Shown: positions 1 through 64,000 of the stretch, piece by piece
Numbering within the stretch: position 1 is the first letter of the stretch
Layout of the letters: every line of letters starts with the position of its first letter
Translations under genes and position numbers: made by a program
The notes under the pieces: generated by a model
The model's input: only the letters and a program-made list of their open reading frames with translations
What the model was told of the DNA's origin: nothing
Databases searched by the model: none
Source of the DNA: Pontibacterium sinense
GTDB taxonomy: Bacteria; Pseudomonadota; Gammaproteobacteria; Pseudomonadales; Balneatricaceae
Direction: 5' to 3'
NCBI RefSeq assembly: GCF_015209595.1
Contig: NZ_JADEYS010000011.1
Span: forward strand, 62,001 to 126,000
Length of the DNA stretch: 64,000 bases

Positions 1-1568
1 TCGATATTGGAGAAATAGCTGATATCGAAATCGCGCTGCCCTTCGTTCTCAAATCCCGACAACGCGGCATGCTCAGCGAAAATTTCGCTGGGATGACGAT
101 AGCTGAATTCGGTGTCATAACCCATCCGCTTCGCCACTTCGCACATAATCCACCAGTCATGGCGGGCTTCTCCACTCATGGGGATCAGACCACGCTGACG
201 TGATATACGACGCTCAGAGTTGGTGACCGTGCCATCTTTCTCACTCCAACCTGTGGCAGGCAACAGAATATCTGCAAACTTGGCCGTATCACTGTCAGCA
301 ACACACTCGGAAACAACCACCGTTTCACACTTCTCTAATGCGCGTTTAATCTGATCAGCGTCTGGCAAACTCACCACCGGGTTGGTCGCCATAATCCAGA
401 CAGCTTTAACCTCTCCCCGCTCGATCGCCTGAAACAGGTCAACCGCTTTGTAACCGGGTTTCGTCGCCATGTTCGGCGCATCCCAGAATCGTTCTACCCG
501 ATCGATAGATTCAGCATCAAAGTCCATGTGTGCCGCCAGCTGATTGGCTAAACCGCCGACTTCGCGTCCACCCATCGCATTGGGCTGCCCCGTCAGTGAG
601 AAAGGCCCCTGCCCCGGTTGACCGACGCGACCAGTTGCCAAATGACAATTGGTGATCGCATTCACGTTATCCACCCCACTCGCCGACTGATTGGTCCCCT
701 GAGAGAAAAAAGTCAGCACGTTTTCTGTCGCACCAAACCAGTTAAAGAAGGAGTGCAAAGACTCCACGGGAAGATCACAGTCTTCCGCCAGCTGACGCGG
801 ATCTGCGGAACTGTTTACAGCAGCGGCCAGTGCGTATTCAAAGCCGTCAGTGAAACGGTCAATATAATCCTGATCCAGATGGCCATTGGCCGCCAGCCAG
901 CTCAGCAGGCCGTTAAACAAACGCGTATCGCTGCCGGGTTTGAGTGCCAGATGAATGTCCGCCAGCTTGCAGGTAGCGGTCTCACGCGGATCGATGACCA
1001 CCACTTTAAGATTCGGATTATTCTTTTTCGCCAACACCATCCGCTGAAATAAGATCGGGTGATTCCATGCTGTATTAGAACCCACCAGCACAATCAGGTT
1101 GGCCAGTTCGATGTCGTCATAACTGCACGGCACTGTGTCAGACCCAAACGCGCGCTTATAACCCACCACGGTTGATGCCATGCATAAACGGGAGTTGGTA
1201 TCGATGTTCGCGGTGCCGATAAACCCTTTCATCAGCTTGTTGGCCACATAATAATCTTCCGTCAGCAGCTGCCCCGACAGATACATGGCAACAGAGTCCG
1301 GACCATGCTCCTCAACAGTGCGCTGAAAGCGTGCAGCGACCTCATTCAGGGCATCATCCCAATGCGCAGGCAGGCCATCAACCTGCGGTTTTAACAGGCG
1401 ACCACGGGTGTCCAGCGTCTCGTGCAAACTGGATCCTTTCACACATAAACGTCCGAAATTTGCCGGGTGTTTTTTATCTCCTTTCACGCCAGAAATCTGG
1501 CCTGAATCCCTTATAACCTCTACGCCGCAGCCTACACCGCAGTAAGGACAGGTGGTGTGAGAGTTCAT
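1..1568 (-). CDS. nasA: Assimilatory nitrate reductase catalytic subunit, C-terminus cut by window start
   Basis: Cytoplasmic molybdenum enzyme that reduces nitrate to nitrite for nitrogen assimilation. The translation opens with the [4Fe-4S] motif CPYCGVGCGVEV and a fourth cysteine in GRLCVKG (residues about 6-45). It continues with molybdopterin-oxidoreductase blocks such as SRLCMAS, ATNPVVSLPDAD and LLPATGWSEKDGTVTNSERR. About 522 residues are visible and the MoCo-binding C-terminus lies outside the window. The ATG at 1568 follows a GGAGG ribosome site at 1575-1579 that sits directly against the U-tract of a leader terminator. The gene is divergent from nasT-nasS, and its leader has a sigma-54 promoter and NasT-type hairpins, so it should need both nitrogen limitation and nitrate. 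Identity is very secure; only the 3' part is missing. Confidence 0.96.
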   Translation of the reverse strand, partial: MNSHTTCPYCGVGCGVEVIRDSGQISGVKGDKKHPANFGRLCVKGSSLHETLDTRGRLLKPQVDGLPAHWDDALNEVAARFQRTVEEHGPDSVAMYLSGQLLTEDYYVANKLMKGFIGTANIDTNSRLCMASTVVGYKRAFGSDTVPCSYDDIELANLIVLVGSNTAWNHPILFQRMVLAKKNNPNLKVVVIDPRETATCKLADIHLALKPGSDTRLFNGLLSWLAANGHLDQDYIDRFTDGFEYALAAAVNSSADPRQLAEDCDLPVESLHSFFNWFGATENVLTFFSQGTNQSASGVDNVNAITNCHLATGRVGQPGQGPFSLTGQPNAMGGREVGGLANQLAAHMDFDAESIDRVERFWDAPNMATKPGYKAVDLFQAIERGEVKAVWIMATNPVVSLPDADQIKRALEKCETVVVSECVADSDTAKFADILLPATGWSEKDGTVTNSERRISRQRGLIPMSGEARHDWWIMCEVAKRMGYDTEFSYRHPSEIFAEHAALSGFENEGQRDFDISYFSNI

Positions 1569-1579
1569 GTGTGACCTCC

Positions 1580-1620
1580 AAAAAAAAGCCCGACACCGGA
1601 CCAGGAATCCAGTATCGGGC
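1580..1620 (-). terminator. Leader intrinsic terminator of nasA (attenuator)
   Basis: Read on the minus strand, a 13-bp stem (GCCCGATACTGGA with TCCGGTGTCGGGC, including G-U pairs) is followed by eight U residues. It ends one base before the nasA ribosome site. A terminator in front of a start codon is the hallmark of ANTAR-protein antitermination in nas leaders. Confidence 0.9.
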
Positions 1621-1654
1621 GACATTGCCCAGCAACTATAAAAACGTCTTTGCT
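1617..1654 (-). promoter_or_regulatory. NasT/ANTAR target hairpins in the nasA leader
   Basis: Hairpin P2 (1630-1617) has a GGGC/GCCC stem with hexaloop AATGTC; its 3' arm is the first four bases of the terminator stem, so the two structures exclude each other. Upstream, hexaloop AAAGAC (1651-1646) is held by a weak 3-bp stem (one G-U) and may be P1. Both loops have A at position 1 and G at position 4, the known ANTAR-RNA rule. P2 is convincing; P1 is weaker. Confidence 0.75.
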
Positions 1655-1701
1655 AACTAAAAATGAAGTTCGAGGAGCTCGACACCTCATGACATGGATA
1701 C

Positions 1702-1718
1702 TGCAAGTGGTGTGCCAA
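1702..1718 (-). promoter_or_regulatory. Sigma-54 promoter of nasA
   Basis: TGGCAC (1717-1712), five bases, then TTGCA (1706-1702), with exactly ten bases between GG and GC. This is a near-perfect -24/-12 element. Transcription would begin near 1691 and give a leader of about 120 nt. Confidence 0.88.
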
Positions 1719-1799
1719 TAGCGTTTTCATTCGCGGCATATTTATTGCTTTACCTTTATCCGAGCCAACTTATCTGGCACTAAAAAGGTTATGTAGTAG

Positions 1800-2414
1800 A
1801 TGAAAGATTCACGTTCACTCGATGTCCTGATAGTCGATGACGAGCCCACACGCGCAGATGCACTCTTTGAAGCCCTCAATGCTTTGGGTCACAAAGTCGT
1901 CTGCCACCTGTCCGATTCCAGCGGTTTGTGTGATCAGGTCAGCGAGCGTAGTCCGGACATTGTGATTATCGATATGGATTCACCCAATCGAGATACGCTG
2001 GAAAGCATGGCAGCGATGAGCCAGAGCAACCCACGCCCCATTGTCTTCTTTGCAGAAAAGGCCAATGACCGTGACAGTATCTCTGCGGCGATCAATGCAG
2101 GCGTTAGCGCCTATATCGCAGATGGTCTGCAAACGGATCGGGTAAAAGCCATCATGGATACGGCCATTGCCCAGTTCGATGCTTTTCATTCACTACGGAC
2201 CGAACTGGAAAAAGCCAAAATCCAGCTATCAGAACGCAAAGTGGTCGAAAAGGCCAAAGGCATGTTGATGAAGCATCAAGGCTGCGATGAAGAGCAGGCC
2301 TACAAAACCCTGCGTAAACTGGCGATGGATCGAAGCCAGAAACTGGTAGAAGTGGCACAGAGTGTCATCGACATTCTGGAACTCACCGGCCTGCCCAAAA
2401 CAGGCAAGCGGTAA
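1800..2414 (+). CDS. nasT: NasT, ANTAR-domain response regulator / transcription antiterminator
   Basis: RNA-binding antiterminator for nitrate assimilation genes. Residues about 7-125 form a receiver-like domain with the acidic pair D13-D14 and a candidate phospho-acceptor D58 (IIDMD). Residues about 140-195 form the ANTAR helical bundle (AKGMLMKHQGCDEEQAYKTL then LRKLAMDRSQKLVEVA). At 204 aa it has the usual NasT length. In characterised NasS-NasT pairs, nitrate binding to NasS frees NasT to bind two-hairpin leaders and stop termination. Matching leaders lie before nasA, nrtA, narK and the nirB operon here. nasS follows 19 bases after the stop, so the two are co-transcribed. The ribosome site is modest (AAAAAGG about ten bases upstream). 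Confidence 0.95.
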   Translation: MKDSRSLDVLIVDDEPTRADALFEALNALGHKVVCHLSDSSGLCDQVSERSPDIVIIDMDSPNRDTLESMAAMSQSNPRPIVFFAEKANDRDSISAAINAGVSAYIADGLQTDRVKAIMDTAIAQFDAFHSLRTELEKAKIQLSERKVVEKAKGMLMKHQGCDEEQAYKTLRKLAMDRSQKLVEVAQSVIDILELTGLPKTGKR

Positions 2415-2433
2415 GCAAGAGGAATTACGAAGT

Positions 2434-3471
2434 ATGAGTATTGCAGCACCCGAAAAAACAGCATTAAAACTAGGTTTTGTTCCTCTGCTGGATTGCGCAC
2501 CGCTGGTTATCGCCCGTGAAAAAGGCTTCTTTCAAAACGAAGGACTCAACGTTGTTTTATCCCGAGAATCCAGTTGGGCCAACATCCGCGACAAGGTGAG
2601 CTTTGGTCTCTTGGACGGTGCTCAAATGCTGTCACCGATGCCGCTGGCATCCACGCTTGGTCTGGGTAGCCAGTCCACACCGATGATCACGTCACTGGCA
2701 TTGAGCATGAACGGCAATGCCGTCACCTTATCCGCCGAACTATACAGGGCACTCAGCCCGCAACTACGAGACCGCCCCAACGCAGCAGAAGTTGGTAATG
2801 CCCTGAAACAGTGGATTGCATCCGTGCGCACTAAGCCCGTTTTTGCGACCGTGTTTCCATATTCCTGCCAACACTATCAATTGCGTTACTGGTTAACCGC
2901 CTCCGGTATCGATCCGGATCAGGATGTGACACTCATTGCCGTCCCGCCAACCAAGATGGTCAGTACCATGCGCGATCACCTGATCGATGGGTATTGTGCA
3001 GGGGAACCCTGGAATACGTTGGCAGAATCAGGAGCGGTCGGAAAAGTGGCCGTCACCGGCTATCAGATCTGGTCTGATTCAATAGAGAAGGTATTTGCCG
3101 TCACGCAACGCTGGGCGGATAGCCATCCCAATACCCATACTGCACTGATTCGGGCACTGGTCGCGGCATGTGAATGGCTCAGCCACTCCTGCAACCATGC
3201 GGAAGCACTGGATCTGCTGCGCCTGCCTCCCTACCTTGATCAGAGTGTCATTCCACTCTGTCAGACCAGTGAAACACATCCGATCATGCAATCATTCTAT
3301 GGCTCTGACGTGAACCTACCGTCACTGAGTCATGCCCACCTGATGCTGGAACAGATGGAGCGCTGGGGACAATGGAAAGGCGGTGATCGCACGCAGATAG
3401 CCCAGCAGGTCTATCGACCGGATCTGTACGCTGAAGCATTAGCACAAGCACCATCACAACAGCTTGCTTAG
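2434..3471 (+). CDS. nasS: NasS, cytoplasmic nitrate sensor (NrtA/CmpA family)
   Basis: Periplasmic-binding-protein fold of the NrtA/CmpA type, but with no signal peptide, which fits the cytosolic nitrate sensor that holds NasT inactive without nitrate. It shares family blocks with the NrtA encoded at 10348: KLGFVPLLDCAPLVIAREKG, ANIRDKVSFGLLDGAQML and IDGYCAGEPWNTLAES. The start at 2434 has AAGAGGAA upstream; a longer in-frame reading would overlap nasT and is less likely. The product is 345 aa. It is paired with nasT in one operon. Assignment as sensor rather than transporter component rests on the missing signal peptide and its partner. Confidence 0.93.
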   Translation: MSIAAPEKTALKLGFVPLLDCAPLVIAREKGFFQNEGLNVVLSRESSWANIRDKVSFGLLDGAQMLSPMPLASTLGLGSQSTPMITSLALSMNGNAVTLSAELYRALSPQLRDRPNAAEVGNALKQWIASVRTKPVFATVFPYSCQHYQLRYWLTASGIDPDQDVTLIAVPPTKMVSTMRDHLIDGYCAGEPWNTLAESGAVGKVAVTGYQIWSDSIEKVFAVTQRWADSHPNTHTALIRALVAACEWLSHSCNHAEALDLLRLPPYLDQSVIPLCQTSETHPIMQSFYGSDVNLPSLSHAHLMLEQMERWGQWKGGDRTQIAQQVYRPDLYAEALAQAPSQQLA

Positions 3472-3618
3472 GCCTGTATGAGAGATAAATCCGTCGGAGG
3501 GATTGATACAAAGTGGATGAGAAATCACAAAACTGATATTCGTCAATTTCCCGACTGACCTACTTGGTTATTATCGATCTCGCTCTCAACAACAAATTAT
3601 TGGCTAGCGAGGTGTTTT

Positions 3619-3732
3619 ATGAGTTCATGTTGTGGTGTGTGTGGTGGCCAGGATGCGGAAGAAGTGAAAAAACAGGAACAGGCTGAAGAAGCCAAATCGC
3701 AAGAACAAACTGAACAGACCACGGAAGAATAA
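3619..3732 (+). CDS. Small Cys-rich acidic peptide (37 aa), unknown function
   Basis: A short reading frame with a good ribosome site (GAGG at 3609-3612, six bases before ATG). The product starts MSSCCGVCGGQD, with three cysteines in a CCxxC arrangement, followed by a Glu/Gln/Lys-rich tail ending QTTEE. I do not recognise a named family. The cysteine cluster could bind metal or be redox active. It lies 147 bases after nasS, and a 9-bp inverted repeat follows its stop. The strong ribosome site and biased composition suggest a real gene. Confidence 0.6.
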   Translation: MSSCCGVCGGQDAEEVKKQEQAEEAKSQEQTEQTTEE

Positions 3733-3746
3733 CCAATGGTTATCGA

Positions 3747-3780
3747 TCAGGCGGGAATCTGTCCTCCCCTCCCCGCCTGA
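3747..3780. terminator. Inverted repeat, possible bidirectional terminator
   Basis: TCAGGCGGG (3747-3755) and CCCGCCTGA (3772-3780) form a perfect 9-bp stem between the small peptide gene and ybiT. There is no U-tract on either side, so termination is only likely from position. Confidence 0.45.
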
Positions 3781-3827
3781 CTCAATCTCACCTAGGCCCG
3801 TTTCCGGACCCGGTGATCTTATCTTTC

Positions 3828-5432
3828 TCAGGCAACTTTTGCCGCAGCCACCTGACTTGCCAGATACTCTTCGTACGTACCCTGGAAGTCGATCAGCTTC
3901 TGATCTTTGATCTCAACCACACGGGTTGCCAGTGAGGAGACAAACTCGCGGTCATGGCTGACAAAAATCAGCGTGCCATCATACCCTTCCAACGCCCGGT
4001 TCAGGCCTTCAATGGACTCCATATCCAAGTGGTTGGTCGGCTCATCCATGATCAGCACGTTGGTGTTCATCATCATCAGCTTGCCAAACAGCAGTCGGTT
4101 TTTCTCTCCACCTGAGCAGACTTTTGCTTTCTTGTTAATGTCGTCCGCCGTGAACAACAAACGCCCCAGCATGCCACGTACCGCCAGATCGTCGTGCTTC
4201 GGCTGACGCCACTGAGCCATCCACTCGAACAGATTCAGATCGCAGTCGAAGTCTTCAGTGCTGTCCTGAGGACAGTAACCAATCATGGCATTTTCAGCCC
4301 ACTTAACATCACCGGACTGCGCGCTGATCTCATTCATCAGGCAACGCAGGAACGTGGTTTTACCGACACCGTTTTCACCAATGACAGCCAGTTTCGCACC
4401 CGCTTCCAAAATCAGGTTACCGCCACTGAACAGCGGTTCATCATCGTAACCGTGACCAACATTTTCCAGCACCAACGCCTGACGGTGCAGCTTTTTCTCT
4501 TGTTTCAGACGGATATACGGCGTCTGGCGGCTGGACGCTACGACCTCTTCCAGCTGAATTTTCTCCATCTTACGCGCACGGGAAGTTGCCTGTTTTGCTT
4601 TAGATGCGTTCGCAGAGAAGCGGTTTACAAACTGCTGCAACTCTTCCAGCTCTGCACTCTTCTTAGCGTTTTCGCTATGCAGCTGTTCCTGAATCAGAGA
4701 CGATGCCGCCATAAAGTCTTCGTAGTTACCCGGATAGATACGCAGGTCACCGTAATCGATATCGGCCATATGCGTACATACGGAGTTCAGGAAGTGGCGG
4801 TCATGCGAAATGATGATCATGGTGCACTTGCGCTGATTCAGAACCGTGCCCAACCAGTTGATGGTGTGAATATCCAGGTTGTTGGTCGGCTCATCGAGCA
4901 GCAAGATATCAGGATTGGCGAACAATGCCTGTGCCAGCAAGACACGCAGCTTCCAGCCCGGCGCAACCTGACTCATCAGGCCAAAGTGATACTCTTCTTC
5001 AATACCCGCCTGCAACAAGATCTCTCCGGCGCGGCTTTCGGCACTGTAGCCATCCATTTCAGCGAATTCAGTTTCAAGGTGTGCAACCCGCATCCCCTCT
5101 TCTTCCGACATTTCCGGCAAAGAGTAGATACGCTCACGTTCCTGCTTAACCTTCCACAGTTCCGCGTCACCCATGATCACCGCATCAACCACGCTGTATT
5201 CTTCAAACGCGAACTGATCCTGACTCAGCGTACCCACCTTATATCCAGGCGTGATAGACACGTTGCCGGAGGTTGGCTTCAGTTCACCGCTCAGAATTTT
5301 CATAAAGGTCGACTTACCGCAACCGTTCGCTCCGATCAGGCCGTAGCGATTGCCGTTGCCAAATTTTGCGGAGATATTTTCAAACAATGGCGCAGGGCCA
5401 AACTGCATGGTGATGTTTGCGGTGGTAATCAA
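3828..5432 (-). CDS. ybiT: ABC-F family ATPase YbiT
   Basis: Soluble ABC-F protein with two ATPase domains in one chain and no membrane segments; this family acts on ribosomes during translation. The Walker A motifs are GANGCGKST and GENGVGKTT, the second signature is CSGGEKNRL, and Walker B segments are [13 protein letters not shown] and [12 protein letters not shown]. The linker between the domains is charged and helical. The protein is 534 aa and matches E. coli YbiT closely along its length, including the N-terminal pattern of eight residues before MQFG. That alignment supports the unusual TTG start at 5432, which has AGGA upstream. It is transcribed alone. Confidence 0.93.
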
Positions 5433-5847
5433 AGAACTATTCCTGAGGGCTTACGTTTGGGGAAGATCATTAACGCCAGCAATGGCATACAGACCGGATG
5501 ACTTACAAGCCAAATAACTTATAAATACGGAGCGCGCACTTTAAAGAGTTGCAACGCTAATGTCGAGGAAAGCTGTACAGAAAACGTACTAAAAAGCACA
5601 GAGAGTCTCTCACCTATAGCGCAACCGGCAGATACGCTTTGCTGCACCAGCGAAATAGCAGCCAGAACCCAGCGGTGCATCGACGTATAACTCACGGATT
5701 TTAAGGTGATTTTAATGAGCACTCATTCCGAAAAATACCAGAGAAAGCGCAAGATAGTCCCAAAGACAGGGCGATTTTATTACTAAACATAAAGGGCACA
5801 CCAACTAACATCCATTTTACTGTGCCTTCAGGGCTGGGAAGAGATTG
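5433..5847. other. Intergenic region between ybiT and the PilZ gene
   Basis: About 415 bases with no credible gene. It should hold the divergent promoters for ybiT and the PilZ gene. I saw no clear operator, terminator or RNA gene in it. Confidence 0.5.
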
Positions 5848-6534
5848 ATGCAGCAGATTAGTGTGACACCTCTCGAATACCTGCCAAATTTCCGGGTTGG
5901 AACTAAGGTCCAAATCTCTTCGCAGGATGGAAAAATGCGGTTTCTGACATCCCTTGTGGGCGTACATGATCAGGATGTTATCGTTGCCCACCTGCCCACG
6001 GCTGAAGAGCTATTAGAAAAGTGTGGATGCTCTCAGGTCCCGCTGCAGTGGTATGAAGCTTTCTTCAACGTCAAACAAGATCTGATCTTACGACTCGTTG
6101 ATAAAGGTGTGGTGTATGCTTTCGAAACCTCAGTCATGGAGATCACCGGCAGCAAGAATCGAATGATCATGCTGAGTTACCCCGCAAAGGTTTATCAACA
6201 AGAGCTGAGAAAAGAACCTCGTTACCCTTGTACGCTGCTCGCGCATATCTATTGTCGCCACGAACAGTTTGACGGCCTTATCAAGGATGTCAGCTCCGGT
6301 GGATGCCAGATCCGCCTGCCAGATCATGAATCACTCCAAAAGATCCGTCAGTTGAAAGACTCTGGTTTTTTTATCACCTTTGAGATTCTTTTCCCCGATA
6401 ACGATACGTACTTTGTCTTCAAAGGCGATCTGATCTCCGTGTTACCGCTGCAGCGTGGATTACGGCTGGGGATCGCGTTCAAAAACCAATATACAGAGAT
6501 TGCGAAATACCTCGCAGCACTGCATCTCAACTGA
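5848..6534 (+). CDS. PilZ-domain protein (YcgR-like), c-di-GMP effector
   Basis: A 228-aa two-domain protein. The N-terminal half (residues about 1-110) resembles the beta-barrel partner domain of YcgR proteins. The C-terminal half is a PilZ domain with both c-di-GMP signatures: RKEPR (the RxxxR motif) and DVSSGG (the [DN]xSxxG motif). Such proteins sense c-di-GMP and alter flagellar motility, polysaccharide export or adhesion; the target here is unknown. ATG at 5848 has GGGAAGAG upstream and is preferred over a TTG one codon earlier. It is monocistronic, with a strong inverted repeat after it. The Lap adhesin system 38 kb away is also normally c-di-GMP controlled, but no direct link is visible. 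Confidence 0.85.
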   Translation: MQQISVTPLEYLPNFRVGTKVQISSQDGKMRFLTSLVGVHDQDVIVAHLPTAEELLEKCGCSQVPLQWYEAFFNVKQDLILRLVDKGVVYAFETSVMEITGSKNRMIMLSYPAKVYQQELRKEPRYPCTLLAHIYCRHEQFDGLIKDVSSGGCQIRLPDHESLQKIRQLKDSGFFITFEILFPDNDTYFVFKGDLISVLPLQRGLRLGIAFKNQYTEIAKYLAALHLN

Positions 6535-6588
6535 CAAATTAAGGAAAGGGCTGGCATAGGAGATCACAACACACATCCAGCCTTATAA

Positions 6589-6617
6589 CCGGCTGCAGCA
6601 AGGATAGCTGCAGCCGG
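6589..6617. terminator. Bidirectional terminator hairpin
   Basis: CCGGCTGCAGC and GCTGCAGCCGG form a perfect 11-bp stem with a 7-base loop between two convergent genes. No U-tract follows in either direction, so the terminator role is inferred. Confidence 0.6.
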
Positions 6618-6631
6618 CCGGGATCGGGTAT

Positions 6632-7549
6632 TTATTCCCACTCCATCTCTTCAAACACACGCTGAGCATTGCGGGCATGGATCTGTTCATACACAGAGAG
6701 ATAACTGAACGCACTTTGATCAATACTGCTCGTTGCACTCATATCTTCCCCGTTCTCCAGTAGCTGGCCTACGGCACTACGCAGAAACCGTAAATAACGA
6801 TAGGTATCACGCTCCGCACCCGTCAGGTCCGTTGGCTGTCCGTGCCCGGGTACGATCTTGCCCGGCTTCAGCTGCTGAATGACCTTAAAAGCTTCAATCC
6901 ATGCCAGATGTTGCGATTGCGGCCCAACGCCCAGCATCCGATCCATATAGACAACATCACCGCTGAATAGCACACCAGATTCAGGTAACCACACCAGTGT
7001 CTCTCCACCCGTATGCGCGGGGCCAACAGGAATCAATTGCAACTGAATCCCTTCCACCGAGATATCCGTGACAGCTGACACCATCTCTTTGGCAGGCATC
7101 ACGTCCGTCCCGTGCCAGCTTTCACCCGTATAACGGGAGGTTGACGCCATCTGAGCGTCTCCGCGGGCCTGCTGATCAGCCAGAGTCTGTTCAGAGGTCA
7201 ACGTGCGAATGCCCTGCTCAGCGAAATAACGATTACCAAACCAACGGTGATCCTGTCCGCCCGTATTAATGACCAATACAACGGGCTTATCAGTCACCGC
7301 GCGGATCTGTGCTTCAATCGCTTTCGCCCCCTTCAGCGTGCCACCGCTATCGATCAGAACAACACCGCGTTCACCCACGATAAAACCAAAATTGGCATTA
7401 TTCGCCAAATTGGTTTCTGAACGCTGTTCCATCGGACCAATCAGGGCAAAGACATTTTTACTCACCTCGATACGCTGTAACGGATTCGCGTGAACGGAAT
7501 GAATCACACATGCGCTGAACAACAGGATTGTGCGTATTAAACCAGCCAC
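6632..7549 (-). CDS. Periplasmic metallo-beta-lactamase-fold protein with altered metal motif
   Basis: A 305-aa protein with an N-terminal signal peptide (hydrophobic TILLFSACVIHSVHA) and an MBL fold. The usual HxHxDH motif reads GGQDH (in NTGGQDHRWFGN): the Asp and last His remain, but both leading histidines are replaced. Downstream metal-site elements persist: PAHTGGE, FSGDVVY and PGHG. One zinc site is therefore probably lost or changed, and the substrate is unknown. The GTG start at 7549 lies inside the end of the thioredoxin gene (13-base overlap), with GGAGG seven bases upstream, so translation is coupled. It is the last gene of the acr3 operon, suggesting a role in metalloid or thiol chemistry. 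Confidence 0.75.
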   Translation of the reverse strand: MAGLIRTILLFSACVIHSVHANPLQRIEVSKNVFALIGPMEQRSETNLANNANFGFIVGERGVVLIDSGGTLKGAKAIEAQIRAVTDKPVVLVINTGGQDHRWFGNRYFAEQGIRTLTSEQTLADQQARGDAQMASTSRYTGESWHGTDVMPAKEMVSAVTDISVEGIQLQLIPVGPAHTGGETLVWLPESGVLFSGDVVYMDRMLGVGPQSQHLAWIEAFKVIQQLKPGKIVPGHGQPTDLTGAERDTYRYLRFLRSAVGQLLENGEDMSATSSIDQSAFSYLSVYEQIHARNAQRVFEEMEWE

Positions 7550-7770
7550 TGTTTAACCTCCTCCTGCGTGGGTATCCGGCCGCTATGTACCACCGCGTCA
7601 TTAATCACGACCGCCGGTGTACTCATCACACCATATCCCATGATGACCTCGGGGTTTGTTTCCTTCTCCACGATCACCTCTGTTGCCAGCTCCCGCGCAA
7701 CCTTCTCAATCACTTCCGCTGTTTTTGTACATTTTGTACAGCCGGTACCCAGTACTTTGATCTCTTTCAT
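7537..7770 (-). CDS. Small thioredoxin-like redox protein (CTKC)
   Basis: A 77-aa thioredoxin-fold protein of the small redox-active disulfide type. The CxxC motif is CTKC in GTGCTKC near the N-terminus, and the cis-proline region is MSTPAVVIN. It has no signal peptide, so it is cytosolic. GGAGGATC lies just before the ATG at 7770. Family members often accompany DUF318 permeases, as here, where the permease gene ends 12 bases upstream. A likely role is thiol reduction supporting the permease or arsenical handling, by context only. Confidence 0.85.
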   Translation of the reverse strand: MKEIKVLGTGCTKCTKTAEVIEKVARELATEVIVEKETNPEVIMGYGVMSTPAVVINDAVVHSGRIPTQEEVKQWLV

Positions 7771-7782
7771 CCGATCCTCCGA

Positions 7783-8772
7783 TCAATGTGGAAAAGCCAT
7801 GTTAAAAATCCAGCCAACGGCCGTGAAAGACAGCAATAACATGGCAAATAGCGTGGCAAGCAGTCGCCACTGCATCACTTGCTTCAATAGAATAAATTCA
7901 GGGAAACTCGCGGCTACGGTACTCATGCAAAATGCCAGCGTGGTGCCAACCGGCAGCCCTTTCAGTAACAAACTCTCCATCACCGGAATCACACCTGTCG
8001 CATTGGAATACAAAGGTATCCCCATCACCACTGCGGCCGGCACCGACCACCACTGCCCATTTCCCAGATTGGTTTCGACCCATCCCTCAGGCACAAACCC
8101 GTGCAGGCCTGCGCCGAGTCCAACTCCTATAAACACCCATTTCCAAACCCGCCCCAAAATCTCTTGCGTTTCTTCACGTGCAAACTGATGACGCTCTAGC
8201 ATCGATACACGGGGAGCTTCCACATCACCCATCACAGGTTGATGGGAGGCTGCTCGTTGATACGCCTTTGCCGCAAAGGGTTGCAGCCACTGTTCAGCCT
8301 TGATCAGATCAAGAAATATGCCGCCAATGACACCCACGCAAATCCCCACCAGCACGTACATCAGGGTAAATTTCCATCCCAGCAGGCTCAGTAATAACAG
8401 CACGGCCACTTCATTGATCAACGGAGAAGTCAACAAAAAGGCCATCGTGATACCTACCGGAATCCCCGCTGACGTAAACCCCAGAAACACCGGTATGCTG
8501 GAGCAGGAACAAAAAGGCGTGATCGCGCCAAACATTGAACCTAACAGATAACCGACACCACGATGTTTACTGGCCAGATAGTCGCGCACCCGCTCGACAT
8601 TAAGCGATGCCCTTAGCCACGCCACGAGATAGATCATCACCAACAACAGGGCAAAGATCTTCGTCGTGTCTTCCACGAAAAAATGCAATGCATCCCCGTG
8701 TTTCGTGTCAGCTGCCAAACCAAATGTTTCGTACACTAACCAATCGGCAAAATGGGTAAATACCTCAAACAT
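7783..8772 (-). CDS. DUF318/ArsP-type inner-membrane permease
   Basis: A 329-aa polytopic membrane protein with roughly eight hydrophobic segments. It carries the family signature [15 protein letters not shown], followed by a second conserved glycine-rich block near [18 protein letters not shown]. Some DUF318 permeases (ArsP) export trivalent organoarsenicals; others have no known substrate. It overlaps the end of acr3 by eight bases and has a strong AGGAGGAAC ribosome site. The operon acr3-permease-thioredoxin-MBL points to metalloid detoxification, but the substrate is inferred. Confidence 0.82.
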
Positions 8773-9808
8773 TCTGTTCCTCCTGGAACCAGTGACGTGT
8801 GCGGTTCACGATCATCACCAATGACAGCATCACTGGCACTTCTACCAGCACACCGACCACAGTCGCCAGCGCCGCACCAGAATGCAGACCAAACAACGAG
8901 ATCGCCACCGCGACCGCCAGCTCGAAGAAATTAGAGGTCCCGATCAGGCACGCGGGGGCCGCTATGTTGTGCGGCAAGCGTAGTTTTTTCGCTGCCAGAT
9001 ATGCGATCAGAAAGATACCGTAGGTTTGAAGTAGCAGCGGAATCGCAATCAATACAATTGTCTGGGGTTGAGTCAAAATGACTTCAGCCTGAAAACCAAA
9101 CAACAGCACGACCGTTGCCAATAATCCCAGCACGGACCAGGGCTTCATTCTATGGAGGAAGTCGTCCAACTGATGCGATTCAGCATGATTCTCTACCCGC
9201 CTGTTCAATCGATTCCGGGTGACAATGCCAGCGATTAGGGGTAACACCACATAGAGCACCACCGACAGCAGTAACGTTTCCCAAGGCACCGTGATATCAC
9301 TCACGCCCAACAAGAATGCGGCTATCGGTGCAAACGCGAAGATCATGATCAGGTCATTGACTGACACCTGCACCAACGTGTAGTCCGGGTCCCCGTCTGT
9401 AAGCTGACTCCAGACGAACACCATCGCTGTACAGGGTGCGACACCTAACAGAATCATACCGGCGATATATTCCCCCGCTGACTGAGGGTCAACCAGGTCG
9501 GCAAACAGTACTTTGAAGAAGAGCCAGCCCAACGCCGCCATAGAGAATGGCTTGATCAGCCAGTTGATCACCAACGTCAGCATTAAACCCCGTGGTTTTT
9601 TGCCAACGTCCCGAATGCGGGAAAAGTCGATCTGCACCATCATCGGGTAAATCATCACCCAGATGAACAACGCCACTACAAGATTGACGTGGGCCACTTC
9701 CAATTCAGCAATGACCGCAAAAACCGTTGGTATCCAGTTCCCTAGCAGCACACCCACCGCGATACACAGTGCGATCCAAACTGATAGATAGCGCTCAAAA
9801 ATACCCAT
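8765..9808 (-). CDS. acr3: Acr3-type arsenite efflux transporter
   Basis: A 347-aa integral membrane protein with ten hydrophobic segments, the usual length for Acr3. The diagnostic segment [13 protein letters not shown] contains the conserved cysteine needed for As(III) transport, and [16 protein letters not shown] is another Acr3 block. It pumps arsenite out of the cytoplasm using the proton-motive force. It is the first gene of a four-gene leftward operon, with AAGGATAAAC before the ATG. An AT-rich palindromic operator lies about 80 bases upstream. No arsR or arsC is present in the window. Confidence 0.92.
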
Positions 9809-9888
9809 GTTTATCCTTTCCTAATACGGCACGTGTTTATTGCTGCCTGCTCATCCGTTTCTATTCACAAATGAGATAGGGCAACGGT

Positions 9889-9940
9889 ATATGCGAATTT
9901 AATCATATATGATTTTAAATATATATGATTTATCGCATAT
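9889..9940 (-). promoter_or_regulatory. ArsR-like operator upstream of acr3
   Basis: ATATGCGA (9889-9896) and TCGCATAT (9933-9940) form the outer arms of a long dyad. Inside are a perfect 14-base palindrome AATCATATATGATT (9901-9914) and a second ATATATGATT copy. AT-rich repeats of this kind are typical ArsR/SmtB targets. Confidence 0.6.
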
Positions 9941-10155
9941 GTTTGTCTTTTGATCTTGGAAACTGATTTTCAGCCGACACGAGCGTTGTCCAAAAGTGCA
10001 CCGATCTAATCCCTTAACTGAAAGGCATAACTGCGCCAAAACGATGCCCAGGGTTTATCACTCGCCCTATGATGCAGCGCAGCATTAATATACCCACCCT
10101 CGAAATCCATCTTTAAAAACCAATAAGCCATTGAAATAAAAGAATTTAAAAAAAC

Positions 10156-10171
10156 TGGCACGCCTCCTGCT
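10156..10171 (+). promoter_or_regulatory. Sigma-54 promoter of nrtABC
   Basis: TGGCAC (10156-10161), GCCTC spacer, CTGCT (10167-10171), with ten bases between GG and GC. Predicted start near 10182 leaves a leader of about 165 nt. A possible NtrC site, TGCGCCAAAACGATGC at 10032-10047, lies upstream but is degenerate. Confidence 0.82.
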
Positions 10172-10189
10172 ACCTCCACGACATCAAGT

Positions 10190-10281
10190 GCACCAATGGC
10201 GGTGCCAGATAAATAACCGGACAAGTACACGCTGACGTGTACTGAACACACAACCGGAACAGCATCAGGCAAAGGCGTCTG
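10190..10281 (+). promoter_or_regulatory. NasT/ANTAR target hairpins in the nrtA leader
   Basis: P1 is a 5-bp stem GCACC/GGTGC with hexaloop AATGGC (10190-10205). P2 is CAGGC/GTCTG with hexaloop AAAGGC (10266-10281), overlapping the 5' arm of the terminator. Between them, AGTACACG and CGTGTACT form an 8-bp spacer hairpin. Both hexaloops have A1 and G4. Confidence 0.8.
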
Positions 10282-10320
10282 TTCTCCCAGTCAATACTGG
10301 TGCGGAACGACGTCTTTTTT
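10271..10320 (+). terminator. Leader intrinsic terminator of nrtABC (attenuator)
   Basis: AAAGGCGTC (10271-10279) pairs with GACGTCTTT (10309-10317). Inner stems GTTC/GAAC and CCAGT/ACTGG extend it, and the hairpin runs into a T-rich stretch to 10325. It ends before the nrtA ribosome site, so read-through needs antitermination. Confidence 0.85.
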
Positions 10321-10347
10321 ATTTTTGGGTTATCAACGGAGATGACT

Positions 10348-11727
10348 ATGTTCAAGAAATCACACTCCCTGTTAAGTCGTGTCATCAGCACGACGGTATT
10401 GGCGGCTAGTCTGGCTACAGCACCTGCATGGGCTGCAATCGGCGAACCGGAAAAGGAAGACCTGAAGTTCGGCTTTATCAAGCTGACTGACATGGCACCA
10501 CTGGCCATTGCTTATGAGAAGGGTTACTTCGAGGATGAAGGTCTGTATGTGCAACTGGAAGCGCAGGCAAACTGGAAGGTATTGCTGGACCGTGTGATTG
10601 ATGGACAACTTGACGGCGCGCACATGCTCGCCGGGCAGCCACTGGGCGCCACCATCGGTTTTGGTACAAAAGCCGACATCATTACCGCCTTCAGCATGGA
10701 CCTGAACGGCAACGCGATTACCGTATCGAACGACATCTGGGATCAGATGAAGCAATACATCCCCAACGGCCCGGACGGCAAGCCGGTACATCCAATCAAA
10801 GCGGATGCATTAAAACCCGTTATCGAGAAGTACAAAGACGAAGGTAAGCCGTTCAACATGGGGATGGTGTTCCCGGTCTCCACCCACAACTATGAACTGC
10901 GTTACTGGCTGGCGGCCGGTGGTATCAACCCGGGTTATTACGCGCCTCACAAAGGGGACACCTCCGGTCAGATCGATGCCGACGCACTGCTCTCTGTTAC
11001 CCCTCCACCTCAGATGCCAGCCACGATGGAAGCCGGCACCATCTACGGTTACTGCGTGGGTGAACCCTGGAACCAGCAGGCCGTATTCAAAGGCATCGGC
11101 GTACCAGTGGTAACCGATTATGAAATCTGGAAAAACAACCCGGAGAAAGTGTTCGGCGTATCCAAACACTGGGCTGAAGAATATCCGAACACTCACCTGC
11201 GTGTCGTGAAAGCGATGATCCGTGCCGCCAAGTGGCTGGATGACAAAAACAACGCCAACCGTCCGGAAGCGGTGAAAATTCTGTCCCAATCCGAATATGT
11301 AGGGGCCGATTACGATGTCATCGCCAACTCCATGACTGGTACCTTCGAATACGAAAAGGGCGACAAGCGTGACGTACCTGATTTCAACGTATTCTTCCGC
11401 CACAACGCAACATACCCGTACTACTCCGATGCGATCTGGTATCTGACACAGATGCGCCGCTGGGGTCAGATTGCTGATCCAAAACCGGACAGCTGGTACA
11501 TGGATATTGCCAAAAAAGTGTACCGTCCCGACATCTACCGCCAGGCGGCTGAAGAGCTGATCGCCGATGGTGTGATCAGTGCAGCAGAGTTCCCGGATTT
11601 CGCCACTGAAGACGGCTTCAAAGCACCGCAAACACACTTCATCGACAACATTACGTACGACGGCTCTAAGCCAAATGAGTATCTGAAGAAGTTTGAAATT
11701 GGTCTGAAAGACGATCAGAAAATCTGA
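10348..11727 (+). CDS. nrtA: Nitrate ABC transporter, periplasmic substrate-binding protein
   Basis: A 459-aa NrtA/NasF family binding protein that captures nitrate (and probably nitrite) for the NrtBC permease. It begins with a signal peptide (charged MFKKSH, hydrophobic core, cleavage near AWA). Family blocks include [35 protein letters not shown] and [13 protein letters not shown], similar to NasS but exported. The ATG at 10348 is chosen because GGAG ends six bases before it; an ATG at 10342 would touch the ribosome site. It is first in nrtABC, behind a sigma-54 promoter and an antitermination leader. Confidence 0.94.
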
Positions 11728-11787
11728 TGACCTGCTCCCTGCTGGCAAGGTATCGCCAGTGGGGAGCGTTTTGCGGGAGTATCCATT

Positions 11788-12795
11788 ATGAGTCATTCAT
11801 CTACAAAATCATCTAATCCACTGGCAGCTCTGCTATCTGTCTTCCAGTGCGAAAACCCGATTCAGTCTGCGTTGCAGAGCTTAAAACAGCTCATTTTGCC
11901 TTTGATTGGCATGCTGGTCTTTTTGCTGATCTGGGATATAGGTGCCAAGAATATTCACACCTCTCTGGGTACGTTTCCCGGCCCTGCACAAGTTTACGAA
12001 CAAACCGTTGGCCTGATCGACGACCATCAGGCTGAACGCCAAAAAGAGGTCGCTTTCTACGAGCGACAGGAGAAACGCAACGCGAAGAAACTGGAAAAGA
12101 ACCCGGACGCCAAGATCAAGGTCCGCCCCTATACCGGTAAGCCAACGTTTTTCGATCAGATCGGCACCAGCCTGATCACCGTACTTGCGGGCTTCTTTTT
12201 CGCGTCACTGATCGCGATCCCGGCAGGCATTATGATCGGTTTAAATCAGCCTCTCTATTCCGCGTTGAATCCGCTGATTCAGCTGTTCAAACCCGTATCA
12301 CCACTGGCATGGCTGCCACTGGTCACCATGGTGGTCAGCGCAGTGTACGTCAGCAAAGATCCGATGTTTGCCAAATCTTTTATCACCTCGCTGGTCACTG
12401 TATCGCTGTGCTGTTTGTGGCCAACGCTACTGAACACCGCTGTCGGTGTTTCCGGTATCAGTAAAGATCTTCAGAACGTCTCCCAGGTATTACGCCTCTC
12501 CTTCTTTACTCACGTGGTGAAGATTGTACTGCCATCGTCCATTCCGATGATGTTTACCGGCCTGCGTTTGTCGCTGGGTATTGCATGGATGGTACTAATC
12601 GCTGCAGAGATGCTGGCGCAGAACCCGGGGCTCGGCAAATTCGTCTGGGATGAGTTCCAGAACGGTAGCTCCAACTCACTGGGGCGCATCATGGTTGCCG
12701 TACTGGTGATTGGCCTGATTGGCTTCCTGCTGGACCGCATCATGCTGCTGATCCAGAAGAAAGTGTCTTGGGATAAAACAGCCATTCTGCGCTAA
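11788..12795 (+). CDS. nrtB: Nitrate ABC transporter, permease
   Basis: A 335-aa inner-membrane permease of the NrtB/SsuC type that forms the nitrate channel with NrtA and the ATPase. An N-terminal hydrophobic helix (about residues 35-52) is followed by an unusual charged, Lys/Glu-rich loop (about 70-115). Five or more membrane segments follow, with a permease-like ATPase-contact loop near VSQVLRLSFFTHVVKIVLP. The gene starts 61 bases after nrtA with a GGGAG ribosome site. The charged insertion is a feature of the NrtB group rather than an error. Confidence 0.93.
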   Translation: MSHSSTKSSNPLAALLSVFQCENPIQSALQSLKQLILPLIGMLVFLLIWDIGAKNIHTSLGTFPGPAQVYEQTVGLIDDHQAERQKEVAFYERQEKRNAKKLEKNPDAKIKVRPYTGKPTFFDQIGTSLITVLAGFFFASLIAIPAGIMIGLNQPLYSALNPLIQLFKPVSPLAWLPLVTMVVSAVYVSKDPMFAKSFITSLVTVSLCCLWPTLLNTAVGVSGISKDLQNVSQVLRLSFFTHVVKIVLPSSIPMMFTGLRLSLGIAWMVLIAAEMLAQNPGLGKFVWDEFQNGSSNSLGRIMVAVLVIGLIGFLLDRIMLLIQKKVSWDKTAILR

Positions 12796-12819
12796 TTCAA
12801 CCTCATAAGGAGAAGACTG

Positions 12820-13737
12820 ATGACAACAACACATCTCGAACTGACCGGGGTTGATATTGAGTTCCCAACCCCAGACGGCCCGTTTAAGGCGCTGGACAAT
12901 GTGAATCTGAAGATCAAAAAAGGCGAATACATCTCCCTGATTGGTCACTCCGGTTGCGGTAAATCCACCGTCCTCAATATTGTCGCCGGTTTATATCAGG
13001 CCACTAAAGGCGGCGTATTGCTCGACGGCAAAGAGGTCAACGAACCCGGCCCTGAGCGTGCAGTGGTGTTCCAGAACCACTCTCTGCTGCCATGGCTGAC
13101 CGCTTACGAAAACGTTGAACTGGCGGTGAATCAGGTCTTTAAGGGCAAGAAAAGCAAAGCCGAGATGAAAGACTGGATTGAACACAATCTTTCACTGGTT
13201 CATATGACCCATGCGATGCATAAACGCCCGGAAGAGATCTCCGGTGGTATGAAACAGCGCGTGGGGATCGCCCGTGCACTGGCGATGGAACCTAAAGTGC
13301 TGCTGATGGATGAACCCTTTGGTGCACTGGACGCCCTCACCCGTGCACACTTGCAGGATTCATTGATGGAGATTCAGAACGAGTTGAACAACACCGTGAT
13401 CATGATCACCCACGATGTGGATGAAGCGGTGCTGCTCTCTGACCGTATTGTGATGATGACCAATGGCCCTGAAGCCACGGTGGGTGAGATTCTGGAGATC
13501 GACCTGCCCCGTCCGCGTAACCGCATCGCACTGGCCGATGACCCACAGTACAACCAGTACCGCGCAGCCGTACTGAGCTTCCTGTACGAAAAACAGCGCA
13601 AGCCGGACACCGGCGAAACCAGTCAAAAACCGGCAGAAGAAGAAAAGCTGGCACACAACCTGCAATCAGAAGAGACAAAAGGTGAAGTTTCAATGACCGA
13701 AACCACCGCCGACAGTGAAAAAGTTAAAGCGGCCTAA
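12820..13737 (+). CDS. nrtC: Nitrate ABC transporter, ATP-binding protein
   Basis: A 305-aa ABC ATPase driving nitrate uptake. Walker A is GHSGCGKST, the signature is ISGGMKQRVG, Walker B is VLLMDEPFGALD, and the H-loop is TMITHD-like (MITHDVDEAVL). After the ATPase domain (residues about 1-260) there is an acidic tail rich in Glu, Lys and Thr with no recognised domain. It lacks the NrtA-like C-terminal domain of cyanobacterial NrtC and so resembles NrtD/NasD in architecture. It starts 24 bases after nrtB with AAGGAGA upstream. Confidence 0.93.
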   Translation: MTTTHLELTGVDIEFPTPDGPFKALDNVNLKIKKGEYISLIGHSGCGKSTVLNIVAGLYQATKGGVLLDGKEVNEPGPERAVVFQNHSLLPWLTAYENVELAVNQVFKGKKSKAEMKDWIEHNLSLVHMTHAMHKRPEEISGGMKQRVGIARALAMEPKVLLMDEPFGALDALTRAHLQDSLMEIQNELNNTVIMITHDVDEAVLLSDRIVMMTNGPEATVGEILEIDLPRPRNRIALADDPQYNQYRAAVLSFLYEKQRKPDTGETSQKPAEEEKLAHNLQSEETKGEVSMTETTADSEKVKAA

Positions 13738-13777
13738 GTCCGAAGCCCCATAAACACGGGGGTTAAAGCTTAAGCCC

Positions 13778-13867
13778 GGCAAAGCAGCCATTTCCAAACC
13801 GGTGCAAAGGCGCACCACATTGGCTCAACCTCTGCTTTGCCTGCACAGATTTGAACAAAGGCGTTCA
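13778..13867 (+). promoter_or_regulatory. NasT/ANTAR target hairpins in the narK leader
   Basis: P1 is GGTGC/GCACC with hexaloop AAAGGC (13801-13816). P2 is TGAAC/GTTCA with the same hexaloop AAAGGC (13852-13867) and overlaps the terminator 5' arm. A third possible loop, AAAGCA with a GGC/GCC stem, lies at 13778-13789. GGCAAAGCAG (13778-13787) can also pair perfectly with CTGCTTTGCC (13832-13841), enclosing P1 in a long-range stem. No convincing separate promoter was found. Confidence 0.8.
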
Positions 13868-13914
13868 TGCCCCGCTTCTGAATTGGTGCGGGCTGAACGC
13901 CTTTTTGCGTTTTT
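13857..13914 (+). terminator. Intrinsic terminator between nrtC and narK (attenuator)
   Basis: AAAGGCGTTCA (13857-13867) and TGAACGCCTTT (13894-13904) form an 11-bp perfect stem with an inner CCCGC/GCGGG extension, followed by T-rich sequence. It separates nrtABC from narK unless P2 forms. Confidence 0.9.
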
Positions 13915-13929
13915 ATAGAGGGCAATCAC

Positions 13930-15399
13930 ATGCACGACAGCGGAAAACTCAACCTGCTTTCCTTTACGGGAAAGATGAAGATCCTTCATTTCAGTTGGAT
14001 CGCATTCTTCATCACGTTCTTTGTTTGGTTTAACCATGCGCCTTTGCTGGGTTCTATCGCTGAATCCCTTGGCCTGACCAAATCCGAAATCAAAACCCTG
14101 CTGATCCTGAACGTAGCCCTCACCATCCCGGCCCGCATCATCGTTGGTATGCTGACCGATAAATTTGGTCCGCGTATTACCTATGCGGCGCTGCTCTTCT
14201 TCGCCAGCATCCCCTGCTTTATGTTTGCGCTGTCCAGCAACTTTATGGAAGCGGCGATCTCCCGCTTCCTGCTGGGTTTCATCGGTGCCGGTTTTGTCAT
14301 TGGTATCCGTATGGTGAGCGAGTGGTTCCCAGCGAATGAACTGGGTACGGCAGAAGGTATCTACGGCGGCTGGGGCAACTTTGGTTCTGCGGCGGCAGCT
14401 ATGTTGCTGCCAACCCTCGCCATTGTATTTGGTGGCGAAGATGGCTGGCGTTATGCGGTGGGCCTGACCGGTGCAATCTGTCTGGTCTTCAGCTTTATCT
14501 GGTACAAAAACGTAACCGATACACCAAAAGGCTCCACCTACTTCAAACCGAAAAAGATTGGCGGTCTGGAAGTGACCAGCAAATCTGACTTCGTCTTCCT
14601 GCTGGTGATGAAGATTCCTATGTACGCTGCGCTGGCACTGCTGACCTGGAAGCTGTCTCCGGCAGGCGTTTCCATGCTGTCCGATGCTGTCGCACTGGGT
14701 ATCTACATCGCACTGGCGGCTATTTTTATCTACGACTGCTACAGCGCATATGACGTAAACCGCGAGATCTTCGACAAGCCTGTACCGGAAGTTCACCAGT
14801 ACAAGTTCAAGCAGGTCGCGGTATTGAATGTACTCTACTTCGCAACCTTTGGTTCTGAACTGGCCGTGGTGTCTATGCTGCCACTGTTCTTCGCCGATGT
14901 GTTCGAACTGGACATGGTCTATGCCGGTCTGCTGGCGTCTGCTTATGCCTTTATGAACCTGATGTCCCGTCCGGGTGGTGGCTGGATCAGTGACCGCTTC
15001 GGTCGTAAGAAAACCCTGCTGATTCTGACCGCCGGTCTGGCCGTGGGTTACGCGCTGATGTCGATGATCGATAGTACCTGGTCACTGATTCTGGCAGTGC
15101 TCACCGCCATGGCATGCTCGTTCTTCGTACAGGCCGGTGAAGGTGCGGTTTTTGCGGTGGTGCCTCTAATCAAACGCCGGCTGACTGGCCAGATTGCAGG
15201 GATGACCGGTGCCTACGGTAATGTCGGTGCAGTGTTCTACCTGACAATTTTGTCTATGGTGAGTTATGAGATCTTCTTCAGTGTCATTGCCTGTACGGCG
15301 GTTCTTGGCTTCATCGCCCTGCTGTTCCTGGAAGAACCTAAAGGCCACATGGCGGAAGTGAAAGAAGACGGTACCGTCGAGCTGATCGAGGTGTCTTAA
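13930..15399 (+). CDS. narK: MFS nitrate/nitrite transporter (NNP family)
   Basis: A 489-aa major facilitator protein with twelve predicted membrane helices. The NNP signature glycines are visible in [13 protein letters not shown], with [20 protein letters not shown] just before it and the MFS loop [10 protein letters not shown] later. It is likely a nitrate importer for assimilation, giving a second uptake route beside NrtABC. AGAGGG precedes the ATG at 13930. In Pseudomonas the equivalent gene (often named nasA) is next to a PP2C-kinase gene and nirB, which the next gene matches. Import rather than exchange is inferred from context. Confidence 0.92.
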
Positions 15400-15461
15400 C
15401 CGGCACCCGCTTGTTGGGAGTCGCTGCGCTCACCCCAACCTACATCGCTCTTGTAGGTTGT

Positions 15462-15580
15462 TGCTGGTTCCCACGGTCCTCCGTGGGAACCCATACGGTG
15501 GGTTCCGGCTAATCCATCGTCCCGTATCACTGAGACATATAAAGCGATATGCATTCCCACGCGGGAGCATGGGAACGAGG
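15462..15580. repeat. REP-like palindromic repeat cluster
   Basis: GGTTCCCACGG and CCGTGGGAACC (15466-15491) form a perfect 11-bp hairpin with loop TCCT. GGAACCCA/TGGGTTCC partly overlaps its 3' arm. About 60 bases on, TTCCCACGCGGGAGCATGGG resembles the dispersed palindrome found between genes in many gammaproteobacteria. The cluster fills the narK to PP2C-kinase gap. Confidence 0.6.
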
Positions 15581-15616
15581 TATCCGCAGGACCTGACTGA
15601 CACTGCCACGAGAATC

Positions 15617-17365
15617 ATGATGACCAGTAAACAGCCACCTCAAAAACAACTCAGCATCCGCTTTGGCGGCCGCTCCACTGCCGGTGTAAAAGCGGTTAAT
15701 CAGGATGCCTTTGCCGCACAACAGCCTGACGGCAGCGAGCTGGAGTTTAAGGGTGTGGCGGCGGCCATCGCCGATGGTGTCAGCAGTTGTGCGGATTCTC
15801 AAATCGCCAGTCAAACCTGCGTCACCGGGTTTATTCAGGACTATTTCAGTACCCCCCACAGCTGGAGTGTGAAGCACTCTGTGTCGCGGGTCCTGACCGG
15901 CCTGAACAACTGGCTGCATCAGGAAAATATTCAGGCACGACGTGAGAAAGACAGCATGCTTTGCACCTTCTCCGCGCTGGTCATTAAATCCAATACCCTG
16001 CACTGGTTCCACGTGGGGGACTCCCGCATCTACCGTTTTCACAACGGTGAGCTAGAGCTGCTTACCAAAGACCACACCCGCCGTGAAGCAGGACGTAACT
16101 ATCTGTCCCGCGCCATGGGGGGTGATCAACACCTCGAAGTTGATTACAACTCGGCGGTGCTGGAGGAAGGCGCATTGCTTCTGCTCACCACCGATGGGGT
16201 GCACGAATTCCTGAAACCGGCCCAGATCAGCAGCACGCTGACCGATGCCGGAGACGATCTGGAAAAAGCCGCCGCCGATCTGGTGCAACAGGCTGAAGAA
16301 CAAGGCAGCGACGATAACCTCACCGCCCTGCTCATCTCAGTGGATCAACTGCCTCAGGAAACGCTCGACGAAAGTCATCACCGGGTGACCCAGCTACCGA
16401 TCCCCCCGGTACTGGCGGCAGGTAATAAGATTGACGGTTACGAAGTGCTGGATGTGATCTTCAGCGGCACCCGCAGTCATATGTATCAGGTGAAGGATCT
16501 CGAAACCGGTCAGCACTATGTGCTCAAAGCACCCTCGATGAACTTCAGTGAAGATACCGTCTATCTGGATGGGTTTATTCGCGAGGAATGGGTCGGCCAG
16601 AAGGTCAACCATCCGAACGTGATGAAGACCTATAAACCCACTCACGCCAAACGTTTCCTTTACTATCTGGGTGAACATATCGAGGGGATGACCCTGCGAG
16701 ACTGGATGAACGACCATCCCAACCCGGGACTGGATGAAGTCCGTCGACTGGCCTCGCAGATTATCCAGGGACTGCGCGCGTTTCAGCGTGCAGATATGTT
16801 GCATCAGGATCTGAAACCGGAAAATATCATGATTGATATGGACGGTCGGGTGAAGATTCTGGACTTCGGCACCGTACGAATCGCCGGTATCGAAGAGATG
16901 AGTTCACCACTGGATAAGTCGGTGCCTCAGGGTTCGGTCAACTATGTTGCACCTGAGTACCTGATGGCCGAAATGGGAACCTTCCGCTCTGATATGTTCT
17001 CACTGGCGGTCATTGTGTATGAGATGTTGACCGGTCAGCTGCCGTTTGACGAGCGCAATATCAAGCAGGTAGAGATCAATCACTACTCTGAGTTCAGCTA
17101 CACCCCGGCAATCCAGCACCGCCGGGATCTCCCGCTCTGGATGGAGGGCTGTTTGCGAAAAGCCCTGCAACCTAACCCCATCCATCGCTACGATGCCTAT
17201 TCCGAATTTATTCAGGATCTGACCGTTCCCAACTCGCATCTGGAAGCCAAAGTACGGCACCAACCCCTGCTGGAGAAAAACCCCACCCGTGTCTGGCAAG
17301 GGATCGCCGCGCTGCTGTTGCTGCTCAACCTGGTACAGCTGATGCTTCAGGATACGGTGGGTTAA
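15617..17365 (+). CDS. Bifunctional PP2C phosphatase / Ser-Thr protein kinase, membrane-anchored
   Basis: A 582-aa fusion. Residues about 10-245 form a PP2C phosphatase with acidic metal-binding motifs NQDAF, ADGVSS, HVGDSR, TTDGV and GSDDNLT. Residues about 275-540 form a protein kinase: glycine-loop region FSGTRSHMYQ, catalytic lysine in YVLKAP, catalytic loop HQDLKPEN and LDFGTVR. The loop has Gln where most kinases have Arg, so it is a non-RD kinase. A C-terminal hydrophobic segment anchors it in the inner membrane. The same fusion sits between the nitrate transporter and nirB in Pseudomonas, suggesting post-translational control of nitrate uptake, but no target is known. The start is 15617 or the adjacent ATG; the ribosome site is weak. 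Confidence 0.88.
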   Translation: MMTSKQPPQKQLSIRFGGRSTAGVKAVNQDAFAAQQPDGSELEFKGVAAAIADGVSSCADSQIASQTCVTGFIQDYFSTPHSWSVKHSVSRVLTGLNNWLHQENIQARREKDSMLCTFSALVIKSNTLHWFHVGDSRIYRFHNGELELLTKDHTRREAGRNYLSRAMGGDQHLEVDYNSAVLEEGALLLLTTDGVHEFLKPAQISSTLTDAGDDLEKAAADLVQQAEEQGSDDNLTALLISVDQLPQETLDESHHRVTQLPIPPVLAAGNKIDGYEVLDVIFSGTRSHMYQVKDLETGQHYVLKAPSMNFSEDTVYLDGFIREEWVGQKVNHPNVMKTYKPTHAKRFLYYLGEHIEGMTLRDWMNDHPNPGLDEVRRLASQIIQGLRAFQRADMLHQDLKPENIMIDMDGRVKILDFGTVRIAGIEEMSSPLDKSVPQGSVNYVAPEYLMAEMGTFRSDMFSLAVIVYEMLTGQLPFDERNIKQVEINHYSEFSYTPAIQHRRDLPLWMEGCLRKALQPNPIHRYDAYSEFIQDLTVPNSHLEAKVRHQPLLEKNPTRVWQGIAALLLLLNLVQLMLQDTVG

Positions 17366-17378
17366 CGTCTGAGACCCT

Positions 17379-18716
17379 TTATCGGTTGAAACGCAACGCC
17401 TGAGCCGCATCGGTGTTGGCGATCACTTGAGTGCCATCAAACACCTCCACTCCGTTGACAAAGGTCTGGCAGATTCGAGCCCGGAAGCGTTCCCCAGCAA
17501 ACGGTGTCCAACCACACTTGTAACGCACCGAACCATCCTCTACCTGCTGTTCAACGTTCAGATCCACCAGCACCAGATCGGCGGCATACCCTTCGCGAAT
17601 AAACCCGCGTTGCGCGACCTGATAACGTATGGCCGGATTATGGCAGGCTTTCTGTACGATCTGCTCCAGCGAAAATACACCCTGATGATAGAGTTCCAGC
17701 AACATCGGCAAAGCATGTTCCACCAACGGCAAGCCCGCTGGAGCCTGCATATAGGGCTGGTTTTTTTCGCTCAGCAGGTGAGGGGCGTGGTCGGTGGCGA
17801 TCACATCGATCAGATCACTTCTGACCGCTTCACGCAGTGCGTCCCGGTCGCTTAATGATTTCACCGCCGGGTTACATTTGATGCGATTACCCTTCTCAGA
17901 ATAATCCAGGTCACTGAACCAGAGATGGTGCACACAGGCCTCAGCGGTAATCCGTTTATCCACCAGATCTCCGGCGGTAAACAGCGCCAGCTCTTTCGCG
18001 GTGGTCAGGTGTAAGACGTGCAGATTACTACCATGCTGCTTAGCCAGCGCCACCGCCATCGAACTTGAGGTATAACAGGCGTCCACATCACGGATCAGCG
18101 GATGCATCTCCACCGGCACCTCGCCGCCATACTGTACGCTGATCCGTTCGGCATTGGCGTCAATCATCCGGCTGTCTTCACAGTGAGTCGCGATCAGGAT
18201 CGGGCTGTCACGGAAGATCAAATCCAGCGCGTCAGGATCATCCACCAGCAGATTTCCGGTGGAAGCCCCCATAAACACTTTCACGCCACAGACACGGGTC
18301 GGATCAATCGCACGGATCTGGTCGATATTGTGATTGCTGGCGCCAAGATAAAACGAGTAATTCGCCACCGAGCGCTGCGCGGCCCGCGCAAACTTTCTCT
18401 CCAGCGCATCCATATTCAGCGTGGGTGGATCTACGTTAGGCATCTCCATATAGCTCGTGATTCCACCGGCTACAGCTGCCGCCGATTCGCTGGCAATATC
18501 ACCTTTATGGGTCAGTCCCGGCTCACGAAAGTGGACCTGATCGTCGATCATGCCCGGCAACAAATGAAGGCCGCTGGCGTCGATTACGCGATCTGCTGTT
18601 TTGTGTTGCAGATCGCTGCCAATCGCCTCAATCTGGCCCTCTTTAATCAGCACGTCACAGGTACGTTGCTTGCCTTCGTTGACCATACAGGCGTTCAAAA
18701 TCAGTGTGCTATTCAT
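17379..18716 (-). CDS. pyrQ: Dihydroorotase paralogue of the Zur cluster (PyrQ-like)
   Basis: A 445-aa amidohydrolase of the type I dihydroorotase family, converting carbamoyl aspartate to dihydroorotate in pyrimidine synthesis. The first metal motif reads DDQVHFREPG, with Gln60 where the family usually has His; H62 is kept. Other expected elements are VFMGASTGN, THCED and ATDHAPH. The gene follows folE2 by 14 bases and shares the Zur box upstream of hisI. Zur-controlled dihydroorotase copies (pyrQ in Pseudomonas) are thought to replace a zinc-dependent enzyme when zinc is scarce. The ATG at 18716 has GAGAAAAAGA upstream; an extended N-terminus is less likely. Confidence 0.88.
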   Translation of the reverse strand: MNSTLILNACMVNEGKQRTCDVLIKEGQIEAIGSDLQHKTADRVIDASGLHLLPGMIDDQVHFREPGLTHKGDIASESAAAVAGGITSYMEMPNVDPPTLNMDALERKFARAAQRSVANYSFYLGASNHNIDQIRAIDPTRVCGVKVFMGASTGNLLVDDPDALDLIFRDSPILIATHCEDSRMIDANAERISVQYGGEVPVEMHPLIRDVDACYTSSSMAVALAKQHGSNLHVLHLTTAKELALFTAGDLVDKRITAEACVHHLWFSDLDYSEKGNRIKCNPAVKSLSDRDALREAVRSDLIDVIATDHAPHLLSEKNQPYMQAPAGLPLVEHALPMLLELYHQGVFSLEQIVQKACHNPAIRYQVAQRGFIREGYAADLVLVDLNVEQQVEDGSVRYKCGWTPFAGERFRARICQTFVNGVEVFDGTQVIANTDAAQALRFNR

Positions 18717-18730
18717 AGTCTTTTTCTCGG

Positions 18731-19717
18731 TTACCAAGACAACTGAGGCGTAAAACCACCCACCAGACCACGGGTGGTGATGGCGACGGCGTTATGGGCA
18801 TGTAAACTCTCTTCGTGCGATACCTTGAGCCAGAAGTCACGCACCAAAGTTTCATCCATCAACGCAGCCTGAATGCGGCGGGCGGCATCTTCGCAGAACA
18901 TCAGATTCTGACCGTTCAACGCTGCGAACGCCTGCTCATCTTCACGCTTCACCGCGGTTTGCACCGGCGTTTGCAAGGCATTTTCGACACAGTTGATAAG
19001 ATGGACCAGCGGGAAACTGCCCGTCTCGGAACAGCTATCCAGCCGCAGTTTCAGATAGGCCCAGGAACGCTGGCTATGGGGTGTGGCAACAGAACCGCGC
19101 TCGCTCAAGAGCCACTCACTGATCTGCGTTTTGCTGAGTGAGGTTTGGTCGGCAAAGTCCTGCTGTAACGCCTCCTCCAATAGCTGACGGGAGAGGGATG
19201 CGGAGCACGGGCAGGTGCTGGAATAGGGCACACTCAGCTTCAGATCGATCTCCACCTCGCCACCGTGTAACTCCGCATCGATCTCGACCGGATAGGCCTT
19301 CCAGCCCGAATTCTCACTTTTCAGCGCAGGCCGGTTGAGCAACAGATCGAAACTCAGGTGCAGACGCACTGCATCACTGATTCCGTTCTGGCTCTCACAC
19401 TGGTCAAGCATCAGCTCACTCAGCAATTTGGGTGTCAGCGGCTGCTCAGCACATCGCGCCTGCAACAGCAGATAGAGCCGGGACATATGGATGCCCTTGG
19501 TGGCCGGATCGGTGATATTTACAAAAGTCTGCACGCTGGTATCACAGTGCACCCGGCCCTGATCCCGATCGTTCAACGTTATAGGTAACGCAATGCCCGC
19601 CATCCCCACCCAGTCCAACGAAGATTGCACGGCAGCCGCGCTGGAACGGGCAACATCCGGCAGCGTACGAACCGATTGAGCGTCCTGCTCTGCGTTGGGA
19701 TTGACCATCTTATTCAT
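18731..19717 (-). CDS. folE2: GTP cyclohydrolase IB (zinc-independent)
   Basis: A 328-aa GCYH-IB enzyme of the COG1469 family, forming dihydroneopterin triphosphate from GTP, the first folate step. Recognised blocks are TDPATKGIHMSRLYLL, PYSSTCPCSASLSRQL with the conserved cysteine, and the C-terminal SLHAHNAVA. FolE2 can use other divalent metals in place of the zinc required by FolE, and is a classical Zur-regulon gene. The ATG at 19717 overlaps the hisI stop, with GGGGAG upstream, indicating translational coupling. Confidence 0.93.
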   Translation of the reverse strand: MNKMVNPNAEQDAQSVRTLPDVARSSAAAVQSSLDWVGMAGIALPITLNDRDQGRVHCDTSVQTFVNITDPATKGIHMSRLYLLLQARCAEQPLTPKLLSELMLDQCESQNGISDAVRLHLSFDLLLNRPALKSENSGWKAYPVEIDAELHGGEVEIDLKLSVPYSSTCPCSASLSRQLLEEALQQDFADQTSLSKTQISEWLLSERGSVATPHSQRSWAYLKLRLDSCSETGSFPLVHLINCVENALQTPVQTAVKREDEQAFAALNGQNLMFCEDAARRIQAALMDETLVRDFWLKVSHEESLHAHNAVAITTRGLVGGFTPQLSW

Positions 19718-20162
19718 CGCCAGACTCCCCTCCAGATTCAACGCTAGGCATGGTCTGGTTTACACGCACCACCTGTTCGCCGGGGCTGAATGAGAAATAG
19801 AAACAGTTGTCACGCCCGGTATGGCAAGCACCGGCCTTCTGATCGGCCAGACAGAGCAAGGTATCTCCGTCACAATCGGCCCGCAGTTCGATCAGCCGTT
19901 GCAGATGGCCGCTGCTCTCCCCTTTTTTCCACAGTTGATCGCGGGAGCGAGACCAGTAGGTCACCCACCCCGTCCTCAGGCTCAGGTCCAACGACTCCCG
20001 GTTCATCCAGGCCATCATCAATACCTCGCCACTGTCGTGCTGTTGAGTGATCACCGGAATCAGGCCATCGGCGGTCCAGGCGAGCTGGTCTAAAAATTCA
20101 TCTTGTGGAAATTCAGTGCCCTGCGGGCTCGGTTCGATCTTTTGGAAGAAAGCACGTGTCAT
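19710..20162 (-). CDS. hisI: Phosphoribosyl-AMP cyclohydrolase paralogue of the Zur cluster
   Basis: HisI-like enzyme of histidine synthesis, opening the purine ring of phosphoribosyl-AMP. The 150-aa product has the family core ADGLIPVITQ, MMAWMNRESL, WSRSRDQLWKKGESSG and the metal-binding Cys/Asp cluster ADCDGDTLLC with GACHTGRDNCF. It is not next to other his genes but begins a hisI-folE2-pyrQ operon behind a Zur box, the usual place for a low-zinc HisI copy. The start is uncertain: ATG at 20162 has no clear ribosome site, and an upstream GTG at 20201 has AGAGGG very close. Confidence 0.87.
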   Translation of the reverse strand: MTRAFFQKIEPSPQGTEFPQDEFLDQLAWTADGLIPVITQQHDSGEVLMMAWMNRESLDLSLRTGWVTYWSRSRDQLWKKGESSGHLQRLIELRADCDGDTLLCLADQKAGACHTGRDNCFYFSFSPGEQVVRVNQTMPSVESGGESGDE

Positions 20163-20259
20163 CGGGGTAATCGTTATTCGTTGGCTATGGTTGGATGGCA
20201 CAACCCTCTGCCCTCACGATTGCTCAGAACACAGTGGGCTGTACCACTTATCTTATAAT

Positions 20260-20274
20260 TGTTATAACATAACA
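20260..20274. promoter_or_regulatory. Zur box
   Basis: TGTTATAACATAACA matches the gammaproteobacterial Zur core TGTTATnnnATAACA exactly. It lies between the divergent hisI-folE2-pyrQ operon and the DUF1826 gene, so one site can repress both in zinc-replete cells. Confidence 0.88.
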
Positions 20275-20330
20275 TAACAAAAGACAGTTAACCCTTTGCC
20301 AACAATCCCCGACATCGACAAACCATAATA

Positions 20331-20987
20331 ATGAATACAGCAACACACGCGGCCTTAACTCAGCAGCCCAGTCAGCAACTCAAGCGCATTGCACGTATCA
20401 GTGATCAAGCCGAAGTTCTGGGCGAGATCTATCAACCCGACGTTAATCTGGCCGTCTGGCAGCGCGATCTGGGAGCGGAGATAGAACACTACATGGCCCA
20501 ACTCGCCGACTCTAACCGGCAGGTCAATCTGCGCTGCCTAATCGGCACCGGCGATGAGATGCATGAAGAAACCAGCACGCAGCTCAACCGGGTTCTACCT
20601 GACTTCATCGGTAAGGATGCCCTGACCAACAATATCTGCGAACTGGTGGAGATGTACCAGTGCCTGTTTGAACCACAGCAGATCGGCATCCGTCTGGCTA
20701 CACTCAATCGCGCCATGTGTCCGAAGTTCCATGTGGACTACCTACCCGCTCGTATGGTGACGACCTACAGTGGCGCAGGCACCCACTGGTTGCCGAACCC
20801 GGAAGATGGCAGTCCTCGAATTCCGGAAATAGAACCGGAGCATTTCGAACAGATCAGTGCTGGAGATGTGGCCTTGCTGAAAGGGGATGGTTGGTTCGAG
20901 AATGAAGGTTTTGGAGTGGTACACCGGTCACCGCCGGTAGCCGAGGGCGAAACGCGGATGTTTCTATCGTTGGATTTTGCGGACTGA
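20331..20987 (+). CDS. DUF1826 protein, Zur-controlled
   Basis: A 218-aa protein of the DUF1826 family. No catalytic role is established. The visible core includes ICELVEMYQCLFEPQQIGIR and CPKFHVDYLPARMVTTYSG, with His and Cys residues that could bind metal, and a C-terminal HRSPP segment. In several proteobacteria DUF1826 genes sit beside Zur-regulated COG0523 GTPases and folE2. Here the gene faces the hisI-folE2-pyrQ operon across a Zur box and should be induced by zinc limitation. No clear ribosome site is seen before the ATG. Confidence 0.85.
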   Translation: MNTATHAALTQQPSQQLKRIARISDQAEVLGEIYQPDVNLAVWQRDLGAEIEHYMAQLADSNRQVNLRCLIGTGDEMHEETSTQLNRVLPDFIGKDALTNNICELVEMYQCLFEPQQIGIRLATLNRAMCPKFHVDYLPARMVTTYSGAGTHWLPNPEDGSPRIPEIEPEHFEQISAGDVALLKGDGWFENEGFGVVHRSPPVAEGETRMFLSLDFAD

Positions 20988-21460
20988 GGTTCCAAGGAGT
21001 AAGTCCTTATCGGCCGCTTTCGATCCAAAGAAGTCTCTCAGACTAGTCCTGCATAGGCTGAACTTCCCCCAGATTAACGGATACCTTTAATCGGCGAACA
21101 CTATATCGCCAAAATAGCTTGCAACTGGCAAGAAAACCTAAGCCGTACGAGACGATACAAATTAAAAATTTAACCGCTGTGCGCCTGACCAAATAGAGCG
21201 TATAGTGACGTAGTTAGTCTTTCCCTGTATCGAGCCTACTGGCCAACACGCCTCTATCCTCCTTATAGCGACTCTAAATTTGCATGTAAGCAAATAGAGT
21301 CGATTCATAGTACCTACCGTTTGTGCTTCTCAAGCTTAATGAGAATAGCCAGTCTTTTAACGTATCTCTGTGCTTTTGAGCAGCGAGATGCTGCGCGTGA
21401 TATTTTTTTAGCGTGATGTAGGTGCGTTCTTGATTTGTACTTATTCCTTTTAGGAGCTCC
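20988..21460. other. Intergenic region at the left edge of the accessory block
   Basis: About 470 bases without a credible gene. A hairpin at 21269-21302 combines CGACTCT/AGAGTCG with ATTTGC/GCAAAT and a 2-base bulge. It could be a terminator or element end, but lacks a U-tract. Base composition becomes AT-richer here. Confidence 0.45.
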
Positions 21461-22114
21461 ATGACTACCGGCATTGAAGAAACTCAAAAGTTACAACCTA
21501 CCATTATTTCCTATGTGAAAGACCTCCCTAATGTGTGTTCACTTGCCGGCTTAGCTTGCACAATATTGGCGATCTATTTCAGTATTATTGGCGTTTACTA
21601 CGCAGCAATGATTGGCATGATCTGGGCAGTTGCCTTTGACTGGGCCGATGGTCTGGTTGCGCGAAGAATGAAGGGGCGTACAGGCAGTGACCGAATTTTT
21701 GGTGGTCAACTCGATCTGCTCATAGACATTGTTAGCTATGGTGTCGCCCCGGCGATCCTTTTGCTTAGTTATGGAGCGTTCGACCCTATATTTTTGCCAG
21801 CCGCTTTCATTGTACTCGCTGCCAGTGCGATACGCTTAAGTTACTTCAGTACCTTCGGCTTGTCTGACGAATCCAAATACACCGGGTTGGCGCTGGACAA
21901 CAACAACATCCTATTGGTTTCTATATTTCTTTTAGAAAGTGTTCTTCCTAGTGAAATATTCACAGTGATCCTCTATGTCAGTGCTCTAGGGCTGGCCGCT
22001 CTCAATGTGTCTCAGATTAAAACGCCCAAATTTTCTGGCAATCCGCGAAATGTTTTTTTGCTTGCGTTTTATACGCTTGGAATTACGGGAATTTATGCTT
22101 GGAAGCTTTTATAG
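21461..22114 (+). CDS. CDP-alcohol phosphatidyltransferase family membrane enzyme
   Basis: A 217-aa inner-membrane enzyme. The family active site is complete: DWADGLVAR, then GGQLDLLID, matching DxxDGxxAR...GxxxDxxxD. About six hydrophobic helices follow the usual layout. It resembles phosphatidylserine-synthase-like members, but the alcohol acceptor cannot be read from the sequence. A nucleotidyltransferase gene follows 72 bases later, suggesting that an activated head group is made and used locally. AGGAG lies five bases before the ATG. Codon use is more AT-rich than in the nitrate genes, fitting acquired DNA. Confidence 0.85.
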   Translation: MTTGIEETQKLQPTIISYVKDLPNVCSLAGLACTILAIYFSIIGVYYAAMIGMIWAVAFDWADGLVARRMKGRTGSDRIFGGQLDLLIDIVSYGVAPAILLLSYGAFDPIFLPAAFIVLAASAIRLSYFSTFGLSDESKYTGLALDNNNILLVSIFLLESVLPSEIFTVILYVSALGLAALNVSQIKTPKFSGNPRNVFLLAFYTLGITGIYAWKLL

Positions 22115-22186
22115 TCAGTATTAGCACTGGTAAAACTGCCTGTAAAAAACGGTACTGATAATTATTTTTGAGGAATTAAATAGCAT

Positions 22187-22630
22187 ATGATTGTATATAC
22201 CGTAGGTACTTTTGATTTGTTGCATGTGGGACATCTTGCTTTACTGGAGTACTGTAAATCATTGGGTGGTGTTTTAGCCGTTGGCGTTGCTTCAGATCGT
22301 GTTGTGAATTCTTACAAGCCCAATGTGCCTGTTATTCCTCTTGATCAACGCATGGAAATGCTGAGAGCTTTGCGTTGTGTTGATATTGTGCGCCCCTACG
22401 ATGAACTTGAATATGTGTCTGGTTGCAAAGAACTGAATGCTGATATTTTCGTGATTGGCGAAGATTGGGGGAATAAGCCCCACAATATCGCGGTGGAGTC
22501 TTATCTTAAATCGGCAGGAAAGCAGATCAAGCAAGTACTTTATAACCCCCGTACTTCATCAACCTCGATAAAACAAAATGTCATTGCTCAATCTTATAAT
22601 GTAAGCAATTTAAAGACTACTGTAGCGTAG
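22187..22630 (+). CDS. Cytidylyltransferase-like nucleotidyltransferase
   Basis: A 147-aa soluble enzyme of the TagD/GCT-like nucleotidyltransferase superfamily. The N-terminal GTFDLLHVGH carries the HxGH nucleotide-binding motif (H13, H16), and the C-terminal RTSSTS corresponds to the RTxG(I/V)STT-type phosphate-binding motif. Likely substrates are CTP and a phospho-alcohol (glycerol-phosphate, phosphoethanolamine or similar). With the upstream CDP-alcohol transferase it could make a modified phospholipid by a Kennedy-like route; this is inference. GAGGA lies about 12 bases before the ATG, somewhat far. Confidence 0.82.
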   Translation: MIVYTVGTFDLLHVGHLALLEYCKSLGGVLAVGVASDRVVNSYKPNVPVIPLDQRMEMLRALRCVDIVRPYDELEYVSGCKELNADIFVIGEDWGNKPHNIAVESYLKSAGKQIKQVLYNPRTSSTSIKQNVIAQSYNVSNLKTTVA

Positions 22631-23228
22631 TGGCTTAATTAACAGGAATAAGTTTGACTACTACGGAGTCCTCTGGACATCTCCTTCCGTTCGGCCAAGG
22701 TAAGAGATAATCTTGATCGTTTCCTTTATCGAGGTCGAATTCCTCCACTGGGAGCCTCCAGCAAACGCAACAGTCGGGGGGCTGCTTGACCTTCCCTAGA
22801 GGTGAGGCTCTCCGTAACCATATGCAACTCCAAATGCGACATCGGGAAGAATGGGGATGTTTTTTATGCCCTAAACAAAGATCGAAAATAGTACGAAGAT
22901 CATAATAGGTTCACCCATTATCACCCCTACTTTAGCAGAATATTACGCTATTTTAGAGGATGTCCGCTCCGTGCCGTTAAGCGACCACCCAGGTCGTTAC
23001 AACCTGCTAACTGCTGGTCACTGGGTAAAGAAGTCGGTTTACGACCCAAAGCGGTCATCAATAGTAAGAGAAAGCTGCTCAAAATAGTCAGAAATATGAC
23101 CACTAGACCTCATCATAGTTACGTGATCCCCCGTTCGCCGGAGGAAAAACGGTCACAGTAATTATTGGTATGGCATTGGACTATAGTGTGACCATCCGGT
23201 GAATACGCCCCACAAACAGTGTTGGAGT
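22631..23228. other. Gene-poor region with decayed mobile-DNA features
   Basis: No intact gene. GTGCCGTTAAGCGAC at 22971-22985 recurs at 24602-24616, where it spans the stop codon of the dead integrase. TTGACC at 22786 followed by an imperfect dyad (CCTTCC/GGTGAGG) resembles a MerR-type metal promoter, but no metal gene follows. Confidence 0.4.
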
Positions 23229-23312
23229 GCGCCTTTGGCTCAGATGGATAGGCCAGCTATAACAGGGAGGTAGATGGAGAAAACGTGGTGCACCCGGAGG
23301 GATTCGAACCCC
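23229..23312. pseudogene. tRNA fragments, possible old integration site
   Basis: On the plus strand, GCGCCTTTGGCTCAGATGG followed by ATAGGCC (23229-23254) looks like the 5' acceptor and D-arm of a tRNA, near tRNA-Arg(UCU). On the minus strand, GGGGTTCGAATCCC (23312-23299) followed by TCCGGGTGCACCA (23298-23286) looks like a tRNA T-loop, acceptor and CCA end, also Arg-like. The halves face each other and cannot form one tRNA. They may be remnants of tRNA att sites. Confidence 0.45.
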
Positions 23313-23520
23313 GAGCAACAGGATAGAAATAGTTTGCCCCAGACTAATTTTCTGTATGTTATTTGACCGGCCTGATGCTTTATTACCTATTTATGCACGT
23401 CATTTCGACGTTTTTCTCAATTCCTCGTCCTGTTTTCATAAGTACAACGTAAAAATTCCTGCATTTTTTTGCCTGCTTCAGGCGGTTCACTCATTTCCAA
23501 AAAAAAATAGGATACAAATT

Positions 23521-23730
23521 ATGTCTAATAGGACGACTGGCACAGTTAAATGGTTTAATGATGAGAAAGGCTTTGGCTTTATCGAACAACAATCCGGACC
23601 CGATGTTTTTGCCCACTTCAGCGCAAATGCTGGCGACGGCTTCAAAAGCCTTCAGGAAGGCCAGCAGGTTGAATTCTCTGTGACTCAAGGTCAAAAAGGC
23701 CCACAAGCAGAGAACATCCGTCCTCTGTAA
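23521..23730 (+). CDS. Cold-shock domain protein (CspA family)
   Basis: A 69-aa single-domain RNA/DNA chaperone. The RNP1-like [15 protein letters not shown] and RNP2-like DVFAHFS motifs are intact, with the usual C-terminal [13 protein letters not shown] at 23521 follows an AGGATAC ribosome site; longer in-frame readings upstream have no family similarity. The long upstream untranslated region and A-rich stretch suit a cold-shock mRNA. It is monocistronic, with a hairpin at its stop codon. Whether it is cold-induced or constitutive cannot be told. Confidence 0.93.
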
Positions 23731-23761
23731 GTTTTAAATTGGTTTAATTCAATTTAAAACT
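23730..23761 (+). terminator. 3' hairpin of the cold-shock gene
   Basis: AGTTTTAAATTG and CAATTTAAAACT form a perfect 12-bp AT-rich stem starting on the last base of the stop codon. No U-tract follows, so it may be an mRNA-stabilising 3' hairpin as much as a terminator. Confidence 0.5.
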
Positions 23762-23929
23762 GCTGGGAGCATGGTTTTATTTTGTTCCCTCAAACAATCA
23801 CTGTTCCCCACCCTACATTAAAGCTTCACTATTTCCAGATCAGACAACGGTTGTGGTGTGTAGCCACGAGCATTAATGAAACGTTCAAAAAAGGACGCGA
23901 AAAACCGTCAGCGCGGTTCAGTATGGACA

Positions 23930-24400
23930 TTATTCGTTTTTTTCGATGTCCTTCTTGATTGTATCCAATCTTTCTTTTTGCTCCTCGCTATTTTGCATCT
24001 GCGTCGAACCAGTTTTGTGAGGAGCGGTAAAACGCTCAGTGTTATCTAGCGCCTCGGATAGTTCTTCCAACCTTTCGCTGATTGAACGAAAGAGCATTAA
24101 GTCCAGCTGATCCACATCTTTAAGCGCCTGAGTTGACTGCCAGAGCAGGAGCGGAAGTGATTCCAGGATAGTGTGTTCTATGGATTGCATCTCTAATTTG
24201 GACTGTAGTTTCTTGCGATCCTCTAGCCATAACACAAGCTCTTTTACCTCCTCAATGAATAGTTCTGCCGCTACATGGGGAGGGACTCGGTCAACTCCGG
24301 CATTGAATGAGGCCACATTGATTTGGGTTTCCTTACCCGAATCTTTATCTTTGATAATACGAATGCAATCAATCGTTTCGCCTTTGGTAATGAATTCCAT
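23930..24400 (-). CDS. Hypothetical helical protein, 156 aa
   Basis: I do not recognise this protein. The product starts MEFITKGETIDCIRIIKDKD, then has a long, charged and largely helical segment with leucine-rich patches and ends in a very hydrophilic tail (KERLDTIKKDIEKNE). No signal peptide or membrane segment is present. ATG at 24400 is chosen because GAGAAGG ends five bases before it; a TTG twelve codons upstream has no spaced ribosome site. It is isolated in the accessory block, beside a dead integrase, so it may be cargo of an old element. Confidence 0.6.
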   Translation of the reverse strand: MEFITKGETIDCIRIIKDKDSGKETQINVASFNAGVDRVPPHVAAELFIEEVKELVLWLEDRKKLQSKLEMQSIEHTILESLPLLLWQSTQALKDVDQLDLMLFRSISERLEELSEALDNTERFTAPHKTGSTQMQNSEEQKERLDTIKKDIEKNE

Positions 24401-24607
24401 AAGCACCTTCTCACTCTGTGTCAGCTTCAGAGACAACCTAAAATTTAGACTTAGAGAAGAATAATTGCCAACATATAGTCTTGGGCCAATATCTGATTGG
24501 TCACGTATGTTATTCCTTGCAGACCTAATGTGGGGGTTAGCTGCGAGTTAAGGAGGATCACCAGCAAAAATAAAAACCAGATTGTTGGGAAAGTCTGGTT
24601 TGTGCCG

Positions 24608-24845
24608 TTAAGCGACAGCCTTAGTCTCTACCGCATTAGCGTCATACTTCAGTCTGCTCTGCCATTTCCCAAAAGCGTCTTCTACGTCAGTTCCCAGCTA
24701 ACTGACGGTGCTTTCCAGATTACTGTGCCCCAGGAACTGCTGCTGCACGGCCCTGAGGTCCTTAGTTCGTTTATAGATCAGCACTGGTTTGGCTCGCCTC
24801 ATCGAGTGAGTTCCGTAGACGGAAACTTCAAGACCGATCCATTCT
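24608..24845 (-). pseudogene. Tyrosine recombinase (integrase) C-terminal remnant with TAG at catalytic Tyr
   Basis: Minus-strand translation gives [20 protein letters not shown], then LRAVQQQFLGHSNLESTVS, a stop, and LGTDVEDAFGKW onward to a TAA at 24608. This matches the catalytic C-terminus of phage-type integrases (HxxR and the GHxxLESTVRYLG block). The stop TAG stands exactly where the nucleophilic tyrosine of RYLG is expected. The N-terminal part is missing, cut at about 24845 where an unrelated transposase fragment begins. The gene is dead and marks former mobile DNA. Confidence 0.82.
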
Positions 24846-25019
24846 GAATATTTAAAGGCGAGTATTCGTGCCAAAGTGGAACATCTATTCCGTATCATCA
24901 AGTGCCAGTTCGGCTTTACCAAGGCTCGCTTCAGGAGAATGCGGAAGAACGACAATAAACTCGCCATGCTTTTTGCGTTGGCAAATGTCGTTCGGGTGAT
25001 TCAAATGCTGAGGACCTAA
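24846..25019 (+). pseudogene. IS5-family transposase C-terminal remnant
   Basis: The plus strand encodes [19 protein letters not shown], then [19 protein letters not shown] and [19 protein letters not shown] before a stop. This is the C-terminal end of IS5-type DDE transposases, including the KVEH glutamate block. Only 57 codons remain. It abuts the integrase remnant on the opposite strand. Sequence beyond the stop, to about 25155, may be the rest of the IS end; no terminal repeat was identified. Confidence 0.8.
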
Positions 25020-25296
25020 GATCAGTGCGTCCGTGGGCTGGGAAACAGATCCGCAGATAATAGAATGCGAATGAAAAGCAGCGAGTTCAACTGAAATCCC
25101 GAGAAAAGGCTTGTTGTTGTAATAAGAGACTTAAACAAAGTACTGCCAGGGATAAGCCTACGCTACGTTTCGGTTTGCTCCAGAGCGCAACGTTATACGC
25201 TTTTCGTAGCTCCTTTACCGCCAATAGCCTTTTCAGCTCGTCGGTCTCAGCTTAGGTTGCACGTCCATACGAACCCCCTTCGTCTGCGGGCCAGTA

Positions 25297-27159
25297 TTAG
25301 TAGGACCACAGTCGCACACCGATCAAGCCCTCGCTTATCAAAAAGATCGCGGTGCCGATACAGGCGATCGACACCAGGCGCGACCAGTTACGCAACAGGA
25401 GCCCCCCCTGTGCCGGGAGAAACAGCCTAATAGCCAAATAAAGGCTAATCAGAGTGAACGCGAGCGTGCCAAGGAATAACGACAGAGTCGAGACTGACAT
25501 GCGCAGCAGGACGTGGATATCTGTCAGCGTTACCACTGTCAATGTAAGTGAACCGTAGAGGCTGAGCGAAGCGAGGAATGGGGGCAACACCACGCCTGTA
25601 GGTATTGATATCATCTTGCCGAAAAGTCGCGCGCCCAACCAGACGAGGCCGAAGAGTAGTGAGGAGAGCATAAGCAACTGAGCTAAGCCTGTGGCAATAG
25701 GCTGAAACCAGGCCCATAGCGCGGATATCTTACGCATCTGGCCTTCAAAGCCACTTTGTAGATAGGTGGCTCCCTGCTCGTCTGTAACCAGAAAGCGCGT
25801 TGCAACGGGCTGATCTTCTGTGCGGAAGCTGTTTTCGCTGACCGGGATCAGTTCCGTTTTTTCGCTCCCCAACAAGGGCTTTTCGTACAGACGCCCCTCT
25901 TCCATCCATACGTGTCTCAGCCACACGAACCTAATAACGAAGTTCGTGATCTGGGTGCGCGGCGTCACCGCCTGATAGTACCCCGTGACACGCTGGAGCT
26001 GGCTGGCGTCCAGTCTAACGGATGGCTTTTTGGTGGGAACCCGGGCCGCGATTAGAAACTCCGCGATGCGCTCAGCAATGTCGTTGAGCTTGCCGTCGAG
26101 TTTGTTGATCGACACGAAATAGCCGACATCTAACTCAGGTGAGTATGCGGTCGTCGCTATAAAACCAGTTATGCTACCACCGTGGCCGTGAAACTGATGT
26201 CCGCCCATGATGGACGCGTGATTCCCGAGCCCATAGCCGAAGTCATGACCGGCTTTCGCCGCCAGGGTTGTGGTCGGCCGTTCCATCCGCGCTATGGTTT
26301 CAGAACGAAAAACCTGGAGGCTGTCGAGTTGGCCTCGGTTGATCATCATGCGTAGGTAATGACTCATTTCGAGAGCCGAGGTGTTTATCGCTCCCGATGG
26401 CCGGACAATGATGTGTTCGTAGATCGACTCGGTTTCTCCGTTAGCCTGGTAGCCCTTGGCCAGCACACCTTCTCGGGGAATCTTGAAGGTCGTATTGGCC
26501 ATGCCTAAAGGCTCGAACACATGCTCCTTCACATAGCTCTCGAACTCCTGCCCAGTCACTGCTTCCAGCACTAAGGCGGCTATCGCTGGCCCGGAATTTG
26601 CGTAAGACATGTGGGTTCCGGGTGGCCATCGACTGGTTCTTGAATGGGGATGGAAGGCCAGTCCAGCCTCTAGAGTGATGTTGGGGTCGTCCATTTTGCC
26701 TATCTCGACAAAATGCATGTCATCAAACCCGGTGGTGTGCTCCAACAGGTGCGCCACGGTGATCGGATGCGTCTCCGCCCAGGGGTTTTGGTATTCGAGT
26801 TCCGGAACCAGCTTGCGAATAGGGGTATCAAGATTCAGCCGGCCTTGTTCCACAAGCTTCAGCAGGGCCAGCGCAGTGAACGACTTGGTGACCGAGCCTA
26901 TGCGAAACAAGGTGTCAGCCGTGACATCCACGTTATCGGCAACGTCGGCTTTACCCAGTCCGCCGGCCCAGACAATCTCGTCACCCGTGACGAGAGCAAC
27001 CGAGGCACCCGGAATACCCGCCTCGTCCATCATCGCCTGGATGTCTGCCTTTAACTGCTCAAGGCCGTCAGATGAATACTGACCGATTTGCCCAAAGGCC
27101 GGGGATACGACGCACATGACGACCGCAATAATCACCCACGCATGTAGAGTTGTTTTCAT
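25297..27159 (-). CDS. Serine beta-lactamase-like hydrolase with C-terminal membrane domain
   Basis: A 620-aa exported protein of the class C/PBP4* type (beta-lactamase family Pfam type). A signal peptide (MKTTLHAWVIIAVVM onward, cleavage near AFG) is followed by the catalytic domain: SVTK (SxxK nucleophile), YANSG (YxN-like) and HGHGGS (HxG). After about residue 470 comes a region with four hydrophobic helices, so the enzyme faces the periplasm from the inner membrane. Substrates may be peptides, esters or beta-lactams; resistance cannot be claimed. ATG at 27159 has AAGGA five bases upstream. The gene stands alone between mobile-DNA remnants, and GTTATACGC/GCGTATAAC inverted words flank it. 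Confidence 0.85.
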   Translation of the reverse strand: MKTTLHAWVIIAVVMCVVSPAFGQIGQYSSDGLEQLKADIQAMMDEAGIPGASVALVTGDEIVWAGGLGKADVADNVDVTADTLFRIGSVTKSFTALALLKLVEQGRLNLDTPIRKLVPELEYQNPWAETHPITVAHLLEHTTGFDDMHFVEIGKMDDPNITLEAGLAFHPHSRTSRWPPGTHMSYANSGPAIAALVLEAVTGQEFESYVKEHVFEPLGMANTTFKIPREGVLAKGYQANGETESIYEHIIVRPSGAINTSALEMSHYLRMMINRGQLDSLQVFRSETIARMERPTTTLAAKAGHDFGYGLGNHASIMGGHQFHGHGGSITGFIATTAYSPELDVGYFVSINKLDGKLNDIAERIAEFLIAARVPTKKPSVRLDASQLQRVTGYYQAVTPRTQITNFVIRFVWLRHVWMEEGRLYEKPLLGSEKTELIPVSENSFRTEDQPVATRFLVTDEQGATYLQSGFEGQMRKISALWAWFQPIATGLAQLLMLSSLLFGLVWLGARLFGKMISIPTGVVLPPFLASLSLYGSLTLTVVTLTDIHVLLRMSVSTLSLFLGTLAFTLISLYLAIRLFLPAQGGLLLRNWSRLVSIACIGTAIFLISEGLIGVRLWSY

Positions 27160-27316
27160 GATTTCCTTCTTTTCGCGGTGGATGGTATCAGCTTCGCCAT
27201 CCAGCCACCTGGATGCTCCAAGGGACTTTTCATCACGGGTTCTGCCAACTACACCCAGTGCCGCCAACGACGAGGGGTGGAATAAAAAGTTACGTTTCCG
27301 GACAGGGTAGTGCATG

Positions 27317-27380
27317 GCGTATAACTAGGCGTGCGTGGCAAGGGACGTTGCCTTGATGCCTAAAGCGGAAATAGTTAAAC
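27317..27380. other. attC-like sequence near the hydrolase gene
   Basis: A 64-base partly self-complementary stretch is bounded by GTATAAC (27319-27325) and GTTAAAC (27374-27380), resembling integron attC end motifs, with TAGGC/GCCTA inside. The gene layout around it is not a clear cassette array and no integron integrase is present. Tentative. Confidence 0.25.
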
Positions 27381-27448
27381 GCTACTTACATTGCCAATGG
27401 CGTAATGGAGGCAACCAGCCATAACATCCAACTGCTATCCTTGCGACC

Positions 27449-28378
27449 TCAACAACGTTTTCGCTTCCGCACCAGTTTTGGAAAGCGGGTTGGAAAGGAC
27501 TTCATTTCCAACATGCAGAGACCGGCGATACTGATTGCTACACCCAACATCTGGGTTGCGTCCAAGGTTTCTCCTAATAGCAAACACGCAAACAACAAGG
27601 TGATGGCAGGTCCAGACAGGGAGACCAAGCTAGCACGACGAGCTCCGCACCGTTTGATGGCTTCATACAGTAGAAAAAAAGGGATCACCGTGCAGACTGT
27701 GGCGATCAACACACTCCACCCAGCCCCCTCTGGGGTGTACTCCATGGTAAAACCCCTACCGCTACCCGCCAGAAACAATACCACTAATATCAACGTGACG
27801 GTGTTGCTCGCGGCAGTAAAGCGACTGGAACTAAGTTGCTTCAAAATCATCTGACTGTAGATCAGATAGAACGCATAGGTAACAGATGCCGCCAACGCCC
27901 AAACGATCCCCTTAAGGGTCTCACTAGACAGCGGGGTATCCCCCTGAGGCGACACGACCAACAGCAGGCCGCTATAGCTCACGGTAAAGGCAACCAAATG
28001 TTGTCCGGTGGGTAAACGCCGTTCCATTAGTGCAGCGATCAGCACCACAAACAGTGGAAATGTAAACAAAATCAATCGTGATAATCCGGCATCGATATAA
28101 GACAAAGCCGTGAAATCAAAATAAGTAGCGAGGAAAAACAAGGTCCCGGTCCCCGCGCAGTGTCCCCATTGTCTACCATCAATACCTCCTGTTGCCCCAT
28201 ATACAACGCGCGCACCGATCCAAAATAATGGAACGGCGATGGCAAAACGTACCAGCATCAGAAAATCCACGTCAGTATCAGCGGCAAAAACGAACTTGGC
28301 TAGTATTCCCTTGAACGACAGCGCGATTGTCGCCATCAGGACGAACAGAAAGCTAGGGTCATTGGGCTTGAGGTGCAT
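27449..28378 (-). CDS. EamA/DMT-family membrane transporter
   Basis: A 309-aa inner-membrane protein with ten predicted helices in two EamA repeats, the usual size for the drug/metabolite transporter superfamily. The end of the second repeat reads LSGPAITLLFACLLLGETLD, a typical EamA block. Such proteins export amino acids or other small metabolites; the substrate is unknown. It is divergent from a LysR regulator gene, with GATAT...ATATC inverted repeats between, a classic regulator-target arrangement. Confidence 0.88.
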   Translation of the reverse strand: MHLKPNDPSFLFVLMATIALSFKGILAKFVFAADTDVDFLMLVRFAIAVPLFWIGARVVYGATGGIDGRQWGHCAGTGTLFFLATYFDFTALSYIDAGLSRLILFTFPLFVVLIAALMERRLPTGQHLVAFTVSYSGLLLVVSPQGDTPLSSETLKGIVWALAASVTYAFYLIYSQMILKQLSSSRFTAASNTVTLILVVLFLAGSGRGFTMEYTPEGAGWSVLIATVCTVIPFFLLYEAIKRCGARRASLVSLSGPAITLLFACLLLGETLDATQMLGVAISIAGLCMLEMKSFPTRFPKLVRKRKRC

Positions 28379-28429
28379 TGGCTCGATACCCTCTTTTGCG
28401 GTTCGGTCTGGGTATTATTGCCAAGCTGA

Positions 28430-28481
28430 GATATTAATCTATATCCTAATAATTCTTTCAGATATTAAAATTTATTATATC
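28430..28481. promoter_or_regulatory. Two LysR-type operator candidates
   Basis: GATATTAATCTATATC (28430-28445) and a 21-base dyad bounded by GATAT and ATATC (28461-28481) lie in the 111-base gap between the transporter and the LysR gene. Both share GATAT/ATATC ends, fitting a regulator dimer-of-dimers. Confidence 0.5.
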
Positions 28482-28489
28482 ATTTAAGA

Positions 28490-29401
28490 ATGGACTCTAA
28501 ACATCTACGCAGTTTTCTACATATCTCCGAACTTGGCAGCATCAGTAAGGCTGCCGAACGTCTAAATTTGACCCAACCTGCGCTCAGTCGGCAATTAAAA
28601 ATTCTGGAGGAGGAAGCCGGAATGCGCCTTCTGCAACGGACCGGACGCGGGGTCAGCCTTACCGATGCAGGGCGTTTGTTGGCACAACGGGCACAATCAG
28701 TCATCAGCGAACTGGAGAAAATTAGCAGCGAATTAGCAGCAATAAAGGGCACTGTAAGGGGAGAACTCTGCATTGGTTTTCCCCCTAGTGTCGGTCTACG
28801 ATTGGCCGGTCCGGTGGTCCAGCGGTTCCATTCCGAATATCCCGATGTACAGTTACGAGTAGAACAACTCATTTCAGGGACACTGGAACAGAAACTGCTC
28901 GCAGGACGTATCGATCTGGGTGTGTTGTTTGACGGTACCATCAGCCCTAATTTGCGCACCGAGCCACTATGGCAAGAGCAGTTGGCTGTCATTGCCCATC
29001 CGCAGATCGGACTTGATGCATACAGCTCACTCTCCCTGAAGCAGGCACTGCAACTACCGTTAATCCTCCCCAAGGCCCCTCATAACCTCCGGGACATGTT
29101 GGAGCAGCAAGCATTTCGGGAAGGTATCCCGTTGAACGTGGAGATCGAAGTGGATTCCCTGATGATCCAATTGGCGCTGGTACGTCGAAATCTTGGTTGC
29201 TCTATCATGCCAGCCGCTCTGTGCCAGACTGAGCTGTTGGCAGATATGCTTACTTCTACAGATATTGTTGATCCTGAGCTGACCCGCACTGCACTATTGG
29301 CGTGGTCTAAGGACCATCCTTTGACCACCGCTGGCCATATCATGGCTGAGATGGTGCGCGCATGTGCGGCAGATAACAAAGATGGAGAAATATTCTCCTA
29401 G
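28490..29401 (+). CDS. LysR-family transcriptional regulator
   Basis: A 303-aa LTTR. The N-terminal winged helix reads SISKAAERLNLTQPALSRQL followed by KILEEEAGMRLLQRTGRG; the effector-binding domain starts near residue 90 (GELCIGFPPSVGLRLAGPVV). It is most similar in pattern to the Nac/Cbl-like branch. It probably controls the divergent EamA transporter and itself through the GATAT repeats. No ribosome site is obvious, and the leader is very AT-rich. The inducer is unknown. Confidence 0.92.
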   Translation: MDSKHLRSFLHISELGSISKAAERLNLTQPALSRQLKILEEEAGMRLLQRTGRGVSLTDAGRLLAQRAQSVISELEKISSELAAIKGTVRGELCIGFPPSVGLRLAGPVVQRFHSEYPDVQLRVEQLISGTLEQKLLAGRIDLGVLFDGTISPNLRTEPLWQEQLAVIAHPQIGLDAYSSLSLKQALQLPLILPKAPHNLRDMLEQQAFREGIPLNVEIEVDSLMIQLALVRRNLGCSIMPAALCQTELLADMLTSTDIVDPELTRTALLAWSKDHPLTTAGHIMAEMVRACAADNKDGEIFS

Positions 29402-29524
29402 AGAGCTTTTGGATTCCGTCGCAGAATGATTGAGTGATCCATTGAATCCACAGCCGGAAGCGGACATTTGAATCGACGATGTTGGATAGCTTTGATCAAC
29501 CAATTGACGTCATTTACTGCCAAA

Positions 29525-30058
29525 TTATCGCTTGCGTCGATAGTGGGTCTGAACCAAAGCATCCAAATGAACCTGGGTGCTGATATGTTCAAATGCTAAT
29601 GGTTCAGCCAAAGTCCCGAAGAGCGGCACGCCTCCCCCCAGCAGTATCGGTAGTTGTGTAATGATCAACTCGTCAATCATGTCGGCATCCAGAAAGCTCT
29701 GGATAGTTTTGCCACCATCAACATATAAGTCGGTAAAACCTCTTTGATTCAGGGATTCAACAACTTCAGATAATGAGCCTGAAATTATCTCTGCTTTATC
29801 ACTATACGCCTCTGGAATAGAAGTCATTGTGTCACTAAGTACAAAGACAGGCATAGGGTAAGGCCATTCCACATCGAAGCCACATACGGTCTCAAATGTA
29901 TTTCTCCCCATAATCAAGGCATCGATTTTTTCCATAAAATCAACCCAGCCTAAATCAAGGTTATCTGGATTTGGAATACTGTGAAGCCAGCCCAATCCCC
30001 CATCTTTATCAGCAATGTAACCATCTAGGCTGGTAGCGATGTACACGATCTTCGACAT
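29525..30058 (-). CDS. Dihydrofolate-reductase-like protein (RibD C-terminal family)
   Basis: A 177-aa protein of the RibD-C/DHFR-like family (as YwjB/YyaP). Blocks are IATSLDGYIADKDGG near the start, LIMGRNTFETV and the C-terminal LYVDGGKTIQSFLDADMIDE. NADPH-dependent reductase activity is likely by fold, but the substrate is not folate-specific and remains unknown. ATG at 30058 follows AGAGGG. It is divergent from a TetR regulator with a 17-base palindrome between, so it is probably the regulated target. Confidence 0.88.
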   Translation of the reverse strand: MSKIVYIATSLDGYIADKDGGLGWLHSIPNPDNLDLGWVDFMEKIDALIMGRNTFETVCGFDVEWPYPMPVFVLSDTMTSIPEAYSDKAEIISGSLSEVVESLNQRGFTDLYVDGGKTIQSFLDADMIDELIITQLPILLGGGVPLFGTLAEPLAFEHISTQVHLDALVQTHYRRKR

Positions 30059-30138
30059 AAAACCCTCTAACAACAAAGCCTTGCAAAAACTGGAATTGGA
30101 TCAAGATGAGCTTGTATTAACTCTTTGCTCAAATTAAT

Positions 30139-30155
30139 ATTCTACAATGTAGAAT
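30139..30155. promoter_or_regulatory. TetR-family operator
   Basis: ATTCTACA-A-TGTAGAAT is a perfect 8-1-8 palindrome 24 bases before the tetR-like start and 81 bases from the divergent DHFR-like gene. Its position suits control of both. Confidence 0.75.
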
Positions 30156-30178
30156 ATATATGCTATCGAGGTTTTGTA

Positions 30179-30733
30179 ATGGCTGTCAAGGCGAGGAAAC
30201 GTGGGCGTCCTGCCCAAGATCAAAGTCAATTAACTGCCGAACTTATTGTTTTAAGTGCACGAAGGCTGATGCAGGAGAACGGTAAGGTTCCAAGTATTCG
30301 TCAGGTTTCTAGTGTTTTGGGAGTTGACCCAATGGCCATTTATCACTATTTCTCAAGTAAATCTGTACTTCTTGAGGCACTGACGATCTCGTTGATCGAG
30401 GATATCTACGATCCCAAAGAAGGTAGAAAGTGGCAAGATGAGCTGGAGCAGTTGTGTAAAAGTTACTTGGAATTGCTGAGAACGCATCCAGGACTGTTAG
30501 AGACCTTGCTATCCATAAAAGCGTTTGGGCCAGCACAGGTATTCAATCAGCGTTTAGCAATAATATTGGCTCCGCTTGAGCTTTCACAATCAGCTTTTAC
30601 TCAGGCTCAGGATCTATTAGTTGATTACATGCATGGAGTCGCTTTAGCTATTCAGTGCAATCCAGATAATTTGTCGTCGAATTGTATTGATGGCCCTCTT
30701 AGTTTGATTCGTTTAGGGCTGGAGAGTAGATGA
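30179..30733 (+). CDS. TetR-family transcriptional regulator
   Basis: A 184-aa TetR protein. The N-terminal HTH region reads GKVPSIRQVSSVLGVDPMAI then YHYFSSKSVLLEALT, with the YHYF signature of the family; a basic KARKRGRP tail precedes it. The C-terminal ligand domain resembles TetR_C. ATG at 30179 has GAGG eight bases upstream and is preferred to a longer upstream reading that would cross the operator. It probably represses itself and the divergent DHFR-like gene. Confidence 0.9.
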   Translation: MAVKARKRGRPAQDQSQLTAELIVLSARRLMQENGKVPSIRQVSSVLGVDPMAIYHYFSSKSVLLEALTISLIEDIYDPKEGRKWQDELEQLCKSYLELLRTHPGLLETLLSIKAFGPAQVFNQRLAIILAPLELSQSAFTQAQDLLVDYMHGVALAIQCNPDNLSSNCIDGPLSLIRLGLESR

Positions 30734-30875
30734 CAAATACAACAATCTAGTGATATCCGCTCTGTTGTCGAAAACCAACGATCTGTACGGCTTGGGATAG
30801 TTGTTTCTGATGTCCACTGTGTACCGAAAGCAGACCGCCCTAGTTTTTGCCCCTCATTGATACCAATTCCCCTCC

Positions 30876-30890
30876 GCACAATCTGGTGCA
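30876..30890 (+). promoter_or_regulatory. NtrC-type activator site upstream of the nirB operon
   Basis: GCACAATCTGGTGCA fits the NtrC pattern GCAC-N5-GGTGCA and lies about 155 bases upstream of the predicted start, a normal enhancer distance for sigma-54 promoters. Confidence 0.6.
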
Positions 30891-31007
30891 CCCCGCCCAA
30901 CTCCGTGCACGCTTTTAGTTCATATAAGCCCCTTCGCTATGTGCGAATACTCCTAAGACAGTACCAAAAAACAAATATACCCAACAAAAACAACATGTTA
31001 AAAAACC

Positions 31008-31023
31008 TGGCACCCTATCTGCT
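31008..31023 (+). promoter_or_regulatory. Sigma-54 promoter of the nirB operon
   Basis: TGGCAC (31008-31013), CCTAT, CTGCT (31019-31023), with ten bases between GG and GC. Predicted start is near 31034. Confidence 0.85.
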
Positions 31024-31058
31024 ATATACCGTTTAAAAATAAAATTTAGTTTTAACGA

Positions 31059-31076
31059 ATGAACAACGGCGTTCAT
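31059..31076 (+). promoter_or_regulatory. NasT/ANTAR antiterminator hairpin of the nirB operon
   Basis: ATGAAC and GTTCAT form a 6-bp stem around hexaloop AACGGC (A1, G4). The hairpin covers the first bases of the terminator 5' arm at 31069-31076, so antiterminator and terminator are mutually exclusive. No good upstream P1 hairpin was found in the short leader. Confidence 0.8.
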
Positions 31077-31124
31077 CAACCACCGGCCCTTCCCGACCGG
31101 TTGGTCGATGAGCGCTTTTTTTTT
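31069..31124 (+). terminator. Leader intrinsic terminator of the nirB operon (attenuator)
   Basis: GCGTTCATC (31069-31077) pairs with GATGAGCGC (31107-31115), with an inner ACC/CCGG-CCGG/GGT extension, then nine T residues. It precedes the first gene by 29 bases. Confidence 0.9.
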
Positions 31125-31153
31125 GGCAACCGTGTGAAGGTTAAGGCGTAACG

Positions 31154-32419
31154 ATGAAGAAAGAGCATCTGATCATTATCGGCAACGGCATGGCGACTGG
31201 ACGGCTGCTCAGCGAGATTACCGCGCTGGATGCAGACCGGTACGAGATCACCGTGTTCGATCAGGAACCACACGGTAGCTACAACCGTATCATGCTCTCT
31301 CCCGTGCTTGCCGAAGAGATGACAGCAAAAGAGATTGTTATCCACACCGCCGACTGGTTTACCAATAACAACATCACACTGCACACCAACGACCCGATTG
31401 TCAGTATTGATCGTGAGAACAAAACAGTTACCAGCCAGCGCGGCGTAACCGCCCACTATGACAAGCTGGTGATGGCGACGGGTTCAGAACCCGCACTGCC
31501 CGCAGCAGCACGCGACTGCTCTCTGAACGGCATTCTCAGTTTCCGCAATATGCGTGATGTACAACGCATTAAAAGCCACGCCAACAACAGCGAACACGCC
31601 TTAGTTATCGGTGGCGGCTTACTGGGACTGGAAGCGGCTTATGGCCTGCGTAAACAGGGTGTGCATGTCACTGTACTGCACCGTGGAGAATGGCTGCTGA
31701 ACCGTCAGTTGGACGAAGCTGCGGGCAAACTCCTGCAGACTGAGCTGGAACGCCGTGGCATCAACATCGTACTGGGCAAAGAGGTCACCGCCTTTAAGGG
31801 CGCTCAGCACATCTCTTCGGTCAGCCTGTCCGACGGCAGCGAACTGAACGTACAGCAGGTGGTTATTGCGATCGGCATCGTACCCCACACAGAGTTGGCA
31901 GAACGCGCAGGGCTTGAATGCCAGCGTGGCGTGCACGTGAACAACTGCATGCAGACCAGCGATGAAAATATCTACGCCCTGGGCGAATGCTGTCAGTTCG
32001 GCGATGACACTTTTGGCCTGGTTGCTCCGATCTGGGATCAGACCCGTGTCCTGAGCAACCTGCTCTGTGATGACGGCAGCCACCGTTTCGAGGTAAACCC
32101 TACGGCCACCAAACTCAAAATCTCCGGCATCGATCTTTATTCTGCCGGCGAATATCTGGACAGCGACGATACCGACGCAGTGATCTTTAACGACCGTCTG
32201 CGCGGCACCTATAAAAAGCTGCTATTCCGCAACGACCAGCTGGTCGGCACCGTGCTCTACGGCGCAGTGCAGGACGGTAACTGGTACTTCGACCTGATCC
32301 AGAACAAACAGAATACCCGGGCAATCCGCCCACATATCATTTTTGGCCGCGCTTTCAGCGAGAAAAAGAGTGCCACAGGCACCGACACAGAGCGCACAAC
32401 CCTTGCGGCAGCTTCTTAA
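31154..32419 (+). CDS. FAD/NADH-dependent electron-transfer subunit of assimilatory nitrate reductase (NasB/NasC-like)
   Basis: A 421-aa pyridine-nucleotide-disulfide oxidoreductase-like flavoprotein resembling the N-terminal half of NirB. The FAD motif is IIGNGMATGRLL, the NAD(P) motif is VIGGGLLGLEAAYGL, and a second FAD block is ENIYALGECC. It lacks the BFD [2Fe-2S] cysteines of NirB and full NasC. It probably passes electrons from NAD(P)H to NasA, whose gene is 29 kb away but under the same kind of control. It leads the operon with nirB and nirD; 13 bases separate it from nirB. Confidence 0.85.
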   Translation: MKKEHLIIIGNGMATGRLLSEITALDADRYEITVFDQEPHGSYNRIMLSPVLAEEMTAKEIVIHTADWFTNNNITLHTNDPIVSIDRENKTVTSQRGVTAHYDKLVMATGSEPALPAAARDCSLNGILSFRNMRDVQRIKSHANNSEHALVIGGGLLGLEAAYGLRKQGVHVTVLHRGEWLLNRQLDEAAGKLLQTELERRGINIVLGKEVTAFKGAQHISSVSLSDGSELNVQQVVIAIGIVPHTELAERAGLECQRGVHVNNCMQTSDENIYALGECCQFGDDTFGLVAPIWDQTRVLSNLLCDDGSHRFEVNPTATKLKISGIDLYSAGEYLDSDDTDAVIFNDRLRGTYKKLLFRNDQLVGTVLYGAVQDGNWYFDLIQNKQNTRAIRPHIIFGRAFSEKKSATGTDTERTTLAAAS

Positions 32420-32432
32420 GAGGACCTCTCCC

Positions 32433-34928
32433 ATGAGTAAACAGAAATTAGTAGTGATTGGTAACGGAATGGTGGGACACCACTATCTGGAAAGTCTGGT
32501 GGAGTCCGGTTTTGCCGAACAATACGAAATCACCGTGTTCTGTGAAGAACCGCGCCTGGCCTATGATCGTGTACATCTGAGTGCCTACTTTGACGGTTCA
32601 AGTGCCGATGATCTGGCCATGGGTACACCGGCGCTGTATGACAGCTGGGGCCTGAACGTCCTGATCGGTGAAAAAGCGGTCGAAATCGACCGTAAGAATA
32701 AAACCGTGACCGCGACCAACGGTGACGTGCTGAATTACGACAAACTGGTACTGTCGACCGGCTCGTACCCGTTTGTTCCCCCGGTTCCTGGCCATGAGCG
32801 GGAAAACTGTCTGGTCTACCGCACCATTGAGGATTTAGAGGCGATTGAAGCCGCTGCCAAGGGTTCCAAAGTGGGCGTAGTCGTGGGCGGTGGTCTGCTC
32901 GGTCTGGAAGCGGCAAAAGCCCTGCGTGATCTGGGTCTGGAGACCCACGTAGTGGAGTTTGCCCCCCGTCTGATGGCTGTGCAGCTGGATGAAGACGGTG
33001 GTCAGCTGCTGCGCAACAAGATCGAAGGCCTGGGTGTAAAAGTACATACTAATAAAAATACCCAGCTGATCGATGAGGGCGAAACCGCAAAACACTGTAT
33101 GAATTTTGCGGACGGCAAAAAGCTGGAGACAGACCTGATACTGTTCTCCGCCGGTATTCGCCCCCAGGACGAACTTGCCCGTCAGAGTGGACTCGAGATA
33201 GGCGAGCGCGGCGGTATCGTAGTGAACAATCACTGCCAGACCTCCGATGAAAACATCTACGCCATCGGCGAGTGCGCCCTGTGGAATAATCGAATCTTTG
33301 GTCTTGTTGCGCCGGGCTACACCATGGCAAAAACAGCGGTCTCCCACATGCTGGGCGGCACTGAAGAATTTACCGGTGCGGATATGAGCACCAAGCTGAA
33401 ACTGCTGGGTGTGGATGTCGGTTCCATCGGCGATGCGCACGGCATGACACCCGGTGCGATCAGCTACAAATACTCCGATGACAACACCGCCAGCTACAAG
33501 CGCATCATTGTCTCTGAAGACAAGAAAACCCTGATCGGCGCGGTGCTGGTGGGTGATTGTGAGCAGTATGACACCCTGTTGCAGTACGCCCTGAACGGCA
33601 TCGAACTGCCCGAACATCCGGAAAGCCTGATTCTGCCAGCACTGGACGGTAGCTCTGCACCCGCGCTGGGGCCTGATGCATTGCCTGATACCGCAACAAT
33701 CTGCTCCTGTCTGAACGTCACTAAAGGTCAGATCTGCTGCTCCATCGATGACGGCGCAACCGATGTAGGTATGGTTAAAGACGCAACTAAAGCCGCATCA
33801 GGCTGCGGTGGTTGTGCCGCACTGGTGAAATCGGTTGTCGATTGTGAGCTGGAAAAACGGGGTGTCGAGGTAAATACCGACATCTGTGAACACTTCCCGC
33901 ATACCCGTGAAGAGATCTACCACATCATCCGTGTCGAAGGCATCCGCAGCTTCCATGAACTGATTGGCAAGCACGGCAAAGGTCTGGGTTGTGACATCTG
34001 TAAGCCCGCGGTTGGCAACATGCTGGCATCGTGCTGGAACGAGCACATCATGGATGAAAAGCATGTCAGCCTGCAGGACACCAACGATACCTTCATGGCG
34101 AACATGCAGAAGAACGGCACCTATTCCATCGTTCCCCGTATCGCTGGTGGCGAGATCACCCCGGACAAACTGATCGTATTGGGTCAGGTGGCAAAGAAAT
34201 ACAACCTCTACACCAAAATCACCGGCGGTCAGCGAGTTGACCTGTTTGGTGCACAGCTACATGAACTGCCACTGATCTGGGAAGAGCTGATTGCCGCCGG
34301 ATTCGAAACGGGCCACGCCTACGGTAAGTCCCTGCGTACAGTTAAATCCTGTGTCGGTAGCACCTGGTGCCGCTATGGCGTCAAAGACAGTGCCGGTACG
34401 GCCATTAATTTAGAGAACCGTTACAAAGGGCTGCGGTCTCCCCACAAAATTAAATTCGCAGTCTCCGGTTGTACCCGTGAATGTGCCGAAGCTCAGAGTA
34501 AAGACATCGGTGTCATCGCCACAGAAAACGGCTGGAACCTGTATGTCTGCGGTAACGGTGGTATGAAACCCCGTCATGCCGACTTGTTCGCGACCGATCT
34601 GGACGACGAAACCCTGATCAAGTACATCGACCGCGTATTGATGTTCTACATCAAAACCGGTGATCGCCTGCAGCGTACCTCTGTCTGGATGGACAATCTG
34701 GAAGGCGGTCTCGACTACCTGCGCGATGTAGTCATCAACGACACTCTAGGCATCGCTGAGGAACTGGAGAAACAGATGGCACATGTTGTAGATACCTACG
34801 AATGTGAATGGAAAGCGACACTCAACGATGAAGAAAAACTGAAACGCTTCCGTACCTTCGTCAACGAAGACGGTGGCGATCCTCAGATCGTTAATATCAT
34901 CGAACGCGATCAGATCCGTCCGGCTTAA
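32433..34928 (+). CDS. nirB: NAD(P)H-dependent assimilatory nitrite reductase, large subunit
   Basis: An 831-aa siroheme enzyme reducing nitrite to ammonium. In order: FAD and NAD domains (VVIGNGMVGHHYLESL; VVVGGGLLGLEAAKAL), a BFD [2Fe-2S] domain (CSCLNV with SGCGGCAALV), then a sulfite/nitrite reductase domain with the siroheme-[4Fe-4S] cysteines in SCVGSTWCRYG and SGCTRECAEAQ. Length is normal. ATG at 32433 follows AGAGGA; an upstream in-frame reading overlaps the previous gene. It is the central gene of the operon and is followed by nirD after 25 bases. Confidence 0.96.
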   Translation: MSKQKLVVIGNGMVGHHYLESLVESGFAEQYEITVFCEEPRLAYDRVHLSAYFDGSSADDLAMGTPALYDSWGLNVLIGEKAVEIDRKNKTVTATNGDVLNYDKLVLSTGSYPFVPPVPGHERENCLVYRTIEDLEAIEAAAKGSKVGVVVGGGLLGLEAAKALRDLGLETHVVEFAPRLMAVQLDEDGGQLLRNKIEGLGVKVHTNKNTQLIDEGETAKHCMNFADGKKLETDLILFSAGIRPQDELARQSGLEIGERGGIVVNNHCQTSDENIYAIGECALWNNRIFGLVAPGYTMAKTAVSHMLGGTEEFTGADMSTKLKLLGVDVGSIGDAHGMTPGAISYKYSDDNTASYKRIIVSEDKKTLIGAVLVGDCEQYDTLLQYALNGIELPEHPESLILPALDGSSAPALGPDALPDTATICSCLNVTKGQICCSIDDGATDVGMVKDATKAASGCGGCAALVKSVVDCELEKRGVEVNTDICEHFPHTREEIYHIIRVEGIRSFHELIGKHGKGLGCDICKPAVGNMLASCWNEHIMDEKHVSLQDTNDTFMANMQKNGTYSIVPRIAGGEITPDKLIVLGQVAKKYNLYTKITGGQRVDLFGAQLHELPLIWEELIAAGFETGHAYGKSLRTVKSCVGSTWCRYGVKDSAGTAINLENRYKGLRSPHKIKFAVSGCTRECAEAQSKDIGVIATENGWNLYVCGNGGMKPRHADLFATDLDDETLIKYIDRVLMFYIKTGDRLQRTSVWMDNLEGGLDYLRDVVINDTLGIAEELEKQMAHVVDTYECEWKATLNDEEKLKRFRTFVNEDGGDPQIVNIIERDQIRPA

Positions 34929-34953
34929 GCCTTAGATTAGAAGGAGATAACAG

Positions 34954-35301
34954 ATGAATACTGCAACGAAACTCGACTGGAAAACACTCTGCTCTCAGAA
35001 CGATCTGGTGCCTTTTTCAGGCGTCGCGGCCAAGCTAGATGAAGCACAGATCGCACTCTTTTATCTGCCCGGTGAAGAGGAAAGCCTGTTTGCCGTGTGT
35101 AACCACGATCCTGTCAGCAGCGCGAATGTCATCGCCCGTGGCCTGATCGGTGATGTAAACGGAGAGCCTGTTGTTGCCTCTCCCCTGTATAAACAGCACT
35201 ACGCACTAAAAAGCGGTTTGTGTCTGGAAGATGAATCCCTGCAGTTGCGTACCTTCCCGGTACGCATCAATGGTGATCATGTTGAAGTCCTCAACGCCTA
35301 A
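34954..35301 (+). CDS. nirD: Nitrite reductase small subunit
   Basis: A 115-aa NirD with a Rieske-like fold (FAVCNHDPVSSANVIARGLI and PLYKQHYALKSGLCL). As in E. coli NirD, the full CxH...CxxH iron-sulphur ligand set of true Rieske proteins is absent, so it is probably structural. It forms the reductase with NirB. The ribosome site AGAAGGAGA is very strong. It is the last gene before a strong terminator. Confidence 0.93.
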   Translation: MNTATKLDWKTLCSQNDLVPFSGVAAKLDEAQIALFYLPGEEESLFAVCNHDPVSSANVIARGLIGDVNGEPVVASPLYKQHYALKSGLCLEDESLQLRTFPVRINGDHVEVLNA

Positions 35302-35332
35302 CCCATAATTATAAGCAATGTCCCCCAACCCT

Positions 35333-35361
35333 AAGGGCCGTTATTAAACGGCCCTTTTTTT
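35333..35361 (+). terminator. Terminator of the nirB operon
   Basis: AAGGGCCGTT and AACGGCCCTT form a 10-bp stem with a 4-base loop and a following T-tract. Confidence 0.92.
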
Positions 35362-35756
35362 GGTCGAAATAAGGCAAGAGTGATACTCCCCCATTAAAAC
35401 GCGCCTTAGACCGCAAGAGTTCCACTTTGTTCAGCATGAATTCAGATAACCAATGAGACACTCATCGACGAGTAGAAGCCAGATGCTAACCAATCAACAC
35501 ATTCCGATGTCATGCAACCGATCTGTGGGACCGGTATTCGAACCAACCCTTTGCCAGATGCAGCACATATGTCGAAACGTACAGCATTTGAATACCCACT
35601 CTTAACCCTTTTGCCTTATGCCTTATGTATTAAATAAATCATACTTATTATCGTTTCACGCTAAAACTAGTTACGTCATAGACGTTCGAGGTCAGTTTTG
35701 ACGCGTAAAAATGTGTGGAGTGTACTCCTTACATTGCCCACTTTCAGGAGGAAAAC
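35362..35756. other. Intergenic region before the repeat lipoprotein
   Basis: About 395 bases with no gene seen. It should hold the lipoprotein promoter; the AT-rich stretch near 35590-35660 is the best candidate area, but no element is clear enough to name. Confidence 0.4.
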
Positions 35757-37301
35757 ATGGCTATTACCCGTAAAACCACCATGAAGCTAAGCGTGCTCTC
35801 TGCTTCGATATTGCTTGCTGCATGCAGTGCGAACGACCCAAAATCACAACAACTATCGCCTTACTCGGCAACTGAGCTAGAACAACGTAATCAGGAACTG
35901 CTGGAACGTGAGCGTGAAGTATCACGCCGTGAAGCTGAAGCGCAGAACGCACTGGCGGCTTCCAAAGAAAAAGAAGGTATCAACGATCTGCTTCCGCCAA
36001 ACGCTAAATCCGGCGAATGTTATGCACGTGTTTGGGTCGAACCAACGTATCAGAGCTACACAGAGAAAGTACTGGTCAAAGAGGCAAGCGAGCGTGTAGA
36101 AATCATTCCAGCACGTTACGAAGCGCAATCTGAAACCGTTCAGGTACAACCCGCAAGCCAAAAGATCGAAGTCACTCCTGCTCAGTATGATGTGGTAACA
36201 GAGCAGAAATTGATTCGCGAAGCCGGTACTCAGTGGTTGGTTGATCTGGCTAAAGGCAGTGCGCCAGCCAGCAAGCAATTGCTGCAAGCGGCAAGTGCGC
36301 ATGGTATCGATCTGGATGCGGCTCAGCCAGGTATGTGCTTCCACGAGCACTACAAGCCTGCTCAATTTGAAAAGGTTAAAGAGTCCGTGCTGGTAAAAGA
36401 CGGATATGATGTCGTTGAAACTGTACCAGCCAAATTCCGCTGGACTGAAAAGCGTGTACTGGTGAAAGAAGCCAGCACCCGTATCGAAGAGATCCCAGCT
36501 CAATACGACACAGTCATGGAAGAAGTTGTCGACGTACCGGCCCACACTGTGTGGAAGAAAGGTACCGGTCCGATTCAGAAAATTGATGAAGCTACGGGCG
36601 AGATTATGTGTCTGGTTGAAGTACCCGCTACCTTCAAAAAGATCTCTAAGCGCGTGATGGTTTCTGCACCATCAACCCGTACCGTAGAGATCCCAGCAAT
36701 TTACGACACCGTGCGTGTACAAGAACTGGTATCTGAAGCGAAAGAAGTCCGTAATACCGTGCCTGCCAAATACAAAGATATCAGCATTACGAAGAAAGTT
36801 GCCGATGTCGGATTTGTATGGCATGAAGTGCATAACATGCACCACCCTGCTTCCACACGTACAGGCAACAAAATTTGTCTGACTGAACGTGCAGCTGAAT
36901 ACGAAACGATTCAACGTACCGTTGTAACGCAGAAAGCCAGCACCAATACGGTAGATATTCCGGCTAAATACGAAACGGTGAAAGTAACCAAGCTGGTATC
37001 TCCTGCTGCAGAAAAACGGATCAAGATCCCAGCTGAATACGATACGGTATCCCTGAGTAAGATTAATCAGGAAGGTTTCATGGAGTGGCGTTCAATTCTC
37101 TGCGAAACCAATATGACTCGTACCACTATTATGGACATTCAGCGTGCTCTCGATGCAAAAGGGTACAACCCGGGTGCCATCGATGGTGTTGTCGGTCGAG
37201 AAACCATGAGCGCGGTGAACAAATTCCAGCAAGACAATAAGCTGCCAACCGATAAGTACATCAATATTGAAACGGTTAAGGCGCTGAGTGTTGAAATCTA
37301 A
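35757..37301 (+). CDS. Repeat-containing outer-membrane lipoprotein with peptidoglycan-binding domain
   Basis: A 514-aa lipoprotein: lipobox LLAAC with Cys23 and Ser at +2, predicting the outer membrane. A short coiled-coil-like segment (LEQRNQELLEREREVSRREA) follows. The bulk consists of about ten degenerate copies of a strand motif around [IV]PA.Y[DE]TV (IPAQYDTV, IPAIYDTV, IPAKYETV, IPAEYDTV and weaker ones). The C-terminus is a PG_binding_1 domain (IQRALDAKGYNPGAIDG then VVGRETMSAVNKFQ). It may tether the outer membrane to peptidoglycan or act as a surface scaffold; I know no characterised homologue. GGAGG lies just upstream of ATG 35757. It is monocistronic. Confidence 0.82.
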   Translation: MAITRKTTMKLSVLSASILLAACSANDPKSQQLSPYSATELEQRNQELLEREREVSRREAEAQNALAASKEKEGINDLLPPNAKSGECYARVWVEPTYQSYTEKVLVKEASERVEIIPARYEAQSETVQVQPASQKIEVTPAQYDVVTEQKLIREAGTQWLVDLAKGSAPASKQLLQAASAHGIDLDAAQPGMCFHEHYKPAQFEKVKESVLVKDGYDVVETVPAKFRWTEKRVLVKEASTRIEEIPAQYDTVMEEVVDVPAHTVWKKGTGPIQKIDEATGEIMCLVEVPATFKKISKRVMVSAPSTRTVEIPAIYDTVRVQELVSEAKEVRNTVPAKYKDISITKKVADVGFVWHEVHNMHHPASTRTGNKICLTERAAEYETIQRTVVTQKASTNTVDIPAKYETVKVTKLVSPAAEKRIKIPAEYDTVSLSKINQEGFMEWRSILCETNMTRTTIMDIQRALDAKGYNPGAIDGVVGRETMSAVNKFQQDNKLPTDKYINIETVKALSVEI

Positions 37302-37333
37302 AACTCTCATATAGGGTTTAAGCCCTCCCACAG

Positions 37334-37366
37334 CAGCCCCTCCTACTCACAGAGGGGCTGTTCTTT
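37334..37366 (+). terminator. Terminator after the lipoprotein gene
   Basis: CAGCCCCTC and GAGGGGCTG form a 9-bp stem with a 9-base loop, then TTCTTT. Confidence 0.85.
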
Positions 37367-37637
37367 ATGCTAAGCACCGCATTTACTTCCCCTGCCCATC
37401 ACATATTTGCTCGTTTCCCTCCAAGTCAAAGAGTTTACCCATTCAACAGCACTGACAGATAAGTCATTTCAATACTCATGAAATTCATACTTTGGTCGAT
37501 GTAATTGTGAGGCTTTAGAAATAAGGATTAGACCAACCAGTCTTCGTCTTTGGCGTTTTCTGGACCTCTGATCTACAGTCAAAAGCTCAAATAATAATTA
37601 AAAAACAAAAACATATGGACAATGCGGGCGACGTACT

Positions 37638-39620
37638 ATGAATTTATCTATAGGAATACGGGTTGGGGTCGGCTTCTTAGCCATGATCATACTCCTGATA
37701 CTCTGCGGCAGCGCAGGTCTCTTTGGTGTGAATCAGGTCTCCTCTTCCCTTCTCTTTGTCTCAGGCCCGGCCAGAGACGTATCCGACGGCGGTCGGGAAA
37801 CAACCATCAATCTGCAACAAGAGATGCTGGTCACCGAACGAATTCTCTCGAACGATATCCCTCTCAAGCAAGGCAAAAAAATGTTGAGGGAGTCCCGCAA
37901 AGCCTCCCGCGCATCACTGAAATCAATCAAAAGCACCGGCCTGATCGAAGAACAGGTACTCGTCAAAACAGAAAGCCTGATTGCCCAATATCGGGGTTCA
38001 CAGCTGTCGCTACTCAGTGATTTCAAAACCATTCGTGAACAACGTATGCAGCTTCTGGAAGCCACTAACAACACACTCGACAAAGTGGCCGTTGCCCAGG
38101 AAGACGTGCTTATTAAAGCCGATGAGCATTTTCTGGATCGTCGCAAATCAGAAGAGCTTAACGACCTCGATATGATGCTGTCGGAAATACGCGTGGGTGT
38201 TCTGATGCGCAACTACAGCCTGCAACAGCTGTTTGAAGGTGCAGACCCGACCGAACAGATGCTGATTATGAACGAGCAGCGTAAGCAGCTAGTCGATACG
38301 CTGGATCGGGTGCTTCAACGTCTCAAATATCACGAGATGTCTGAGCAATCAGAAGGATTGGAACAATCCTTTCAGCAGATGCAGCAACTTTACGTGCAGG
38401 TCGTGGTTGAATTCACCACCTTTAAAGAATCACGTAAGGACATGGGCAAACTGATCGATCGCGTATTGGCCGCGCTGGAAAATGTTCAAAATAAAGGGAC
38501 AGAAGCGGTCACCGGAGAGATCAGTAAAGTCGATGACTTGGTGACCACCGCCGATACGATGATTATCGCTGCCGCGGTTGGTGGCGTGCTGGCGGCAATT
38601 ATTGCACTCGCCGTCACTATTTTCACCGTCGTTCACCCCATCCGTAACGTTGCGGAAAACCTACAACTGATCGGTGCCGGTGAAGGTGACCTGAACGTTT
38701 CTCTGCCTGAATCCGGCGCGACTGAATTGAAGACGCTGGCCGAGGGGTTCAACGGATTTGTTGAGAAGATCCGTACAACGGTGTCGGGCGTTTCCAGTGC
38801 CGTTGATGAACTCGGAAGCGCTGCCTCGTCCCTGCGTAATGTCAGCAATGACGCTGCCCTGGCTATCTCCCGTCAATCTGATGAAACCGATCAAGCCGCT
38901 GCCGCTATCAATGAGATGAGCGCAACGGCTACCGATGTTGCAGAAAACGCAGCCTCTGCTGCAACCGCCGCGAACAGCGCCGACAAGGCTGCGGATCAGG
39001 GCAAAAATGAAGTGGACACCACCATTGATGCGATCCGCAATCAGGTCAGTCAGTTGAACACAGCCGCGGGCGTCATCGAACAACTGGCACAGGACAGCAA
39101 GAGTATCGGAACGGTGCTCGACGTGATTAACGATATCGCTGACAAAACCAACCTGCTGGCACTTAATGCGGCCATTGAAGCCGCTCGTGCGGGCGATGCA
39201 GGACGGGGCTTTGCTGTCGTTGCTGATGAAGTTCGTGAACTGGCCAGTCGCACGCAGAGTGCTACAACAGAAATTCAGGATGTCATCAACAAACTGCAAT
39301 CCGCCGCCTCCGAAGCGGTAACCTCCATGCACAACAGCCGCGATTATGCCGAACAAAGCGCCGCTCAGGCAGAGCATGCCGGCACCTCACTGAATGAAAT
39401 CACACGTGAGTCCAGCACGATCAGCGACATGACGGTGCAGATTGCACAAGCCGCTGAGCAGCAAGCGGATGTAGCGGAAACGATTAACCAGAACGTCGTT
39501 ACCATCAGCGAACGGGCGCGGGAAACACAGGACGCATCCACACGCATCAGCTCATCTACAGATGAGCTTGCGCTGATCGCGCAGCGACTACAAACGCTGG
39601 TATCCGAATTTAGGTACTAA
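37638..39620 (+). CDS. Methyl-accepting chemotaxis protein
   Basis: A 660-aa transmembrane chemoreceptor. TM1 lies at about residues 8-30 and TM2 at about 300-325, with a long helical periplasmic ligand domain between that has no recognised PAS or Cache motif. A HAMP domain follows, then the cytoplasmic signalling domain whose tip reads [20 protein letters not shown] then ELASRTQS. It relays an unknown signal to CheA. No sigma-28 promoter was evident in the 270 bases upstream. The ribosome site is weak. It is monocistronic. Confidence 0.94.
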
Positions 39621-39642
39621 GCAGAGAATGATCAACAAGTAT

Positions 39643-39670
39643 AAAGGGAGGCTGAGCGCCTCCCTTTGTT
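39643..39670. terminator. Bidirectional terminator between chemoreceptor and pilin genes
   Basis: AAAGGGAGGC and GCCTCCCTTT form a 10-bp stem with loop TGAGC, placed between convergent genes; T-rich on the plus side. Confidence 0.82.
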
Positions 39671-39714
39671 ATGGGATTAGGTGAGGACAACGATTCTTAT
39701 CCGTGTACGTGTCA

Positions 39715-40278
39715 TTAACACCCGGCCACAACCGTTCCGGTAATCGGATCATCCCCATTACTCGGGTTGTAATAATAGGCATAACAATGATCTGAAATCT
39801 TCATTCCTTCAAGCCAAACGATCACCAGACCCCGACCTGAAGTAGCGATAGGTAAACCACTGGCCTTTTTTTGATTGCCTACGCCACAGAATGCATTTTG
39901 GGTGCAGGATTGATTGGTTCTGGTGTAACCGATCTCTTTGCCAATATTCAGTGCATAACGCCAGGCGTTGTTCCAATGACCGGCAATATATCCGTCAGTC
40001 ACCTTGATTCGATTTCCGTCCACGGTGATCCAGCCATCTTTAACGCCCTCGACCATGGATTTGGCCGCAACCATCGTAGAGGTCGATGCCATCGCTGCCT
40101 GAACACCCTCAACGGATGCTCGTCGGGCATCGGCACCTAAACTGACAAATCGGGGCAATGCGACAGATGCCAATATACCCAGTAATGCGATAACGACTAC
40201 CAGATCAACCAGAGTGAAACCTGAAACAGGAGGATGAAGCGTACAAGACTTATAAAGAGGCATTTGATTGGTTCGCAT
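39715..40278 (-). CDS. MSHA-like type IV pilin with Asp at +5
   Basis: A 187-aa prepilin. After a 20-residue leader ending in SG, the mature N-terminus reads FTLVDLVVVIALLGILASVA. It has the hydrophobic helix and PRFVSLGADARRASVEGV block of MshA-type pilins. The +5 residue is Asp, while nearly all type IV pilins have Glu there; the codon GAT is clear. Two C-terminal cysteine pairs could form disulfides. The gene stands alone, with no pilus assembly genes nearby, so it may be a minor or orphan pilin. ATG at 40278 has AGGA upstream; an ATG five codons later has none. Confidence 0.82.
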   Translation of the reverse strand: MRTNQMPLYKSCTLHPPVSGFTLVDLVVVIALLGILASVALPRFVSLGADARRASVEGVQAAMASTSTMVAAKSMVEGVKDGWITVDGNRIKVTDGYIAGHWNNAWRYALNIGKEIGYTRTNQSCTQNAFCGVGNQKKASGLPIATSGRGLVIVWLEGMKISDHCYAYYYNPSNGDDPITGTVVAGC

Positions 40279-40875
40279 CGGTATATCCTAAAATCACTTC
40301 AAGGAACATCGTAATACCGGAGTCGATCAAGATCGTGAGCACTGACCTCTCTTAAAGGCTTCTACTGAACAATCACCAACGATCGATATTGTTCAAAATA
40401 CTAATAACTCTATCTGTATAAATCCTTACATGAAGCCAGATAAATCCAAGGTTCTGTTCAAAAACTTCTACGAAGGGGGCCACACCTTGAAATTGGTAAA
40501 GTTTCTTATAGGGTGAAAAATCATAATTACTGCAAAATACCACAGTTAAAAAACCTGTTAAGATCCGGGTTATAGGTAATCGTTCTTTGCGGTTCTTCTT
40601 TTCTATAACAACGTGTATACATTTAGCGTGCTTAGTTTTGTTTGCAGGTATGCGTAGAGGTATACGTGAACGCATATGTATTATATTTTCCGCCTCACCT
40701 TCTATAAAACCACTAAAAACACATAGATTTCATATAGTTGCAAAAACCAACACACTCTCCTATGAATATATTTTTGATGAACAGCAAGGCTGTATTGTTC
40801 AGTTTTCGTAAAACCTGCGCAGCGTAACAACGAACCAGCCGACATCCATCTCTATTTTTTTACGATCAAAACAAC
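40279..40875. other. Intergenic region without recognised genes
   Basis: About 600 AT-rich bases between the pilin and zinc-ribbon genes. Short open frames on both strands have no recognisable features or ribosome sites. I see nothing definite in it. Confidence 0.4.
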
Positions 40876-41115
40876 TCAATCTCCACCACAGTCTGCAAAA
40901 CCATCGATGAAACTTCCGGTGTCAGAACCACCCAACTTCAATCCCTCTTTCGCCCGTTTTCGACTCTCCTTTTTATCGAGTTCATCCAAGCGTTTTTTAT
41001 CATCCTCTGAATACAACAGTGCGACTGGAAACTGATAACCGCAAAACTCACAGGTTTTTACCCGGCGGTTATAGATCGCTCTATTACATTCCGGACATTT
41101 AAACTGAAAATGCAT
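40876..41115 (-). CDS. Small zinc-ribbon protein (79 aa)
   Basis: The N-terminus carries two CxxC knuckles, CPEC and CEFC, separated by about 14 residues in a zinc-ribbon pattern. A highly charged Lys/Glu/Arg segment (DDKKRLDELDKKESRKRAKE) and an acidic end with one further Cys follow. No signal peptide is present. The function is unknown; such proteins can bind nucleic acid or other proteins. A terminator for the upstream TolC-OmpA gene lies just before it, so it has its own promoter or is expressed by read-through. Confidence 0.72.
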   Translation of the reverse strand: MHFQFKCPECNRAIYNRRVKTCEFCGYQFPVALLYSEDDKKRLDELDKKESRKRAKEGLKLGGSDTGSFIDGFADCGGD

Positions 41116-41160
41116 TTTTAACTACACCTTTAACGTCATCTATTTCAGGTAAACCAACAT

Positions 41161-41199
41161 AAAAAAGCCTGCCGGACACACTGTCCCAAGCAGGCTTTT
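41161..41199 (-). terminator. Terminator of the TolC-OmpA gene
   Basis: AAAGCCTGC and GCAGGCTTT form the outer stem with an inner GGACA/TGTCC stem. On the minus strand it is followed by six T residues. Confidence 0.88.
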
Positions 41200-41217
41200 A
41201 TAGAGCCGTATTAGCCA

Positions 41218-42999
41218 CTACTTCGGCTTATCAATCACCATATCTACCCGGCGGTTAAGCTTCCTTCCACTTACCGTTTTGTTGGTCGCCATCGGTTGAG
41301 TTTCGCCATAACCCTTCACCGTCAACCGCTTAGGATCAATACTGTAGTCATCAATCAGACGCTTATACACCGCATCGGCACGCCGTTCAGATAACCACTG
41401 ATTGTATTCATCGGTGCCGGTAGAGTCCGTATGACCCGCGATAACGGCATCCATATCAGGGTTCGCTTTCAGGTATTCCGCCGCATCATTGATGTCTTTA
41501 TCGTATTTGTTAACCAACAAGGACGAATTTAGTGCGAACTTCACATCCATACGAAACGCAAGTTTATTACCTTCAATTTCCCGGAACCTATCGTCTTCTT
41601 TGATCAGTCCCGCCATCAAGGCGTCTTTATCGAATGTCTGCTGTACCGGCGTTTCAGGTGGGCAGCGTCCAAAGGCATCAGACTCATCAGCATGGCTAAC
41701 CATCGCGTCTGCACCTGCAGTGCCAGCAACGTCAAAGGAAGACACTAACTGCCCCATGGCCGCCAACGTACGTGCCTGTGCCAACTTCAGATTATGCTCT
41801 GTGTTGACGTAGGTACGGCGGACTTCGAAGTATTCGTTTTCGGTATCGAGCAGATCGAGCAACGTACGTTGGCCGATATCAAACTGTTTGCGGTACGCAT
41901 CGCGGGCTTTGCCAATCGCCTGCTGGTTGCGATCGAGGTACTGCGCCTGCTGCGTCAGGCTGTTGATGTCATTATGCGCAATCACAACTTGCTGGCGGAC
42001 GTCACGGCAGACTTTACGGCGCTCGTGATAGGCGGTATCCATGCGACGATCAAACTGACGCTGACGGGCCCGGTCAGAACCCCCGTTATAGAGGTTGTAA
42101 CTCATCAACAGTTCGATCGCTTCTTCGTCACGTTCGACATCAACTCCATCGGTGAAGTCTTCCACTTCCTTACGCAAGCGCAGGTCCAATCGGGGCAACA
42201 TATCGGCATCTTTGGATTTACGTGCCGCTTGCGCAGCCAGCATATTTTCTGTCGCGGCATTCAGATCCGGATGCATCACATACGCACGGTTCAGTGCGTC
42301 ATTACGTGTGACAGGGATCAGCTCAGTTTTGAGGCTGGGTTCATCAAGCTGTTCTGCTGGTAGCTCGCCAATCACTCGCTGGAAACGGGCGGTAACATCA
42401 TGCAGATTGGTCGCTTCGGTCAGGAGGTTCGCTTCAGCCAGAGCCAATCGTGCTGTCGCCTGCTCCAGATCGACGCGCCGGCCAATACCTGCGTCGGTGC
42501 GCTCTTTGATATCATCATAAACTTGGCGGTGCTCAATGTAGTTTTCCTTCGCTAGCTCGACGAGTTTTTGGTAACGCAAGGTATCGAGGTAGGCCCGGGT
42601 GGTGTCGAGCACAACATCTTCAGATGTTTTTCGGAACTGGTAAAAGCGGACTTTACTGACATGATTCAGGCGTGCTACTTCGTTTTTCGTCGCAAAACCA
42701 TCAAACAACATCTGTGTCAGGCTCAAACGCACACTCCAAGGATCGTACGAGATGTCGGATGTGTTATCTCGGTCCAAACGCTCATGCCCTATCTGCGCAT
42801 TCAGGTCCACCCGTGGGTAATACCCTCCTTTGCCAACCCGCTGCTCTTCCTCTGAGGCTTCAAAGTTGTACCAGCTGGCTTTCACCTCGGGGTTCCCTTC
42901 AACCGAACGAGAGATCGCATCGTTAAGAGAACTTACGGGTTCGGCCCAGGCTGGGGCTGCTGAGATCACTAATGCAGCCAGAAATAAACGATTGCTCAT
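41218..42999 (-). CDS. TolC-family outer-membrane channel fused to an OmpA domain (LapE-like)
   Basis: A 593-aa exported protein. A signal peptide (cleaved near AWA) is followed by a TolC/LapE-type outer-membrane efflux region of two repeats (residues about 25-440), with the TolC motif LSLTQMLFDG and the second-repeat counterpart LMSYNLYNGG. Residues about 485-590 form an OmpA peptidoglycan-binding domain (AGHTDSTGTDEYNQWLSERR, then RRVDMVID). The channel is therefore anchored to the cell wall. It lies next to lapG and the adhesin gene, so it is probably the outer-membrane port of the LapB-LapC secretion system. Ordinary TolC or LapE proteins lack the OmpA part. Confidence 0.88.
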   Translation of the reverse strand: MSNRLFLAALVISAAPAWAEPVSSLNDAISRSVEGNPEVKASWYNFEASEEEQRVGKGGYYPRVDLNAQIGHERLDRDNTSDISYDPWSVRLSLTQMLFDGFATKNEVARLNHVSKVRFYQFRKTSEDVVLDTTRAYLDTLRYQKLVELAKENYIEHRQVYDDIKERTDAGIGRRVDLEQATARLALAEANLLTEATNLHDVTARFQRVIGELPAEQLDEPSLKTELIPVTRNDALNRAYVMHPDLNAATENMLAAQAARKSKDADMLPRLDLRLRKEVEDFTDGVDVERDEEAIELLMSYNLYNGGSDRARQRQFDRRMDTAYHERRKVCRDVRQQVVIAHNDINSLTQQAQYLDRNQQAIGKARDAYRKQFDIGQRTLLDLLDTENEYFEVRRTYVNTEHNLKLAQARTLAAMGQLVSSFDVAGTAGADAMVSHADESDAFGRCPPETPVQQTFDKDALMAGLIKEDDRFREIEGNKLAFRMDVKFALNSSLLVNKYDKDINDAAEYLKANPDMDAVIAGHTDSTGTDEYNQWLSERRADAVYKRLIDDYSIDPKRLTVKGYGETQPMATNKTVSGRKLNRRVDMVIDKPK

Positions 43000-43309
43000 T
43001 TTCTAATCTGCCTTTCAAAATCATCGGTAAAATCCACTGATTAAATTTTAACCAGCAGTCGTATATTTCAAGATAGACGACAGTGGTATGTAAAGACAGC
43101 TTTACACCTAAAAAATTGAGGATTAATTATTCAAGAAAAGATAGAATCGGCCGATATTTAACCAGATGTCGCGGCACCATTGTAAACAGAGACGCTATAA
43201 ACAAAGAAACATCAGGTCATTTTTCAACCAGAAGTTTATTTTTCTCTGTTAGCACCATTTTTGGCTTTATTCAGTTTACTGATCAGTTGTTTAGTCAGGA
43301 GCAGTATTT

Positions 43310-43999
43310 GTGCGTTTAAGAATCGGTACATGGGCAACAAACAGTCTGTTTTCGCTGTTCCTTCTGGGTGCATCAGCCAGTGTTGTTGCCAATACATCAG
43401 TAGAAAATCTCGAAAGCCTGAGTAATATCCAGAATCTGGCCGAAAGCCGTTATGGCAATCTAGCAGCCGATTCAGTGAGTCGCTGGCGCCACCTGTTAGA
43501 TGCCAGCTACAGTTTGCCTGAGCAGGAAAAACTCCAAAGAATCAATAAGTTCTTTAACCTCCACGTATACTACGACGAAGATAAGAAAATCTGGCAGAAG
43601 GCTGATTATTGGGCCACACCACTTGAAACGCTGGCCCGAGCACGTGGCGACTGTGAAGACTTCACCATCGCTAAATATATCTCTCTGCGTCTGCTGGATA
43701 TTCCCGCAAACAAGTTAAAGTTAACGTACGTTAATCTTTATCCGGTAATCGGAGATAATAGCGAAAAACAAGCACACATGGTGTTGGCTTATTATCCGGA
43801 CGAACAGTCAGACCCGCTTATTCTGGATAACTTACAGGGTAAAATACTACCCGCATCCAAGCGCCCTGAATTAAAACCCGTGTTCAGCTTTAATGACTCT
43901 ACAATGTGGATCAATGGCCAGCAAAGCGATGTAAAGCCACAGTTACGCCTTAGCAGATGGCGCGATGTTTTAAATCGTATGCACGACGATGGTTTGTAA
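43310..43999 (+). CDS. lapG: LapG, periplasmic cysteine protease for adhesin release
   Basis: A 229-aa transglutaminase-like cysteine peptidase (BTLCP family). A signal peptide ends near VVA. The Cys-His-Asp triad is visible as C115 (RGDCEDF), H156 (KQAHMVLAYY) and D173 (LILDNL), with normal spacing. In Pseudomonas, LapG cuts LapA-type adhesins after an Ala-Ala site to release them, and is held back by LapD when c-di-GMP is high. The adhesin encoded next has such a site. GTG at 43310 is the start, with AGGAGC seven bases upstream. No lapD is in the window. Confidence 0.93.
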   Translation: MRLRIGTWATNSLFSLFLLGASASVVANTSVENLESLSNIQNLAESRYGNLAADSVSRWRHLLDASYSLPEQEKLQRINKFFNLHVYYDEDKKIWQKADYWATPLETLARARGDCEDFTIAKYISLRLLDIPANKLKLTYVNLYPVIGDNSEKQAHMVLAYYPDEQSDPLILDNLQGKILPASKRPELKPVFSFNDSTMWINGQQSDVKPQLRLSRWRDVLNRMHDDGL

Positions 44000-44047
44000 T
44001 AAAAAACAGCCATCGTCGCGCGGGGCTAATTAGAACCTCTGAACAGG

Positions 44048-47000
44048 TTAAAGATCAGTGATTAATGTTCCGTTGGTCACCAGATCCTGCACCAAAGCCG
44101 ACTGATCCACCACGTTGTTGACGGTATAGGCACTGACCAGATCCACATTTTCCAGTACGATCACCTGTTCCACATCACCGGCGTTAAAGCCACCAGCAAA
44201 GTCACCGTCGGTGCTGATCTGCACCACCGTATCGCCATCCCCGTTCAACTCGAAGTGCAGGAAGTGGGTCAGATCCCCTCCGCCTTCTCCGTCAAGTAGT
44301 TCACTCAGGTTCAGTGCATCCCCTCCGCTGGCAGGCAAGCTGCTATCAAAGTCTGTAATGGTATCTGTTGCCGGAGTTCCTGCGACACCGCCATCATTAA
44401 GCTGCCATACAAAGGTATCTGAACCGGCACCGCCAATCAGCGTGTCATCACCCTCTCCACCAATCAGTATGTCATCACCCGCATTACCGGATAGCTGGTC
44501 ATCTCCCGCCAAGCCATTCAGGGTATTGCTATCTTCATTACCGCCCAATGCATTGTTGCTACCGTCACCGTTCAGATCATCCAGCGTACCGCTCATGTTG
44601 ATCTCAATCGTATCGCTGTCGGTGTCCTGATCACTGTCGGTCACGTTTATACCGGCACTGATATTGAAGTCCTGAGCTTCAGTCAGATAATTCACTGTCA
44701 GCTCGTTAGGGACCAATTTGTATGCCCCACTATCGGATTCAAAGACGATAAATGTAAAATCATCCAGACCAAAGTCAGATGCATTGATGGTCACGGTGTC
44801 GTTATCCGAAACGGTGACCACATTGCTGGAGACACCAGCCGGCAGAGCAGTATAGGTAAACCCATCAACCCCGAGGTTTTCCAATTCGGAAGGTTTCACA
44901 CTGTAAACCGTATACCTCAGATCGGCCGTACCGTTCCCTACAATATCCACCTTCAGGCTCATACCTGTCACGTTCTGATCAAAGCTCATGAACAGGTGAT
45001 CATCCTTATCAGTATCTGCATCTACATCCTGGCCCGTTCCAACCCCCATAGTATTTGCGCTGGTGTTGACTGTACTGCGAATGTAAGCACTGCTACCTGC
45101 CTCATATTCATACCCATAAAACAGGGTTTGAATAGGATCTTCGAGCGCGCCATTGGAGGAGAGTCGGAAACTGCTGGTGTTCCCGCCCGAGAGGTTTGCA
45201 GCAATTCCCACATCACTGGCCACCGTTTGGACAGCCATATACTGGTGATAGGTATACGTGCTCAGATCCTCATTCAGAGTCAGAGTAAATACGGTTGTAT
45301 CGTCGGCTAACTTACCTGTCACCGTTTTAGTACCCGCATCACTGGTGATCGTTATCGGTTCTTCATTGGCATACAGGTCAACACTGGTATTCACCGTACC
45401 CCAACTGAAACTTTCGGGTGTATCGGCAGAGGAGTCCAGATCAATAGCCCCCAAAACCTGCCCTACTCCGTTCAAGCCATGCGCATCCGATATCGAAAGA
45501 ATCTCGGGTTGATCATCTATCTGACTAATGATGAGCGATCCGGAAGGAGAGCTATCACCATCAATATCCAGTGCGCTGACGACAAACGATACGCTATCCA
45601 GATCACTACCTGGATCGTGATTCACCGGGTTAAGCAAGGTATAGCTGTACGACACATCTCCGGTACCTGCGTTATAACCGGTGACAACCAGCTCTTCATT
45701 AAGATTGCTGACCACACTCAATGGGGTGATAACCGTTGCGGTGGCCAGTTGAGCGGCGGTGAGCGTCACGCCAGCAATAGTGACTGATGCCAGACCGTCC
45801 GGTGCAATCACTTTAAAACTACCATTGGCCGTTTCACTGGTATCCCCCACCGACAACAAGCCAACATCGTAAACAGCAACGCCATCACTGCCGGTGAAAT
45901 CCAGTTCAACACCATGATCCTCCCCAACATTAATGGTGACTGTAGCCGTATTTGAAACCGCGCCCGAATCATCTTTGATGGTATAGGTGAAGCTGTCCTG
46001 CCCAATAAAGGTGCCATTTGGCGTGTAGTTAAACGTACCGTCCACATTCAGAGTGACTGTTCCTTGCGACGGCTGAGTGAAGCTGTTGATCTGAATTGGA
46101 TCACCTTCTGGATCAGAGTCGTTACTCATCACATCGATATCAATCGCCGTGTTCTGATCTGTTGTATCGCTATCATTGACCGCGACTGGCGCATCGTTCA
46201 CCGGTTCAACGGTGATGCTGACCGTCGCCGGGTTTGAGGTGGTGCCCGTGGCATCATCTACGGTGTACGCAAAGCTGTCCGGTCCGTTGTAATCCTGATC
46301 CGGCGTATAGGTCACCACACCCGTCACGGGATCTACTGAAACCGAACCGTGATCCGGCTGAGCCGTGATCGTCACTGTCGTTGGATCAATGTCTCCGTCC
46401 GGATCGGTATCGTTGGCCAGTACATCAATATCAATCGCGACATCTTCATCGGTTGTCACAACATCGTTCACAGCCACCGGAGGATCGGCTACCGGATCAA
46501 CCGTAATACTGACCGTTGCTGCATTTGATGTCGTACCGGTTGCGTCATCCACTGTGTAGGCAAAGCTATCCGGCCCGTTGTAATCCTGATCCGGGGTATA
46601 GGTCACTACACCCGTCACCGGATCCACAGAAACAGAACCATGATCCGGCTGATCCGTGATGGTCACCGTCGTTGGATCGATGTCGCCATCCGGATCGCTA
46701 TCATTGGCCAACACATCAATATCAATCGCTACATCTTCATCGGTGGTTACAGCATCATTCACCGCCACCGGTGGATCGTCCACTGGATCCACTGTAATAC
46801 TGACCGTCGCCGGATTCGAGGTGGTACCCATCTCATCATCTACGGTGTAAGCAAAGCTGTCCGGTCCGTTATAATCCTGATCCGGCGTATAGGTCACCAT
46901 ACCGGTCACCGGATCTACTGAAACAGATCCGTGATCCGGTTGAGTCGTAATGGTCACTGTCGTTGGATCGATATCTCCGTCCGGATCCGTATCATTAGCC

Positions 47001-49333
47001 AATACGTTGATATCAATCGCCACATCTTCATCGGTGGTCACAGCATCATTCACAGCCACCGGTGGATCACCTAATGGGCCCACGTTAATGCTAACAGTCG
47101 CCGGATTCGAGGTCGTACCCGTCGCGTCATCTACGGTGTAGCCAAAGCTGTCCGGTCCGTTGTAATCCTGATCCGGGGTATAGGTCACGACACCGGTCAC
47201 CGGATCTACAGCAACAGAACCATGATCGGGTTGTTCCGTGATCGTCACTGTCGTTGGATCGATGTCGCCGTCCGGATCGGTATCGTTGGCAAGGACATCA
47301 ATATCTATTGCCACATCTTCATCGGTGTTCACAGCATCGTTCACGGCCACCGGTGGGTCGGCGACAGGTTCCACTGTGATGCTGACAGTCGCCGGATTCG
47401 AGGTGGTACCGGTTGCATCATCCACGGTGTAGCCAAAGCTGTCCGGTCCGTTATAGTCCTGATCCGGCGTATAGGTCACAACACCGGTGACCGGATCCAC
47501 TGATACCGAACCGTGCTCGGGTTGTGACGTAATGGTCACCGTTGTTGGATCAATATCTCCATCCGGATCGGTATCGTTGGCCAATACATCGATATTAATC
47601 GCCACATCTTCATCCGTAATGACTTCGTCATTCACGGCCACCGGAGGGTCAGGCACCGGCTCCACAGTAATACTGACCGTCGCAGGATTCGAGGTGTTGC
47701 CTTCATTGTCCTGTACGGTATAAGCAAAGCTGTCCGGTCCGTTATAGTCCTGATCCGGTGTATAGGTCACAACACCGGTGACCGGATCCACCGATACCGA
47801 ACCATGATCCGGTTGATTGGTGATGGTCACCGTCGTCGGATCAATATCTCCATCCGGATCACTGTCGTTCGCCAGTACATCGATATCAATCGACACATCC
47901 TCATCTGTAAGGATTTCATCGTCCAGGGCAACAGGCGGAATGGGCTCTGGTGGATCAACAGGCGGTTCCACGGGCGGTTCCGCTACAGGCTCTACAGTAA
48001 TACCCACTGTAGCCGGGTTCGACGTAATACCCGTGGCATCATCAACGGTATAGCTAAAGCTATCCGGACCGTTGTAGTTCGGATCTGGGGTATACGTCAC
48101 CTCGCCGGTGACCGGATCCACAGACACAGAGCCATTATCTGGCTGGCTAGTGATTGTCACTGTCGTTGGGTCAATATCCCCATCCGGATCCGTATCGTTG
48201 GCGAGCACATCAATAGCTATCGCCACATCCTCATCGGTCGTCACTACATCATCGACCGCCACTGGGGGATCAGCCACCGGATCGACAGTGATGCTAACTG
48301 TCGCAGGATTAGACGTATTGCCCTCATCATCCTGTACCGTGTATTGAAAACTGTCCGGGCCGTTGTAGTCCTGATCCGGGACATAAGTCACCGCACCACT
48401 GGACGGATCAACGGAGACTGTGCCATGGCTCGGCTGACTGGTGATGGTAACGGTCGTCGGATCTATCTCCCCATCAGGGTCGTTATCGTTTGCCAGAACA
48501 TTAATTTGGATCGCGTTATCTTCATCTGTACTGACGGCATCATCTTCAGCAATTGGAGATTCCGCAACCGGATTCACATTGATACTCACCGTTGCAGGAT
48601 TAGAGGTATTCCCCTCATCATCCTGTACCGTGTACTGGAAACTGTCCGGACCGTTATAATTTTCATCCGGCGTATAAGTGATCGCCCCGCTCACGGGATC
48701 AACATTGACGATGCCGCTGGAAGGCAGAGACACGATATTCACTGAAGATGGGTCAAGATCATCATCTGGATCACTGTCATTGCCCAAGACATCAATAACC
48801 GTGCTGCTGCCCTCATCAAGACTTACAGAATCAGCAACAGCAACAGGGGGTAACCCATCGAGATCAATCAGATCCGGGGTTTCAAAGACAAACGGCAACC
48901 CCTCAAAACCAGGACCGCCATATTCCAGCCCTTCTACATTTTCAATGATTCGGGCCAGACGCACAAAACTATGACCCTCATCTCCGGCCGCACCCGCCGC
49001 TGGTGCAGGTAACACTTGCGATGGATCCTGTCCCGCTTCTAATGCACTCAAGACAGCAGCAACCGAGGGATCAGTGATACTTTCCTCTTCCGCGATCACC
49101 GTCTGGTCAGCAAGCATCTCCCGCGTCAGAGTAACCTCTACCGGGTCACCGAAACTCAGCGATGTGTCATCAGCCATCAGCAGCTCAACGTTGCCTGCCG
49201 ATGAAGGTAAAATGACATCCCCTTCTTTCAGTTGATCACCCACTTCCAATAAACGTAACTGGCCATCGCTGTCACGGACATATGCATCGCCAGTGACTGC
49301 GGAAACCGTTGCAATGGGGGTATGGTTAGCCAT
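44048..49333 (-). CDS. LapA-like giant RTX adhesin (1761 aa)
   Basis: A secreted biofilm adhesin. Residues 1 to about 130 form the retention module, with the LapG cleavage-type sequence PAPAAGAAG at 109-117. About ten bacterial Ig/cadherin-like repeats of roughly 97 residues follow, each with an [IV]DVLANDxDPDGDIDP-like core and YTPDQDYNGPDSFAYTVDD. A larger calcium-binding-looking region (about 1150-1590) precedes RTX nonapeptides (GLAGDDQLSGNAGDDILIG, GGEGDDTLIGGAGSDTF) at about 1600-1640 and a C-terminal type I secretion signal. Start ATG 49333 has GGGGAG upstream. Neighbours encode LapG, LapB, LapC and a TolC-OmpA channel. Confidence 0.93.
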   Translation of the reverse strand: MANHTPIATVSAVTGDAYVRDSDGQLRLLEVGDQLKEGDVILPSSAGNVELLMADDTSLSFGDPVEVTLTREMLADQTVIAEEESITDPSVAAVLSALEAGQDPSQVLPAPAAGAAGDEGHSFVRLARIIENVEGLEYGGPGFEGLPFVFETPDLIDLDGLPPVAVADSVSLDEGSSTVIDVLGNDSDPDDDLDPSSVNIVSLPSSGIVNVDPVSGAITYTPDENYNGPDSFQYTVQDDEGNTSNPATVSINVNPVAESPIAEDDAVSTDEDNAIQINVLANDNDPDGEIDPTTVTITSQPSHGTVSVDPSSGAVTYVPDQDYNGPDSFQYTVQDDEGNTSNPATVSITVDPVADPPVAVDDVVTTDEDVAIAIDVLANDTDPDGDIDPTTVTITSQPDNGSVSVDPVTGEVTYTPDPNYNGPDSFSYTVDDATGITSNPATVGITVEPVAEPPVEPPVDPPEPIPPVALDDEILTDEDVSIDIDVLANDSDPDGDIDPTTVTITNQPDHGSVSVDPVTGVVTYTPDQDYNGPDSFAYTVQDNEGNTSNPATVSITVEPVPDPPVAVNDEVITDEDVAINIDVLANDTDPDGDIDPTTVTITSQPEHGSVSVDPVTGVVTYTPDQDYNGPDSFGYTVDDATGTTSNPATVSITVEPVADPPVAVNDAVNTDEDVAIDIDVLANDTDPDGDIDPTTVTITEQPDHGSVAVDPVTGVVTYTPDQDYNGPDSFGYTVDDATGTTSNPATVSINVGPLGDPPVAVNDAVTTDEDVAIDINVLANDTDPDGDIDPTTVTITTQPDHGSVSVDPVTGMVTYTPDQDYNGPDSFAYTVDDEMGTTSNPATVSITVDPVDDPPVAVNDAVTTDEDVAIDIDVLANDSDPDGDIDPTTVTITDQPDHGSVSVDPVTGVVTYTPDQDYNGPDSFAYTVDDATGTTSNAATVSITVDPVADPPVAVNDVVTTDEDVAIDIDVLANDTDPDGDIDPTTVTITAQPDHGSVSVDPVTGVVTYTPDQDYNGPDSFAYTVDDATGTTSNPATVSITVEPVNDAPVAVNDSDTTDQNTAIDIDVMSNDSDPEGDPIQINSFTQPSQGTVTLNVDGTFNYTPNGTFIGQDSFTYTIKDDSGAVSNTATVTINVGEDHGVELDFTGSDGVAVYDVGLLSVGDTSETANGSFKVIAPDGLASVTIAGVTLTAAQLATATVITPLSVVSNLNEELVVTGYNAGTGDVSYSYTLLNPVNHDPGSDLDSVSFVVSALDIDGDSSPSGSLIISQIDDQPEILSISDAHGLNGVGQVLGAIDLDSSADTPESFSWGTVNTSVDLYANEEPITITSDAGTKTVTGKLADDTTVFTLTLNEDLSTYTYHQYMAVQTVASDVGIAANLSGGNTSSFRLSSNGALEDPIQTLFYGYEYEAGSSAYIRSTVNTSANTMGVGTGQDVDADTDKDDHLFMSFDQNVTGMSLKVDIVGNGTADLRYTVYSVKPSELENLGVDGFTYTALPAGVSSNVVTVSDNDTVTINASDFGLDDFTFIVFESDSGAYKLVPNELTVNYLTEAQDFNISAGINVTDSDQDTDSDTIEINMSGTLDDLNGDGSNNALGGNEDSNTLNGLAGDDQLSGNAGDDILIGGEGDDTLIGGAGSDTFVWQLNDGGVAGTPATDTITDFDSSLPASGGDALNLSELLDGEGGGDLTHFLHFELNGDGDTVVQISTDGDFAGGFNAGDVEQVIVLENVDLVSAYTVNNVVDQSALVQDLVTNGTLITDL
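45915..48852 (-). repeat. Ten tandem coding repeats of about 291 bp in the adhesin gene
   Basis: Ten in-frame units of about 97 codons. Units 4 to 9 are almost identical in protein; units 1-3 and 10 have diverged. Unit 3 ends in a proline-rich linker (EPPVEPPVDPPEPIP). Such arrays can gain or lose units by recombination. Confidence 0.92.
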
Positions 49334-49599
49334 GTTGTCGCACTCCCCTTTCAAGGCCAAAAATTCTTTAAACCATTGGGGCCCGATAACGCGATAAGAA
49401 TGCGCTCTTGAACAGTGCTCTACTCAACACAAACCATTAAAAATCAGATTTCCCTGTAGATTCCCCGCAAATAAAGGAGAACGGCTCCGCCAGTCGGATT
49501 CCGTTCCAAAACTCATTCCAATCGCGTTTACAGGCTTCTATCAGGTTAGAAAGGGGGCAAATTGCAGGCATTGTACTCAAGGTACAATATGACCAAATT

Positions 49600-50223
49600 T
49601 CATACAGTAGTTGACGATAGATGATTCAACATCAATACGAGCTGTATGCGATCACGCGCACCGGTTTTAGCGAAAATTGAGGCCAGGTGAGCTTTCACTG
49701 TTCGTTCTGTAATTTCAAGTGAACTGGCAATTTCACGGTTGGTTGCACCTCTGGCAACTTCACGTGCAACCATTTGTTCACGCTCTGTCAGCAGGTCTGA
49801 ACAATCGACCTCCTCCGTGTGCATCACGTCCTGCATATGACCTGCACTCAGTTGCAACACTCTCTCAATAAAAGAAGATCCCACCCAGTATCCACCATGC
49901 TCAACGACAAGCGCGACTTCTCTCAGCTGATTTACAGCGGCCAGAACATGGCAATAACCACAAGCCCCAGCCCCGAAAACATGCACAGCTTCATCGTTGT
50001 TCGGGATATTGGACAACACAACAATCGGACAACATAGTTGCTTGGCCTGTTCTAACCAAAGCAGACGATCCACCGCTGTCAGGGAGGTAAAATCCAGCCA
50101 TACACAGCTTTTTCCACGCATAACCGCGGAGACTTCTGAGGGTGTACGTACCGTAATAGAATCAGGAAACGCCTGATGCCAGCGTACGGGAGATAACGGT
50201 TTTTGGCTCACGAATACATGCAT
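49600..50223 (-). CDS. LuxR-type regulator with degenerate receiver
   Basis: A 207-aa protein. The C-terminal LuxR HTH (LTEREQMVAREVARGATNRE then IASSLEITERTVKAHLASIF) is intact. The N-terminal domain has a receiver-like length but lacks the acidic pair at the end of the first strand; D44 in VWLDFTS is the only candidate phospho-acceptor. It is thus probably phosphorylation-independent or atypical. It starts three bases after lapC, in the lapB-lapC operon, and is transcribed toward the adhesin gene, so it may control adhesin expression. Confidence 0.85.
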   Translation of the reverse strand: MHVFVSQKPLSPVRWHQAFPDSITVRTPSEVSAVMRGKSCVWLDFTSLTAVDRLLWLEQAKQLCCPIVVLSNIPNNDEAVHVFGAGACGYCHVLAAVNQLREVALVVEHGGYWVGSSFIERVLQLSAGHMQDVMHTEEVDCSDLLTEREQMVAREVARGATNREIASSLEITERTVKAHLASIFAKTGARDRIQLVLMLNHLSSTTV

Positions 50224-50226
50224 AGT

Positions 50227-51603
50227 TTATCGCTCCGTCAGCGCATACTGCTTAGCACGGAATACAGGTTTTAGCAGATAATTGAGGATGCTTTTTTTCC
50301 CCGTCAGAATATCCACCTCTGCAACCATCCCCGGGATGATCGGCTTCCCCTCTCCAAGGCTGGACTCCAGAGTTTTAACCCGAACGATATAAAACGGGTT
50401 TCCCTTATCGTCCAACACCGTGTCAGCGCTGATGTGCTCCAGCGAGGCATCTAAACCGCCATAGACCACAAAGTCATAGGCCGTAAACTTCACCAGAGCG
50501 TTCTGCCCCGGTCGCAAGAAAGCGATATCACGGGGACTGATTTTAGCTTCCAGTAGCAGAGCATCATCCAGAGGCACAATTTCAACAATCTCACGCCCCG
50601 GCAATACCACACCACCGATCGTATTATAGAAAAGTCTTTTCACTGTCCCCCGTACAGGCGAACGTACCGCTGTTTGTGCAACGCGGTCAGACAAACCACG
50701 ACTACTCTCCATTAAGGTATTAATGCGGGCCGTCGTACGCGATAGTTCCTCACGAATGTTATTTTTAAACTCCAGCTCAACCTCCCTCAGCTTATCCTTA
50801 GCCTCAGCGATCGCTTCTTTGGTGCGCTGAATTTTAGCCCCCGCTTGCTGACGCTCTCCGCGTAAACGTGATACCTCGCGACGCAACTTCAGCAGATCAA
50901 TGGGAGACACGGCGCCTGACTCCAACAGGGGTTCACTGGCATTCAGTTCCTGCTGTGCAAAATCATAAGCGCGATCCAACTGTGCTTTCAGTGCGCGACT
51001 CTCCTGGCGTTCCTGCTCACGCTGTCTAAGTTGTTTACCAGCTATATTTTTTGCCGCGGTTAGTTCCGCCTGACTCGAGTGGTACAACGTCATTTCCTGC
51101 TCGACAACACCAGGCGCCAACTCACGCAGGTCATCGTTAGGGGTAAACGCCATCTCTTCAGCCACAGCCCTCAATCGAGCCGCCTTTATCTGCAGCGCTA
51201 CCAACTCAGCTCTGTTCTCCCTAAAACTCGCCACTGAACGTGTCGCATCCAACTTGACCAGCAGCTGCCCCGCCTCTACCGTCTGCCCCTCCACAACCGC
51301 AAGTTCAGTGACTACACCGCCGTCCTGAGACTGAATAACCTGTACCTGCCGGGACGGAATGACCTTACCTTCCCCTCGGGTAACCTCATCGATTTCGGCA
51401 TAGGCCGACCAGCAGATCAACACGATGACCACCAGCGCGACGCCATATAACAGCGCGCGGGCTTTCAACGGATTTTGTTCCAGCATCGCTCGATCAGCAT
51501 CTTCCAGCCAGTTGAGATTATTCGCATCTTCAACAGGAATGCCCTGCTCAAAGTTGCTCTGAAATCTGAGCTTTGGAGGATCACTGTGCGGCTGATCGCT
51601 CAT
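50227..51603 (-). CDS. lapC: LapC, membrane fusion protein of type I secretion
   Basis: A 458-aa HlyD-family periplasmic adaptor. One N-terminal transmembrane helix (ALLYGVALVVIVLICW) is followed by a lipoyl half-motif (GEGKVIPSRQVQVIQSQDGG), long coiled-coil hairpins and a beta-barrel region near the C-terminus (RSPVRGTVKRLFYNTIGG). It links the LapB ATPase with the outer-membrane channel. Its ATG overlaps the lapB stop by four bases, indicating translational coupling. Confidence 0.92.
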   Translation of the reverse strand: MSDQPHSDPPKLRFQSNFEQGIPVEDANNLNWLEDADRAMLEQNPLKARALLYGVALVVIVLICWSAYAEIDEVTRGEGKVIPSRQVQVIQSQDGGVVTELAVVEGQTVEAGQLLVKLDATRSVASFRENRAELVALQIKAARLRAVAEEMAFTPNDDLRELAPGVVEQEMTLYHSSQAELTAAKNIAGKQLRQREQERQESRALKAQLDRAYDFAQQELNASEPLLESGAVSPIDLLKLRREVSRLRGERQQAGAKIQRTKEAIAEAKDKLREVELEFKNNIREELSRTTARINTLMESSRGLSDRVAQTAVRSPVRGTVKRLFYNTIGGVVLPGREIVEIVPLDDALLLEAKISPRDIAFLRPGQNALVKFTAYDFVVYGGLDASLEHISADTVLDDKGNPFYIVRVKTLESSLGEGKPIIPGMVAEVDILTGKKSILNYLLKPVFRAKQYALTER

Positions 51604-53729
51604 AATGCCCTCCCAATACGACCCTTGCGTAACGCATCCATTACGTTGTCACGCGGACCATCTGCCACCACCTGCCCGCCATCTAATACAATAATACGGT
51701 CGACCAGCTGCAACATGGACGTGCGATGCGTCGTCAGCAACATGGTTTTTCCCTTCGCAAACTGCTCAAGATGAGACAGAATCGCCGCTTCAGATGTGTG
51801 GTCCATTGATCCGGTGGCTTCATCCAACAGCAGCAACGGCGGGTTATGGATCGCTGCCCGTGCCAGCGTCACCGCTTTTCGTTGCCCACCGGAAAGAAAC
51901 TCCCCTCGCTCGCCCACATTCATATCAAAACCTTGTGGATGACGATTAATGAAATCACTCAGATCAGCCAGCTTTACAGCCCGGTCCAATGCAGCCTGTG
52001 ACACCTGAGCATTTGCCAACACCAGGTTTTCCTTCAATGTCCCGTAAAAAAGAGTTGCGTCTTGAGGCACGTAACCTATCTGATGACGTAACTCGGCAGG
52101 GTCCAGCTGACGAAGATCCATTCCATCAACCAGTACGGCCCCCTCTGCCGGTTGATAGAGTCCCATCAACAATCGGTTCAATGTCGTTTTTCCCGAACCC
52201 ACCCGTCCGAGGACGGCCACATGCTCACCGGGCTGCAGCGAAAAACTCACATCGTTGAGGGTAGAGATTTCAGCACCCGGATAAGTAAAAGAAACATGCC
52301 TGAACGTAACCTCACCTTTTAATGAAGCTCGGCTGGAGAAACGCTTACCGACTGGACGTTCTACCGGCTGATCCATAACCTCATTCAGTGCGGTCAACGC
52401 CGTCCGGGCATTATGATATTGAGTTAATAAACCGGCCACCTGACTGATCGGTGCCATCGCACGGTTGCTCAACATGGTCGCCGCAATCAACCCACCCAGG
52501 CTTAATTCACCTTCTGCGATCAGGTACACACCCATCACAATGATGCTGACACTCACCAATTGTTGTGCCCACAGCGCTACATTGAGGTTCGTTGATGCCA
52601 GCAATCTCAACTGAACACCCACCCGATCCAGAAACGCCGCAGCCTTCTCCCAGCGGCGCTGCATCATGCCTTCGGCACACATGGACTTAAGCGTATCCAG
52701 CCCGATCAGGCTTTCGATCAACACTGAGTTTCGCATGGAGCTGGCCTGATACATGCTTTCAGTCAGCTTTCGCATTTTTCGCTGTGTCGTCAGTGCATAT
52801 AGAACCACGACGGCGATACCCACCAGCAAGGGAACTACCATGCCTGTCGCGATCCAACCAATCACCAGAATAAAGATCAGGGTAAATGGCAGATCAATCA
52901 GTGCGGTCAGAGACGCCGATGTGGTGAAATCACGCACCGACTCATAAGAACGCAGGTTAGCCGCAAACGCCCCCACCGACTGAGGCCGGTGCTCCATCTT
53001 CAGCCCTAACACTTGTTCCATAATCCGTACCGACAGGAGGATATCCACCCGCTTGCCAGCCAGATCGAGAAAGTATCCACGCATGGTTCGCAACGCCAGA
53101 TCAGCCACCAGCACCACGCCGATCCCAATCGCCAACATCCACAAAGTTTCAAGCGCGTGGTTGGGTACCACACGGTCATACACATTCATGGCAAATAATG
53201 GCAATGCCAACGCAAACAGGTTGATAAAAAATGCCGCCAGCAACACATCTCTATAGAGTCCCAGGTTCTCCCCCATGGCACTCCAGAACCAATGACCTTT
53301 TGACGCTTTACTGATATTCGAGGTACGGGAATCAAAACGAAATTTTGGTCGGGCATAGATCACCAGCCCGGTGTAACTGTCGTTTAATTGGGCAACAGGA
53401 ATGTCTTCGACGGTATCGGACAATTCGGGGAAGATAACGTGAGCATGACGTTTATCTTCACTCCATCCCATCAATACACAGGCATCGTCTCCGTCCATCA
53501 ATAACACGGCAGGAAGCGCCCGCTCACGTACATGCGACAACGGCTTGCTCAGTAGTTTGCTGACAAGCCCCACACGTGCAGCAGCCCGCCCAAACAAATA
53601 GGGCGTGAGATGCGCTTGCTCAAGGGGCAAACCGGATACCAGAGACTCACGATTAACACTCTCACCGTGAAATGCACTCAGGACCAGCAGACACTCAAGC
53701 AAAGAATCGATGTCCATCTTTGCGTCCAT
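51600..53729 (-). CDS. lapB: LapB, type I secretion ABC transporter ATPase/permease
   Basis: A 709-aa ABC exporter. Residues about 1-130 form a C39-like peptidase domain without a catalytic cysteine, typical of LapB/HlyB exporters. The membrane domain (about 150-440) has six helices. The ATPase domain has Walker A GRVGSGKTT, signature LSGGQRKAV and Walker B PLLLLDEATGSMD. It should export the LapA-like adhesin with LapC and the TolC-OmpA channel. ATG at 53729 has AGGAG five bases upstream; a GTG two codons earlier overlaps that site. Confidence 0.93.
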   Translation of the reverse strand: MDAKMDIDSLLECLLVLSAFHGESVNRESLVSGLPLEQAHLTPYLFGRAAARVGLVSKLLSKPLSHVRERALPAVLLMDGDDACVLMGWSEDKRHAHVIFPELSDTVEDIPVAQLNDSYTGLVIYARPKFRFDSRTSNISKASKGHWFWSAMGENLGLYRDVLLAAFFINLFALALPLFAMNVYDRVVPNHALETLWMLAIGIGVVLVADLALRTMRGYFLDLAGKRVDILLSVRIMEQVLGLKMEHRPQSVGAFAANLRSYESVRDFTTSASLTALIDLPFTLIFILVIGWIATGMVVPLLVGIAVVVLYALTTQRKMRKLTESMYQASSMRNSVLIESLIGLDTLKSMCAEGMMQRRWEKAAAFLDRVGVQLRLLASTNLNVALWAQQLVSVSIIVMGVYLIAEGELSLGGLIAATMLSNRAMAPISQVAGLLTQYHNARTALTALNEVMDQPVERPVGKRFSSRASLKGEVTFRHVSFTYPGAEISTLNDVSFSLQPGEHVAVLGRVGSGKTTLNRLLMGLYQPAEGAVLVDGMDLRQLDPAELRHQIGYVPQDATLFYGTLKENLVLANAQVSQAALDRAVKLADLSDFINRHPQGFDMNVGERGEFLSGGQRKAVTLARAAIHNPPLLLLDEATGSMDHTSEAAILSHLEQFAKGKTMLLTTHRTSMLQLVDRIIVLDGGQVVADGPRDNVMDALRKGRIGRAL

Positions 53730-54065
53730 AGCCACTCCTGTTTAAATGGCCATGCGTCCTCATCCAAAAAATATGGCCAGTCCTGTCAATCTAGCTGAAC
53801 ATTGGCCGGAACATAAAACGTTCACTAAAGAATAATTTTCATACAGAATTCGGACTGAAAACTGGAAAAAGCGCCGTTCTTTGCCTGTTTTTATCTTTTT
53901 ATACCGTCAAGAATGGGTCACAAGGTTTCGTGACTCGTGTCCATTCGCATCATCCGAAACTGTAAACATGCCGTTACAAGTCGCTGATAAGAGACAACTA
54001 TCCCCTTTCTAAAACCAACACAGCGCGTTTGAATTCGACCGGCGTGTAGCTATAGCAACAGGCAT
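53730..54065. other. Intergenic region upstream of lapB
   Basis: About 335 bases without a gene. It should hold the lapBC-luxR promoter. I see no clear operator. Confidence 0.4.
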
Positions 54066-54089
54066 AAAAAAGCCCCGCATTTGCGAGGC
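54066..54089 (-). terminator. Terminator of the indolepyruvate oxidoreductase gene
   Basis: On the minus strand GCCTCGC and GCGGGGC form a 7-bp stem (one G-U) with loop AAAT, followed by six T residues. Confidence 0.85.
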
Positions 54090-54114
54090 TGGTATAGCGT
54101 ATCTATCGATCTAG

Positions 54115-57100
54115 TTAATCCACTAATTCCGGCTCAGCGATTTGAACGGCATTAATGGTCTTCTGCGGATTACGCATACGCTCGTCTAACAGCTCCCAGC
54201 GTTCGCGTGCCAGCTTCAGGTTCTTTTCTTTCACATGACCAAAACCTTTAATCTGCAACGGTACGTTCGCGATCTCCACGGCGGTATCCAATGTATCGCC
54301 TGAAAGCTCACGGATCAGGTTTTCGATCCGGCGACGATACTGCTTGATCAATGCCCGCTCTTCGCGACGCTCGGCACTGTAACCAAACGGATCCATCCAG
54401 CTACCACGCACACCTTTGAAGCCTGCAATGATCTGCAAGGCTTTATACATCCAGCCGCCAAACTCCCGCTTTTTCAGCTGACCGGTACGTGGGTCACGTT
54501 TTGACAGCACTGGCGGAGCCATATGAAATTTCAGCTCAAAGTCTCCGCTGAACTGACGTTTGATATTTGCCAGCCACGCACCATCGGTATATAAGCGCGC
54601 CACTTCGTACTCATCTTTATAGGCCATTAGCTTATACAAACTGCGCGCCACCGCTTCGGTCAGCGCTGTACTATCCGGCGCGATTCTCTGCTCTGCCGCA
54701 CGCACCTGATCCACCAGATAGGTGTATTTAGCGGAGTAGTTTGCGCTCTGATACGCCACCAGATCTTTCGCCCGGCGCTTGATCAGCTGATCGACACTCT
54801 CTGACATCACCCGCCATTCCGGCGTTGGGAATCCCTGCTCCATCAGTTTTTCGATCTGTGCCGGATCATGTGCCATCAGGCGACCGAGCTTAAAGGCACG
54901 CAGGTTATACGGTACGGCAACACCATTTTTCTCGATAGCCGTTTCGATAGAGGCCAGTTTCACCGGCAACCAGCCCATCTGACAGGCATAGCCCAGCAGC
55001 ATAATGTTGGCACCAATGGTATCGCCGGTCAGGCGTTGTGCCACATCGGTGGAGTCAAAGAAATGTGCATTGCCATCACCCGTAAAGCGGGTCAATGCAG
55101 CGCGCATATCATCCACAGGGATATGGAAGTCACCGTCACGGGTGAAGGCACCGGTCACCGTTTCATGTTCGTTCACCACTGCGCGGGTAAAACCCTGACG
55201 CAATCGAGAGAGACCTTCATCGCTGGAGCTGGTCACAATATCAGCGCCGATCAGCAGGTTTGCCTGTCCTGTGGATAAACGGGTCGATTTCAGTTCATCA
55301 ACGGAGTTGCCGATCTTCAGATGGCAGAACACCGCACCAAACTTCTGCGCCATACCAGTCAGGTCCAGTACCTGTGAGGCTTTCCCTTCCGCCTGAGCCG
55401 CATCACCCATCAGTGAGGAGATGGTGACTACGCCGGTACCACCGATACCGCATACCAATGCGCCAAATACCCCATCGGATTCTGCAACCGGTGGCTGTGG
55501 CAACGCATCAAACAAGGCATCGGACATCTCCACCCCTTTGCCCTTAGTCAGCTCGCCACCTTCAACGGTCACAAAGCTTGGGCAGAAGCCGTTCACGCAG
55601 GAGAAGTCTTTGTTACACGCTGACTGGTCGATCATCCGTTTACGACCCAACTCGGTTTCCAGTGGCTGCACAGACAAACAGTTCGACGCTTCGCCACAGT
55701 CACCACAACCTTCACACAGGCGGTAGTTGATATAAGCACGCTTGGATGGATCTTCAGCGCTGCCGCGTTTACGACGACGGCGCAGTTCTGTGGCACAGGT
55801 CTGCTCGTAGATCAGGACGGTAACACCAGAAATCTGCTGCAACTCTTCCTGTACTTTGATCAGGTCATCGCGGTGATAGAGCTGAGTATCCGGGGCAAAC
55901 TCACTTTTGTTAAATTTGGACGGATCAGCACTGACTACAACGACCTTGGCCGCGCCTTCCGCTTTTAACTCATGGGTAATCGCTTGCACACTCAGCGGAC
56001 CGTCATGGGGCTGACCACCCGTCATCGCTACAGCATCGTTAAAGAGGATTTTGTAGGTGATGTTCACACCCGAAGCGATCGCCTGACGAATCGCGTTGGA
56101 ACCGGAGTGGTAATAGGTTCCATCGCCCAAATTCACGAAGGCATGTTCCTGATCCACAAACGGTGCGGCACCAGCCCACGTGGCACCCTCGCCACCCATC
56201 TGGGTAAAGCTGACCCCGTCTCGATCCATCAACCGCACTAGATAGTGACAGCCAATCCCCACCAACTGATTCGCGCCCTCCGGGGTTTTAGTCGAGCTAT
56301 TATGTGGACAACCGGAACAGAAATACGGTGTACGATCGACCACGTTGCGCGGTACCGAAAGCTGCTGATCGGTCTGATCCAGCATGGCAATCCAGTCACG
56401 CATCGAGTCGGTGATATGGTGCCCCTGCAACCAGTCCACCAATACCCGCGCAATCAATGCGGGTGTCAGTTCACCATTAGTTGGCAGCTGCTCTTTTCCT
56501 GCCAAATTGCGCTTACCCAACACCCGTGGACGCTGTGCTTCAGGAATATCGTAAAGCACGTCTTTCACCTGTGTTTCCAGAAACGGACGTGACTCCTCGA
56601 TCACGATCAGTTCATCCACAGTTTGCGCAAACTCACGCAACGAGCTTTCTTCCAGTGGCCAGGTCACCACTACCTTAAACAACGACAAACCCAGTTCGTC
56701 ACGCTGCTGCTGACTGATCCCCAGATCATTTAGCGCTTCCAGCGTGTCTGCGTAGCTCTTGCCCGCAGTCACAATACCAAAACGCCGCTTGGCTGAATCT
56801 TTGGTCACGCGGTTCAGGTTATTGGCTTTAACAAAAGCTTTAACCGCAGGGATACGTGCCACTGCCATACGGTGATCCTGATCCACCGACTGATCCGGCC
56901 AACGGATATGGACGCCACACTCTGGCATCTCAAAGTCGGTCGGCAGAACAGTCTGCGTGCGCGCCGGATCCACATCCACCATGTACCAGGATTCAGCGAT
57001 ATCGGAGACCGACTTCACCGCAACCCAAACACCTGCAAAACGTGATAGCTGGTAGGCAATCAGACCAGAATCATAAATATCCTGTACCGAGGAGCACTGC

Positions 57101-57612
57101 ATCACCGGGATACATAAACCGGACAATACATATTCACTTTGCTGCTGAATACTGGAGGAGCGGCTCATCGGGTCATCACCCACCGCCATCACCACACCAC
57201 CCTTTGGATGGGTGCCCCAAAGGTTACCGTGGTGCAATGCATCGGCCGCCTGATCGACCCCCGGACCTTTGCCGTACCAGAGGCCAAAGACACCGTCGAA
57301 TTGACTGGAACCAAAGAAATCGATCTGCTGAGAACCCCATACGGCTGTCGCCGCCATCGCTTCATTCACACCGGGGTTAAACTTGATGTTGCGCTCACCC
57401 AGCGCTTTACCCACCCGTTTGGCATCCTGATCAAAATGACCAAATGGGGAACCGCGATAACCGGAGATAAATCCGGCCGTATTCAATCCGGCTTCCTGAT
57501 CGCGCCGGTGCTGTTCAAATGTCAGACGCAGATACGCCTGATTGCCGGACATAAATACCGGTCCGTTTTGTTCTACATAAGTCTGTTCTGGACGTTTTTT
57601 CGGTGCTGACAT
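54115..57612 (-). CDS. Fused indolepyruvate:ferredoxin oxidoreductase
   Basis: An 1165-aa thiamine-dependent 2-oxoacid oxidoreductase with IorA and IorB parts in one chain, decarboxylating aryl pyruvates to acyl-CoA and passing electrons to ferredoxin. The TPP-binding region includes YFCSGCPHNSST and VNLGDGTYYHSG. Ferredoxin-like cysteines appear in CEGCGDCGEASNC and CNKDFSCVNGFC. The gamma-type domain (GALVCGIGGTGVVT) follows, then a C-terminal extension typical of the fused proteobacterial form. ATG at 57612 has GGAAG upstream; earlier starts lack one. A MaoC hydratase gene lies 108 bases upstream in the same direction. Confidence 0.92.
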   Translation of the reverse strand: MSAPKKRPEQTYVEQNGPVFMSGNQAYLRLTFEQHRRDQEAGLNTAGFISGYRGSPFGHFDQDAKRVGKALGERNIKFNPGVNEAMAATAVWGSQQIDFFGSSQFDGVFGLWYGKGPGVDQAADALHHGNLWGTHPKGGVVMAVGDDPMSRSSSIQQQSEYVLSGLCIPVMQCSSVQDIYDSGLIAYQLSRFAGVWVAVKSVSDIAESWYMVDVDPARTQTVLPTDFEMPECGVHIRWPDQSVDQDHRMAVARIPAVKAFVKANNLNRVTKDSAKRRFGIVTAGKSYADTLEALNDLGISQQQRDELGLSLFKVVVTWPLEESSLREFAQTVDELIVIEESRPFLETQVKDVLYDIPEAQRPRVLGKRNLAGKEQLPTNGELTPALIARVLVDWLQGHHITDSMRDWIAMLDQTDQQLSVPRNVVDRTPYFCSGCPHNSSTKTPEGANQLVGIGCHYLVRLMDRDGVSFTQMGGEGATWAGAAPFVDQEHAFVNLGDGTYYHSGSNAIRQAIASGVNITYKILFNDAVAMTGGQPHDGPLSVQAITHELKAEGAAKVVVVSADPSKFNKSEFAPDTQLYHRDDLIKVQEELQQISGVTVLIYEQTCATELRRRRKRGSAEDPSKRAYINYRLCEGCGDCGEASNCLSVQPLETELGRKRMIDQSACNKDFSCVNGFCPSFVTVEGGELTKGKGVEMSDALFDALPQPPVAESDGVFGALVCGIGGTGVVTISSLMGDAAQAEGKASQVLDLTGMAQKFGAVFCHLKIGNSVDELKSTRLSTGQANLLIGADIVTSSSDEGLSRLRQGFTRAVVNEHETVTGAFTRDGDFHIPVDDMRAALTRFTGDGNAHFFDSTDVAQRLTGDTIGANIMLLGYACQMGWLPVKLASIETAIEKNGVAVPYNLRAFKLGRLMAHDPAQIEKLMEQGFPTPEWRVMSESVDQLIKRRAKDLVAYQSANYSAKYTYLVDQVRAAEQRIAPDSTALTEAVARSLYKLMAYKDEYEVARLYTDGAWLANIKRQFSGDFELKFHMAPPVLSKRDPRTGQLKKREFGGWMYKALQIIAGFKGVRGSWMDPFGYSAERREERALIKQYRRRIENLIRELSGDTLDTAVEIANVPLQIKGFGHVKEKNLKLARERWELLDERMRNPQKTINAVQIAEPELVD

Positions 57613-57720
57613 ATTCACTTCCATCAATACAAAGTGCTGAAGCCACCGACTGCATAAACAGATGGCTGTGGTTCAAAAGAGTGTGGCTGGACTAAACGCT
57701 GCGCATATCGCTGGCAGTGC

Positions 57721-58179
57721 TCAGTCCATCATCGCTTTGACTTTTTGCGGAATCGGTTTTACTACGCCTTCGCCGGTGATGATCTTTTCCCCCTGCTCAT
57801 CAAAGCATTCGGTACTTAACGTCACGGTATTGGTATCGTTGTCGATCGCCTTTACGGTCACGACCGCACGGTAATCCCGGCCGAAAAATGCAGGCCGCAA
57901 AAACTCAACACTCTGCTTCAACCAGAGCGCACCTTGTCCCGGCATATCCATACCCAACAAACCGGAAAACTGAGAAACAGAAAACATGCCGTGTGCGACA
58001 CGTTCGCGGAAAATACTGGCGGCGGCATACGCCTCATCGTGATGGGCAGGATTCCAGTCACCTGAAATCTCTGAAAATTGAATCGCATCCTCGTAATCAA
58101 TGCTGTATTGCTTCTCTGCACTCATGCCCACGCGCAGATCCTGAACTGTCATACATCCTTTTGGTTTAGGTATATCCAT
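57721..58179 (-). CDS. MaoC-like hot-dog dehydratase
   Basis: A 152-aa single hot-dog domain protein. The R-hydratase motif is visible as SGDWNPAHHDEAYAA with the catalytic Asp and His, followed by RVAHGM. It probably hydrates or dehydrates acyl-CoA thioesters. It lies upstream of the indolepyruvate oxidoreductase gene on the same strand, and the two may work together in amino-acid catabolism, though they need not share a transcript. The start ATG is at 58179 with no strong ribosome site. Confidence 0.88.
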   Translation of the reverse strand: MDIPKPKGCMTVQDLRVGMSAEKQYSIDYEDAIQFSEISGDWNPAHHDEAYAAASIFRERVAHGMFSVSQFSGLLGMDMPGQGALWLKQSVEFLRPAFFGRDYRAVVTVKAIDNDTNTVTLSTECFDEQGEKIITGEGVVKPIPQKVKAMMD

Positions 58180-58498
58180 GCGTACCCTTCCCCCACAGAT
58201 CGTTCGATTTATAGTTATATGCTGTCGGGCCGCTTGATCATCTGATCAATCCGCACTCACCTCTGTGCGTATAGAATTTGACCAATCACTCATATGATCA
58301 AACCCTGTACAGCCCGCTTCTATCCTTGGGGTATAGAGCAAGTGCAATGCCAATACCGATGGTATTAGCCTTTCGGACAGTCCACAGGCATCTATAGCTT
58401 TTCTCAATCAAAACCATTTTATTGTTTAATTTTATTAAAAAACCGCGTTCACATACTATTTACCTATCGAAACGAACAACACCACGGAGATCGAAAAC

Positions 58499-59239
58499 AT
58501 GTTCCAGAATCGCGAAGGTCAGGCAGTCCCACAGGTAAGCTTCCCGGTACGTGAAGGTAACGATTGGAAAACCCTCACCGCCGACCAGCTGTTTAAAGGA
58601 AAAACTGTGATCGTCTTTGCTTTGCCAGGCGCATTCACACCCACGTGTTCCAGTACTCACCTGCCGCGTTACAACGAACTGGCACCTGTATTCAAAGCAA
58701 ACGGCGTCGACGACATTATCTGTCTGTCTGTAAACGACACCTTCGTGATGAACGCATGGGCGGAAGATCAGAAAGCGGAGAAAATCACCTTCCTGCCAGA
58801 CGGCAACGGTGACTTCAGCGAAGGTATGGGTTTGCTGGTCGACAAAAACGATCTGGGCTTTGGCAAACGCAGCTGGCGTTACTCGATGCTGGTTAAAGAC
58901 GGCATCATCGACCAGATGTTCATCGAGCCAGACCTGCCAGGCGACCCGTTTGAAGTATCCGACGCAGACACCATGCTGAACTACATCAACCCGAATGCTG
59001 AACAGCCTAAGCGCGTCACTATGATCACTAAGCCGGGTTGTGGACACTGCACCCGTGCGAAGAATGCACTGAAAGTACGTGGTTACAAGTTTGAAGAGAT
59101 CGAACTGGGTACGAACGGCGTGAGCTACAGCACGTTGACGGCGATTTCCGGTCAGGGGACGACACCTCAGATCTTCATCGACGGCGAACACGTGGGTGGG
59201 GCTGATGAGCTGGAGAGCTGGTTGGGGGCGAACGCTTAA
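58499..59239 (+). CDS. Peroxiredoxin-glutaredoxin fusion
   Basis: A 246-aa hybrid. Residues 1 to about 165 form a Prx5-type peroxiredoxin with peroxidatic C50 in FALPGAFTPTCSSTH. Residues about 170-246 form a glutaredoxin with active site CGHC (181-184) and the TTPQIFIDG cis-Pro block. It reduces peroxides using glutathione without a separate glutaredoxin. CGGAGATCG precedes the ATG. It is monocistronic with its own terminator. No convincing OxyR site was found in the 319 bases upstream. Confidence 0.94.
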   Translation: MFQNREGQAVPQVSFPVREGNDWKTLTADQLFKGKTVIVFALPGAFTPTCSSTHLPRYNELAPVFKANGVDDIICLSVNDTFVMNAWAEDQKAEKITFLPDGNGDFSEGMGLLVDKNDLGFGKRSWRYSMLVKDGIIDQMFIEPDLPGDPFEVSDADTMLNYINPNAEQPKRVTMITKPGCGHCTRAKNALKVRGYKFEEIELGTNGVSYSTLTAISGQGTTPQIFIDGEHVGGADELESWLGANA

Positions 59240-59278
59240 GGCGATTACGCTCGGCTTTTACAGTAGAGATGGTTTTGG

Positions 59279-59304
59279 GGAGAGCTTTTTAGCTCTCCTT
59301 TTTT
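59279..59304 (+). terminator. Terminator of the peroxiredoxin-glutaredoxin gene
   Basis: GGAGAGCT and AGCTCTCC form an 8-bp stem with loop TTTT, followed by six T residues. Confidence 0.92.
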
Positions 59305-59388
59305 GTTTGTGGTGACTTTCGCAGCGAACCTACATTCACGAAAAGACGTCAGAGAATAATCCGATCTAAATAGTTCTGTTTTATTTGC

Positions 59389-59605
59389 TCTTTTCGCCCT
59401 TTTTGGGCGAGGCAAGGGGAGTTGCTGAACTCCCCTTACCAATCCCCGTCAGCCCCACTACTTGCCGGACTGCGTCCGGTTCCCTGTGCGTTTCGGCTTA
59501 CCGTGGGGCTGCGGAACTCGTCGCTTCGCTCCTCAGACAGTCCTCGCCTTACTCCACGATAACCCTGCAATGCTCGGCTTCGTAAAGGGGATCATATCCC
59601 TCAGT
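59389..59605 (+). repeat. Structured repeat, copy 1 of an inverted pair
   Basis: Contains three hairpins: TCGCCC/GGGCGA (59394-59410), GGGGAGTT/AACTCCCC (59416-59435) and CCGGAC/GTCCGG (59465-59479). Shared words with copy 2 are ACTACTTGC, GCGTTTCG, CCTCAGACAG (59531-59540) and CTGCAATGCTC (59565-59575), in the same order. Confidence 0.8.
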
Positions 59606-59639
59606 AACCTGAGCGTTTTACACGAAGGTCAAGAGTAAA

Positions 59640-59877
59640 ACGATGCACAGGCATGATGTCTCGCTCGGATTGCATTCCCTTCTACGCAGCTGAGCATTGC
59701 AGAAAGAAAGCGTTAAAAGCGAATTCTGTCTGAGGCCAAAGGCCGAGTTCATTCGCTTAGCTTTATTTCGAAACGCGCAGGGAACACCGCAAAGCGGTGC
59801 AAGTAGTAGGGTTGGCTGGGATTGGTAAGGGAGGGACAATCCCCTCCCTTACCTCGCCCAAGAGGGGCGAAAAAAGA
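59640..59877 (-). repeat. Structured repeat, copy 2 of an inverted pair
   Basis: Read on the minus strand it aligns with copy 1 over more than 200 bases. The three hairpins recur at the same places (59870-59854, 59853-59824, 59799-59785), but two of the stems have different sequence with pairing kept: GGTAAGGGAGGG/CCCTCCCTTACC and CACCGC/GCGGTG. CCTCAGACAG is at 59735-59726 and CTGCAATGCTC at 59702-59692. Confidence 0.8.
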
Positions 59878-59927
59878 AATTGAAACACGCACATCAAAAC
59901 TCAAACAAGCGATGGATGAAGGAGGCA

Positions 59928-60596
59928 TCACTTCACATAAGGATTCCGATTCCCCTGCCGCTCCTCAATCAAATCATTCCGCTTCCGCTCCCAGTCATCC
60001 ACCGGATCCTGCTTCGCCCACGCCTCAAACAGTCGACGCTGCTGTTTGCTCAACCGCACACCGTACGTATCCCGCATATAAAAATACGTCCGCGCGATAT
60101 CACCCCTTAAATAGGGTGCAGGCTCCGCTTTACGAGCTTTAAAGTCGATCTCCACATCACAACTGCCGTAGGCACGCTTCTCACCTTCCAACATCCCAAA
60201 ACGGTAGTTAGAACGGTCCCCGTTCACCTCACCGACTGCCGGAACGAGGTTATGCATATCAGCTTCCATCTGCTTGAAGTCCGGATTCTTGCGGCAGTTT
60301 TTACGTCCACCGTCCTGCCAACACTGCAACTGATGACCAAATGCCCATGCCGGCATCACATGTTCCCACTCGATACGTTTGGCACGCTTGGCATTTTTAC
60401 GCGGGTCATATCCACAGCTATCCAGATCTGGGATCAGTTTTTTACCCTTCTTTTTATAATCACAGCCGCAGTAAAAACTCACCGGCTGATCAGCATAGAT
60501 CTCTGCCAGAATACGTTTCGATTTACTGAACGAGGGTTGTGCGGCGTGCGCCACGTTAAATATGAGGAGAGCGACTAAAAAGGTCCTTAAGAACAT
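59928..60596 (-). CDS. endA: Endonuclease I, exported DNase (EndA/Dns)
   Basis: A 222-aa periplasmic or secreted nuclease of the endonuclease I family. A signal peptide ([18 protein letters not shown]) is followed by the catalytic region [16 protein letters not shown], with the His-containing ββα-metal motif, and [19 protein letters not shown]. Eight or so cysteines suggest disulfides. It cleaves double-stranded DNA outside the cytoplasm. ATG at 60596 is chosen because the signal peptide starts there. It is monocistronic. Confidence 0.93.
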
Positions 60597-60836
60597 AACG
60601 GTATCCAGACATACGTCGGCACTCCTTTGCCTCAAACTTTGTCGCCTGCTTCCCTGATCGTATGAAGTATCAGATCGATCTCAGGCGAAACTCTGATGGG
60701 TATAAACGCGCCGATAGTAGCATGATCTTCCTTTCAACTGGCTGAACAAACCCGTCGGATACCATCGAAAAAATCTTCAGCGGTGATATAGTGTGCGCCC
60801 TTTTCCTTCAAGCCTAAAAGACGAGACACCCGCACC

Positions 60837-61205
60837 ATGGAATATGAATTCAGTCAGGATTTCACCGGCCCGGAAGCCCGCTTTTCAATGGGCCATGAAG
60901 CACTGGGTTACTGGCTGACGCAGGAAGTGGGTGACCGTGCGGACAAAATCGCATCACTGTTTAAGGCGCTGAATGATCTCACACAAGGCACCGCATGGGA
61001 CTTCGTGCTGGACGGTTTTGAATATGACCTGCTGCTCAGCCGCAACGATGCCACAGTGAAAGCCCACAGCCTGAACGCCGGAGATGAAGCCGATCTGGAA
61101 GAGGATATGGATTTTTACGATGCAGAATCCTCCGCCCGCTGTGGTTTAGAGGACTTCGCTTCACTGCTGAAAGATTGGGCTGAGTTTGTTGGGTATGCGG
61201 GTTAA
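60837..61205 (+). CDS. yacL: YacL family protein (UPF0231)
   Basis: A 122-aa acidic cytoplasmic protein matching E. coli YacL: MEYEFSQDFTGPEARFSMGH at the N-terminus and YDAESSARCGLEDF near the end. The function is unknown. Length and motif order agree with the family. The ATG at 60837 is the only in-frame start matching the family N-terminus; the ribosome site is weak. It is monocistronic. Confidence 0.9.
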   Translation: MEYEFSQDFTGPEARFSMGHEALGYWLTQEVGDRADKIASLFKALNDLTQGTAWDFVLDGFEYDLLLSRNDATVKAHSLNAGDEADLEEDMDFYDAESSARCGLEDFASLLKDWAEFVGYAG

Positions 61206-61248
61206 GCGTGTATAAAAGCTAAGCGGTGCTTCTCTGGATCTGTACCGA

Positions 61249-61737
61249 TCAACCCAATGGCAGGCTTGGGTTATCTTTGATTTCATTCACTGAAATGTGT
61301 GACTGAACCGACGTCACGCCCGGAATCCGCCGAAGAAAAGTAATGCGCTCAGAAAACTCATCCACATCACGGGCAACCAACTGCAGCAGGTAATCAACGT
61401 CACCGGTGATGCAATGACACATCTGCACCCAGTCCAGTTCACGCATAAGCTGCTCAAACTGATTGGTTAACTCAATATCGTGGCTGGCGAACGAGACTTG
61501 AGTAAAAACAACAACACCAAATCCCAGCTTTCTGCGATTCAATACCGTTCTGTATTCCTCGATATACCCTTCATCCTCCAGCTTTTTCCAGCGCCGCCAA
61601 CAGGGTGTTTCACTCAAACTAACCTGATCTGATAACGCGCTATTGCTGATACGGCCATCTGATTGCAGTTTTCTGAGTATCTCTAAGTCTTTGCTATCGA
61701 CAGCCCATAGAGTGGAATCTTTCTTATTTCTAGCCAT
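61249..61737 (-). CDS. Lrp/AsnC-family transcriptional regulator
   Basis: A 162-aa Lrp/AsnC protein: HTH region LRKLQSDGRISNSALSDQVS then LSETPCWRRWKKLEDEGYIE, followed by an RAM effector domain (GDVDYLLQLVARDVDEFSER). It probably binds an amino acid and controls the divergent LysE-type exporter gene, 122 bases away. The intergenic gap is AT-rich, fitting Lrp-type sites, but no operator stands out. Confidence 0.92.
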   Translation of the reverse strand: MARNKKDSTLWAVDSKDLEILRKLQSDGRISNSALSDQVSLSETPCWRRWKKLEDEGYIEEYRTVLNRRKLGFGVVVFTQVSFASHDIELTNQFEQLMRELDWVQMCHCITGDVDYLLQLVARDVDEFSERITFLRRIPGVTSVQSHISVNEIKDNPSLPLG

Positions 61738-61859
61738 AACAGAACCATTCTTCTATTTAATCAATACTACTGAGTGTATTTAGCAACGTTATTTCTAGCC
61801 GTCAATATAGAATATTTAGGAAAGTAATCACATGACCAGACGTTAGCGGGGATAAGTGA

Positions 61860-62480
61860 ATGGATTTATTTGAGGGTTTACTGACACTGACGGCCATACA
61901 CTTTATTGCTACCGCATCACCCGGGCCTGAATTCGTACTGATCTCAAAAGAAGCCCTGCAGAATGGAAGACGCGCTGGGTTTATATGCCTCGTTGGCACT
62001 ATGACCGGCCTGTTGATCCACATCTTGTACTCAGCATTTGGCTTAGCTGCAATCATCTCCAGATCACCTGAAGCGATGCTGGCTATCCAGATGATGGGAG
62101 GCAGCTACCTTGTGTATCTCGGACTCATGGGATTAAAGGCAAAGCCCTCAGATCAATCCGATCAGACAGCCGGGGAATATAAGCACCGTTCAGACTGGCA
62201 GCTGTTCAGAAGTGGCTTTATATGCGACCTGTTAAATCCCAAAGCCCCGATCTATTACGTAGCGCTCTTCACTTTTGTGCTGTCACCAGATGTTCCCGCC
62301 TCCCATATGGCTGCGTATGGCATCTGGATTATGCTGATTCACGGCAGCTGGTTTTCTGTCATGGTGGTGCTGTTATCCAATCCCGTGGTCAACACGAAAT
62401 TCAGACGTATGGGACACTGGATTGACCGCATTTTAGGTGGGGCCATGATCGCGATGGGCGTCAAAATCATCACGACCTGA
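61860..62480 (+). CDS. LysE/RhtB-family amino-acid exporter
   Basis: A 206-aa inner-membrane protein with about six helices. The N-terminal family block reads HFIATASPGPEFVLISKEAL, and NPKAPIYYVALF follows the central loop. It exports amino acids; the substrate is unknown. It is divergent from an Lrp/AsnC gene, the usual regulator for such exporters. ATG at 61860 follows GCGGGGATAA. Confidence 0.9.
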   Translation: MDLFEGLLTLTAIHFIATASPGPEFVLISKEALQNGRRAGFICLVGTMTGLLIHILYSAFGLAAIISRSPEAMLAIQMMGGSYLVYLGLMGLKAKPSDQSDQTAGEYKHRSDWQLFRSGFICDLLNPKAPIYYVALFTFVLSPDVPASHMAAYGIWIMLIHGSWFSVMVVLLSNPVVNTKFRRMGHWIDRILGGAMIAMGVKIITT

Positions 62481-62501
62481 TCCAGTTCACCGCATTGTGA
62501 C

Positions 62502-63074
62502 TTAAGATTCAGCCAATGAGCCTAAGCTAAACACCTTGCCCTGACTCTCGATCACCAGATGCTGCTCACCGTCGATCTCACGCTCATCCGCCAGCTCCAC
62601 CAGTTCATAAAAGACATTACGAGCGATCAGTCCTTCCATGCCAAACCTGACCGCAATGTACGGTGATGGCTCACCGGTCTGGTCACAGTGCTCCACCCGG
62701 ATCGGATAGGTTTCACCGGCAACAACCACATCATCGGTTTTACTGGTAAACACCAGCTCCGGCCCCTGCTCGCCTTCGCGTTGTTCCACGCTGACAAACA
62801 GAAAAGGGACGTCATCAACGTCGATACCGACTTTCTCAACCGGGGTTTTAAGGAAATACTGGCCGTCTTCCATCCAGAGAACACGAGAGAAAAGCTTCAC
62901 CATGGCCGGACGACCGATCGGCGTACCGCCATAAAACCAAGTGCCATCACGGGCAATACGCATCTCGATATCACCACAGAATTCGGGATTCCATTTCTCC
63001 AGCGGAGGCAACTGGTCACCCTGCTCCTGAATGTTCTTACTGGCGGCGGTCAGATCAAAGCCCTTCTTGGTCAC
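62502..63074 (-). CDS. DUF1285 protein
   Basis: A 190-aa DUF1285 family protein of unknown function. Recognised segments are PPLEKWNPEFCGDIEMRIAR, DGTWFYGGTPIGRPAMVKLF and SRVLWMEDGQYFLKTPVEKV. No signal peptide or membrane segment. The GTG start at 63074 is supported by AGGAG upstream. It is convergent with the LysE gene. Confidence 0.88.
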   Translation of the reverse strand: MTKKGFDLTAASKNIQEQGDQLPPLEKWNPEFCGDIEMRIARDGTWFYGGTPIGRPAMVKLFSRVLWMEDGQYFLKTPVEKVGIDVDDVPFLFVSVEQREGEQGPELVFTSKTDDVVVAGETYPIRVEHCDQTGEPSPYIAVRFGMEGLIARNVFYELVELADEREIDGEQHLVIESQGKVFSLGSLAES

Positions 63075-63314
63075 GCGTTTACTCCTACAAAACAGTGCTG
63101 CAGTTCTACTTTTTGGCTGTACTTCTTACCGTGGTCGATCACGTATAGTCTACTGCGTTTGATGACTTCCCACTGTAGTGATTCTATTTCACTCAAGCCA
63201 CATTAAATTCACTCAACTTTATTATCAAAACTTTCATCTTATAACCTAATCACATGAAAATGATTAATTGTTAGAATAGTCCGTACTTAAAAAAGACAAA
63301 GTAGCAGCATAAAA

Positions 63315-64000
63315 ATGAAACAGGATCTAAGAGCTAAGTTTGCAGACCCAAGTCGTGGTGTTTACCTGATCGGTACATGCCCTCCTAAGGATGGCACGTC
63401 TCCGGAGCAGGCAAACGAGATCGCGACTAAGTTGCTGGCCCGTCTGGGTCAGATCGACTATGACGGCCTGATTGTGTATGACATTCAGGATGAGAGCAGC
63501 CGTACCGATGTACCGCGCCCGTTCCCGTTTATGCGCACCTTAGATCCACGAATGTATTCTAAGCTGGTACGTGAAATCGCTGAACACCCAGTCATCACCT
63601 ACAAAAGTGTGTCTCAGAGAGATCGTGACGATTTCAACAACTGGCTGGATGACGCCTGGAATGACTATGGCGTTCGCGACATGGTGATGGTGGGTAGTCC
63701 ATCCAACGATGGCGAAATCAAACTGTCCCTGAACGATGCCTATGATGCAGTGGGTGATCATCCGCTGGATTATCAGCTGGGCGGTGTGACCATCGCGGAG
63801 CGTCACGCTAAGAAAGGTGATGAACACCTGCGCCTGCTGGATAAGTCCAACAAGGGTTGTGAGTTCTTCGTCTCTCAGGCGGTATACAACTCTCAGGCCA
63901 CCATCGACATGCTGACCAGCTATGCCCGTGAGTGTCGCATCCGTGGTGAACAGCCAAAACGGATCATCCTGACATTCACCCCGTGTGGCGGCGCTAAGAC
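63315..64000 (+). CDS. Methylenetetrahydrofolate reductase-like protein, 3' end beyond window
   Basis: The 228 visible residues (start MKQDLRAKFADPSRGVYLIG) form the first part of a TIM-barrel resembling the MTHFR/FAD-linked family (GTCPPKDGTSPEQANEIATK, IVYDIQDESS, ITYKSVSQ). It may act in one-carbon or flavin chemistry, but the canonical short MetF is different, so the exact role is uncertain. The C-terminus is cut by the window end. The ribosome site is weak. Confidence 0.7.
   Translation, partial: MKQDLRAKFADPSRGVYLIGTCPPKDGTSPEQANEIATKLLARLGQIDYDGLIVYDIQDESSRTDVPRPFPFMRTLDPRMYSKLVREIAEHPVITYKSVSQRDRDDFNNWLDDAWNDYGVRDMVMVGSPSNDGEIKLSLNDAYDAVGDHPLDYQLGGVTIAERHAKKGDEHLRLLDKSNKGCEFFVSQAVYNSQATIDMLTSYARECRIRGEQPKRIILTFTPCGGAK

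Follow-up and report, generated by a model that had tools for sequence, protein, structure and literature searches.

The locus studied here raises the question of how four operons for nitrate use can be governed together in a marine bacterium, and it appears that a single RNA-binding protein cancels an early stop signal in each of them. The locus lies within a window of 64,000 nucleotides from Pontibacterium sinense, i.e., the whole stretch of DNA that was analyzed. On the minus strand, nasA (1..1568, continuing past the left window edge, open frame MNSHTTCPYCGVGCGVEV...) encodes the assimilatory nitrate reductase, a name given from the context and from the homologues adjoining nasT in relatives. 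On the plus strand, nasT (1800..2414) encodes a response regulator with an ANTAR domain (Pfam PF00072 and PF03861; PDB relatives Rv1626, EutV, and NasR) beside nasS (2434..3471), named from position and family, which encodes an NMT1_2-family nitrate sensor; a receiver and ANTAR protein encoded next to an NMT1-like sensor is the NasS-NasT arrangement. The plus strand also carries the nitrate ABC transporter genes nrtABC (10348..13737, names from families and context), narK (13930..15399) for a NarK-family nitrate/nitrite transporter (TIGR00886, 334 bits for a cut-off of 312) and, 3' of narK, a PP2C-phosphatase/Ser-Thr-kinase fusion (15458..17365). On the same strand are nirX (31154..32419), a label given here to the gene of a 421-amino-acid FAD/NAD reductase that resembles the N-terminal half of NirB and aligns with the first half of TIGR02374, under its cut-off; nirB (32433..34928, start codon inferred; TIGR02374, 1115 bits; NF011565, 1364 bits); and a nirD-like small frame (34954..35301, sequence read by eye), after which a terminator-like site is found (35333-35356). 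A search of the whole genome gave no ANTAR gene other than nasT, which sits in this locus. The EutV residues R142, K143, K147, K149, E160, Y164, and M172, which contact the RNA and its hexaloop (PMC8934654), are all matched in NasT in an alignment that was read by eye, with the numbering offset by 2 residues.

An intrinsic terminator stands ahead of the first gene in all four leaders (nasA, nrtA, narK, and nirX-nirBD), and in each of the four its 5' arm is also the 3' strand of a hairpin, P2, whose hexaloop has A at position 1 and G at position 4 (A1/G4). This strand alternatively pairs with the arm directly 5' of the T-run, the two folds being mutually exclusive. On the minus strand, P2 of nasA is found at 1616-1631 (TGGGC-AATGTC-GCCCG), and its 3' strand is used by the terminator, which spans 1580..1620 with the T-run (stem 1588-1620). 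On the plus strand, P2 and the terminator with its T-run, the ends of the latter being approximate, are found at 10266-10281 (CAGGC-AAAGGC-GTCTG) and 10274..10319 for nrtA, at 13852-13867 (TGAAC-AAAGGC-GTTCA) and 13860..13906 for narK, and at 31059-31076 (ATGAAC-AACGGC-GTTCAT) and 31067..31124 for nirX-nirBD. An earlier note on this DNA had described four leaders with a terminator and an overlapping hexaloop hairpin and had quoted the four loops correctly; all four pairs are present, where about 0.1 would be expected in shuffles. Hairpins with AANGNC loops overlapping terminators, a search proposed in that note, were looked for on both strands of the window with thresholds chosen when the four leaders were already known, and 4 such composites were obtained; two sets of 60 dinucleotide shuffles each gave means of 0.12 and 0.05, with a maximum of 1 in both sets. 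A looser A1/G4 rule, under thresholds chosen in the same way, gave 6 composites against 1.4 expected, with up to 4 in shuffles. The leader segments also fold better than shuffles (z from -2.4 to -3.5).

Each of the four leaders is preceded by a predicted sigma-54-like site, a consensus match absent from the earlier note. On the minus strand, that of nasA is at 1702-1717 (TGGCACACCACTTGCA), with a predicted start 60 nt before P2. The plus-strand sites are at 10156-10171 for nrtA, at 13649-13664 (TGGCACACAACCTGCA, within the 3' end of nrtC) for narK, with a predicted start 177 nt before P2, and at 31008-31023 (TGGCACCCTATCTGCT) for nirX-nirBD, with a predicted start around 31034, 25 nt before P2. 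By an ad hoc score, such sites were found in 90 of the 96 leaders of the window and its relatives, against 5.0 expected. For narK, the 13649 site is preferred because another candidate, at 13821-13836, is weaker and located between P1 and P2. The narK leader had been presented as internal to an operon; the leader itself is confirmed, but it is not plainly operon-internal, since a sigma-54-like site sits in the 3' end of nrtC.

Conservation was assessed in an alignment of 29 leaders, in which 96.6% of the cells at P2 pairs are paired and the covariation score reaches 0.815 for P2 (0.311 shuffled) and 0.398 for the terminator (0.223 shuffled), with 0/500 shuffles as high in either case, these figures being conditioned on pairing because candidate picking demanded a P2 stem and terminator pairing. 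Pairs changing on both sides were not above shuffles for P2 and the terminator (344/500 and 91/500), nor were the terminator pair types (270/500). The covariance model and the pair counts come from alignment A2, because a first alignment, A1, was out of register for the nasA rows; A2 is without the AATGTC and AATGCC nasA rows, and the nasA type of the window (AATGTC) is outside the covariation alignment. Coverage of nasA leaders is thus poor, the model omitting the AATGTC type and 22/34 nasA upstream regions being without the motif. When the stem was not required, the first four P2 pairs form in 25/27 nirX, 20/21 narK, 22/36 nrtA, and 5/12 nasA motifs, in a count where many regions were chosen around model matches and where the first motif met was sometimes P1 or a weak nasA candidate (nasA of the window and L002; nrtA of L003, L011, and L135; nirX of L020 and L026). 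Some nrtA and nasA leaders have P2 stems of just 3 bp.

An AANGNC loop is present in 95 of the 96 leaders, a figure partly selected because the search included the loop pattern. Outside the window's own genome, 71 of the 86 places at E<=0.01 were taken, 6 of the remaining 15 being opposite-strand versions of the same place. The 96-leader count excludes L151 and one spurious row of L172, rows of identical sequence were collapsed into one, and L184, L190, and L196-L199 were ineligible, having no composite. Five classes among the named loci were set by position (L006 on both strands; L015, L018, and L019 on the minus strand), the nirX class includes rows best matching nirB (L146, L168, and L182), and the labels FNT, SUMT, MCP, and nrtA2, as well as L137 as narK, were assigned here from translations or position. 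Across 57 genomes, leaders at E<=1e-3 were found in 27, of which 25 have an ANTAR gene, a gene present in 36/57 overall. Eleven of these 36 are without a model match at E<=1e-3, including G013, G026, and G042, where matches at 0.001-0.003 read as composites (L157, L194, and L195). In G020 and G053, a model match is found with no ANTAR gene, and neither match has a P2 composite. No extra leader emerged among the places inspected in the window's own genome, where the model list, past three true matches, begins at E 0.02 and four of the weaker matches, L196-L199, contain no hexaloop composite; a fifth, FNT-type leader was ruled out, there being no PF01226 gene in that genome. Taken with the sole ANTAR gene in the locus, the kept contact residues, and the covariation of P2 and terminator, the way leaders track ANTAR genes makes the NasT antitermination regulon over four operons, as proposed in the earlier note, well supported at the sequence level.

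The leaders differ upstream of P2. Canonical P1 hexaloops (A1 and G4), absent from the earlier note, are found on the plus strand with 5-bp stems in the leaders of nrtA (10190-10205, GCACC-AATGGC-GGTGC) and narK (13801-13816, GGTGC-AAAGGC-GCACC). For nasA, a weak candidate with a 3-bp stem (1643-1654, minus strand, AGC-AAAGAC-GTT) is common to the window and L002 only, i.e., 2/12 nasA leaders, and a search upstream of P2 in the nirX leader of the window gave no P1. P1 was never a selection criterion for leaders. With a strict pattern within 170 nt, P1 was found in 14/22 narK and 9/24 nrtA leaders and in 0/25 nirX leaders, window included, and these P1-less nirX leaders recur under ten genus labels. 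P1-less nirB leaders are not universal: a P1-like hexaloop was seen by eye at the nirB leaders of six Halomonadaceae loci and in 6/16 nirB/nirX leaders of the class and order samples, for which an outside-family Fisher test gives p 0.003, an indicative value as related leaders are treated as independent. The 53-locus sample is a subset of the search matches in which duplicates were kept (L242 and L276 are one leader) and the tandem units of L254 make two nirX rows; 6/53 loci gave no leader, and 2/28 gave none in the 28-locus sample. Compensation for the absent P1 by a stronger P2 or a weaker terminator was not found, P2 energy, terminator energy, and spacing all being alike and T-run length differing at p 0.05 only.

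The explanation that is very probably right as a whole can be put as follows. Transcription of each operon would begin at a sigma-54 promoter that is subject to general nitrogen control. With nitrate absent, NasS would hold NasT and transcription would halt at the leader terminator; nitrate or nitrite on NasS would free NasT, which we infer binds the A1/G4 hexaloop of P2, and read-through would follow because P2 takes the 5' arm of the terminator. At nrtA and narK, NasT may first be recruited by the upstream P1 hexaloop, in line with the eut model, while at nirX-nirBD, and probably at nasA, NasT would act via P2 alone. Because both hairpins are required for antitermination according to published work and nirX is without P1, the nirX leaders look like natural single-hexaloop leaders beside dual ones for the same protein. 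The wider proposal, for which the chances seem evenly balanced, is that NasT here and in relatives antiterminates via a single hexaloop, nirX-nirBD and most nasA leaders seen being natural P2-only targets in the same cell and for the same protein as the dual nrtA and narK leaders, so that P1 tunes rather than permits.

A P1 may instead exist at nirX, upstream of another start site or with a divergent loop outside the patterns used. The start sites are predicted ones, several Neptuniibacter nirX leaders do have some upstream hairpin, and in L158 P2 is preceded by CAATGGCG, which is closed by one pair only; the loops of such hairpins, however, vary from species to species, loose A1/G4 hexaloops upstream of nirX P2 are at chance level (2/25 against 1.1 expected), strict ones are absent from all 25, and the predicted 5' segments of the window and L139 (25 nt) and of L171 (13 nt) are predicted to be unstructured, all of which makes a hidden P1 unlikely. 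That chance-level figure also lends something to the view that the P1-less nirX and nasA leaders are constitutive attenuators or leftover terminators, with only nrtA and narK regulated, as does the need for P1 and P2 in the published antitermination models (PMC3369931, PMC8934654). Yet in nirX leaders the 5' strand of P2, a strand that the terminator does not use, forms covarying pairs with the 3' strand: of the six pairs, four vary on both sides across 16 distinct P2 sequences, and the covariation score is matched by 0/500 shuffles, a figure similarly conditioned on pairing, and pair types are not above shuffles (469/500). Loop positions A1, A2, G4, G5, and C6 are invariant in 16/16 of these sequences, the loop pattern being part of the search. 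By its title, a 2012 study by Romeo reportedly deals with antitermination inside the nirBD-PA1779-cobA operon of P. aeruginosa. That P1-less leaders lie outside NasT control is, on this evidence, quite improbable. Control of the terminators by something else, such as a riboswitch, ribosome-coupled attenuation, or Rho, has nothing specific in its favour and is scarcely to be expected, given that the leaders co-occur with ANTAR genes, carry A1/G4 hexaloops, and have nasTS neighbours, and that no Rfam family was matched anywhere in the window at gathering thresholds.

NasT control of all four leaders, the reading preferred here, has precedents. The earlier note took such dense coverage to go beyond a usual single nasA target, a novelty that does not hold: Ramesh (2012, PMC3369931) describes a single locus with four eut leaders, a set of 13 spread over six units in Desulfotomaculum acetoxidans, and ANTAR-leader matches at nitrate/nitrite transporters and nitrite reductase; NasT hairpins are predicted at nirA, narK, bjgb, and coxS by Sanchez (2019, PMC6759348); and three to five model matches occur in 17/56 relatives. 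In EutV/EutW of Enterococcus faecalis, as described in PMC3369931 and PMC8934654, one ANTAR response regulator likewise serves several leaders within one locus through an A1/G4 P2 hexaloop overlapping a terminator arm, but the input is ethanolamine and phosphorylation, whereas here it would be NasS and nitrate, and the eut leaders have P1 and P2, unlike nirX with P2 only. NasR-nasF of Klebsiella oxytoca similarly combines nitrate-responsive ANTAR antitermination of nitrate assimilation with P1, P2, and a terminator, NasR being, as PMC3369936 describes it, a one-component NIT-ANTAR protein on the nasF leader, in contrast to NasS-NasT and four leaders here. The same regulator pair as here is found in Paracoccus denitrificans and Bradyrhizobium diazoefficiens, with binding to nasA leader RNA demonstrated and with narK and nirA among several targets that are predicted (PMC3795266, PMC5424462, PMC6759348); for Paracoccus NasS-NasT, release by nitrate is demonstrated as well (PMC3795266). 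These are Alphaproteobacteria, unlike the present species, and the likeness is drawn from descriptions rather than leader sequences. With the EutV structure of 2022, a single hexaloop became the minimal motif for binding, two still being needed for antitermination, and bioinformatic work on single-hexaloop sites was asked for (Walshe 2022, PMC8934654). Since two earlier covariance searches demanded both hairpins (PMC3369931; PMC8164766), they would probably have passed over P2-only leaders and set the size of ANTAR regulons too low. In the present genome, P1-less and dual leaders occur together with one ANTAR protein, and the role of P1 is therefore directly testable. Antitermination at a nirBD operon is reportedly shared with P. 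aeruginosa, by the title of the Romeo study. ANTAR switches with many targets are thus already known, and it is the P2-only nirX leader that seems to depart from the two-hairpin requirement.

In four leaders of the window an A1/G4 hexaloop hairpin (P2) overlaps an intrinsic terminator, the hairpin's 3' strand doubling as the terminator's 5' arm; the four belong to nasA (1616-1631, minus strand), nrtA (10266-10281), narK (13852-13867) and the nirX-nirBD operon (31059-31076), nirX being our label for its first gene. Such composites arise at means of 0.12 and 0.05 in dinucleotide shuffles of the window (two sets, 60 each), which confirms the four hexaloop-terminator leaders claimed in the earlier note. 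Unremarked there were the canonical upstream hexaloop hairpins (P1) of nrtA (GCACC-AATGGC-GGTGC) and narK (GGTGC-AAAGGC-GCACC), as well as a sigma-54-like -24/-12 site at all four leaders, found at 10156 for nrtA, 13649 for narK (within nrtC), 31008 for nirX, and 1717 to 1702 on the minus strand for nasA. These putative sites would fit general nitrogen control at initiation together with NasT control at elongation, an arrangement like the joint control by Ntr and NasR to which PMC5424462 refers in its introduction. After narK lies a PP2C-phosphatase/Ser-Thr-kinase fusion gene (15458-17365), homologues of which also follow narK in relatives (e.g., L003, L005, L012), and a tiny Cys-rich, Glu-rich frame (MSSCCGVCGGQDAEEV...; by eye) can be found downstream of nasS (3619-3732).

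Sequence comparison supports both structures, P2 as well as the terminator. In an alignment of 29 leaders (3 from the window and 26 from 15 named relatives), collected by a script demanding pairing, 96.6% of P2 helix cells are paired and the covariation score is 0.815 (shuffles 0.311), and that of the terminator helix is 0.398 (shuffles 0.223). For both helices 0/500 shuffles scored as high, and slid versions scored lower. In the same alignment, pairs changed on both sides are not above chance (344/500 shuffles as high for P2, 91/500 for the terminator), nor are terminator pair types (270/500). The two helices have one strand in common, so that three strands change together. In a second survey of gene upstream regions (37 nirX, 21 narK, 47 nrtA, and 34 nasA), where the stem was not demanded, the first four P2 pairs form in 25/27 nirX, 20/21 narK, 22/36 nrtA, and 5/12 nasA motifs, the first motif met being sometimes P1 and, for the window's nasA, a weak P1 candidate; where these pairs do not form, several nrtA and nasA stems measure 3 bp. 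Regarding nirX-class P2 (16 distinct sequences), its covariation score was unreached in 500 shuffles, two pairs are invariant, and pair types are not above shuffles (469/500).

The notable part is the conserved absence of P1 at nirX-nirBD. Among 96 unique leaders merged from the named loci and relatives, a strict P1 (C-G-closed AANGN[C/T] loop on a stem of 3 bp or more, located downstream of the predicted start and upstream of P2) can be found in 14/22 narK (vs. 0.39 expected in shuffles), 9/24 nrtA (0.08), 3/8 FNT (0.01), and 2/12 nasA leaders (0.02; both stems 3 bp), vs. 0/25 for nirX (0.05 expected), 0/2 for SUMT, 0/2 for nrtA2, and 0/1 for MCP (the FNT, SUMT, nrtA2, and MCP labels being ours). 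Even within 170 nt of P2, the 25 nirX leaders have no strict P1, and loosely defined A1/G4 hexaloops occur in them about as often as chance predicts (2 vs. 1.1 expected). These 25 leaders, the window's included, bear ten genus labels (g1, g3, g5, g7, g8, g12, g14, g16, g21, g36), and two of them (L185, L189) belong to different families within the order. Because the 25 are related to each other, the counts are not independent events. P1 loss is not restricted to nirX, because 15/24 nrtA leaders in the window's family also are without strict P1.

Beyond the family, a class sample (32/274 genomes with matches; 28 new loci read, 2 without composite) and an order sample (57/293; 53 loci read, 6 without composite) together show P1 in 30/37 nrtA vs. 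6/16 nirB/nirX leaders (p 0.003, duplicates kept), and a strong P1-like hexaloop was seen by eye in Halomonadaceae nirX regions (L014, L016, L020, L021, L022, L026). P1 is thus a frequent feature whose absence clusters at nirB operons, being total among the family leaders seen and partial elsewhere. Some leaders (L187, L202, L209, L211, L213, L280, and others) carry two P1-like hairpins besides P2, making three A1/G4 hexaloops in all. At L254, two P2-terminator units lie in series upstream of nirX (535 and 656, minus strand), perhaps two attenuators in tandem.

At nirX, NasT most likely binds P2 directly. NasT is the sole ANTAR protein found in the window's genome, with its closest relatives in an Oceanospirillaceae MAG (L002, 98% identical) and Pontibacterium granulatum (L003, 92%), which places the window in an Oceanospirillaceae bacterium close to Pontibacterium; it can be aligned with Rv1626, EutV, and NasR, and the EutV RNA-contact residues named in PMC8934654 are, by eye, identical at aligned positions. 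According to the model in that paper, P1 recruits the dimer ahead of P2 formation. The nirX 5' leader is predicted to be short, with 13-110 nt (median 44) between predicted start and P2 in the 24 leaders with a sigma-54-like site, and 25 nt, predicted unstructured, in the window; P2 would emerge soon after promoter escape. At P2-only leaders NasT alone may suffice, or more NasT may be needed, giving later induction. Compared with leaders that have P1, those lacking it show neither a stronger P2 nor a weaker terminator to make up for the loss.

Other genes can be found behind such leaders. P2-terminator leaders precede formate/nitrite-transporter-like genes (L132, L136, L144, L152, L160, L164, L178, L183; translations by eye), 7/8 with a sigma-54-like site; no PF01226 gene is present in the window's own genome. 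At L155:617 and L170:572 they precede uroporphyrinogen-III methyltransferase-like genes (by eye), this enzyme serving siroheme supply for nitrite reductase. At L127:513 a gene that by eye resembles a chemoreceptor gene follows a P2 hexaloop with its terminator and a sigma-54-like site, which suggests a NasT-controlled taxis receptor. Dual-hexaloop leaders, again with gene products judged by eye, stand ahead of a protein whose N-terminus is nitrate-sensor-like (L219:1507) and of outer-membrane-porin-like proteins (L208:1507, L220:1507).

Across 57 genomes, the window's included, a leader match at E<=1e-3 was obtained in 27 and an ANTAR gene in 36 (both 25, leader match only 2, ANTAR only 11, neither 19). 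On reading, the two leader-match-only genomes show no P2 composite, and three of the ANTAR-only genomes have composites at E 0.001-0.003. In the window's genome, the model retrieves narK, nirX, and nrtA at E<=1.0e-6, the next best being 0.02; the window's nasA leader type lies outside the model, and a further one could escape it. Regulons with several leaders are common among the relatives of this bacterium, since 17/56 of them, including all four same-genus genomes, have three to five matches at E<=0.01, with some places matched on both strands.

The two published covariance searches considered were both built on dual hairpins. In the literature searched by text, judged on titles and abstract starts, no description of P1-less NasT leaders was recognised, and the phrase "single hexaloop" was met in PMC8934654 only; priority is not firmly claimable on this scope, which excludes subscription papers such as those on the leaders of A. 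vinelandii and of P. aeruginosa nirBD. The earlier note's NasT antitermination regulon stands as to its kind, but its supposedly unusual density does not, given these relatives and known systems: multi-leader ANTAR regulons are known for the eut locus and D. acetoxidans (PMC3369931, with matches including nitrate/nitrite transporters and nitrite reductase), and several NasT targets are predicted in B. diazoefficiens (PMC6759348).
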